Below are positions 1-33,538 of a DNA stretch of 33,538 bases, piece after piece. Numbering within the stretch: position 1 is the first letter of the stretch; every line of letters starts with the position of its first letter. The stretch is from Salinarchaeum sp. (GTDB lineage: Archaea > Halobacteriota > Halobacteria > Halobacteriales > SKNY01), in NCBI GenBank assembly GCA_007123105.1, contig SKNY01000110.1, positions 1 through 33,538 of the forward strand. The letters run 5' to 3'. The position numbers were made by a program, and so were the translations under genes. A model generated the notes under the pieces. That model did no database searches and was not told the origin of the DNA. It saw only the letters and a program-made list of their open reading frames with translations.

Positions 1-1722
1 GCCTGGGGGTTGGGCGAGGCCGTCGTCTCCGGGACGGTCTCCCCGGACAATTACACGATCGATCCGGCAAGCGGGCAGGTGGTTGGCCGGACGATCGCGA
101 CGAAACAATCGAAACTCATCAGGGATCCGGAGACGGGGGAAAACCGCACCGTCGAGGTTTCACCGTCGAAACGAGATAGCCAGGTGCTTAAAACGGCGGA
201 GATGGACCGGCTGCTCGAACTTGGTCTCAAATCAGCCGACCATTACGGCTGTCCACAGGATATCGAATGGGCGATTGCGGAGGGAACGGTATACGTCCTC
301 CAATCGCGTCCGATCACGACCATCGAGGGTGATGGAGACGAGGAGCAACCGGCCGAGTGGGAGCCGTCGACCGCAACAAACCAGGTTATTCCGGCAAGTG
401 ACGAAGACGAAGCGGGAGTGCTCGTCTCCGGGTTGGGTGCCAGCCCCGGAACGAATACCGGTCCCGCCCGCATCGTAACCAAGCTCGACCACCTCGATCA
501 GGTTACCGACGGCGATATCCTTGTTACTGAGATGACGACCCCGGACATGGTGCCGGCCATGCAACGGGCCGTCGGGCTCGTGACCGACGAAGGCGGCATG
601 ACCTCACACGCCGCCATTGTCGCCCGGGAGCTCGGCATTCCAGCAGTTGTCGGGACCGGGTCGGGCACCGACGACCTCGAGGACGGCGAGCGGATCACGA
701 TCGATGGGGAGAAAGGAATCGTTGAGGAGGCAGACGAGCCGGCAGCCGACCGGCAACCAGCCGCAGAATCCTGGGAAAATACTGCGGTCGGGCGGGCAGG
801 GGAACCTCCCGACGGATCGGTTGGGCGGGTCAAGCCAATGACCGCGACGGAGGTCAAAGTGAACGTTTCCATCCCATCGGCTGCAGAGCGAGCGGCTGCC
901 ACCGGAGCGGACGGGGTCGGGCTGCTCCGTATCGAACACATGATCCTCTCGTTGGGGAAAACTCCCGAACGGTACATCGCGGTCGCCGGTGAGCGCGCGT
1001 ACCAGGATCAATTACTCTCGGGGATTCGTACGGTGGCAGATGCGTTCTACCCCCGACCAGTACGGGTGCGAACCCTCGACGCCCCGACCGACGAGTTCCG
1101 TGACATGGCGGGCGGCGAAGACGAACCGGATGAACACAACCCGATGCTCGGGTTCCGCGGGCTACGACGGTCGCTGGCGAAGCCGTCGGTGTTCACACAG
1201 GAATTGGCCACCGTTCGTCGTCTCTACGAGCTGGGGTACGACAATATCGAGGTGATGTTTCCGCTTGTAACCGATGCGTCCGATGTCGAGCGGGCCCGTT
1301 CAGTAATGGTCGATGCGGGGATCGACCCGGAGGTTCGCGACTGGGGTGTGATGATCGAAACACCTGCCAGCGCGCTGTTGATCAACGAGATCGCCGACAG
1401 GGGAATCGATTTCGTCTCCTTTGGGACCAACGATCTTACCCAGTATACACTCGCCGTCGATCGAAATAACGCCGCAGTGGCCGACCGGTTCGACGAGCTC
1501 CATCCGGCGGTCCTGAAACTCCTGACCGACACCATCAAGACGTGCCGTGAGCGAGGGATCGACACTAGCATCTGCGGCGAAGCGGCCTCGAATCCCCGAA
1601 TGGTCGACTACCTCATTCAGGCGGGAATTAGCTCATTGTCGCCCAATATCGATGCGGTACAGGACGTTCAGGATCGAGCCATGCGAGTGGAACAGCGGCT
1701 GTTGCTCGAATCTGTTCGGTGA
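1..1722 (+). CDS. ppsA: Phosphoenolpyruvate synthase, 5'-truncated by the window edge
   Basis: The frame is open from base 1, so the gene starts upstream; 573 residues are present and roughly 190 N-terminal residues are missing compared with the usual length near 760. PEP synthase makes phosphoenolpyruvate, AMP and phosphate from pyruvate, ATP and water, feeding gluconeogenesis in the cytoplasm. The first residues (AWGLGEAVVSG) are the end of the ATP-grasp-like nucleotide-binding domain, which closes near IEWAIAEG and VLQSRPITT. The swivelling phosphohistidine domain follows, with GGMTSHAAIVAREL; the phospho-accepting His is codon 607-609. The C-terminal PEP/pyruvate TIM barrel carries GVGLLRIEHM (about residue 304), FGTNDLTQYTL (about 475) and the catalytic Cys in SICGEAAS (codon 1573-1575). 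All key residues are present, so the visible part looks functional. Family identity is firm. The symbol is by homology. Confidence 0.93.
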   Translation, partial: AWGLGEAVVSGTVSPDNYTIDPASGQVVGRTIATKQSKLIRDPETGENRTVEVSPSKRDSQVLKTAEMDRLLELGLKSADHYGCPQDIEWAIAEGTVYVLQSRPITTIEGDGDEEQPAEWEPSTATNQVIPASDEDEAGVLVSGLGASPGTNTGPARIVTKLDHLDQVTDGDILVTEMTTPDMVPAMQRAVGLVTDEGGMTSHAAIVARELGIPAVVGTGSGTDDLEDGERITIDGEKGIVEEADEPAADRQPAAESWENTAVGRAGEPPDGSVGRVKPMTATEVKVNVSIPSAAERAAATGADGVGLLRIEHMILSLGKTPERYIAVAGERAYQDQLLSGIRTVADAFYPRPVRVRTLDAPTDEFRDMAGGEDEPDEHNPMLGFRGLRRSLAKPSVFTQELATVRRLYELGYDNIEVMFPLVTDASDVERARSVMVDAGIDPEVRDWGVMIETPASALLINEIADRGIDFVSFGTNDLTQYTLAVDRNNAAVADRFDELHPAVLKLLTDTIKTCRERGIDTSICGEAASNPRMVDYLIQAGISSLSPNIDAVQDVQDRAMRVEQRLLLESVR

Positions 1723-1854
1723 ACGCGTCTGGGTAGGACCATCCGAGTTGTCCGGCTTCCGCCGACAACGCTCGCCCGGTCATTCGGTGAGATGAATCGA
1801 TCACATGGGTCGGTCACCGACGCGGAAACGGCACTCTCGGTCGTTGCAGTAGGA

Positions 1855-1880
1855 GTGCCCGGAAATCGCGGTCGGTTCGT
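1855..1880 (-). pseudogene. Remnant of aldo/keto reductase C-terminus (26-nt exact repeat)
   Basis: These 26 bases are identical to 4684-4709, the last coding bases of the intact aldo/keto reductase. Read on the minus strand they encode EPTAISGH, the exact C-terminus of that protein, but the stop codon is lost. Matching stops at both edges, so only the tail survives. A 10-base direct repeat (ggttcgtcta) occurs at 1874-1883 and 1911-1920, which could mark a recombination junction. Confidence 0.6.
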
Positions 1881-1885
1881 CTAGA

Positions 1886-2010
1886 TCATGGTTGATGGTG
1901 TCCGGTCTCTGGTTCGTCTACATCATCTGGATCGTCATCCGCACAGCCGGCAATCTCGATGGAGTGCAGCGACGAGCTCTCGACGAGACAACCCGCGTTC
2001 CGTTTACAAG
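1886..2010 (-). pseudogene. Possible decayed N-terminus of a Tat solute-binding lipoprotein
   Basis: On the minus strand, one frame reads SRRELVAAL, like the twin-arginine region of the SBP paralogues in this window (for example TRRQQLVASS). After a frame change the sequence continues IAGCADDDPDDVDEPE, which resembles their lipobox and acidic linker (LAGCLGDDEE, SAGCLGGDEDPDD). It ends at a stop complementary to 1886-1888. Upstream is an in-frame stop and no start. I read this as the frameshifted, truncated leader of one more SBP copy. The match is short, so the call is tentative. Confidence 0.4.
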
Positions 2011-2057
2011 CCCAATGTCACGGAATGTCGTGTATGAAGCACGTTGGTAGCTCTTGA

Positions 2058-2077
2058 AATGGCTGATAACAGCCATT
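2058..2077. repeat. Perfect inverted repeat (8-bp stem, 4-nt loop)
   Basis: The arms AATGGCTG and CAGCCATT are separated by ATAA. It lies in the debris-filled spacer between ppsA and the convergent arylsulfotransferase-like gene. It could be a transcript-end hairpin or a scar of a mobile element. There is no T-run to favour a terminator. Confidence 0.45.
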
Positions 2078-2233
2078 ACATCGCACACGCTTCGTTCCCA
2101 GCACGACCGCGAGTGACAGCCACCTCGTTATCGAGCTCTAGATTTCCACGCCAATCAACGGGCACCATCTAGTCCTGTGTGATCGCGCAAGTGGGCCCGA
2201 CCCGCCTTTGTTGCGATCGACCGCTTGTCGGCC

Positions 2234-3319
2234 TCAGATCGCATCCAGGAGCGGCGCCACTTCCGCTTTCGTGTACCGTTGACACCGGTAAATCGATCCG
2301 CGATCGTGGGCGCTGCCGTACGGATTGACGAACGACCAGACGACGTCCCCGTCCGGAGTAACCTCGAACAAGTGGGCCTTCGAGCCCTCGCAGATCAGGG
2401 TGTTGCCGTTCGGCATCCGGCGCGCGCCGGAGATGTACGGGCTGAAAAAGGCCTCCTTTGGCGAACCGGTATACTCCCACACGATCTCCTCGGTGAGTGG
2501 ATTGAGTTCGATTACGCGGGACCAGCCCCGCTCTGTGCCGTTGTCGAAGATCAGTAGGTTCCCGTTCTCGAGTACGTGCGGGAGATGTTGACCGTCGAGG
2601 TCCCCGGGTCCCCATGCCCAGACGATCTCGCCGCTCGGATAGTCGATGACCCCGATCACGTTGACGCTCCGGTAGGAGAACACGAGATTCCCCGGCCGGA
2701 ATACCGGTCGATCGGTGGATTCACCCTCGCGCTCGAACGTCTCGTTCTCCGGAATCCGCTGGAGCGTGTTGTTGTGGGCCCAGTCGAACGGATACTCCTG
2801 TTCGATCCGCTCCCGGACGGCATTCCACGTATCCTCGCCCAACTGGGCCTCCAGCTCCGCTAGGTGCTGCTCGCCGTGCCATTCCCAGTGGAGGTTCTTC
2901 TCGTGGTCGATCTCGATGACGTACGGGTGGCGGGTGAGTTCCGGCCCCACCGCTGGGGCCACGTGATCGGTGATCGTGTGCAAAAACAAATGGCCGTTCG
3001 GCGCGATGAAGAAGTCGTGGTCGATTCGGCACTGATATTCCCAGACCACGTTGCCCGCCGGATCCAGTTCGCGGAGTCCAGCCTCTTCGATCTTGGACCG
3101 ATCACGGGTCGGATACACCAGGTTTCCATTCGATAGTAACTGAGCGTGTGATTGGAGGGCGGTCTCCACGCTCCACTGGTGGACCGGCCGGCCGTCGATG
3201 TCGATCAGGTAGATCGTTCCCGTTTGTCCCGTCGGCGGCGGATCACACGATTCAGCGAACAATGTGTAGCCACCGAACGCACGTTCGGCATCGTACCAGG
3301 CAAGCGGTGGTGTGGCCAT
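2234..3319 (-). CDS. Arylsulfotransferase (ASST)-like beta-propeller protein
   Basis: 361 residues starting at the ATG complementary to 3317-3319 (MATPPLAWYDAERAF). A longer open frame reaches 3427, but its extra residues are not acidic and look non-coding. The protein has repeated blades with the pattern NGN(L/T)L plus DPAGNVVWEY, PSGEIVWAW, EEIVWEY and DGDVVWSF, typical of ASST-like propellers. Classical ASST enzymes transfer sulfate between phenolic compounds in the periplasm through a catalytic His. Several His residues lie in suitable loops (QSHAQLL, DHDFFIAPNGH, GQHLPHVLENGN), but I cannot say which would be catalytic. There is no signal peptide, so it is probably cytoplasmic. It is flanked on both sides by aldo/keto reductase fragments. 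Whether it is a real sulfotransferase or only shares the fold is unknown. Confidence 0.8.
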   Translation of the reverse strand: MATPPLAWYDAERAFGGYTLFAESCDPPPTGQTGTIYLIDIDGRPVHQWSVETALQSHAQLLSNGNLVYPTRDRSKIEEAGLRELDPAGNVVWEYQCRIDHDFFIAPNGHLFLHTITDHVAPAVGPELTRHPYVIEIDHEKNLHWEWHGEQHLAELEAQLGEDTWNAVRERIEQEYPFDWAHNNTLQRIPENETFEREGESTDRPVFRPGNLVFSYRSVNVIGVIDYPSGEIVWAWGPGDLDGQHLPHVLENGNLLIFDNGTERGWSRVIELNPLTEEIVWEYTGSPKEAFFSPYISGARRMPNGNTLICEGSKAHLFEVTPDGDVVWSFVNPYGSAHDRGSIYRCQRYTKAEVAPLLDAI

Positions 3320-3820
3320 GGGCCGGTATCTCGGCGGTCGAATATGAAGGTGGGCACGATTTGTGCACTGATTGGTGCGCGACTGAACTTGATACGCGGC
3401 CACACGGATGATCGAGTTCGGTGCCACCGAACAGCTGGGGTTGCTGGGTAACCGTCACGTTCCCGATGGTAAACGGCATCCGCAGGGGCGTCCGCGATGA
3501 TTCGATCCACGGTCCCGATCGAGCGTGATACGGACGCGCTCGAGACCGCACGCTCGAAACCGGTATCTGCTGGACCCCGAGGCGCCGGCGTCGAGCGTCG
3601 CAAAGAGCTCGTGATCGGATCGCAATGCCCGGAAGGTATCGTACGCACGAATCCGAGCGGAGGACGTCCACCGCGGCGACAGCGTCTTCTGCATGTTCGA
3701 TCGACTGTAGCTCGCGCGGTTCATCGATCACGTGTATCGATACTTGCGGTCACAAGCGGACGACTCGTTGGATGCTCCTTCGGTGACGACTCACGACGTA
3801 CGGTGTCAGGGGATCGAGGA
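3320..3820. other. Gene-free spacer with an aldo/keto reductase fragment
   Basis: 501 nt without an intact gene. Overlapping open frames on both strands are rich in Arg and Ser and lack haloarchaeal acidic composition, so I treat them as non-coding. The one recognisable piece is the aldo/keto reductase remnant at 3633-3713. The rest, about 3320-3632 and 3714-3820, shows nothing identifiable. Confidence 0.6.
3633..3713 (-). pseudogene. Remnant of aldo/keto reductase near the C-terminus
   Basis: The minus strand encodes LQSIEHAEDAVAAVDVLRSD followed by SCVRYL. This aligns with MRSIDQLEDAVAAVDVSLSS then SDLEYL in the intact reductase ending at 4678. At DNA level about two thirds of 48 compared bases match, with many differences at third codon positions, as expected for a once-coding paralogue. 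Homology stops on both sides and no start or catalytic part is present. The fragment comes from just before the tail sequence preserved at 1855-1880, so the two may be pieces of one old gene split by the arylsulfotransferase-like gene, or of two separate copies. Confidence 0.65.
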
Positions 3821-4615
3821 TCACTCGCCGAGGCCAGACAGTTCCCAGTGGGCGAGGATCCGTTCGGTGGTCTGGAACTCCGCTGGCACCGTGATGGGTA
3901 GCTGGACCGTCACCGTATGGTCGGCCATCGACGTGGTCGGGAGAGCGTACGTGGCCTCGAGCTCGCCGCTGTGGTCGAGACGTACCCCGTCGACCTCGCC
4001 CGAAGCGAACCGGTCGGTAAAGACGACGTCATCGGTTACGGTGATCATTTCGTGGTCGTCGTACCCCGGGTGGGAGAGCGGTTGGACGTCCCCCGGCGCG
4101 ATGGCGACGAGTGCTCCAAATGGGGAATCGTTCGGGTACTCGATGGTGATCTTCCGCCGACTGATGTTCGTGAGCCGGAGGTTCAGTCCGTTTTCGTCCC
4201 GTACGGCCGCGAGCTCGACTGGTGGGTCCCACTCCTCGGGGAGCGAAGAAAAGTAATCGCGCACGAGCACCGACGGGCGGAACCGGATTCCGCCGTACGA
4301 GACGGTGGCACGGTGGAGATCGTCGGCAAGTAGTGCCGGGGAGTCCCACGTCGAATACGACGGGCCGACGATTGCAGTGGCCAGTTCACGGACGACCGCG
4401 GCCGACTGCTCGAGGAGGTCGACCGCAGGCGAGTCCTCGTCGGCCATTCCGCGATCCGCCAATATCCGATACGTCGGAGGTCGGCCATCGTACTGGGTCA
4501 CGTCGGTGACGGTGACTGGTTTGCCGGCCGGGTTGCCGTCCATCGCGAACCGCCCCGTACAGCCCGCACCGAAAACGGTTGCCCCAGCGAGCCCGACGAG
4601 TTGCCGGCGATGCAT
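3821..4615 (-). CDS. Tat-exported lipoprotein of unknown function
   Basis: 264 residues. The N-terminus MHRRQLVGLAGATVFGAGC has twin arginines, a short hydrophobic stretch and a lipobox with Cys at residue 19, so the protein is probably exported folded and lipid-anchored on the outside of the membrane. I do not recognise the mature part. It has a first half around YRILADRGMADEDSPAVDLL and ATVSYGGIRFRPSVLVRDYF. The second half (LRLTNISRRKITIEY, then EATYALPTTSMADHTVTVQL) looks like beta-strands of an immunoglobulin-like domain. It is followed at 62 nt by the aldo/keto reductase start region on the upstream side (same strand), so co-transcription with the reductase is possible but unproven. There are no obvious defects. 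Confidence 0.78.
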   Translation of the reverse strand: MHRRQLVGLAGATVFGAGCTGRFAMDGNPAGKPVTVTDVTQYDGRPPTYRILADRGMADEDSPAVDLLEQSAAVVRELATAIVGPSYSTWDSPALLADDLHRATVSYGGIRFRPSVLVRDYFSSLPEEWDPPVELAAVRDENGLNLRLTNISRRKITIEYPNDSPFGALVAIAPGDVQPLSHPGYDDHEMITVTDDVVFTDRFASGEVDGVRLDHSGELEATYALPTTSMADHTVTVQLPITVPAEFQTTERILAHWELSGLGE

Positions 4616-4677
4616 GTGCCCACGTCGCCGTCGATCCGAGGTAACCGTTCTGGAGTGTACTACCGGCGTTTGACCCT

Positions 4678-5652
4678 CTAGCTGTGCCCGGAAATCGCGG
4701 TCGGTTCGTACGGTTCGGCGAGGTACTCGAGATCCGACGACGAGAGCGACACGTCGACCGCCGCGACTGCGTCTTCAAGCTGATCGATCGACCGCATCCC
4801 CACGATTGGCGCGTCGACGGCCTCCTGGTGCAGGTGCCATGCAATCGCGAGTTGGGCCATCGAGATGTCCTTGTCTGCGGCAAGTTGTTCGGCCCGGTCG
4901 ACGATCTCCGCCCCGCCGTTGGCGAGGTAGGTCTGCACGCGGTCTGAATCTTTGATCTGGCGGCCACGCTCGGTGGCCTCGAGCTCGTCTCGCGGTCGAG
5001 CGAGCACGCCCCGGGCAAGCGGACTCCAAGGAATGACGCCGATCCCCTTCTTCTCGCACAAGGGTACCATCTCGCGTTCCTCCTCGCGATAGACCATGTT
5101 GTAGTGATTTTGCATGGAAATGAACCGTTCGAGGCCAAGTCGGTCGCTGGTGTGGAGCGCCTCGGCAAACTGGTAGGCCCACATCGAGCTCGCGCCGATG
5201 TATCGGACCTGATTTCGCCGGACAGCGTCATCCAAGGTCGCGAGCGTCTCGGCGATCGGCGTATCGTCATCCCAGCGGTGGATTTGGTAGAGATCGATCG
5301 TCTCCATTCCCAACCGATCTAGGCTGTGAGCGAGCTCTTGTTCGATTGCTTTCCGAGAGAGGCCAGCGGCGTTCGGATTATCGCCGTCCATCGACCCGTG
5401 GACCTTGGTTGCGACCACGGCCCAGTCACGATTGTGATCGGCCAGGGCCGCCCCGAGGATCTCTTCGCTTTGGCCGTCGCTGTAGATGTTGGCCGTATCA
5501 AAGAAGTTGATGCCGAGCTCGATTGCCCGATCGACGAACGCGGCGGCGGCATCGTCATCGAGCTTCGTCGGATCGTTCCGGCCGAACCGACCACAGCCTA
5601 CACAGATCCGACTGACGGTCAACCCCGTCTCGCCGAGCGTGGTATACTCCAT
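4678..5652 (-). CDS. Aldo/keto reductase
   Basis: 324 residues from the ATG complementary to 5650-5652 (MEYTTLGETGLTVSRICVGC). The frame is open further upstream, but that extension runs antisense into the next lipoprotein gene and is rejected. All four catalytic residues of the family are visible: Asp52 and Tyr57 in FFDTANIYSDG, Lys83 in VVATKVHG and His125 in LYQIHRWDDD. The C-terminal half has the usual GVIPWSPLARG and an NADP-binding region near APIVGMRSIDQL. The enzyme should reduce or oxidise a carbonyl or sugar substrate with NAD(P)H in the cytoplasm; the substrate cannot be told. It is divergent from SBP1, sharing a 150-nt spacer with repeats. Two decayed pieces of a close paralogue lie at 3633-3713 and 1855-1880. 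Confidence 0.92.
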   Translation of the reverse strand: MEYTTLGETGLTVSRICVGCGRFGRNDPTKLDDDAAAAFVDRAIELGINFFDTANIYSDGQSEEILGAALADHNRDWAVVATKVHGSMDGDNPNAAGLSRKAIEQELAHSLDRLGMETIDLYQIHRWDDDTPIAETLATLDDAVRRNQVRYIGASSMWAYQFAEALHTSDRLGLERFISMQNHYNMVYREEEREMVPLCEKKGIGVIPWSPLARGVLARPRDELEATERGRQIKDSDRVQTYLANGGAEIVDRAEQLAADKDISMAQLAIAWHLHQEAVDAPIVGMRSIDQLEDAVAAVDVSLSSSDLEYLAEPYEPTAISGHS

Positions 5653-5703
5653 AGCCACTGCAACGTCGACCCACACCAAAAGCCATCCCCTCGAACGATT
5701 TAC

Positions 5704-5722
5704 CCACTCTATTGTTGAGTGG
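5704..5722. promoter_or_regulatory. Inverted repeat in the divergent AKR/SBP1 spacer, candidate operator
   Basis: The arms CCACTC and GAGTGG flank TATTGTT. The core CACTCTATTGT (5705-5715) occurs again at 5789-5799, just before the SBP1 start, where it sits inside CACACTCTATTGTG with outer CACA/TGTG arms. Two copies bracketing the SBP1 TATA box fit a regulator that controls SBP1 and perhaps the reductase. No regulator gene is in the window. Confidence 0.45.
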
Positions 5723-5760
5723 ATACCATCGCAAGTGATCGTATGTGAATCCTTAACCAA

Positions 5761-5767
5761 TATATAA
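5761..5767 (+). promoter_or_regulatory. TATA box of SBP1
   Basis: TATATAA in a locally AT-rich stretch, preceded by ccttaaccaa as a possible BRE. It ends 35 nt before the SBP1 ATG, which gives a start site close to the start codon and so a very short or absent leader, as is common in haloarchaea. Confidence 0.6.
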
Positions 5768-5788
5768 CAATATTTCCTATTGATTACA

Positions 5789-5799
5789 CACTCTATTGT
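5789..5799 (+). repeat. Second copy of CACTCTATTGT
   Basis: An exact 11-nt direct repeat of 5705-5715, spaced 84 bp apart. This copy lies between the TATA box and the ATG of SBP1, a position where a bound repressor would block transcription initiation. Confidence 0.45.
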
Positions 5800-5802
5800 G
5801 CT

Positions 5803-7782
5803 ATGACTCGGCATGAGAGTGGTTCGAATCGTCTGACGCGACGTCAGCAGATCGGCGGGACCGGCGCGGTGTTGCTCGGGTTCTCCGCCGGCTGTCTCGG
5901 GGGCGACGAAGACCCCGACGACATCGACAACGCCGACCTTGCAGATGACGCAGACGACGTCGACGGTCCTTCCGACGATGCCGACGTGACCGAGGACTAC
6001 GAACTCCACGACGTCAAGGCCCACTGGATGTATCACGGCGACCTGCCGCTCGACGCCCAGCACAACTTCTACGCCGAGGGCGGCGGCATTTCGGATAACG
6101 CCTGGTCGCTGACGCGGAACTACGAGATGGTCGTCCAGTCCGTGTATGACATGGAAATCCACGGGCTGCAGGTCGAGGATTGGACTTACGAACCCGGCGT
6201 GCTCGAGTTCACCTTCCACGACGATTTCTACTGGTGGAGCGGCGATCGTGTCGAGGCCGACGACTACCTCATGCAACTCGAGTTCGAGGACTTCTACTGG
6301 GGCGGGGACGATTTCGACCTTCACGAATCGATCGTGTCAGCCGAGCGGGTAGACGACCTCACCGTTCGACTCGCCCTGGGCGACTCCTGGCACGAGGCCT
6401 GGGCGTTCGAGGAGACGATTCTCGACACCAATCTCGGTCACAGCCGGACTTACTATGAACCGTGGCTCGAAGAATTTGAGGACGCACCGGATCTCGATGC
6501 GGTCGAAGACATCCGAGCTGACATCGAGAACGATCAGATCACCGATGACGAGATGCTCGTGCATACGAACAATTCGTTGTACGAATTCCGCTACGACGGG
6601 TCGATCGGTGGCGTCGAGGAGGAACACTACGATCTCGAGTTAGTCCCCGAGAAAAATGGAAACGTCCGTCATTTCGCAAACCCCGACAATCACGACCACT
6701 TGCCGGACGTTAAATATCACCGACTCGAGTTGCGTGCCCACCGCGATGAACGCCACGGTCCCGAACAGGAACTATTCCGTCAACAGGAGATTCCGGTCGC
6801 AGAGGGAATTGAATTCCCGGACGTCGTCGTCGAGGCCCAAGAGGGCGAGCTTCCCTTCGAGACCGAAATCCTGCAATATCGCGCGCGAACCGACGACGAG
6901 GGTGGGATTAGTTTTAATCACCTCACACCTCCGAGCGATGACCCGCGCTTTCGGCGCGCCATCGCCTACCTGACGGACAACACGACGTGGGAGATGAACC
7001 CCGAGTCGTTCCCCGTCGAGTATTACCATCCGTATCTCTCCGACGAGGAACTTTACGATTGGACGAGCGAGGAAGTGATCGACGCGTTCACCGACTACCA
7101 CTACGATGAAGTCGCCGTCGACGAGGCAGAAGCCGAACTCGAGGCAGGCGGTTACGAGCGCGACGCCGACGGCAACTGGTTGTTCAAGGAGGACGGAGAA
7201 GAAGGCGAGGCCGGCGAGCCCATGGATTTCGACGTGTACACCCACGAATGGATGAGATACGTCCCGGATCTCGGGAGCGACTGGATCGCAGACCTCGAGG
7301 ATTTCGGTATCAGCACGACCTGGTTCGCCGAGTGGCACGACGATGGCGACTGGACGTTCTTCTACGGCTACACCGGAGGCGTCCGCCCCGACTACGCCTT
7401 CAACGCGATCTTCCGGGAAGAGCTGGGCTGGGAATGGTCTCGTCGGGTGTACGAAGTCCCGAGTACGATTCTCGCACCGCCATTCCTCGAGACCGCAGAA
7501 GCTGGGGCGTCGATGGACGACTGGGAGGTGTACGATGTCGGTGCAATGACCGATCGATTGCCGGTCACGACCGACGAGGACACCCACCAGGATCTCAGCG
7601 ACCAGCTTGCGTGGGTCGTCAACCAGACGGTTAATCACTTCAGCACGGCGACGCCGATCCGTCATCAAGTCACCAACGCCGAGCGGTGGCACTGGCCGGC
7701 GATCGAGGACGCCCCCGAACGGTGGCGCGACGAAGTGACGCGGGTTGGCGCTCGCGTGTTGCAGTACGCTGGCGAAGACTAA
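5803..7782 (+). CDS. Family-5-like solute-binding lipoprotein, copy 1 (SBP1)
   Basis: 659 residues. The leader LTRRQQIGGTGAVLLGFSAGC carries twin arginines and a lipobox (Cys31), followed by a tether of about 35 residues rich in Asp. The mature part resembles extracellular solute-binding proteins of ABC transporter family 5 (oligopeptide/sugar type): HDDFYWWSGDRVEADDYL matches the family's W-x-G-x-PVTA-D-D region, RFRRAIAYLTDNTTW its RxA-x-AYAID region, and EAELEAGGYERDADGNWLF its substrate-lobe helix. It should bind a solute outside the cell while anchored to the membrane. No permease or ATPase gene lies within the window. It is divergent from the aldo/keto reductase and 136 nt before the same-strand SBP2, with which it shares long identical stretches such as APPFLETAEAGASMDDWE, so the two are a recent tandem duplication. 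The ligand is unknown. Confidence 0.85.
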   Translation: MTRHESGSNRLTRRQQIGGTGAVLLGFSAGCLGGDEDPDDIDNADLADDADDVDGPSDDADVTEDYELHDVKAHWMYHGDLPLDAQHNFYAEGGGISDNAWSLTRNYEMVVQSVYDMEIHGLQVEDWTYEPGVLEFTFHDDFYWWSGDRVEADDYLMQLEFEDFYWGGDDFDLHESIVSAERVDDLTVRLALGDSWHEAWAFEETILDTNLGHSRTYYEPWLEEFEDAPDLDAVEDIRADIENDQITDDEMLVHTNNSLYEFRYDGSIGGVEEEHYDLELVPEKNGNVRHFANPDNHDHLPDVKYHRLELRAHRDERHGPEQELFRQQEIPVAEGIEFPDVVVEAQEGELPFETEILQYRARTDDEGGISFNHLTPPSDDPRFRRAIAYLTDNTTWEMNPESFPVEYYHPYLSDEELYDWTSEEVIDAFTDYHYDEVAVDEAEAELEAGGYERDADGNWLFKEDGEEGEAGEPMDFDVYTHEWMRYVPDLGSDWIADLEDFGISTTWFAEWHDDGDWTFFYGYTGGVRPDYAFNAIFREELGWEWSRRVYEVPSTILAPPFLETAEAGASMDDWEVYDVGAMTDRLPVTTDEDTHQDLSDQLAWVVNQTVNHFSTATPIRHQVTNAERWHWPAIEDAPERWRDEVTRVGARVLQYAGED

Positions 7783-7887
7783 TTGGGTCGCTCGCGGTTG
7801 CGGGACGATATTGAGGGTTTCTCTCTCACGGTCCTTTTGAGTTATATGAACCATTAACTATAATAATCATAACAGAAATATTGGGGA

Positions 7888-7894
7888 TTTAAAT
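7888..7894 (+). promoter_or_regulatory. TATA box of SBP2
   Basis: TTTAAAT in an AT-rich stretch ends 24 nt before the SBP2 ATG. This spacing predicts transcription starting at or within a base or two of the ATG. SBP2 therefore has its own promoter and is not only read through from SBP1. Confidence 0.6.
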
Positions 7895-7918
7895 GATGGT
7901 AGTGAGTTATCTCATCAC

Positions 7919-7935
7919 ATGGTTCGTCGAACCAT
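7919..7935. promoter_or_regulatory. Palindrome overlapping the SBP2 start codon
   Basis: The arms ATGGTTCG and CGAACCAT flank a single T, so the first six codons of SBP2 form a perfect 8-bp inverted repeat. If the transcript is leaderless, this would be a hairpin at the very 5' end of the mRNA or an operator over the start site. Confidence 0.5.
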
Positions 7936-9940
7936 AGATTGCACCCGATTGACCCGCCGGCAGCAACTCGTTGCCTCGAGCGCAGTCCTTGGCGGCACGC
8001 TCGCTGGCTGCCTCGGAGATGATGAAGAACTCGCCGATGACGTGGACGATGGCGACGATATGGTGGACGACGAAGACGATACGGTGGTGGAGGATGACGA
8101 CGATCCGATCGAAGATGATGGCGACGACGATGACGTACCGGCTGACGATACCGCAGTCGTCGAACTCCAAGATGTGACTGCCCACTGGATCTACCACGGT
8201 GACCTGCCGCCGGACATCCAGCACAACAACTACGCGGAAGGCGGCGGCATCTCGGACAATGCGTGGGGGATGTCGAGTAATTACCAACTCGTCGTCCGTT
8301 CTGTCTACGACAACGAGATTTACGGCATGTTGATCGATGATTGGTCTTATTCGCCTGGCGTGCTGGAATTTTCCCTCCACGACGATTTCTACTGGTGGAG
8401 CGGGGACCAGGTGACCGTCGACGATTACCTGATGCAGCTCGACTTCCAGGATTATCTCTGGGGCGGGGATGATTTAGACGCCTTTGCGGAAGTGGTTTCT
8501 CGGGACCGCGTCGATGATAACACGCTTCGGTTCGCGCTCGGTGATTCCTGGCACGAGGATTGGGCCTTCGAGGAGACGATCCTCGAGACCCAGATCGCGC
8601 ATAGTCGGGTATTTTACGAACCGTGGCTCGAACAATTCGAGGACGCCCCGGATCTCGATGCCGTCGAAGATATTCGAGACGACGTCAACGATGATCAGAT
8701 TACGGATGACGAGCGGTTGGTCCACACGAATAATACGCTCTTTGAATTCCGCTATGACGGCTCGATCGGCGAGGTGACCGAGGAATCGTTCACCTTCGAA
8801 CTGGTCCCGGAGAAGAACGGGAACGTCAGACATTTCGCCAATCCCGACAACCATGACGTGCTCCCGAATGTCAAATATCACCACCTCGAAATCCGGGCTT
8901 ACCGGGACGAGACCCGGATCCCAGCCGAGGAACTCTTTGACACGCAAGAAAAGCCCATGCTCGAGGGTGAGGGCCATCCGGATTACATCGTCCGTGCGAT
9001 CGATCGCGATCTCGATTTCGAGGCGGACGTCTTTGCCTTTCGCCGTGGGCCAAACGATATGGGGGGCATGCAATTCAATCACCGGTCCCATCCCGGTGAC
9101 AATCCACATTTCCGCCGAGCGATGGCCTATCTTACGGACAACACGACATGGGATCCCCATCCAGAAGCCCAGAGTGTCGAATATTTCCATCCGTATCTCT
9201 CCGATGAAGAACTATTCCAGTGGCACAGCGACGATGTCATTGACGCGCTCACCGACTACGGGTATGACGAGATGCGATTCGATGACGCCGAAACCGAACT
9301 GGTTACCGGTGGCTTCGAACAGGACGCGGACGGCAACTGGTTGTTTGCCGAAGACGGCGAAGAAGGTATGGCAGGCGAACCGATGGACTTCGACGTCCAC
9401 TCACCGGAGTGGATGGTGTACGTCGCCGATCACGGGAGCGACTGGATTGCAGATCTCGATGACTTCGGGATCAGCACCACGTGGTTTGCAGAAGATTTCT
9501 CCGTCGAGGATGACTGGACGTTCATGTACTCCTATACCGGGGGTACCACGCCGGATCACGCGTTCAATTTCATCTTTAACGACGAGGTGGCGACTTGGTC
9601 CCGGCGATACTACAACATCCCCTCGACGGTACTCGCACCGCCATTCCTCGAGACCGCGGAAGCTGGAGCGTCGATGGACGACTGGGAGGAGTACGACACA
9701 GCAGCGATGGCTGACCGGCTACCGGTGACGACCGATGAAGAAATTCACCGCCAGTTGAGTGACGAGTTATTATGGGTGACGAACCAGCTATGTCCGCACT
9801 ACAGTACGGCACCGGCGTTACGCCAGGAGGTCGCAAACGTCGACCGCTGGCACTGGCCGTCGATGGAAGATACGCCGGTTCGGTGGTGGAACACCGGAAA
9901 ACGCGCCGGCGCCCGCGTCCTGCAGTACCACGGCGACTGA
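7919..9940 (+). CDS. Family-5-like solute-binding lipoprotein, copy 2 (SBP2)
   Basis: 673 residues. The leader LTRRQQLVASSAVLGGTLAGC has twin arginines and a lipobox (Cys31), then an Asp-rich tether of about 45 residues. The mature protein follows SBP1 closely end to end: DDFYWWSGDQVTVDDYLMQL, EDAPDLDAVEDI, ELVPEKNGNVRHFANPDNHD, HFRRAMAYLTDNTTW and TAEAGASMDDWEEYD. Differences cluster in the tether and in a few loops, for example near FAEDFSVEDDWTFMYSYTGG, where ligand contacts might lie. It probably shares the transport machinery of SBP1, which is not encoded here. Its own TATA box and a start-codon palindrome suggest independent control. It converges with the aminotransferase gene, one nucleotide apart. 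The start is fixed by the TATA spacing and the leader. Confidence 0.85.
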   Translation: MVRRTIDCTRLTRRQQLVASSAVLGGTLAGCLGDDEELADDVDDGDDMVDDEDDTVVEDDDDPIEDDGDDDDVPADDTAVVELQDVTAHWIYHGDLPPDIQHNNYAEGGGISDNAWGMSSNYQLVVRSVYDNEIYGMLIDDWSYSPGVLEFSLHDDFYWWSGDQVTVDDYLMQLDFQDYLWGGDDLDAFAEVVSRDRVDDNTLRFALGDSWHEDWAFEETILETQIAHSRVFYEPWLEQFEDAPDLDAVEDIRDDVNDDQITDDERLVHTNNTLFEFRYDGSIGEVTEESFTFELVPEKNGNVRHFANPDNHDVLPNVKYHHLEIRAYRDETRIPAEELFDTQEKPMLEGEGHPDYIVRAIDRDLDFEADVFAFRRGPNDMGGMQFNHRSHPGDNPHFRRAMAYLTDNTTWDPHPEAQSVEYFHPYLSDEELFQWHSDDVIDALTDYGYDEMRFDDAETELVTGGFEQDADGNWLFAEDGEEGMAGEPMDFDVHSPEWMVYVADHGSDWIADLDDFGISTTWFAEDFSVEDDWTFMYSYTGGTTPDHAFNFIFNDEVATWSRRYYNIPSTVLAPPFLETAEAGASMDDWEEYDTAAMADRLPVTTDEEIHRQLSDELLWVTNQLCPHYSTAPALRQEVANVDRWHWPSMEDTPVRWWNTGKRAGARVLQYHGD

Positions 9941-9941
9941 G

Positions 9942-11177
9942 TCACTCGTCTGCCGCGAGCGCTTCCGCGTGGGCCGATACCTTCGCAAACCCCTCGACGA
10001 TCTGATCGAGCAGGGCATCTTCCCCAAGGAGCACTGATTGGGGCATCCACGCGGTTACCGTCGCGGCGTGTTCGGTGACCGGACATACGACGGAATTGTA
10101 GTCGGGTACGTGCGTGGCGAGTTCGGTCACGGCCGGTGCTCGCGTCTCGATCTCGGTAAACAGTTCCTCTCGATAGAGCGGTCGATAGCCCCCACTCAGG
10201 GGAATCCCTTCGGCGCGGACCGCGTCGAGGAAGGTCCGTTTGTCGATGCCTGCGAGTTCGTCTGGATCGTACTGGATGATGTACAGGTGATAGCCGCGTT
10301 GGGTGGTGTGCGGATGGTCCGGCACCGAAGTGATACCAGGTACGTCTGCCAGTGCCGCATCGAGGTGGGCTGCCGCCGCTGTCCGGTGCTCGAGTTGCTC
10401 GTCCATCCGCTCGAGTTGCACCTCAAGAATGGCGGCTTGGAACTCGGTCATCCGAAAGTTCGAGCCGAGGACGGGGTGTTCGTACCAGTCGCCAGCCGGC
10501 ACCCGCCCGACGTTCATCCGGCTCCAGGCCCTGGTGTAGAGTTCTTCGTCGTCAGTGAGCAGCAATCCCCCTTCACCGGCCGCGAGGTTCTTCGACGTTT
10601 GGAAGCTAAAGCAGCCGACGTCACCGATGGTGCCCACCGCCTCGCCGTCGAGCCACGTGCCGTGGGCCTGGGCGCAATCTTCGACGATTACGACATCTGT
10701 GTCGGCACAGACCCGTTGGAGGCCGTGGAGATCGGCCGGCCGGCCGCCGAGGTGGACCGGATTGACGGCGGCCGTCCGGTCGGTCAATCGGTCTGCGACC
10801 GCCGCCGGGTCGAGACAGAGGCTTTCCGGCTCGATATCCGCGAACACCGGCACCGCCCCGACTTCCAGGACGGCAGACGCGGTCGCGACGAACGTGTACG
10901 GTGGGACAATGACTTCGTCGCCAGGACCGACGCCGGCGGCGTCGAGTGCAACGCGAAGGGCGGTGGTCCCGCTGGTGACGGTCACGCCGCATTCGGCGCC
11001 GTGGCGCGATGCGAATTCGCCTGCAAAGGCCTCGGTACGCTCCCCGCCGACTCCCCACTGTCTACTCGCGAGCACGTCCTCGAGGGCGGTCCGTTCCCGC
11101 TCGTCCCAGACCGGCCAGTCGGGGATCGGTTCGGTGACGGCAGGTTCGCCACCGTCGATGGCCAGCGCGTTCGGCAT
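9942..11177 (-). CDS. DegT/DnrJ/EryC1/StrS-family aminotransferase
   Basis: 411 residues from the ATG complementary to 11175-11177 (MPNALAIDGGEPAV). The frame is open a little further upstream, but this start gives the typical family N-terminus. These PLP enzymes aminate keto-sugars or keto-cyclitols. Visible motifs are GVTVTSGTTALRVAL (cofactor phosphate), VIVEDCAQAHG with Asp167 pairing to the pyridine nitrogen, and FSFQTSKNLAAGEGG with the Schiff-base Lys196. The AIDGGEPAV opening resembles members related to 3-amino-5-hydroxybenzoate synthase and scyllo-inosose aminotransferase, so a cyclitol or sugar substrate is possible. The gene converges with SBP2 and is divergent from the tRNA-Arg. 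The AT-rich 11226-11232 element, about 50 nt upstream, could serve both. The exact substrate is not determinable. Confidence 0.9.
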   Translation of the reverse strand: MPNALAIDGGEPAVTEPIPDWPVWDERERTALEDVLASRQWGVGGERTEAFAGEFASRHGAECGVTVTSGTTALRVALDAAGVGPGDEVIVPPYTFVATASAVLEVGAVPVFADIEPESLCLDPAAVADRLTDRTAAVNPVHLGGRPADLHGLQRVCADTDVVIVEDCAQAHGTWLDGEAVGTIGDVGCFSFQTSKNLAAGEGGLLLTDDEELYTRAWSRMNVGRVPAGDWYEHPVLGSNFRMTEFQAAILEVQLERMDEQLEHRTAAAAHLDAALADVPGITSVPDHPHTTQRGYHLYIIQYDPDELAGIDKRTFLDAVRAEGIPLSGGYRPLYREELFTEIETRAPAVTELATHVPDYNSVVCPVTEHAATVTAWMPQSVLLGEDALLDQIVEGFAKVSAHAEALAADE

Positions 11178-11225
11178 GCGGGTAGTTACCAGGAGTCCTG
11201 TATGGTTCTTTCCCCGGTCAAAGCC

Positions 11226-11232
11226 TATAAAT
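11226..11232 (+). promoter_or_regulatory. TATA box of the tRNA-Arg gene
   Basis: TATAAAT ends 24 nt before the first base of the tRNA, the normal archaeal spacing. Read on the other strand, ATTTATA lies about 50 nt before the aminotransferase ATG, so it may act in both directions. Confidence 0.65.
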
Positions 11233-11256
11233 TGGCGTCGCGGCAAGCGCACATGA

Positions 11257-11355
11257 GGGCACGTAGCTCAGTCCGGACAGAGCATCGGACTTCTAACCCG
11301 GCGCCTCCCCGGGGGAGCCATCCGACGGTCGCGGGTTCAAATCCCGTCGTGCCCG
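11257..11355 (+). tRNA. tRNA-Arg(TCT) with a 24-nt intron at position 37/38
   Basis: The acceptor stem GGGCACG pairs with CGTGCCC, followed by discriminator G at 11355. The D arm is GCTC/GAGC and the T arm GCGGG-TTCAAAT-CCCGT. The anticodon stem TCGGA (11285-11289) pairs with TCCGA (11321-11325), and the anticodon TCT is at 11292-11294. The intron is 11296-11319. The precursor folds into a textbook bulge-helix-bulge: central 4-bp helix CTTC (11290-11293) with GGAG (11314-11317), 3-nt bulges TA^A and CC^A with the cuts marked, and an intron hairpin CCCGG/CCGGG with a 7-nt loop. The spliced product is 75 nt. CCA is not encoded. It would read AGA, and AGG by wobble. Confidence 0.93.
11296..11319 (+). 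other. tRNA intron removed by archaeal splicing endonuclease
   Basis: 24 nt between anticodon-loop positions 37 and 38, with both cut sites inside symmetrical 3-nt bulges, as EndA requires. The intron itself is a GC-rich hairpin and codes for nothing. Confidence 0.88.
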
Positions 11356-11577
11356 TCCGTTGCGGAGGCCGGGGGGAATCGCATGCAGGTGGAGCGTTCA
11401 GGGACCGTTGCAATCCTGGTAACCTTGGTGCTGAACGGGTCGCGTGTGCTGGTTCGGCTCCGTACCGCATCCTCCGAGGGTGAATGATCAATGGTCCGGT
11501 GAGCCGAGCAACGACTGAGCCCGGCGTCTATCTTCTTGACGAAAATGACTCCATTGAATCCGCAGAGGGCGCGGGGA

Positions 11578-12456
11578 TCACGCCTTGATCGCCCGGTTCA
11601 CGGTGTAGACTGACGCGATCAGGACGATCGCTCTGAACTGGGTGAACCATTCCTGGAGGCGACGGACGCGCTGACTGAGCGTTTCACCACGGAGTTGACA
11701 GTTTCGATCAGGGCTCGGTGATTGAACAGACCGTCGTCGAGTCTAGCGTTATGTGCGTGATCAATCGGCTGATACAACCGGTGCTTGATGAGCGGCAGAA
11801 CACCCGCGTCACGCAGGTCGGTTCGGAACGAGTTCGAGTCATATCCATTATCCGCCGAGAGGCTTTTCATGACCTCTACGTTCCGTCCCGCCAGTTTCGG
11901 TCCGATCTATGCGTCGTTGGGCCATCTCGTCGAACAATCCACGTCGATAATCGCCTGGTCGGCGGTATCGACGAGGAATGGGACCTTGAGAGTCTCCACC
12001 GATCGATCAATTCTCCGCAAATAATGCGGAGAGGATCGTTCTCTGGTGAGAAACGTCGAATCGACGACCGCATGACCGGAGTGATTCAGAAGCGCAACCG
12101 ACCTCGCCAGCAACCGCCGCCACACCGCCATCGACGTTTGCTGAAATGACCGCCACAGCGTCGAAGGCTTCGGAACACCGAACAGTGGAAGGATGATTCA
12201 TTAACTGATTCTGTCCATTGTTGAGGCGGAATCAATGGTCTCTGCATACGATGTATCCATCCCGATACGGAGGTAGTGAAGGACCACGTGTTTCCACCCG
12301 GCGTACCCGATATATCGGATGGGTGACTGCTATGCCCCCGGCTGCGCACTGCTTTCGAGCGAGACATGCCACTTGCTTGACGAAGCGGAAGAGTGACTTG
12401 TGCATACAGCCACTCTCCGCTTGGCTCAAGCTAGTTCTGTCGGTATACTTAGACAT
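11578..12456 (-). pseudogene. Degenerate IS5-type transposase
   Basis: Pieces of one haloarchaeal IS5-type (DDE) transposase lie in order on the minus strand but in changing frames. The N-terminal piece is LFRFVKQVACLARK in the frame starting at 12456. A piece with NHPSTVRCSEAFD is near 12190, then MAVWRRLLARSVALLNHSG with VVDSTFL (first catalytic Asp region) and VPFLVDTADQAIIDVDCSTR. Next comes SLSADNGYDSNSFRTDLRDA with VLPLIKHRLYQPIDHAHNAR (second Asp, D-x-GYD) and ETVNSVVKRS (Glu region). The C-terminus is WFTQFRAIVLIASVYTVNRA, ending at a stop complementary to 11578-11580. The span of about 880 bp is near full length, so decay came by point frameshifts and stops rather than truncation. 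Terminal inverted repeats were not recognised. Confidence 0.85.
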
Positions 12457-12479
12457 CGTCTATTGTTTCAATAATCCCC

Positions 12480-14699
12480 TCATCCACTCAAATCTGCCCG
12501 CCGCAGGAACTGCGCATTAACGGCGACAATTACCGTACTCACCGACATGAGTACCGCACCGATTGCGGGTGAGAGGAGGATCCCAATCGGCGCGAGGATC
12601 CCTGCCGCCAACGGGAGGGCAAATACGTTGTAGCCGGCGGCCCAGACGAGATTCTCTTGCATTTTTCGGTAGCTCTTCCGACTCAATCGAACCAGGTGTG
12701 CCACGTCACGCGGATCGTTTTCGACGAGGACGATGTCCGCCGACTCGACCGCCACATCGGTCCCCGAGCCGATGGCAATTCCCACATCAGCACGGGTAAG
12801 TGCAGGCGCGTCGTTCACCCCATCCCCGACCATCGACACGAGATTGCCTTGCTCTTGTAGCTCGATGATTTTCTTGTCCTTGTCTACGGGGAGCACCTCG
12901 GCGAAATACGTGTCAATTCCAAGCTCTTCGGAAACCGCGCGAGCCACGTCCTCGGAATCGCCTGTGAGCATGGCCACCTCCACATCCATCCTGTGGAGGG
13001 CGTCAATTGCCTCGTAGCTTGCATCCCGAATAACGTCTGCCAAGGCAACTGCGCCAACAGCTTCTCCGCCACGAATCAGGTACACGACTCCTTGCCCACG
13101 GTCGCCCGCCTGCTCGGCAAACTGTGCGATTTCCTCGGGTGGTGCCACGTTGAGATGACGGAGGAGGTTCGGACCGCCGACGTACACCTCCTCACCCGTC
13201 TGAATGGGATTGTCACCGACACCCTGTCCCCCCTCAGAAGCGAGCGTTGCCCGCACGCCACGACCTTCGAGCGCCTCGAAGCCACGGACACTCGGCACGG
13301 ACAACCCGCGATCCTGCGCCTCCTCACGGATCGCCTGGGCGATCATGTGCTCGGAATCGCGCTCGGCCCCCGCCATCACGCCGACGAGTTCGTCTTCGTC
13401 CCACTCATCAGTCGTGACGATCTCCACGACACCTTGTTCACCCTTGGTCAGGGTCCCCGTCTTGTCGAAGACAATGACGTCCAGGTTTCGGGATTCCTCC
13501 ATCGCAATCCGATCCCGAATGAGCATCCCGTTGCGTGCGGCCATCGTCGTATTGATGGCGACGACCAAGGGGACGGCCAACCCAAGGGCATGGGGACAGG
13601 CGATCACCAACACCGTGACGACCCGCTGAATCGTGTAGAGACCGAACCCCACCGCAAAGCTCCACGCTATCGCCGTCACAACCGCAACGGCGATGGCTGC
13701 ATAAAACAACCACCCGGCAGCTCGATCCGCAAGAACTTGCGTGCGTGACTTACTTTCCTGGGCCTCTTCGACCAGGCGCATGATCCCGGACAGAGTGGTT
13801 TCATCGCCAGTCGCCGTCACCCGAACGCGAAGGCTCCCCTCCCGGTTCGTCGTGCCGCCGATCACCTCGTCTTCGGGTTCCTTCTTGACGGGGCGGGACT
13901 CGCCGGTGATCATCGCCTCCACAACGTTGGACTCGCCTTCCTCGACGATGCCGTCAGCCGGGATGTTCGCTCCTGGCCGGACAAGCACGAGATCGTCTTC
14001 CGCGAGTTCGTCAACTCGAACCTCTTCAACCTCACCGTCCTCCGTTACCCGCTCGGCGGTATCGGGCATCAGTGCCGCGAGTTCGTCCAGTGCTCCCGAG
14101 GCCCGTCGGACACTTCGCATCTCAATCCAGTGACCAAGTAGGAAAATCACGATCAGCGTAACGAGTTCCCAGAAGAGCGGTTCCCCGATGTCCAAGGTGA
14201 CTGCAGCAACGCTGTAGACAAAGGCGACTGTGATGGCCAGCGAAATCAGTAACATCATTCCCGGCTCGCGGTTCCGCGCCTCAACCGCGCCCATGCGCAG
14301 GAACGGGATGCCCCCGTAGACGAATACCACCGCCCCGAGAATCGGCGCTAGAAACTGGCTGCCAGGAAACGTAATCGCTGTATATCCAAACCAGTCCTGG
14401 AGCATTTCAGCGTAATAGAGGACCGGCAATGAGAGGACGAGACAGACGAAAAACCGCTGTTTGAACATTTCCTCGTGGCCAGAATGGTCCATGTGCGCCT
14501 CGTGATCGTGGTCGTCGTGATGGTGTTCCTCCCCTACGTCCTCGGATTGAACGGCTCGATTCGAATCGGGCACAGCCCGATCTAACCCACAAACGCGACA
14601 ACATGGACACTGTCGATCAGTCGGCTTCCTGTGATCCTGATCGGCCCCATGGTGATGGGTACGATCTCGCTCCGAGTGATCACCCATTGCGAGATTCAC
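12480..14699 (-). CDS. copB: Copper-translocating P1B-type ATPase, CopB-like
   Basis: 739 residues. The start is a GTG whose last two bases overlap the stop of the upstream SHOCT gene (GTGA), implying translational coupling; an in-frame ATG lies four codons later. The N-terminus replaces a ferredoxin-like metal domain with a His-rich region ([28 protein letters not shown]) and a Cys cluster CPCCRVCG (Cys31, 33, 34, 37). The ATPase core is complete: actuator TGES at 265-268, the transport-site motif CPH at 368-370 that marks the CopB (P1B-3) group, the phosphorylated Asp412 in [14 protein letters not shown] in the nucleotide domain and [10 protein letters not shown] in the hinge. About eight membrane segments are expected. 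It should pump Cu (possibly Cu2+ or Ag+) out of the cytoplasm at ATP cost. Confidence 0.92.
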
Positions 14700-15046
14700 T
14701 CCTCGTCCCGCAATCGCGTTCGACGGGTTTCGAACTCCTCGTCAGTGAGGTCACCACGGGCATACGCGAGCCGCAGTTCTTCGAGAGCAGGGTCACCGCT
14801 CCGATCCGCTGTACGGACGACTCTACGATATAGCAGGTACCCAACCGCGAGGACGACTGCAAGCGGCACGAGCCACATGAGCATCATACCCCAGACGGAT
14901 ACCGGCTCGCCATCCCACCCCCACATGTGTCCACCTTCCCACATTCCCATGATGGGCCAGGCCAACACCATCATCAGGACTGGGAGTAGCACGATGAGCG
15001 CAATGGCGATCAGAATTCCCTGCAGGACCTGATCATTACTCGCCAT
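14696..15046 (-). CDS. Small SHOCT-domain membrane protein
   Basis: 116 residues. Two hydrophobic segments ([20 protein letters not shown] and [20 protein letters not shown]) are joined by a Met/Trp/His/Gly-rich loop ([17 protein letters not shown]). The C-terminus [20 protein letters not shown] is a SHOCT motif, a short domain often found at the end of membrane proteins and thought to mediate association. It is the first gene of a two-gene unit with the CopB-type ATPase; its stop overlaps the ATPase start. The Met- and His-rich loop could bind copper. Its role as an accessory subunit is inferred from coupling only. Confidence 0.82.
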
Positions 15047-15404
15047 AGCTGGTGATTGAGGCTCGTCTCAGATAGCTCCTCGCCCGGTCCAGCGGACAAA
15101 CGATGATCTGTGCCTCGTCACAGACCGGTTCGGATCAACCTATTTTGTCCTTCTAAACAATACTCATTGCAATATAAATGGGCTGAAGCAACAATCCTCC
15201 ACTGGTGTGTTCACCGTCTGTATGCATATCTTGAATTCTATCCTAATGGTGAACAATACCGAGGTATTCCGCCATCACATTCCGCTGAAAGCAGCCACTA
15301 AATCACTCGCCTACTCCGAAACGTCAGTGCAGGCAAAGGACATAGCATGGGTTTGTTACTTCTGGGAGCAGTCCTTTACCCGAGGTTACGCACCAATCGA
15401 GTAG
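15047..15404. other. AT-richer spacer between the copper unit and a methyltransferase
   Basis: 358 nt with clearly lower GC than the surroundings, and no gene I can support. Short plus-strand frames (15110-15301 and 15207-15404) lack acidic haloarchaeal composition and recognisable motifs. ATATAAAT near 15171-15178 could be a TATA element in either direction. It lies about 125 nt before the copper unit start, so that transcript would have a long leader. Confidence 0.45.
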
Positions 15405-16139
15405 ATGAACCCAGAAGAGGACGCGTACGGCCACGCGATGTATGGTAGATATCAAGGAAATGATAGTTTTGAAATCTTTGAACGAGACGACGGGTACATC
15501 GGCCTCTCGGACGACCCATCGACGTACTTTCAAGAGTACGAGGAGTGGCCCGCCCGCCAACAGATCGCGATGGATCGCGTCCAGGGACGAATCTTGGATA
15601 TCGGCTGTGGGGCTGGGAGACATGCGCTCTATCTTCAGGAACAGGGCTTCCACGTGATCGGTATCGACACACCACCGAAAGCCATCGAGGTTTGTGATCA
15701 GCGGGGTCTCGACCAGACCCACGTTTTCGGGATCACCGAGGTCGACGAACTCGACGGTGAGCCATTCGGAACAGAACTACTCCTCGGGAACAACTTCGGA
15801 CTCCTGGAGACACGCGACCGTGCTCCGGACATCCTCGAAATGCTATCCGGCGTGACCACCACTGACGCGACACTTCTCGCCGAGAGCATGGACCCGAATT
15901 CGGAGAATCCATCCGAGGAGTGGCGGGAGTACCACGAGGCAAACGTAGAAAACGGCCGGTTACCGGGGGTGTTGAGGATGCGAATCCGATACAAACAGTA
16001 CGCGACCGACTGGTTCGATTACTTGATGGCTTCACGAAAGGAGATGCGAGCGATCTTCGATGCTTCTCCGTGGGGACTCTCCGGATTCCTCGGCGAAGGA
16101 GTTGGTTATGTCGGAATTGCGGGAAAAGATGTTCAGTGA
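15405..16139 (+). CDS. Class I SAM-dependent methyltransferase
   Basis: 244 residues. Motif I, RILDIGCGAGRHALYL (about residues 62-77), followed by GFHVIGID with an acidic residue at the end of strand 2, binds S-adenosylmethionine. ELLLGNNFGLLE occupies the position of motif IV. The acceptor is not evident. The C-terminal part (MRIRYKQYATDWFDYLMASR) resembles small-molecule methyltransferases, but I cannot name a subfamily. There is no signal peptide, so it is cytoplasmic. Just downstream on the same strand is the decayed half of a different methyltransferase; the two do not look like one gene split in two, because the first is complete. Confidence 0.85.
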   Translation: MNPEEDAYGHAMYGRYQGNDSFEIFERDDGYIGLSDDPSTYFQEYEEWPARQQIAMDRVQGRILDIGCGAGRHALYLQEQGFHVIGIDTPPKAIEVCDQRGLDQTHVFGITEVDELDGEPFGTELLLGNNFGLLETRDRAPDILEMLSGVTTTDATLLAESMDPNSENPSEEWREYHEANVENGRLPGVLRMRIRYKQYATDWFDYLMASRKEMRAIFDASPWGLSGFLGEGVGYVGIAGKDVQ

Positions 16140-16154
16140 TTCCAACGAACACCT

Positions 16155-16702
16155 GATCTAGCTTTGCAACATCAGCTACAAAAGGCGAATCTCATCATCC
16201 GAGACCTCGTCGATCCGACGTCCGAAAAATCGTTTGACGCCGTGGTATCTGTCTACGGCGTTCAATGCGCCCCGACCAGGAGCGGGCGGCCCGGGATTTG
16301 CTTTGAGTAAGTAATCCCGGTGGGACGATCGGTCTGGCCTGCCCGATTCCCTCGAGATGGAGCGGGGACTGGTTGGCCACCCATGCAGATTCCGTTCCGC
16401 CACTACCTACCGTCGAGTCACCCCTTCAATGGGGACTGGACGAGATTCTCGGCGCCGGCGTCCGGTCGATCGAACATCAGCACCGAATCGCACTCCAATA
16501 CTATCGGTCGGTCGATCACGCCATCGAGGTGGTCAGCACGTTCTTCGGTCCGACCATCCGGCCTCTCGCGGCATGCGATCCCGCAGAACGAGAGGATCTC
16601 CTTGACGGTCTGTGGGCCGTCATGTGTCGATTCAATCGGGCGAACGACGGGACCGCGATCGTCGAAAACGACTACCTCCAAACCATCGCCATCACCGACT
16701 GA
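16155..16702 (+). pseudogene. Frameshifted, N-truncated SAM-dependent methyltransferase
   Basis: The first readable piece, QKANLIIRD to KSFDAVVSVYGVQCAP, matches the motif II to IV region of UbiE-like (Methyltransf_11) enzymes. After a frameshift near 16272 it continues DQERAARDLL, reaches a stop, then resumes as GGTIGLA, the post-motif turn of this family. The final open frame (from about 16311, stop at 16700-16702) reads HADSVPPLPTVESPLQWGLD, then YRSVDHAIEVVSTFFGPTIR and FNRANDGTAIVENDYLQTIA, as in their C-terminal halves. The glycine-rich SAM-binding N-terminus, about 70 residues, is absent. The last 110 residues keep strong haloarchaeal codon bias, so the damage is recent. If annotated alone, 16373-16702 would look like an intact small hypothetical protein from a TTG start, which I think is misleading. 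Confidence 0.7.
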
Positions 16703-16797
16703 GGTATTGGCACGCTTCTCCCGGTCGCGATACTGGGCGGATATCCTCCGTTATTTCCCTCCGAAACCTTCCTTGTCGTGTCCGATCCTTCCTCCCC

Positions 16798-17172
16798 ATG
16801 GCCGAGGATATCGCGGAGCTCCAGGAACGATACGAGCGGTTCGTCGCCGAACGGTATTGGGAGGACTACCACGCACCGAAGAACCTGGCGGCCTCGGTTG
16901 CCGTCGAGGCCGGAGAGCTCCTCGAGGTGTTCCAGTGGCACGATGTCCTCCCGGCGGCTGCCTACGAGGACGCAGCGGACGTCGAGGCGGCCGCCGCCGA
17001 CGAGCTCGCGGACGTCTTCATCTACGGGCTCGGCCTCGCCGCTGCCCTCGACATCGACGTCCGGGAGGCCATTGCGGCGAAGCTCGACCGGAACGAGCGA
17101 CGGTTCGACCCCGAGACGGCCGCCGCCATCAGCCGGGAGTTCGATCGATGGCGTGAGTCCACCGATGAGTAA
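16798..17172 (+). CDS. MazG-like nucleotide pyrophosphohydrolase
   Basis: 124 residues from the ATG at 16798. A longer open frame upstream overlaps the methyltransferase remnant and lacks coding character. The metal-binding helices of the all-alpha NTP pyrophosphatase fold are visible: SVAVEAGELLEVFQW (Glu37, Glu40, Glu43) and ADELADVFIYG (Glu69, Asp72). These enzymes hydrolyse (d)NTPs to NMP and pyrophosphate and act as house-cleaning enzymes in the cytoplasm. Single-domain archaeal members often prefer dCTP-like substrates, but specificity cannot be read here. It converges with the aldolase gene, 9 nt apart. Confidence 0.87.
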   Translation: MAEDIAELQERYERFVAERYWEDYHAPKNLAASVAVEAGELLEVFQWHDVLPAAAYEDAADVEAAAADELADVFIYGLGLAAALDIDVREAIAAKLDRNERRFDPETAAAISREFDRWRESTDE

Positions 17173-17181
17173 CACCCGCGG

Positions 17182-17940
17182 CTAGTCCGTCTCCGTCAGA
17201 AACGGCCGAATCCCCTCGCGAGTGAAGCTGAGATCGGCACCGAGCAGGAACCACCGGAACCCGCGTTCGATCCGTTGGTCCATGCGCTCGGGCGTTCTGC
17301 CGCCGATGCCCGGACACACGCCGTGGGCGTTGGCTGCGGTCCGCACCGTTTCGACGGCCGTGACGACGGACTCGTGGTCCTTCTCCCCCGGGTGACCCAT
17401 CGCGGCCGAGAGGTCGTTCTCGCCAATGAACGCGACGTCGATGCCCTCAACGGCCAGGATCTCCTCGACCCGGTCGACGGCCGTCGGCGTCTCGATCTGG
17501 ACGACGACAATCGTCTCGTCGTTGGCAGCGCGAACGTATTCGTCGAAGCGTTCCCCGTAATCATTCGCCCGAACGGTGCCGGCAACGCCGCGGGTTCCTG
17601 CTGGCGGGAACCGCGCTGCTGCCACCGCCCGTTCGGCGTCGGACGCCGACTCCACACCAGGGACGATGATCCCGCGCGCCCCGACATCGAGCGCTTGTTT
17701 TGCCGCCCCCGCGCACGCGGCGTCGACCGACGGCAACCGGACGAGCGGCGTCGCAGCCGGTTCGATCGCCCGGACGATGGCCTCGATCCGCTCCGGAGCG
17801 GCCGGGGCGTGTTCGGTATCGACGGCCAGCCAGTCGATGGGGGTCCTCGCGAGTACTTCGGCGACGCGTGGACTTCCGGATAAGATCCAGGCGCCGGCAA
17901 CGACATCACCGCGATCCACTGCTTGTTTCGTCGGTTCCAT
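17182..17940 (-). CDS. HpcH/HpaI-family class II aldolase
   Basis: 252 residues. This family cleaves 2-keto-3-deoxy or 4-hydroxy-2-oxo acids to pyruvate and an aldehyde using a divalent metal. Conserved elements are AVDTEHAPAAPERI (Asp41, Glu43 and His44), PLVRLPSVD (Arg68, pyruvate binding), GARGIIVPGVESASDAE, VVVQIETPTAVDRVEEI with the metal-binding Glu, and VAFIGENDLSAAMGHPG with the metal-binding Asp. FIGEND replaces the more usual FIGPND. Members act on 2-keto-3-deoxy-L-rhamnonate, 2-keto-3-deoxyglucarate or hydroxyphenylacetate-pathway intermediates; a sugar-acid role would suit this region but is inference. It is divergent from SBP3 across a 276-nt spacer with an inverted repeat. Confidence 0.88.
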   Translation of the reverse strand: MEPTKQAVDRGDVVAGAWILSGSPRVAEVLARTPIDWLAVDTEHAPAAPERIEAIVRAIEPAATPLVRLPSVDAACAGAAKQALDVGARGIIVPGVESASDAERAVAAARFPPAGTRGVAGTVRANDYGERFDEYVRAANDETIVVVQIETPTAVDRVEEILAVEGIDVAFIGENDLSAAMGHPGEKDHESVVTAVETVRTAANAHGVCPGIGGRTPERMDQRIERGFRWFLLGADLSFTREGIRPFLTETD

Positions 17941-18005
17941 CTATGTCCAGCAACAACAGCACCTATTATCAGTGATGGGGCGGTTCGCTTCTACCTCATT
18001 TCGAC

Positions 18006-18027
18006 GGGAACGGGCCGGTTCCCGTTG
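18006..18027. promoter_or_regulatory. Inverted repeat in the aldolase/SBP3 divergent spacer
   Basis: The arms ACGGGAAC and GTTCCCGT (8 bp, perfect) flank GGGCCG. It lies 66 nt upstream of the aldolase start and about 190 nt before SBP3. Symmetry and position fit a dimeric regulator binding site, more likely acting on the aldolase. Confidence 0.45.
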
Positions 18028-18216
18028 TGAACTGTCGTGCGTTCTTATCAGATTCGACACACCTCTCCGCACCCATCGTACAGATCGCCACGACACCGAC
18101 TTTCTCTTTCCACACCCGACGATCGATCGACTAGTCAAACGAATGATCATCGCCGGTCCAATTGTCTTTATTGAAACAGAATTTTCGATTAGGTAACAGT
18201 TATCTTCTGGGGACGG

Positions 18217-20214
18217 ATGAATGCGGTTGTGCCTGGTAAAACCAACCACCTGCGAGCAGACACGAAGACACGCCTCCCCTTCCGCCGTCGGCGCTACGTT
18301 GCCGCCATGGGGCTGGTCGGTACGGGCGTCGTTGCCGGCTGTCTTGGTGACGATGAGGTAGACCCCGACGCGACGGACACGGACGACGTCGACGCCGATG
18401 ATACGGACGACGTATTGCCGGCCGATGACGACGACGCCGATGATGCCGACGACCAAGCCGAAACCGATGACACCGATGATGCACCTGAGCCCATCGAGCG
18501 CCACGATGTCACCGCGTACTGGGAACGGGGCCCGCCCGTACCGGCAGATGTCCAGTACGCTCGGTATGGCGGGAATACCCCGGCCTGGTACGACAACCGC
18601 CACCAGTATCGAATGGCTGGGCGATCGTTTCGAGATTTCGAAGTCTACGGTGAACTCATCGAATCGATCGATTACCAACCTGGCATCCTTGAAGTAACGT
18701 TCCGCGACGACATCTTTTGGTGGAGCGGGAAAGTCGTTGACGCCACGGACTTCCAGGTCGATAAAGACCTTGCCGATTGGCATTCCGGTGGCGAAGATCT
18801 CGACAATACGCCGAACATCGTTGCCCGTGAACAACTCGACGATCGTACCGTCCGACTCGCCCTCGCGGATACGTGGCGGGAGGACTGGGCGCTCCAGCAA
18901 ACGCTCATCGAAGGCGGCGCAAACGACGTCCTCGCAAGTTCCGAATGGACACAGCCGTGGCTCGAACAGTACGAGGACACGGGAGCTGACATGGATGCAG
19001 TCGGCGACTTGCGCGAAGAACTTTCAGAGGTTCAAGTCGTCGACGACGAGGATCTCGTCCACCAACTGCACATCCCCTGGGAGTTCCGTATCGACGGTTC
19101 GATCGGTAACGTAGGCGAGAATTACTGGCAGTTCGAACTCGTCCCCGAAAAGAACGGGGTGAAGCGGCGATGGGTCGAAGACATTAATTACACTGGCTGG
19201 CGGATTACGGCCGTCGAGGAATCCGGCATTCGCGGGGACGAGCGATTCCTGCAAGGCGATATGCCATGGCGTGGTGTCTCCATTCTCGACCTGGAGGAGG
19301 ACATTCCGTTTCCCATCCGTGAACTCGGATTCGTGCGCGAGTTCGATCAGTGGGGGTGGACGATGAACGCCGAGGCGCATCCAACGGACAATCCATATTT
19401 CCGCCGCGCCTGGAACTTCGCCTGTCCGCGCGGTGACTTCGAGGCACCAGGGCGGGTCCCCCAGGACTTCTCGGGCCACCCGTACCTCACCGCAGCACGG
19501 GTCCGACAGTGGACGAGCGAAGCGGTCTTCGAGGCGCTTACTGATTATGGATTCGACGCCGAATGGGATCGCGCCGAAGCCGATCTGGAACGCGGCGGGT
19601 TCGAACGGAACGGTGACGGGGCGTGGCTCAGACAGGATGACGGTGAGCCGATTGACATCACCATTGGGACCTTCAACTGGATGGGATACGTTGCCGATCT
19701 TGGATCGGATTGGTACGCTGATTTCGAGGATTTCGGCATTTCGACCGAGGTCGTTACGGACACCTATGCGGACGACCCATGGACGGTCGAGGCCCAGTAC
19801 ATTGGCGGGTTGCTGCCGGAGTTTCTCTACAGCAGCGTGTTTGGTGAAGAAGGGCTCACGTGGGCAGCACCGAATCCGAACCTTCCCGAATCCGTCGAAG
19901 CACCGCCACTCGGCGAGACGGATGCACCCCAGGATGACTGGGTCGTCTACGATACCCGGGCGATGACGGACCGACTCGGGGTCACGGTCGACGATGACGC
20001 CTATCAGGACATGGTCGATCAGCTCACCTGGGTCGCCAATCAAGTGTGCCCTCGGACGCTCATGACCTCTCAAACCCAGATTCGGATCGTCAACGACGAA
20101 CGGTGGCACGTACCACTCGTCGAGGAGGCACCGCCCGAAAAATATCTCTGGCTGATGGAAGACCGGATGTGGCACAACGGACTCCTTTCCTACGTGCCCG
20201 AAGAAGACCGGTAA
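18217..20214 (+). CDS. Family-5-like solute-binding lipoprotein, copy 3 (SBP3)
   Basis: 665 residues. The leader is longer than in the other copies: FRRRRYVAAMGLVGTGVVAGC with Cys42, again Tat plus lipobox, then an Asp-rich tether of about 50 residues. It is the most divergent intact copy. It keeps RDDIFWWSGKVVDATDFQ, ELVPEKNGVKRRW, DNPYFRRAWNFA, EADLERGGFERNGDGAWL and DLGSDWYADFEDFGIST. It loses the AYLTDNTTW continuation and has a different C-terminus (TLMTSQTQIRIVNDERWHVP). These changes suggest a different ligand. It is divergent from the HpcH/HpaI aldolase and has no adjacent transporter genes. A start further downstream cannot be excluded, but this ATG keeps the full arginine-rich leader. 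Confidence 0.84.
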   Translation: MNAVVPGKTNHLRADTKTRLPFRRRRYVAAMGLVGTGVVAGCLGDDEVDPDATDTDDVDADDTDDVLPADDDDADDADDQAETDDTDDAPEPIERHDVTAYWERGPPVPADVQYARYGGNTPAWYDNRHQYRMAGRSFRDFEVYGELIESIDYQPGILEVTFRDDIFWWSGKVVDATDFQVDKDLADWHSGGEDLDNTPNIVAREQLDDRTVRLALADTWREDWALQQTLIEGGANDVLASSEWTQPWLEQYEDTGADMDAVGDLREELSEVQVVDDEDLVHQLHIPWEFRIDGSIGNVGENYWQFELVPEKNGVKRRWVEDINYTGWRITAVEESGIRGDERFLQGDMPWRGVSILDLEEDIPFPIRELGFVREFDQWGWTMNAEAHPTDNPYFRRAWNFACPRGDFEAPGRVPQDFSGHPYLTAARVRQWTSEAVFEALTDYGFDAEWDRAEADLERGGFERNGDGAWLRQDDGEPIDITIGTFNWMGYVADLGSDWYADFEDFGISTEVVTDTYADDPWTVEAQYIGGLLPEFLYSSVFGEEGLTWAAPNPNLPESVEAPPLGETDAPQDDWVVYDTRAMTDRLGVTVDDDAYQDMVDQLTWVANQVCPRTLMTSQTQIRIVNDERWHVPLVEEAPPEKYLWLMEDRMWHNGLLSYVPEEDR

Positions 20215-20393
20215 CGCCGATCGACCGCGCTCCGTCGATCACCCGACCCACATCGGGCAAGGTCTTGGATCGACGCGTGTTCCTTCGGCTGTTCGTGGGT
20301 ACTTTGTCTGGGTGCATTCACAGTTCGTTCTACCGTGATGAGCCCCGACGCATCGTTCATGTGGGCTCGGGCCATAGGTATCATGTTGTCCTG

Positions 20394-21320
20394 ATGGAAT
20401 CACGGACGCGAGCCGATGGCCCGACCGTGTTGATCGTCAATCCGAGGAGTGGCAGCGGTGATCACATGGCTACGATTCGTCGACATACGCCGATGCTCGA
20501 CGGTACCGTCCATCTCACGGACCATCACGGCCACGCGGTTACGCTGGCCGAACAGGCGATCGACGCGGGCGCGACGACCCTCGTCGCCGTGGGTGGGGAT
20601 GGAACCGTTAACGAAGTCCTACAAGGGATCGTTGCCGCAGATGGTTTCGAACAGGTCGATTTCGGCGTCATCCCGGCGGGGACTGGAAACAGTTTTGCCA
20701 AGAACATCGGGATTCCTGATATCGAGACGGGGTTCGATGTCCTCCAGCATGGGGAACGCCGCCGGATTGACGTGGGCATGGCGAACCATGCTCCGTTTCT
20801 CAACTCGTGTATCGCCGGACTAACGGCGGAGGCAAGTGGCCGGACAGATTCCGGGCTGAAGGCTAGAATCGGCGTCGCTGCCTACGTACTCTCAACGATC
20901 CGGATGTGGTCGGCCTACGACGGGCTCACACTCCGCGTGGAGGTCGATCCGAGAGCGAGCAGCCATCCCGCTTGGTCCGGTCCCGTCGGACTCGTCGTCG
21001 TGGGAAATGCACGACGGTTCTCGATGACCGGCGGTGAGCAGGCCAACGTCGAGGACGGGCTATTCGACGTGGCGATTCTCGAGGATCCAGGGAGCATCGA
21101 ATTGAGCACCGATTCCCCGCTCGACCGGCTGGGCGAACTGCTCCCAGAGTTGATCAGGCTGCACGCCCCCACGCTAGCGATCACCGTCGAACACGACGAG
21201 ACGGCGCAGTTCAGCTTAGATGGCGAGATGCAGACGTATGCGTCGGTCACGTTGGAGGTCCGTCCCCGGGTGCTCCGGGTGGCCGTCGGCGAATCGTACG
21301 AGCCGGATGGGATCGGGTGA
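20394..21320 (+). CDS. Diacylglycerol kinase/sphingosine kinase-fold lipid kinase
   Basis: 308 residues from the ATG at 20394 (MESRTRADGPTVLIVNPRSG). The open frame extends back into SBP3, but that part is not coding-like. The nucleotide site shows NPRSGSG, VAVGGDGTVNEVLQGI and GVIPAGTGNSFAKNIGI, where Ser replaces the usual Asp of GTGND. The second domain has NSCIAGLTAEAS, VVVGNARRFSMTGG, ANVEDGLFDVAIL and FSLDGE, typical of the YegS/DgkB group. The family phosphorylates diacylglycerol or related lipids; in archaea the natural lipid is uncertain. The stop overlaps a possible GTG of the PHP gene, so the two form an operon. Confidence 0.88.
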   Translation: MESRTRADGPTVLIVNPRSGSGDHMATIRRHTPMLDGTVHLTDHHGHAVTLAEQAIDAGATTLVAVGGDGTVNEVLQGIVAADGFEQVDFGVIPAGTGNSFAKNIGIPDIETGFDVLQHGERRRIDVGMANHAPFLNSCIAGLTAEASGRTDSGLKARIGVAAYVLSTIRMWSAYDGLTLRVEVDPRASSHPAWSGPVGLVVVGNARRFSMTGGEQANVEDGLFDVAILEDPGSIELSTDSPLDRLGELLPELIRLHAPTLAITVEHDETAQFSLDGEMQTYASVTLEVRPRVLRVAVGESYEPDGIG

Positions 21321-21322
21321 TC

Positions 21323-21997
21323 ATGTCCCACATCGATCTGCACACGCACACCAGGTTCTTTCACGGGTTCAACAGCCGTCCGACGCCGCACGATCCGATT
21401 GGACTGCGATTGTTCGTCTCCGCGGCTCGTGCACGAGATTTAGACGCGATCGCCGTCACGAACCACGATTACTATGCCGACCTCGAAGTCGACACCGGCG
21501 GACTGACCGTCATCCCGGGGATCGAGATCTCGACGACATTGGGGCATCTCCTCGTAGTCGGGCCAGACCCGCCGACGATGACCACCCCCCGGACAATGAC
21601 GCCCGCCGAGGCCGTCGGGTTGGCCCACGATCGCGGTTGTGCGGCCATCGTAGCCCATCCGTTCCGGAACAGCACCGTCGTCGGCACGGACGCACCCTTC
21701 GATGCGATCGAGGTCAATGGGAAACGCTCGTCGACGGTCGATCAACTGCACGCGCTCGCTGCGGAATGTGATCGACCGCTGGTTGGCGGGAGCGATGCCC
21801 ACTATCCCTTTGAGCTGGGGCGGACCTACACGACGATCGAGAAAGCAGATTGCTCGCCGTCGGGTGTCGTTGATGCCATCCAGGACGGACGCGTGGATTA
21901 CGAGATTGACGAGCGCCATCCCTCACAATTCCTCCGGTATGGGTATCGCGTGATTCGCCGACTCAAAGGACACACGACACCCCACGATCCGATGTAG
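21323..21997 (+). CDS. PHP-domain phosphoesterase
   Basis: 224 residues from the ATG at 21323 (MSHIDLHTHTRFFHG); a GTG at 21317 that overlaps the preceding stop is an alternative start. Metal ligands of the PHP fold are visible: HTH at residues 7-9, VTNHDYY, PGIEIST, AIVAHPF and GGSDAHYPFELG. Family members hydrolyse phosphoester bonds, such as 3'-phosphonucleotides or histidinol phosphate; the short stand-alone form found here is common in archaea and its substrate is not evident. It overlaps or nearly abuts the lipid-kinase gene, so it may act on a related phosphorylated product. It converges with the metallophosphoesterase. Confidence 0.88.
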   Translation: MSHIDLHTHTRFFHGFNSRPTPHDPIGLRLFVSAARARDLDAIAVTNHDYYADLEVDTGGLTVIPGIEISTTLGHLLVVGPDPPTMTTPRTMTPAEAVGLAHDRGCAAIVAHPFRNSTVVGTDAPFDAIEVNGKRSSTVDQLHALAAECDRPLVGGSDAHYPFELGRTYTTIEKADCSPSGVVDAIQDGRVDYEIDERHPSQFLRYGYRVIRRLKGHTTPHDPM

Positions 21998-22027
21998 CGC
22001 GCATACGAACGGTTGGTGCGGTTCGGG

Positions 22028-23257
22028 TCACTCCCAGTGGCCGTCAAACGTCGCCGTCAGCCCGCAGGCTTGCGCGAACGCCACGATCGTCTGTCGCCGT
22101 TCGTGTTTGTGCAGACCGCCCTCCAGATACCACCCGTTCGGCAGTTCCCGGGGCTGGCGCATCTCGCTACCGTCCGGGTGGGACGGCGTCTCGGCGATCG
22201 TAATGTTGGTCCCGTCGACCCGATACGGGAGCGAGATCGCGTCGAACAGGTCGTACTCTGCCGCCAGGTACTCGATGAGGTCCAGCAGCAGGTCGCCGTG
22301 CTTGACCGACGTGAACGTCCGGGACGGATCGGTGTCGAGGCGGACGACGTACGGATCTTGGCTGGCGTGGACGACATAACTCTCGAGCCATCGCCCGTGG
22401 GTGTGATCCCGAAGATGGACGCTACAGCCCCCGTCGACGTAGGTTTCGAGAATTGCCGACCGGATCACGTCGCCGCGGTGATCCTCGAGCGATGCAATGT
22501 CGACCTGGGGGATCCGGTGATGATCGACGGACGAAATCGTCCGGTATGCATTTCGGCCGGAATCGCTCGGGACGTTGCGTTCGTCCCCGATGTGGGCATG
22601 GCCGTACAGATGGATGCACGTCTCCGGTGGCAGCGGCATGAACCAGTCCTGGAGCGTCGCGGCCCGATTCCCGCCGGCAAAGGCGTTGTGTCCGGCCATG
22701 ATCATCGGGTTCCCGGACCTGCTGACCTCCTCGATCACCGCTCGGTAGTCGCGCGCGGTGTACGGGTATGCGTCCGCATCCCCCCGTATCCGCCCGTGCG
22801 TGGCGGCCCATCCGGCATCCGCGTCGACGTGATCGGAGAGAAATAACACCGTGTGCTCGCCGACTTCATCGACGAAGTAGAACGCGGCGGGATCGTCGGT
22901 GGTTCGCCAGTTCGGGTCATCACGGACGGCCTCGTAAAACGGCATCCGCGGGTCGTCGGCGTATCGCATTGGATCGATGTCGTGGTTGCCCATCACGTAT
23001 CGGCCGGGCAGGTCGAGCCCGTTTAGTAGTTCCAGCTGGACGTCAGTAACTGCCCGATTGCGCTCGATGTTCGTGCCCGAGACGGCGTCGCCCAGGTTCC
23101 AGAGCTGGTCACACGTACGGTGCAATCCGTCGACATCGTCGATTGCGGTTCGTAGACACCGTCTCGCCACATCCGGATCGTCGGTCTGGAGGTCCGACAT
23201 CACCCAGACGCGCGCGGCCACCTCACGATCGGTCGAAATCGGCACGGTCACGGCCAT
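22028..23257 (-). CDS. Calcineurin-like metallophosphoesterase
   Basis: 409 residues, ATG complementary to 23255-23257. Motifs of the binuclear-metal fold appear in order: VMSDLQTD (Asp22), LWNLGDAVSG (Asp56), MGNHDID (Asn90, His91), IMAGHNAF and LYGHAHIG. The first motif is normally D-x-H; here Gln24 stands in for His, so one metal site is altered. There is no signal peptide, so it is cytoplasmic. The last 130 residues (KHGDLLLDLIEYLAAEYDLF) are beyond the catalytic domain and I do not recognise them. A TATA box lies about 30 nt upstream. The gene converges with the PHP gene and is followed upstream by the same-strand FAD oxidoreductase, 66 nt away, but the promoter between them argues for separate transcription. 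Confidence 0.86.
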   Translation of the reverse strand: MAVTVPISTDREVAARVWVMSDLQTDDPDVARRCLRTAIDDVDGLHRTCDQLWNLGDAVSGTNIERNRAVTDVQLELLNGLDLPGRYVMGNHDIDPMRYADDPRMPFYEAVRDDPNWRTTDDPAAFYFVDEVGEHTVLFLSDHVDADAGWAATHGRIRGDADAYPYTARDYRAVIEEVSRSGNPMIMAGHNAFAGGNRAATLQDWFMPLPPETCIHLYGHAHIGDERNVPSDSGRNAYRTISSVDHHRIPQVDIASLEDHRGDVIRSAILETYVDGGCSVHLRDHTHGRWLESYVVHASQDPYVVRLDTDPSRTFTSVKHGDLLLDLIEYLAAEYDLFDAISLPYRVDGTNITIAETPSHPDGSEMRQPRELPNGWYLEGGLHKHERRQTIVAFAQACGLTATFDGHWE

Positions 23258-23285
23258 TGATTCCGTTCCGTTTCGCCATCAGAGG

Positions 23286-23292
23286 TATATAT
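23286..23292 (-). promoter_or_regulatory. TATA box of the metallophosphoesterase gene
   Basis: ATATATA on the minus strand, ending 28 nt before the start codon in an otherwise GC-rich context, which fits a short or absent leader. Confidence 0.55.
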
Positions 23293-23323
23293 CGGTCGGA
23301 TTGGCCACACGAGGTATCGGGTG

Positions 23324-24661
23324 CTAGGAGAGCACTGCACCAGCCTGCCGCAGCCGGTCCTGAACCGACGCGACGTCGACTTCGGGGATCGGCTGGTCAC
23401 ATTCACACGCGATGGCGGCCGTCACGCCGGCTGCTTCCCCGATCGCCATCACCGACGGCGAGACCCGGAACGACGACATCGCGACCGACGTTGCCGAAAT
23501 CGACCGGCCAGCCACGATCAGGTTCGGCGGTCCGCTCGCCGGTACCAACGCTCGCCACGGAATGTCGTAATGATCGTGCTCGCCCAGGCCATCGACGCCG
23601 TAGGAGTGATCGACGTCGACGTCGGCCTGGTGGACGTCGATGTTGAAACAACACTGGGCGATCACGTCATCGAACTGTCGTCGCCCGGCGACGTCGGCCG
23701 CTTCGAGCGTGTACAACCCCTCGATTTGGCGGGACTCGCGCACGCCGATCCCGTCGGGTTCGCAGACCACCTCGACCTCTTCGAACCCGGGCAACCGTTC
23801 TCGGAACCAGCGGATCCCCTCGTGCATCTGGCGCTTTCCCTCTGCGGTGGCCCACTCCAGTTGCTCGGGATCGGTCGGATCGTCGATCTGGACGTGGCCG
23901 AAATTCGTCGTCATGTACGCTTCACGGCCGGGGACGCTTACGGTGGCATAGAGCGTCGGGACGGAAAGGTCGAGTGCACCAGCGGCGACATCTTCGCGAA
24001 CGAGTTCACAGATCTCTTCGACGTAACTGGGAACGCCGTATTCGACATCCACGTTCTCATCGTACTGGATCGCTGTCGGATAGGTCGCGCCGAGGGACGC
24101 TAAATCGACCGGGCCGAACATGTAACAGTACGTGAGCGGCTGAATCTCCCCTCGACCACGGCCGATTTCGGTGGGGACTCCCGCATGGTGGGCGAGGACG
24201 GCATCACCGGTGGCGTCGACGACGGTCCGACCGGCGACCGATTCACCATCCACGACGAGTGCCGCACGCTCGTCCTCGAACGTGCCGTCGGTACAGCGGG
24301 CACCGTAGCGAACGTCGACACCCGCTTGGCGACACATGCGTTCCATCTCGTCTGCGTAGACATCGGGGTCGTACACCTCCTGGCCTACCTTGTCAGCGGT
24401 GTTTGGGCCGCGGGTCGTCCAGATGGCCTTCCGGCCGATCAAGCGGTGGCGCAGTTCGCCAAAGATCCCGTCGATGATGAATCGTTCGCCGTCCCAGTAG
24501 GCGTTACAGAAATTGTTGACGAGCGCCGTCGTTCCGGCACCACCGAGTTGTTCGGTAGCCTCGACGAGGAGGACGTCCCGGCCCTGACGCCCTGCCGCCA
24601 CCGCGGCGCCGAAGCCGGCCGGTCCCCCGCCGACCACGATCACGTCGTAGTTGTCGGCCAT
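23324..24661 (-). CDS. FAD-dependent oxidoreductase
   Basis: 445 residues. The N-terminal Rossmann motif is VIVVGGGPAGFGAAVAAGRQ followed by VLLVEATEQLGG (FAD ribose Glu). Next come TVVDATGDAVLAHHAG and, near the C-terminus, the second FAD contact NLIVAGRSISATSVA and VMAIGEAAGVTAAIA. This is the FAD_oxidored (pfam12831-like) group, which often sits in polysaccharide-utilisation clusters and whose reactions are mostly undefined. There is no signal peptide, so it is cytoplasmic. A 14-bp palindrome lies 55 nt upstream in the spacer shared with the divergent GYD gene. Sequence composition is like its neighbours and no residues appear lost. Confidence 0.87.
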   Translation of the reverse strand: MADNYDVIVVGGGPAGFGAAVAAGRQGRDVLLVEATEQLGGAGTTALVNNFCNAYWDGERFIIDGIFGELRHRLIGRKAIWTTRGPNTADKVGQEVYDPDVYADEMERMCRQAGVDVRYGARCTDGTFEDERAALVVDGESVAGRTVVDATGDAVLAHHAGVPTEIGRGRGEIQPLTYCYMFGPVDLASLGATYPTAIQYDENVDVEYGVPSYVEEICELVREDVAAGALDLSVPTLYATVSVPGREAYMTTNFGHVQIDDPTDPEQLEWATAEGKRQMHEGIRWFRERLPGFEEVEVVCEPDGIGVRESRQIEGLYTLEAADVAGRRQFDDVIAQCCFNIDVHQADVDVDHSYGVDGLGEHDHYDIPWRALVPASGPPNLIVAGRSISATSVAMSSFRVSPSVMAIGEAAGVTAAIACECDQPIPEVDVASVQDRLRQAGAVLS

Positions 24662-24715
24662 GCCGGCTCGTGGATAGTCCCGGGCATAGCTCTCTCGGTA
24701 GGGGTATTGTTTTGT

Positions 24716-24729
24716 AGCGTTCTAACGCT
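24716..24729. promoter_or_regulatory. Palindrome in the FAD oxidoreductase/GYD spacer
   Basis: AGCGTT and AACGCT arms with a 2-nt spacer. It is 55 nt upstream of the oxidoreductase start and about 90 nt upstream of the GYD gene, a good place for an operator serving divergent genes. Confidence 0.4.
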
Positions 24730-24776
24730 GTAAGACTCCTCCGTAGTATTATGGTCGTTGGTATCGTTTCACACGA

Positions 24777-24801
24777 GCGTCTCGAGTACGGATCGAGACG
24801 C
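24777..24801. promoter_or_regulatory. Strong inverted repeat just upstream of the GYD gene
   Basis: Perfect 9-bp arms GCGTCTCGA and TCGAGACGC with a 7-nt spacer, ending 18 nt before the GYD start codon. It could be an operator or, if transcribed, a leader hairpin. Confidence 0.5.
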
Positions 24802-24819
24802 CAACTACGGGAGCACCAG

Positions 24820-25116
24820 ATGTCAACTTACATTACCCTCGTCAACTGGACCCAGCAAGGGATCGAACACGTCACCGACAGTCCGGATCGCCTCGACAAC
24901 GCCAAAGAAGTCGCCGCCGATCATGGCGGCGAGTTCACGGACTTTTTCCTGACTTTTGGCGCGTATGATCTCGTCGTTATCACCGAATTTCCCGACGACG
25001 AATCCTACGCTCAGTTTGCGCTCGCGATCGGCAGCAGCGGCAACGTCAGCACCGAGACCCTCCGCGCCTTCACCGAGGAGGATTATCGCGATATCATTGG
25101 GGGTCTGTCCGCGTAG
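24820..25116 (+). CDS. GYD-domain protein
   Basis: 98 residues from the ATG at 24820 (MSTYITLVNWTQQG). An upstream in-frame start at 24751 would translate through the inverted repeat and is less likely. The protein is one GYD domain: YITLVNWTQQGIEHVTDSP, then FFLTFGAYDLVVITEFPDDE, where GAYD is the motif that names the family, and GNVSTETLRAF. This is a ferredoxin-like alpha/beta fold of unknown biochemical role, perhaps binding a small molecule. It is followed after 39 nt by a CBS-pair protein on the same strand; both could be small sensors transcribed together. Confidence 0.85.
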   Translation: MSTYITLVNWTQQGIEHVTDSPDRLDNAKEVAADHGGEFTDFFLTFGAYDLVVITEFPDDESYAQFALAIGSSGNVSTETLRAFTEEDYRDIIGGLSA

Positions 25117-25155
25117 CTACCTGCGAGTGTGTACTATCACGAACCCGAATCATCC

Positions 25156-25590
25156 ATGCCCGAGATCAGAACGTTCGTCAGAGAAGATATCGTTAGCGCC
25201 ACGTTCGATACGCCCGTCGTCGACCTCGCCAGACAGCTCGACGACGAGGGCGTCGGTAGCATCGTGATCGTCGAGAGGGAGGAACCCGTCGGCATCGTCA
25301 CCGATCGAGACCTCGTCCTCGAGGTCATCGCCGAAGGACGCGACGTCGAGACGCTTACGGCCGCCGACGTGATGAGCGAGGATCTCGTGACGGTCGATGC
25401 TGACGTCGGTATCTTTGAGGTCATCCGTACGATGGAGGAGGCACACGTTCGGCGCATTCCGGCAATCGACGAGGACGGGTGCCTCGCCGGCATGGTGACC
25501 TTCGATGACTTTGTGGTTCTGCTCGCTCGTGAACTCAAACTCCTTGGTGACGTGATCGAGGCGGAGCTTCCGCCGTACGAGCACGTCTGA
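25156..25590 (+). CDS. Stand-alone CBS-pair protein
   Basis: 144 residues from the ATG at 25156; the frame is open 27 nt further back without a better start. Two CBS motifs fill the protein: VDLARQLDDEGVGSIVIVER with GIVTDRDLVLEVI, and ADVMSEDLVTVDADVG with RIPAIDEDGCLAGMVTFDDF. Such pairs bind adenine nucleotides (AMP, ATP, SAM) in the cleft between repeats and usually regulate a partner protein. No catalytic domain is fused. It follows the GYD gene on the same strand and converges with SBP4, 8 nt away. Confidence 0.9.
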   Translation: MPEIRTFVREDIVSATFDTPVVDLARQLDDEGVGSIVIVEREEPVGIVTDRDLVLEVIAEGRDVETLTAADVMSEDLVTVDADVGIFEVIRTMEEAHVRRIPAIDEDGCLAGMVTFDDFVVLLARELKLLGDVIEAELPPYEHV

Positions 25591-25598
25591 ACCCCCGG

Positions 25599-27596
25599 TC
25601 AGCCGTCGTACATGCAGTTACCGAAGTGGACCGTTCGGAACACCACGTCGCTGTGGGTGGCGGGCACTTCTTCGAGCGGCGGCCAGAACCACTCCTCCTG
25701 GTTGAGGCAGACGATCTGTCCGCCCGGCGAGACACCGTAGTGGTTGACGGCCTGATTGACAACCCAGGTCAGTTCGTCGACCAATTCCTGGTGCATCTCC
25801 TCGTCCGTCGTCACCGTGAGTCGCTCGGTCATGGTCGCCACTTCGTACTCGACCCAGTCGTCCGTTGGATCGCCCGGACCCGCCGTCTCGAGGAACTCCG
25901 GCGCCAGCACCGTGCTCGGGATGTTATACTCCGGCCGGGCCCAGTCTTCGTCAAGATAGACGTTTCCGAGCGCGTGTTCTGGCGTGCCACCGCCGGTGTA
26001 GGTAAACAGGACTGTCCAGTCCTCCGGAAGTTCGAGCAGCGTTTCGAGGCCGATACCGAAGTCATCCATGTCCGCATACCAGTCGGTTCCGTACTCGGGG
26101 ACCCATCCCATCCAGTCGTGGGTGGAGAATTCGAACTCCATCGGCTCGCCGGCATCGCCCTCGACGCCGTCCTCTTGGAGCAGCCAACGACCATCGGCGT
26201 TCCGCTCGTAGCCACCGGCCTCGAGTTCGGCTTCGGCCTCGTCAAAGCGCATCTCGTCCCAGCCATAATCGGTGAACGCATCGATCACCGCGTCGCTGAC
26301 GTACATCTCGAGTTCGTCATCGGAGAAGTACGGGTGGTTGGACTCGATTGGGATGTTCTCGATATAGCCCTCCCAGGCGGTGTTGTCGACAAGATAGGCG
26401 AACGCTCGCCGGAAATGGACGTCATCGGAGGGATGGACGTCGTGGTTGAACTGGATGCCGCCGATCGTATTCGGCGGGCGAAAGTATTCGATCTGTTCGA
26501 TCTCGAAGTCGAACTCGCCGGCAACCGCCTGTTCGAGCGTTTCTGGCGCCTCCGGGCCGACGAACGGCTGTACCTGTTCTTGATACCGTTCGGTCGTGAG
26601 CACGTCGTGTTCTTCGTGGACCTCGTAGCGGGCATACCGAAAATTCGGCAGATGCTCGCGATTGTCGTAGTTGGCGTGATGGCGGAGATTACCGTTCTTC
26701 TCCTGGACGAGTTCGAACTGCCAATAGTCTTCGCCGACTTCCCCCACAGCACCGTCCAACCGGAATTCGTAGATCGAATAGAAGAGTTCGGCCAGTTCCT
26801 CGTCAGATTCGATGAACTGCTCTTCGTGTTCCTCCCGTAGGTCCTCGATCGCATCAAGATCTGGTGCGTCCCCGAACTCCTCAATCCAGCCGTCACTGAC
26901 GTTTCGGCTCATGTTGATGAGGAAATTCTCGACGGTCTGGTAGATCGCCCAATCCTCGTGCCAGGCGTCCACCACGGCCAATCTGGCCGTCAGGTCGTCG
27001 ATGCGCTCCATGGAAACGATGTCGACGTGGTAATCGAGATCGTCATCGCCCCACAGGTAGTCTTCATACTCCAGTTGGTTGAGGAAGTCATCGACGGTGA
27101 CCTGCTCGCCGCTCCACCAGTAGAAGTCGTCGTGAAACGTGAGCTGGAGTACGCCTGGTTCGTAGGACCAGTCCTCCACGAGGTGTCCGTAGTGGGAGAA
27201 GTCGTAGTTCGACCGGCCGATGAGGGGGGCGGGTCGCCAGGGAAAGTCCTCTGGTGGGTTTGGATCGGCGTAGGGATTGTACTGGGTGTCGGCCGGAAGT
27301 TCTGCGTAGTGATGGTTCGCAAACGATGCGGTGGCGTCGAGGACCTCCGGCACCTGTTCGTCCGGATCGATGTCATCCGTGTCGTCCCCGTCATCCATGT
27401 CGTCTCCGTCGTCCGGATCGTCGATATCGTCCGCATCGTCCGGATCGTCGATATCGTCCGCGTCGTCCGTGTCGTCGGTATCGTCAGCGTCGTCGGCCTC
27501 ATCGTCCCCGAGACAGCCGGTAAATGCAGCGAATCCACCGAGACTGCCTGCCTGGAGTAGCCGGCGACGGTCGAGCCAAGAGCTATCTCGTACCAT
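25599..27596 (-). CDS. Family-5-like solute-binding lipoprotein, copy 4 (SBP4)
   Basis: 665 residues. The leader LDRRRLLQAGSLGGFAAFTGC has the Tat arginines and a lipobox with Cys28. The tether, about residues 31-80, is almost only Asp with spacer residues and is encoded partly by a 27-bp tandem repeat. The mature part follows SBP1/SBP2: HDDFYWWSGEQVTVDDFLNQ, GDAPDLDAIEDLREE, HFRRAFAYLVDNTAW, EAELEAGGYERNADGRWLLQ and PSTVLAPEFLETAG. The end differs (FRTVHFGNCMYDG in place of ARVLQYAGED), so the ligand may differ. Behind its promoter on the same strand lies a dead relative (27722-28440), closer to SBP4 than to the others, so this was a tandem duplication. No transporter membrane genes are nearby. 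Confidence 0.85.
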   Translation of the reverse strand: MVRDSSWLDRRRLLQAGSLGGFAAFTGCLGDDEADDADDTDDTDDADDIDDPDDADDIDDPDDGDDMDDGDDTDDIDPDEQVPEVLDATASFANHHYAELPADTQYNPYADPNPPEDFPWRPAPLIGRSNYDFSHYGHLVEDWSYEPGVLQLTFHDDFYWWSGEQVTVDDFLNQLEYEDYLWGDDDLDYHVDIVSMERIDDLTARLAVVDAWHEDWAIYQTVENFLINMSRNVSDGWIEEFGDAPDLDAIEDLREEHEEQFIESDEELAELFYSIYEFRLDGAVGEVGEDYWQFELVQEKNGNLRHHANYDNREHLPNFRYARYEVHEEHDVLTTERYQEQVQPFVGPEAPETLEQAVAGEFDFEIEQIEYFRPPNTIGGIQFNHDVHPSDDVHFRRAFAYLVDNTAWEGYIENIPIESNHPYFSDDELEMYVSDAVIDAFTDYGWDEMRFDEAEAELEAGGYERNADGRWLLQEDGVEGDAGEPMEFEFSTHDWMGWVPEYGTDWYADMDDFGIGLETLLELPEDWTVLFTYTGGGTPEHALGNVYLDEDWARPEYNIPSTVLAPEFLETAGPGDPTDDWVEYEVATMTERLTVTTDEEMHQELVDELTWVVNQAVNHYGVSPGGQIVCLNQEEWFWPPLEEVPATHSDVVFRTVHFGNCMYDG
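27409..27461. repeat. 27-bp tandem repeat in the SBP4 acidic tether
   Basis: Positions 27409-27434 and 27436-27461 are identical over 26 nt at a 27-bp period, encoding DDADDIDDP twice. Shorter imperfect Asp-codon repeats continue on both sides. Replication slippage here would change tether length by whole codons, keeping the frame. Confidence 0.75.
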
Positions 27597-27621
27597 ATAG
27601 ATCCCTCATGGGCTCCTGGTA

Positions 27622-27630
27622 TAGTTATTA
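27622..27630 (-). promoter_or_regulatory. Probable TATA element of SBP4
   Basis: TAATAACTA on the minus strand, ending about 25 nt before the SBP4 ATG. The whole 27597-27720 spacer is unusually AT-rich, so the exact element is uncertain. Confidence 0.4.
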
Positions 27631-27721
27631 GGGTAATTGTAGGTATTAATTAATCAATTAGGTAAAATAATCCCGAGATATCTATTTTATCACAACATTC
27701 CTGCTAGTTTTCCCCGATATT

Positions 27722-28440
27722 TCAGGACGTTATAACGGGTTGCTGAAAGCCGACTTCCGGGAGTCCTGCGGCGACCGCTTTTCCATTCAGCCAGAACCAG
27801 GTCTCCTGATTGGTCCCCGTGGCAGTCGGTCCCTGCACGGCGGTGTGGTGATTAGACATGTGGTTGACGACCCAGACGAGCTCATCGACGGGCTGGTGGT
27901 ACCTCTCTTCGTCGACCGTTCCGGTGAGCCGCTCGACGGACGGAAGCAGGCGATGCTGCCGACCTCGACGTCGACCACACCCTGGAGGACCGAGTCCAAC
28001 AACGAGGAAGGTGTGTCGAAGGCGCACGGCTGGACCTGCCCTTCGAATCGTTCGGACGCGGCGATGGTCGCATCCTCGTGGGTCTGATATCGTGCCCGTG
28101 CAACGTTCGGCCATTCTCGAAGGCATCTGAATTCGCGTGATAGCGGAAATATCCGTTTTCCTCCTGGGTGAGTTCACTCTCCCAGTACTCCGCACCAATG
28201 GATTGACCGCCCCGTCGAGCCGGAACTCGTCGGGTTGACGGACACATTGAACAACTCATCGTCGTCGGTTTCGTTGGTATCGTCGGTGTCATTGCTGTCA
28301 TCAACCGCTTCGATATCGTCGGCATTGCCGGCTCGAGGTCATGTTGTACGCCGGCAAGCATCGTCGTGTCGCCGAGTTCGTAGGGAGCCACCGCCGTCGG
28401 TTCGGATTGGTCATTCAATGTTGTATCGTTGAACCCCATC
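27722..28440 (-). pseudogene. Rearranged dead copy of the solute-binding lipoprotein (SBP5)
   Basis: Homology to SBP4 continues in order but in changing frames and with two large internal losses. An acidic tether (NADDIEAVDDSNDTDDTNET, near 28250-28330) jumps to ELFNVSVN and EFRLDGAV, missing about 190 residues. A frameshift leads to YWESELTQEENGYFRYHANS (28125-28187). Next come ARYQTHEDATIAASERFEGQ and VQPCAFDTPSSLL with VVDVEVGSIACFRP. The sequence then jumps to RLTGTVDEERYHQPVDELVW and NQETWFWLNGK (27722-27931), missing about 200 residues. The Tat leader is not recognisable upstream. The C-terminal stop matches that of an SBP gene. It cannot make a working binding protein. Confidence 0.82.
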
Positions 28441-28541
28441 TTGCTGATTGACGTACGAATTATTCACCGGCTGTCTGATCTCAACCCGGGAATGCGGTTT
28501 GGCAATCCGGTCATTTTTCGGTACTGGTGCTGAGGGAACAC

Positions 28542-29912
28542 ATGATGCCGGTCGAGGAATCTGCGGACACCACGGAGTCGATCGCTGTCCGGTCTCCCAC
28601 CGAAACAACCTGCAGCTGGCTATCGGTTGGTGCCGAGACGATGGACCGTGACTACACGGTGTACGGTGAATGGCGCGAGCACCTCGGTCCACTCGGCGTT
28701 ACGAAGGCGCGGCTCCAGGGTGGGTGGGAAAAGACTGAATCCACACCCGGTCTCTATGACTTCCGCTGGCTCGATGAGATCGTCTTCGATATGGATGACC
28801 AGGGCGTGACGCCGTGGATGTGTCTGTGTTATGGCAATACCAATATCGACGGTGGTGGGGGCAGTCGCCTCGGCGCAAGCGCACCATCGACGGATACCGG
28901 CCAGCGCGCGTGGCTTGACTGGGTGCGGCAGGTGGTCGCGCGATACGGTGCCGTCATCGACGAGTGGGAGGTCTGGAACGAGCCAAACAACGTCTGGATG
29001 GACTGGGACGATGCCCACACCGAGGGGAACGCGCCCGAAACCTACGCGGATCTCTATGTCAGCACCGGCCGGGCGATTCGAGCCCTTCAACCCGACGCTA
29101 TACTCATCGCCATGTCATTGGCCGGCACCGATCCTGCGTGGTGTCACGATGCACTCGCGGAGATCGCGGCCCAGGACGCCCTCGATCTCGTCGACGAAAT
29201 CACCTACCACCCGTACAGTTACAACCCAGACGCCGTCTTCGAGGGCGTTGCGGAGCTGCGTGCCGTCGTCGATCGATTCGATCCGTCGATCACGCTTCGA
29301 CAGGGTGAGAACGGCGCGCCGTCGGAGTACGGCGAGCAACGCGCCCTCAGTGAACACGAGTGGACCGAAACCGCCCAGGCGAAGTGGGCGCTTCGGCGGT
29401 TACTTGCCGATCGCGCCCGTGGGATTCCGTCCTCGTACTTTCAGATCATGGATATGCACTATCCGGACGAGGTCAACAGGAAGGGACTGTTGTACTCCGA
29501 GCCGGATCAGTCGGTCGGCCACCGGAAGGAGGCCTTCGATGCGGTGCGTCACCTCGCTGCCGTGTTCGACGACGGCCTCGAACCGCGCGGCCACGCCGCG
29601 GTCCGGACGGAGTCGGATCGGTCACTTGCGGCGTATGGGTTCGAACGCCGTGGGTCGGCCGAGGGGCTCGTCGCATTGTGGTTCGACGACGAGATCCCGG
29701 CCGATGACGTCTCGCGGACGTCGACAGCCGTGACCGTCACCAGCCCGATTATTCGGCATCCGGTATTGTGTGATCTCCGAACGGGCGACGTCTGGTCGCT
29801 ACCGGACGACGCCGTCACGCGGTCCGGTTCCCAACTCGTCGTCAATGACGTCCCGCTGTACGATTCACCGGTGCTTCTTGCCGATGCCGGTACGATTCCG
29901 CTCGCCGAGTAA
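28542..29912 (+). CDS. GH39-like (clan A) glycoside hydrolase, cytoplasmic
   Basis: 456 residues from the ATG at 28542; ATG 28545 and GTG 28527 are alternatives. The (beta/alpha)8 barrel of retaining clan A enzymes is visible: STPGLYDFRWLDEIVFDMDD near the start, the acid/base Glu147 in DEWEVWNEPNN, TYHPYSYNPD, and a probable nucleophile Glu256 in LRQGENGAPSE. The C-terminal part from about residue 350 looks like a beta-sandwich (GLVALWFDDE, SQLVVNDVPLYDSPVLL), as in GH39 and related enzymes. There is no signal peptide, so it would cleave imported oligosaccharides inside the cell. GH39 members act on xylosides, iduronides and others; the substrate is unknown. The BNR_4 gene follows after 38 nt on the same strand, so they are likely co-transcribed. 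Confidence 0.82.
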   Translation: MMPVEESADTTESIAVRSPTETTCSWLSVGAETMDRDYTVYGEWREHLGPLGVTKARLQGGWEKTESTPGLYDFRWLDEIVFDMDDQGVTPWMCLCYGNTNIDGGGGSRLGASAPSTDTGQRAWLDWVRQVVARYGAVIDEWEVWNEPNNVWMDWDDAHTEGNAPETYADLYVSTGRAIRALQPDAILIAMSLAGTDPAWCHDALAEIAAQDALDLVDEITYHPYSYNPDAVFEGVAELRAVVDRFDPSITLRQGENGAPSEYGEQRALSEHEWTETAQAKWALRRLLADRARGIPSSYFQIMDMHYPDEVNRKGLLYSEPDQSVGHRKEAFDAVRHLAAVFDDGLEPRGHAAVRTESDRSLAAYGFERRGSAEGLVALWFDDEIPADDVSRTSTAVTVTSPIIRHPVLCDLRTGDVWSLPDDAVTRSGSQLVVNDVPLYDSPVLLADAGTIPLAE

Positions 29913-29950
29913 CCACAACGGCTAACCGGCACCTATGCACTTCCCCGCCC

Positions 29951-31276
29951 ATGGCGCTCGACCGCAATGACCGCGCTGACGGATACCGGGGGATCTGGTT
30001 TCGGCTCGGCCAGTTCGATGGCGAATACGGCGATAAGTACTCGGGTGGTCTCAGCACGTATACGATGAAACACGTCCCGATGGCGGTCCACGCCGACGGG
30101 ACGACGTTCTTTACCTACGGCGGTACTCGGCCGGACGAACGTGACCTGCTCATTATGGTGGGGGCGTACGACCACGATCAGCATGCCGTTTGTCGACCGA
30201 TCGTCATTGACACCAAACCCGAGCCGAATCCGAGCTACGACAGCGACACCGTTGTCGACCCCCACGACAATGCCACGATCGCAATCGACGGCGACGGCCA
30301 CGTAGTCGTGTTCGTCGCCGGCCGCGGTCGGAGCCGTCCCGGCCGAATCTATCGAAGTGACGATCCACACAGCGTCTCCTCGTTTTCGTTCGTGACCGAA
30401 CGGGAATTTTTTGCATACCCACAACCGTGGTGGGTCGACGACCGGTTCGTCGTCCTGTTCACCATTTACGACGAGAACGGCAATCGCGAGCTGTTCTGGG
30501 ACCGGACGGCGGACGGTCACCCGGGCGATCACCAGCAGTTGGTCGGCATCGGCGGGCACTACCAGATTAGCACCATCCACGATGGGACCGTCTACACCGC
30601 CTGTAACTGGCATCCCGATGGGGACGTCGACCGTCGAACGAACCTGTACGTCCTTGCCACCGACGACGGCGAGACGTGGCGGACGGTGTCGGGGAAGCGG
30701 GTCGATCCGCCGGTAACCGAGGTCGATCACCATAGCCTGGCATGGGATGCCGCCGCCGAGAACCGGCTGGTCTATCTCAACGACATCCGGGTCGACGACG
30801 ACGGCAACCCGGTCGTGCTCTACGTGACGAGCGCGGGACCCGAACCCGGGCCCTCGAACGACCCGCGCTACTGGGAAGTGGCCCGCTGGGCCGGCGACAC
30901 GTGGAACCGCCAGCGCATCACCGACGCCGATCACAACTACGATTCGGGCAGCCTCTATCTAACCGAGGACGGGTGGTACGTGCTCGGACCTACCGAGGTC
31001 GGTCCCCAACCCTACGGGACCGGTGGCGAAGTGGCCTGCTGGCGGAGCACTGACGCCGGTACCACCTGGGATCGCATCCATCGGCTCACCGCCGACAGCG
31101 AGTACAATCACACGTACGTCCGGCGACCGCACAACCATGCCTCGCCGTTCGACGCCGTCTGGGCCGACGGCGATCCGTACGCGGCAAGTCCCTCCCGCTT
31201 GTATATTGGCGCCCTCGACGGGCGAAGCTGGCAACTCCCGACGGAGATGGCAAACGACTGGGTCGCACTCGACTAG
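29951..31276 (+). CDS. BNR_4-type beta-propeller protein, ulvan-lyase-like
   Basis: 441 residues. The N-terminus GYRGIWFRLGQFDGEYGDKY with KHVPMAVHADGTTFFTYGG, then VDPHDNATIAIDGDGHVVVF with VAGRGRSRPGRIYRS, follows the BNR_4 pattern. From memory, that family includes the PL24/PL25 ulvan lyases, seven-bladed propellers with catalytic His residues. His105 in DPHDN and the YPQPWW stretch at about 156-161 are candidates for the active site. The later blades carry Asp-box-like DDGETW and DAGTTW. There is no signal peptide, which is unusual for a lyase acting on a polymer and suggests oligosaccharide substrates or a non-lyase function. It is downstream of the GH39-like gene in the same unit. Its stop codon overlaps that of the convergent aminopeptidase. 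Confidence 0.75.
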   Translation: MALDRNDRADGYRGIWFRLGQFDGEYGDKYSGGLSTYTMKHVPMAVHADGTTFFTYGGTRPDERDLLIMVGAYDHDQHAVCRPIVIDTKPEPNPSYDSDTVVDPHDNATIAIDGDGHVVVFVAGRGRSRPGRIYRSDDPHSVSSFSFVTEREFFAYPQPWWVDDRFVVLFTIYDENGNRELFWDRTADGHPGDHQQLVGIGGHYQISTIHDGTVYTACNWHPDGDVDRRTNLYVLATDDGETWRTVSGKRVDPPVTEVDHHSLAWDAAAENRLVYLNDIRVDDDGNPVVLYVTSAGPEPGPSNDPRYWEVARWAGDTWNRQRITDADHNYDSGSLYLTEDGWYVLGPTEVGPQPYGTGGEVACWRSTDAGTTWDRIHRLTADSEYNHTYVRRPHNHASPFDAVWADGDPYAASPSRLYIGALDGRSWQLPTEMANDWVALD

Positions 31277-32367
31277 GCCACGAACCCGTCCTCGAAAAAG
31301 AAGGTCCCGTCACGCTGGACGACGTCGCCGTCGAGTTCGATATACGAGTCCTCGCTCATGTCGACGATCATGTCGGCATGGACTGCACTTCTGTTTTGTT
31401 CGTTCCCCTCACCGACCGTATCGGCATACGCTTCGCCGACGGCGAGATGGACCGTATCGCCCATCTTCTCGTCAAACAGCATGTTGTACGTAAACCGATC
31501 GATGTCACGGTTCATGCCGATGCCGAGCTCGCCGAGTCGCCGGCTCCCCTCGTCAGTGTCGAGAACTTCCCCGAGCAGATCCGCGTTCTCCTTCGCGTCG
31601 TGGGCGGTGACCACACCGTTCTCGAAGTGCAGGTATGCATCGACGATCTCTCTCCCTTCGTAGTAGAGCGGCATGTCATACAGCACTGTTCCGTTCACGG
31701 AATCCGGGATCGGGGCCGTGAAGATCTCACCGCCCGGGAGATTGTGCTGGGCCCAGTCGTTGCGCGTCGGATTCCCCGCGACGGACATCGTGAGGTCGGT
31801 CGTCTCGCCGCTGACGATCCGAACCTGGTCGGCCGCCGTCAGTCGGGCAGCCATCTCGGCCTGGTGGTCACGTTGGACCGACCAGTCCCGAAGGATCGCA
31901 TCCCAGACGAACGTCTCGTACTCCGGGGTGCTCATACCAGCGAGCTGTGCGTTGCCGGGGGCGGGGAATTGCGTGAGGTTCCATCGAGTGGCCAATCGGG
32001 CATCCCGGACCGGCTTGTCCGCGATTCGGTAGTCCGCCTGGATGGCGGTATCGACATCCGCCAGCGCCGAGACGTTCTCGTCGGCCCGAATCGTGATGTA
32101 GACGTCGGCTGCCTCGACCAGTGCGTGGGCGTGCTCGGGCGTCCCTGGGACCTCATCGAGGGCGTTGAGGTAGGCCGCGCGTGCGTCTTTGAACGTGCGC
32201 ATGCCCGCGGGCAGGGGATGGGCGCCGACGTCGCCAATCACTTCGTGGAGTGCAACGACGAGGTCGTGGGCAACTGGATGGGCGTCGATGATCACATGAT
32301 CGCCCGGTTGCATGTCCACGGAGTGATTCGCGATAATCGATGCGTGCTCGCGGATGCGTGGGTCCAT
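31273..32367 (-). CDS. M29-family metalloaminopeptidase
   Basis: 364 residues from the ATG complementary to 32365-32367 (MDPRIREHASIIANHSVDMQ). The longer frame to 32511 would overlap the threonine aldolase and is rejected. M29 enzymes (aminopeptidase T/S type) are cytoplasmic, use two metal ions and remove N-terminal residues from peptides. The conserved GDHVIIDAHPVAHDLVVAL opening, the metal ligand Glu in NLPGGEIFTAPI, the MNRDIDRFTYNMLFDEKMGD region and the paired motifs TVHLAVGEAY and SAVHADMIVDM are all present. It is divergent from the threonine aldolase, 79 nt apart, and its stop overlaps that of the BNR_4 gene in the palindrome CTAG. Confidence 0.9.
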   Translation of the reverse strand: MDPRIREHASIIANHSVDMQPGDHVIIDAHPVAHDLVVALHEVIGDVGAHPLPAGMRTFKDARAAYLNALDEVPGTPEHAHALVEAADVYITIRADENVSALADVDTAIQADYRIADKPVRDARLATRWNLTQFPAPGNAQLAGMSTPEYETFVWDAILRDWSVQRDHQAEMAARLTAADQVRIVSGETTDLTMSVAGNPTRNDWAQHNLPGGEIFTAPIPDSVNGTVLYDMPLYYEGREIVDAYLHFENGVVTAHDAKENADLLGEVLDTDEGSRRLGELGIGMNRDIDRFTYNMLFDEKMGDTVHLAVGEAYADTVGEGNEQNRSAVHADMIVDMSEDSYIELDGDVVQRDGTFFFEDGFVA

Positions 32368-32446
32368 GTCGAGGACAGTCACGCCCCCATAATACGGTTT
32401 TCTGTGGGTCGCCAAGTCTTTGACCGGGTGGACCCCTGGAGTCGGC

Positions 32447-33469
32447 ATGATCGACCTTCGCAGCGACACCGTGACCAGGCCAACCGACGAGATGCGCAGC
32501 GCAGCCCGCAACGCACCTGTCGGCGACGACGTCTACGGTGAGGATCCGACCGTCAACAAACTCGAGGCCCGGGCTGCCGAGCTACTCGGAACACAAGCCG
32601 CCCTCTACGTCCCGTCGGGTACCATGGGAAACCAGATCGCAGCACTGACCCACACCGAGTACGGCCAAGAGGTCGTCCTCGAGGCCACCAGTCACATCTA
32701 CGGCCACGAGGTCGGCGGCCTTGCCGCCACCGCTGGCCTGCAGGTCCGGCCGCTCGACGGCGGAGCCGACGGCCTCTTTTCTCCGTCCGCGCTCGCCGAT
32801 GCGATCATCGAGCCGTCGTTACACAGAGCGGGTACCGGTTTGGTCTGTCTCGAGAACACCCACAACCGGGCCGGCGGAACGGCGCATTCTCCAGCCGCGA
32901 TGGCCGCTCGGTGCGACATCGCTCACGATGCCGGCATCCCGGTCCACCTCGACGGGGCTCGGCTGTTCAACGCCGCGGTGGCTCTCGACGTGCCCCCGGC
33001 AGCGCTGGCCGAGCCGGTCGATTCGGTGATGTGTTGTGTCTCGAAGGGACTTGGGGCTCCGGTCGGGTCGCTGGTGGCCGGCGACGAGGAATTCGTCGAA
33101 ACGGCTCGCCGCTACCGCAAGCGACTGGGCGGCGGCATGCGCCAGGCGGGCATCATCGCAGCTCCCGGATTGATCGCACTCGACTCCTGGGAACGGCTTG
33201 CCGAGGACCACGAACGGGCCGTCCGGTTGGCAACTGCACTCGACGAGCTACCGGGTGTTACGGTTGACGCCCCGGATACGAATCTCGTCCGCGTCGATGT
33301 GACCGACGCGGTAGTCGACGGGGAGACGTTCCTCTCACAGCTGGCCGATCGCGACGTGCTCGGGGGCGCCTACGGTGGCGACGTCATCAGGCTGTGCACG
33401 CATCGTGACCTCACGGATGCGGACGTCGATGCCGCGATAGCCGTCGCGACCGAGATTCTCACCGATTAA
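32447..33469 (+). CDS. Low-specificity threonine aldolase
   Basis: 340 residues from the ATG at 32447 ([17 protein letters not shown]). This PLP enzyme splits L-threonine or L-allo-threonine into glycine and acetaldehyde in the cytoplasm. Hallmarks are the opening [68 protein letters not shown] with Asp169, and the cofactor lysine Lys200 in [13 protein letters not shown], followed by [15 protein letters not shown]. It is full length. It shares an 79-nt upstream spacer with the divergent aminopeptidase; both deal with amino acids, though a functional link is only suggested. Confidence 0.94.
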
Positions 33470-33538
33470 CGTCTGCCGTCCTCGATGCCCTGTCGGAAGC
33501 TCACTAGAATCTTCCGGACGTACAGATAGGTACCGAAC
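33466..33538 (-). CDS. Possible C-terminus of a minus-strand gene running off the window
   Basis: From the window edge the minus strand reads [20 protein letters not shown] then GRR and a stop complementary to 33466-33468, which overlaps the threonine aldolase stop. The amphipathic, basic ending looks like the tail of a membrane protein. Only 23 codons are visible, so the product is unknown and the frame itself could be chance. Confidence 0.3.

Follow-up and report, generated by a model that had tools for sequence, protein, structure and literature searches.

ABC importers are mostly described as having one receptor per pump, and a canonical Opp/Dpp locus consists of a solute-binding protein (SBP) gene, two permease genes and one or two ATPase genes. 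To our knowledge, the cases in which many receptors share a pump are mainly bacterial, and for many of them it is not clear which pump is the partner. Among the TctC-type expansions of orphan SBPs, Bordetella reaches up to 181 SBPs against at most four membrane sets and Rhodoplanes 434, and the shared use of one membrane component has been proposed for them (PMC5994714). In Borrelia burgdorferi, five OppA proteins feed one Opp transporter (PMC6719511). Haloarchaea possess SBP-permease-permease-ATPase loci (Halomontanus rarus, Haloarcula, Natrialba, Halomicrobium), in which the SBP adjoins its own transporter, as well as binding lipoproteins that are able to act without import, namely BasB and CosB of Halobacterium salinarum, whose partners are Htr transducers.

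Here we describe an expansion of orphan SBPs in a haloarchaeon. Like the Bug/TctC proteins of Bordetella, Cupriavidus and Rhodoplanes (PMC5994714), these SBPs are lineage-specific, scattered and mostly orphan, with few membrane partners. However, Bug/TctC proteins are bacterial SBPs of tripartite tricarboxylate transporters, whereas those reported here are archaeal ABC family-5 lipoproteins, and they form a smaller family with an identifiable, SBP-less candidate transporter. With the Borrelia Opp system they share family-5 SBPs, differentially encoded, and one Opp-type ABC importer which they would feed; in contrast to the five Borrelia peptide receptors, there are about 19, probably for oligosaccharides, and none adjoins the transporter. 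The SBPs and permeases of the canonical haloarchaeal loci belong to homologous subfamilies (24.5% SBP identity over most of the protein, 41% permease identity), but in the present case the SBP lies apart from the transporter and occurs in many copies. Our literature search met no archaeal case of such an orphan SBP expansion, which is not proof of absence. Since bacteria already offer examples of SBP expansions with few transporters (Bug in Bordetella, OppA in Borrelia), we regard this one as a new archaeal variant.

Solute-Binding Lipoproteins of the Window

The window, that is, the whole stretch of 33,538 nucleotides analysed, is contig 30 of a haloarchaeal assembly of 1.88 Mb in 122 contigs, with an estimated completeness of 67% and contamination of 0.29%. 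The initial annotation had claimed four intact paralogues of about 660 residues, and open reading frames were found at exactly these coordinates (Table 1), copies b-d being 41-66% identical to copy a. A dead copy had likewise been proposed at 27722-28440; tblastn recovers pieces of it in several frames, nearest to copy d (E=1.7e-13 and 3.2e-10), and the stretch 27791-27937 was also matched in the family-profile search of the genome. The leader remnant that had been suggested at 1886-2010 received no confirmation, tblastn being blank there and a short AGC-ADDDPDDVDEP-like stretch on the minus strand being all that was seen. Other genes of the window include an arylsulfotransferase-like gene (PF05935; 2234-3427, minus strand) near the orphan SBPs, and a large open reading frame (12480-14699, minus strand) which by its look we take to be a copper-type P-ATPase, with no bearing on the SBP finding.

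Table 1. Coordinates of the solute-binding protein genes and related features in the window
Feature	Position	Strand	Basis
Orphan family-5 solute-binding Tat lipoprotein, copy a, 659 aa	5803-7782	+	ORF, family alignment; SBP_bac_5 28.1 bits
Orphan solute-binding Tat lipoprotein, copy b, 673 aa, in tandem with copy a	7919-9940	+	ORF, alignment, tree
Orphan solute-binding Tat lipoprotein, copy c, 665 aa	18217-20214	+	ORF, alignment; profile search of genome
Orphan solute-binding Tat lipoprotein, copy d, 665 aa	25599-27596	-	ORF, alignment; SBP_bac_5 32.0 bits
Decayed family copy (pseudogene), pieces in several frames	27746-28228	-	tblastn with copy d
GH39-like gene adjoining the dead copy	28527-29912	+	Pfam PF01229, E=9.4e-7
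HpcH/HpaI-type aldolase adjoining copy c	17182-17940	-	Pfam PF03328, E=1.8e-38
Possible leader remnant, unconfirmed	1886-2010	-	short lipobox-like plus acidic stretch, one frame

A twin-arginine pair and a GCLG lipobox followed by an acidic tether are invariant in all copies of the genome that retain their N-terminus. Among the 14 full-length copies the Asp-rich tether measures 36-69 residues, of which 47-62% are Asp or Glu, and core identity ranges from 34 to 67%. The initial description of a conserved core with varying loops is correct in part: two stretches of the core, residues ~108-128 and ~337-364 (numbered on the 25599 copy), are the most variable, but the identity of the core averages just 42.5%.

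By Pfam scores, the proteins match family 5 weakly. Against SBP_bac_5 (PF00496), copies a-d obtain 28.1, 22.2, no score and 32.0 bits, short of the Pfam cut-off of 32.4 in every case, and one copy attains 34.4 bits only when stretches are summed across its open frame. None of the four thus passes the Pfam cut-off for SBP_bac_5, while profile comparisons assign the proteins to family 5 and a fold search with a poor model points the same way. The orphan profile aligns with transporter-linked family-5 SBPs in hhalign at E=1e-26 over 566 columns, which is the full length, and a joint profile matches TM1223, TM0031 and others with E down to 2.8e-31. Structure prediction gave a pLDDT of 32 from four sequences and of 50 from eleven; a fold search with the resulting poor model of copy d (pLDDT 50, TM ~0.4) returned family-5 SBPs as all its top matches (E=1.5e-12), spanning the full length of this low-confidence model. 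At the sequence level, the window proteins are family-5 solute-binding lipoproteins. An identity as Bug/TctC-type SBPs, which go with TctAB membrane proteins, is not supported, the homology being to family 5 instead.

An Old and Scattered Family

A profile of the four window proteins run against the genome identifies 18 close copies, of which the window holds four and contig ends truncate several, as well as one distant member; together they occupy 13 contigs. The distant member lies on contig 60, and contig 121 holds a broken fragment. The source genome's family forms one clade with full support, with the contig 60 member at its base. Copies a and b are sisters (support 100; dN 0.24 versus dS ~2.2), and close pairs show dN of 0.22-0.30 with saturated dS and a dN/dS of ~0.1, as expected under purifying selection. 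The low dN against a saturated dS indicates that the copies are old, maintained duplicates. Spread by a mobile element was rejected, given that the copies are 34-67% identical and each under purifying selection; an assembly artefact was also rejected, since divergence is too large and contamination is 0.29%. The fragment on contig 121 (G000:C121:6804-7184, G000 being the source genome) is degraded, with three stops, and beside the other decay suggests that copy loss is ongoing. Beyond AT-rich promoters, no common upstream motif is evident among the orphans.

The orphan clade of the source genome has no member in the 393 other genomes of the order covered by a 400-genome search, which scored three candidates per genome and therefore speaks to presence, not copy numbers. 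The four window proteins themselves found no relative in the genome collection, and a full-length orphan profile had no matches in 78 relatives. The latter failure is explained by the low identity of the relatives' family (~20%) together with noise from the acidic tether, as a tether-free profile succeeded. A later scan of the genome collection with transporter-linked SBPs returned eight named Halobacteria.

A Single Matching Importer without a Receptor

Transporter genes had been reported as absent among the copies, and neither permease nor Opp-type ATPase genes occur in the window. The initial annotation would have given way to profiles at odds with an SBP identity or to a permease/ATPase set beside each copy. 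The profiles agree with that identity; no permease or ATPase adjoins any copy in the flanks scanned, and ~400 kb of flanks in the source genome and the same-genus genome G001 contain no Opp permease near any orphan. The sole ABC match close to orphans is an unrelated ATPase, 25% identical, on contig 72. In the assembly, PF00528 permeases are confined to contigs 42, 49, 74 and 91 and oligo_HPY ATPases to contigs 42, 74 and 91, which gives three Opp-type sets. Those of contigs 74 and 91 (C74, C91) each have their own adjacent classical family-5 SBP, unrelated to the orphans. Contig 42 (C42) carries a complete OppBCDF set at 14531-18912 (OppB at 14531-15535, then OppC, OppD and OppF to 18912), with neither an adjacent SBP nor a remnant of one. 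The canonical Opp/Dpp arrangement is therefore missing on both sides, with no permease or Opp ATPase around any copy and no SBP at C42.

This separation might be an effect of the assembly if the orphans' own transporters were missing from it, or the orphans might use unrelated importers, for instance those of C74, C91 or C49. With a completeness of 67%, 122 contigs and several copies at contig ends, further transporters may be absent. Nevertheless, most copies have several kb of permease-free assembled flank, and many sets would be required, yet the recovered two thirds of the genome hold one C42-type set. As for unrelated importers, C74 and C91 have their own SBPs, which the orphan-only profile does not recognise (no match at E=1). 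We consider either version unlikely.

Pairing of the Orphan Subfamily with C42-Type Transporters

The relationship between the orphans and C42 was explored through 33 C42-type loci fetched from relatives, whose OppB is 35-46% identical to that of C42. A profile built from the orphans only detects the adjacent SBP at 15 of 21 C42-type transporters in relatives, with E down to 1e-24; as a control, the 18 SBPs that accompany ordinary Opp sets (OppB 26-30%) all go undetected by it, even at E<=10. A wider profile finds an adjacent SBP at 31 of 34 C42-type loci, the exceptions being C42 itself, G001:C2 and a decayed locus in G049; because it was built with some of the transporter-linked SBPs that it detects, it is the orphan-only profile that provides independent evidence. 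Profile-profile comparison of the orphans with ordinary Opp SBPs gives E=7e-7 over 264 columns, far from the full-length match obtained with C42-type SBPs. Furthermore, when a single window protein was searched blind by tblastn in 72,556 plasmids, only two proteins matched, both of them Halomontanus rarus SBPs adjoining permeases 41% identical to C42 OppB. The trees of partnered SBPs and permeases co-vary (Mantel rho 0.69, 0/2000 permutations). Mirror-tree ranking places C42 at rank 17 of 36 for the window orphans, and so does not single it out, probably owing to their deep branch. Judging from homology and gene neighbourhood, the orphan SBP subfamily pairs specifically with the C42-type transporter subfamily in other haloarchaea.

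Some of these loci have peculiarities of their own. In G049 (L095, G049:C1:2240000-2256000) a C42-type locus is decaying: OppB and OppC are intact (83% to G056), OppF is truncated, and OppD and the SBP are gone. In G061:C4 (L099), two different SBPs (4658-6658 and 13328-15505) lie on either side of one C42-type transporter, an arrangement that may represent a stage between a single receptor and many. Three family-5 SBPs are circularly permuted (L087:8948-10891 in G007, L089:9163-11049 in G058 and L090:8426-10291 in G028), such that ~65-90 residues which are C-terminal in unpermuted relatives sit N-terminally, directly past the lipobox; in the G028 protein, residues 66-129 correspond to 536-599 of the G053 SBP and residues 144-621 to its 70-538. 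In ~20 further genomes of the 400-genome search, the SBP matches break off at this same position of the model, ahead of a stop codon.

A Second Expansion in the Same Genus

The genome G001 contains about 15 orphan SBPs of ~750 residues, which belong to a different, longer clade and lie away from permeases (L163-L175), together with an SBP-less C42-type transporter (G001:C2, L102:3845-8183). Its SBP copies on C98 and C144 are apparently broken by in-frame stops. In the SBP tree, 14 G001 orphans form one clade (99), joined to two G061b SBPs (99). The permease tree groups G001:C2 with the G061b transporter (99) and adds C42 to this pair (97). The nearest relative of the G001 orphans and of the G001:C2 transporter is in both cases G061b, and mirror-tree ranking for these orphans, with their own link withheld, puts C2 first of 36 transporters. 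The arrangement is common to both genomes while the receptor clades differ, a pattern which suggests that the source genome and G001 underwent parallel receptor expansions around an inherited transporter type.

We are inclined, if only by a little, toward a broader scenario for this one genus. In this scenario, an importer that had lost its SBP became a hub for ~15-25 diverging, scattered receptors, with at least two origins from different SBP clades, and the breadth of the diet was changed by receptor duplication only.

Likely Ligands

The best solved relatives, by profile and rough fold, are the mannoside-binding TM1223 and TM1226 and the cellobiose-binding TM0031 of Thermotoga maritima and a Vibrio chitin-oligosaccharide-binding protein, all of family 5. 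They are ~15% identical to the orphans and have adjacent transporters; we know of no acidic tether or expansion among them. The neighbours of the orphans include two mannonate dehydratase-like (UxuA) and four MR/MLE-type sugar-acid dehydratase-like genes, in addition to a sulfatase, GH39, HpcH/HpaI and RraA-like aldolases and Gfo/Idh oxidoreductases. The sulfatase lies near the copy on contig 116, and an FG-GAP/UnbV_ASPIC lipoprotein (L041:5277-7048, G000:C98) has two MR/MLE genes and an orphan SBP, itself truncated, close by. Enrichment of Gfo/Idh genes near orphans is not significant (p=0.06), and so the sugar reading leans mainly on homology. As far as relatives and neighbours indicate, the ligands are probably oligosaccharides or fragments rich in uronates.

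The same neighbourhood raises the question of whether import is involved at all. The orphans might be surface capture proteins that take no part in transport and instead keep cells or pieces of polysaccharide close to enzymes outside the cell, and both the great length of the acidic tethers (36-69 residues) and the glycoside hydrolase and sulfatase genes nearby would suit such a role. However, acidic tethers are also present on transporter-linked SBPs of G001 (e.g., L088), and the retention of a matching SBP-less importer would be left unexplained. We find this very unlikely.

A Proposed System of Many Receptors for One Importer

The initial annotation had listed a shared distant transporter among its possible readings and had named two findings that together would favour it, a single distant permease/ATPase set and divergence of the ligand pockets; the complete SBP-less OppBCDF set of the matching subfamily on another contig provides the first of these and supports the reading. 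Against 18 close and one distant SBP stands one C42-type set, in a genome 67% complete. Since about 19 scattered SBPs thus accompany one matching importer without an SBP of its own, we propose that many catchers feed one pump and that these family-5 receptors probably serve the single C42 OppBCDF importer. Each lipid-anchored SBP, from its separate scattered gene, would be exported by its Tat signal and held at the membrane's outer face by the long acidic tether. The receptors would differ in their ligands, most likely oligosaccharides or else sugars that contain uronate, and would dock by turns on the one ABC importer (C42:14531-18912).

In an alternative scenario, the orphans represent sensing receptors, not transport receptors, and work together with chemotaxis transducers in the manner of BasB and CosB. 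SBP-mediated chemotaxis occurs in haloarchaea (PMC3579733), and a sensing role has been suggested for the orphan SBPs of the Bordetella and Rhodoplanes expansions (PMC5994714). Yet the 67%-complete source genome has no match to MCPsignal (PF00015), a search that was positive in Haloferax volcanii. The lack of a chemotaxis transducer among the recovered genes weakens a BasB/CosB-like role, and in other genomes the closest relatives of the family are linked to transporters; we hold sensing to be quite improbable.

The proposal of one importer with many receptors has some consequences. Surveys limited to complete SBP-permease clusters would overlook such systems. Here, a single identifiable candidate partner is combined with an independent replicate in a sister genome that involves another receptor clade, so that the rules by which receptors dock on the importer, and the diversification of ligands, can be tested directly. 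For a polysaccharide-feeding archaeon of modest genome, such a hub might be a means to broaden its diet.

Follow-up and report, generated by a model that had tools for sequence, protein, structure and literature searches.

A haloarchaeal two-gene unit of a GH39-like glycosidase and an ulvan-lyase-like propeller, a candidate for intracellular cleavage of acidic oligosaccharides

The window analysed here, a haloarchaeal contig of 33,538 nucleotides (C30, bases 1-33538), contains two adjacent genes for a GH39-like glycosidase and a seven-bladed propeller that resembles ulvan lyases. Our best explanation, held with moderate confidence, is that the pair is an operon derived from bacteria whose products act, within the cytoplasm, on uronate-containing oligosaccharides that have been imported, with the propeller acting as a lyase. 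This explanation builds on features obtained by computation, namely the two genes, their folds, conserved catalytic residues, the lack of export signals, bacterial kinship and the presence of acid-sugar genes elsewhere in the genome. Acidic-polysaccharide lyases are rare in archaea, and the pair points to a different kind of enzyme as well as to intracellular cleavage. The novelty here lies in the pairing of a signal-less lyase candidate from a distinct subfamily with a GH39-like hydrolase. The source genome, from an uncultured archaeon, is a 1.88 Mb metagenome-assembled genome (MAG) of 122 contigs, and its family is represented by two genomes in our collection. The genome's own content was judged by family searches; as the MAG is only 67% complete, linkage was read within contigs.

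Both open reading frames proved to be real, and the in-frame ATG codons at about 28542/28545 fit the glycosidase start proposed in the sequence-only reading (Table 1). The two genes lie on the same strand 38 bases apart. The gene that follows, for an M29 peptidase, is convergent with them and shares a few bases with the propeller stop codon; hence the unit consists of exactly two genes. We predict that they are co-transcribed as a small operon. A degraded substrate-binding protein (SBP) fragment lies directly upstream of the glycosidase gene on the opposite strand. This decayed paralogue (27722-28439, minus strand) consists of fragments in two frames that resemble the C-terminal part of the SBP encoded at 25599-27596.

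Table 1. Features of the window, with positions counted from its first nucleotide.
Feature	Position	Strand	Remarks
HpcH/HpaI-type aldolase	17182..17940	-	Possible candidate downstream enzyme; about 10.6 kb from the unit
PF12831 FAD oxidoreductase	23324..24661	-	Possible candidate partner; its homologue in Armatimonadota L085 immediately follows a GH39-like gene
SBP_bac_5 lipoprotein	25599..27596	-	Membership in the pathway not supported
GH39-like clan GH-A glycosidase	28527..29912	+	461 aa; GTG start at 28527 or ATG at 28542/28545; Pfam PF01229
E152 codon, predicted acid/base in WNEP motif	28980..28982	+	9/9 homologues; after model strand 146-149
E261 codon, predicted nucleophile in QGEnGAPS	29307..29309	+	9/9 homologues; after model strand 256-259
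Intergenic gap, 38 bases	29913..29950	+	From sequence and translation
BNR_4 seven-bladed propeller, uronate-lyase-like	29951..31276	+	441 aa; Pfam PF15892
D103-P104-H105 codons	30257..30265	+	Equivalent to FoRham1 Asp83 and base/acid His85; D and H in 26/26 homologues
R125 codon	30323..30325	+	Replaces FoRham1 His105 / PLSV_3936 His143
Y156 codon	30416..30418	+	Equivalent to FoRham1 Tyr150 / PL25 Tyr188; 26/26 homologues
R179 codon	30485..30487	+	Equivalent to charge neutraliser Arg166 / Arg204; 24/26 homologues
Y204 codon	30560..30562	+	Equivalent to FoRham1 Tyr202; 26/26 homologues
PLP threonine-type aldolase, GntG-type	32420-33469	+	Threonine-aldolase-like

Hydropathy analysis and inspection of both N-termini revealed no hydrophobic signal, twin-arginine motif or lipobox, and a search of the upstream frames identified no in-frame extension that would supply a signal peptide for either gene. 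These results bear out the earlier description of the unit as free of secretion signals, and suggest that both proteins probably act in the cytoplasm. Among the bacterial relatives inspected, an N-terminal hydrophobic segment was found in 9 of 10 propellers and 6 of 8 glycosidases; signal-less bacterial members are L062 for the propeller, and L085 and L086 for the glycosidase. A cytoplasmic site for the pair is plausible because cytoplasmic GH88, GH78, GH106 and GH154 enzymes have been listed for cultured haloarchaea.

The propeller matched the Pfam family BNR_4 (PF15892) with 46.7 bits (cut-off 27.3). Its AlphaFold2 model (pLDDT 82, pTM 0.88) had the PL25 ulvan lyase 5UAM as its best fold in the PDB (TM 0.74), followed by GH145, PL42 and PL24, and all of the top 21 fold matches were PL25, GH145, PL42, PL24 or related lyase entries. 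A PDB profile search with a profile built from eight propeller homologues found GH145, PL25 and PL42 structures. By profile the closest solved sequences are GH145 proteins (E 2.6e-11), the alignment beginning beyond the posterior-face catalytic His48. The protein thus has the seven-bladed BNR_4/ulvan-lyase-type propeller of PL25, PL24 and PL42.

For the PL42 enzyme FoRham1, an L-rhamnose-alpha-1,4-D-glucuronate lyase, mutation and a neutron structure established that the base/acid His85 is held by Asp83, that Arg166 neutralises the carboxylate with the aid of the positively charged His105 and of Tyr150, and that Tyr202 is essential (PMC8377490, PMC10951650). Equivalents of Asp83, His85, Tyr150, Arg166 and Tyr202 are common to FoRham1, the GH145 protein BT3686, which is also of the BNR_4 family, and the window propeller. 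The latter has the base/acid histidine (H105), the neutralising arginine (R179) and the flanking tyrosines (Y156 and Y204), and the charge-neutralising set D103/H105/Y156/R179/Y204 is under strong constraint; the two exceptions at R179 are distant haloarchaeal sequences (L030 and L031). The His-His-Asp motif described for PL24, PL25 and PL42 (PMC10951650) is not intact. D103 and H105 are kept, whereas the second histidine is replaced by R125, such that the positive charge is retained and the triad becomes His-Arg-Asp. As R125 breaks the His-His-Asp triad, we have filed the propeller in none of these three families. The position lies 20 residues from H105 with no gap between them; of 26 homologues, 16 have Arg and 10 have His there. 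The His variants comprise eight bacterial sequences that group in a single clade (support 100/99 in the tree), plus L030 and L031. The arginine is common to one whole subfamily.

The propeller shares its seven-bladed architecture and equivalents of His123, Tyr188 and Arg204 with the PL25 ulvan lyase PLSV_3936 and PL24 LOR_107. It differs from them in having only about 13% identity, an arginine in place of His143 and no signal peptide, and its expected substrates are cytoplasmic oligosaccharides. From the residues and the fold, the most likely prediction is that it works like the PL24, PL25 and PL42 enzymes. An Arg-for-His exchange within a lyase pocket that is otherwise complete varies a mechanism resolved by neutron crystallography. 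The exchange is the mark of an entire subfamily, bacterial for the most part, in which we found no characterised member (46-51% identity).

The glycosidase matched Glyco_hydro_39 (PF01229) with 28.4 bits (cut-off 26), the alignment covering only profile positions 73-227 of 472, which is not a full-length GH39 match. In a PDB profile search its subfamily profile reached GH39 beta-xylosidases and PslG. The structure prediction, built from window and genome loci only, without the plasmid sequences, gave a model with pLDDT 83 and with PslG and GH39 as the closest folds (TM 0.67). The model has the clan GH-A barrel of GH39, with glutamates after strands 4 and 7 (E152 and E261) as in retaining enzymes. 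The glycosidase thus has the barrel, the NEP acid/base and the Glu nucleophile in common with GH39 beta-xylosidases and the PslG endoglucanase, but is only about 13-20% identical to them, and its match to the Pfam model is limited to the first part. It belongs to a separate subfamily with Spirosoma, Polaromonas and Armatimonadota members; the closest of these, at 29-39% identity, come from plasmids of Spirosoma and Polaromonas and from Armatimonadota.

We infer the following scheme, in which lyase rather than hydrolase chemistry, the substrate, the order of action, co-transcription and the route of import are all predicted. The propeller would be an exo-acting lyase that cleaves the (1->4) bond to a uronic acid by beta-elimination. 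H105, oriented by D103, would abstract the C5 proton and donate a proton to the leaving oxygen, while R179 together with R125 and Y156 would neutralise the carboxylate. Our best guess for the substrate is a linkage of the alpha-L-rhamnosyl-(1->4)-D-glucuronate type, because enzymes of PL24, PL25, PL42 and GH145 act there. The GH39-like enzyme, predicted to be retaining with E152 as acid/base and E261 as nucleophile, would hydrolyse a neighbouring linkage in the same oligosaccharide, and the unsaturated uronate would be handled next by the products of another contig, a GH88-family enzyme and enzymes for keto-deoxy sugar acids.

The genes for these later steps may be those on contig C26 (9000-23000, L090), where a GH88-family gene, two galactarate/altronate-dehydratase-type (GD_AH) genes, an SDR gene and a fucosidase gene lie together. 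The GH88-family enzyme has no evident signal sequence, and the KduD-like score of the SDR is below the cut-off. The C26 acid-sugar genes and a D-threonate-kinase-like gene on contig C51 make uronate catabolism in the source organism plausible. Near this kinase-like gene (C51, L032, 1775-3043 and 6397-7668) is a further signal-less BNR_4 protein, and contig C39 of the same genome encodes another BNR_4 domain within a 786-aa open reading frame. Several findings speak against our best explanation: the His-His-Asp triad is broken, most of the 23 bacterial propeller loci have surroundings that are not specific to polysaccharides, the second genome of the genus has neither gene, no transporter is linked to the pair, and the GH88 and dehydratase genes lie on a contig other than that of the pair, in a MAG of 67% completeness.

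Gene neighbourhoods of relatives were compared for both proteins, and since part of the neighbours was scanned the counts for pairing are minimum values. In at least 2 of 23 bacterial propeller loci, the gene immediately upstream on the same strand is of the GH39 type. The upstream partner is a canonical GH39 in Hydrogenedentota (L013) and a GH39-like enzyme in Planctomycetota (L072). As neither is a close relative of the window glycosidase, the pairing of GH39-type and propeller genes seems to have arisen more than once. The surroundings of the remaining bacterial propeller loci are mostly unremarkable or include sulfatase-like genes, one of them confirmed, and a conserved propeller neighbourhood was looked for in Planctomycetota and not found. 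Relatives of the glycosidase are found in Spirosoma, in a SusCD locus that also encodes RraA, SDRs and two heparinase II/III-type proteins; in Polaromonas, together with RraA and uxaC (uronate isomerase); in a locus whose other products include two heparinase-type proteins and an alginate lyase; next to a rhamnogalacturonase-like protein in another locus; and in L085 just ahead of the PF12831 FAD oxidoreductase gene. The theme common to these loci is acidic polysaccharide. The sequence-only reading had held that unrelated contexts in relatives would count against it; propeller contexts are indeed mostly not conserved, whereas glycosidase contexts are usually polysaccharide-related.

Propeller relatives with 46-50% identity occur in Dyadobacter, KSB1, Planctomycetaceae, Hydrogenedentota and Armatimonadota, the best in the tree set reaching 51%, and 16 of 294 genomes from the planctomycete phylum carry homologues. 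Among 394 genomes of the window's own class only two others contained propeller matches, both weak and partial, and the glycosidase had distant matches only. Both genes are absent from the second genome of the genus. The bacterial relatives, the near-absence in the class and the second genome without either gene point to acquisition of the pair from bacteria. Subsequent halophilic adaptation is suggested by pI values of 4.4 and 4.7, compared to 5.0-9.7 in close bacterial relatives. In the tree the window propeller falls among bacterial sequences; as its branch is long and its sister group not strongly supported, we name no donor. Contamination of the MAG by a bacterial contig was rejected as an explanation: the contig proteome is acidic and halophilic in character, its lipoproteins are of the haloarchaeal type, GC3 is even along the contig, and the GC3 of the pair is similar to that of neighbouring genes. 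Distant BNR_4 proteins occur in other haloarchaea, including one in Halocatena marina between sulfatases and a GH78 rhamnosidase. We found no literature specific to BNR_4 in haloarchaea, and none on BNR-4 with an FAD oxidoreductase.

Conserved residues are no proof of lyase activity, because BT3686 keeps the same anterior pocket and yet is a hydrolase that acts from the other face. The propeller could accordingly be a hydrolase like the GH145 propellers that cleave Rha-GlcA with the posterior face, or an inactive glycan-binding protein, and the pair an intracellular set of glycosidases without beta-elimination. The profile kinship to GH145 with its identical anterior residues, the loss of the second histidine and the example of BACCELL_00856, which is without activity, fit such a protein. 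We nevertheless consider it unlikely, as the best fold match is PL25 and not GH145, the pocket residues are strongly constrained, and R125 retains the positive charge borne by His105 in FoRham1. It is highly improbable that the substrates are not food polysaccharide but uronate-bearing glycans of the cell's own S-layer or exopolysaccharide, which the pair would trim or recycle. Haloarchaeal N-glycans do contain uronic acids, the glycosidase's closest fold is that of PslG, a hydrolase belonging to the Psl exopolysaccharide system, and the pair has no linked import genes; but no glycosyltransferase or assembly gene adjoins it, and relatives lie in degradation-type loci with lyases.

The sequence-only reading had proposed a pathway contained in the local cluster, in which the pair cleaves oligosaccharides captured by the SBPs and the process is completed by three further enzymes of the window, the FAD oxidoreductase, the aldolase and the aldo/keto reductase. 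All of these parts are present in the 33.5 kb, GH39-like and PF12831 genes are adjacent in an Armatimonadota genome, and the listed plasmid homologues of the FAD enzyme are bacterial, as are those of the pair. The arrangement argues otherwise and renders a complete local pathway improbable, since the other genes form separate transcription units on both strands, mixed with housekeeping genes for PPDK, a P-type ATPase, a lipid kinase and peptidases. The named neighbours do exist, although the sugar-acid-type aldolase is the one encoded at 17182-17940, for which the GarL, HpaI and RhmA models score alike and all below cut-off, and whose homologues are common in haloarchaea. The aldolase encoded at 32420 was rejected as a sugar-acid cleaver, being PLP-dependent and of the threonine type; its frame overlaps the M29 peptidase gene, which is divergent to it, in the start region of the latter, and its true start is probably downstream of 32420. 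A role for the SBPs in import found no support: SBP_bac_5 members occur on seven contigs, those of the window are paralogues of this genome-wide set, and no permease or ATPase was found among the window ORFs scanned. Membership of the arylsulfotransferase-like and aldo/keto reductase genes, which lie more than 22 kb from the pair, is likewise unsupported. With only two adjoining CAZyme-like genes, the region lacks the co-located transporter, regulator and several CAZymes of a polysaccharide utilisation locus. What stands of the earlier proposal is the signal-less pair itself, which probably acts on an acidic sugar, as argued for by the pocket, the glutamates and the loci of relatives.

The preferred reading, a cytoplasmic lyase and hydrolase pair, has a counterpart in PL22, the intracellular oligogalacturonate lyase, a cytoplasmic propeller that acts on imported uronate oligosaccharides. 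The window propeller may be likened to it in mode of action by analogy, the propeller families being different. In haloarchaea that grow on hyaluronate, the lyase is a secreted PL8, uptake is by an ABC importer, and GH88/GH154 enzymes act in the cytoplasm (PMC13260240). That glycosaminoglycan locus resembles our proposal in combining a lyase, a cytoplasmic GH88-type step, a keto-deoxy sugar acid route and genes of bacterial origin, but its lyase is secreted and its importer encoded in the same locus, whereas here the lyase candidate is signal-less and no importer is linked. PL42 genes have been noted in Natrarchaeobius and natronoarchaea (PMC12343721). The earlier statement that such a set had not been described in haloarchaea therefore needs to be narrowed. 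A His-Arg-Asp cytoplasmic lyase with a GH39-like hydrolase might constitute an intracellular route for acidic rhamnose/uronate glycans that is undescribed in archaea, as well as a new CAZy-level lyase family spanning Planctomycetota, Hydrogenedentota, Armatimonadota and Bacteroidota; we put this forward only tentatively. In haloarchaea the possession of lyase genes is often not matched by growth on uronate polymers (PMC9726719), which also counts against our best explanation; attempts at enrichment on pectin or alginate were unsuccessful, and hyaluronate was not reported as a growth substrate until 2026 (PMC9726719, PMC13260240).

Several other genes of the window were observed in passing. Three very acidic SBP_bac_5-like lipoproteins with Asp-rich linkers are encoded at 5803-9940 (plus strand) and 25599-27596 (minus strand), with no transporter genes nearby. 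A 665-aa acidic lipoprotein with a twin-arginine-like start and no Pfam match is encoded at 18217-20214 (plus strand). At 22028-24661 (minus strand) the FAD oxidoreductase gene is followed by a 409-aa open reading frame without a Pfam match, which by eye is metallophosphoesterase-like.
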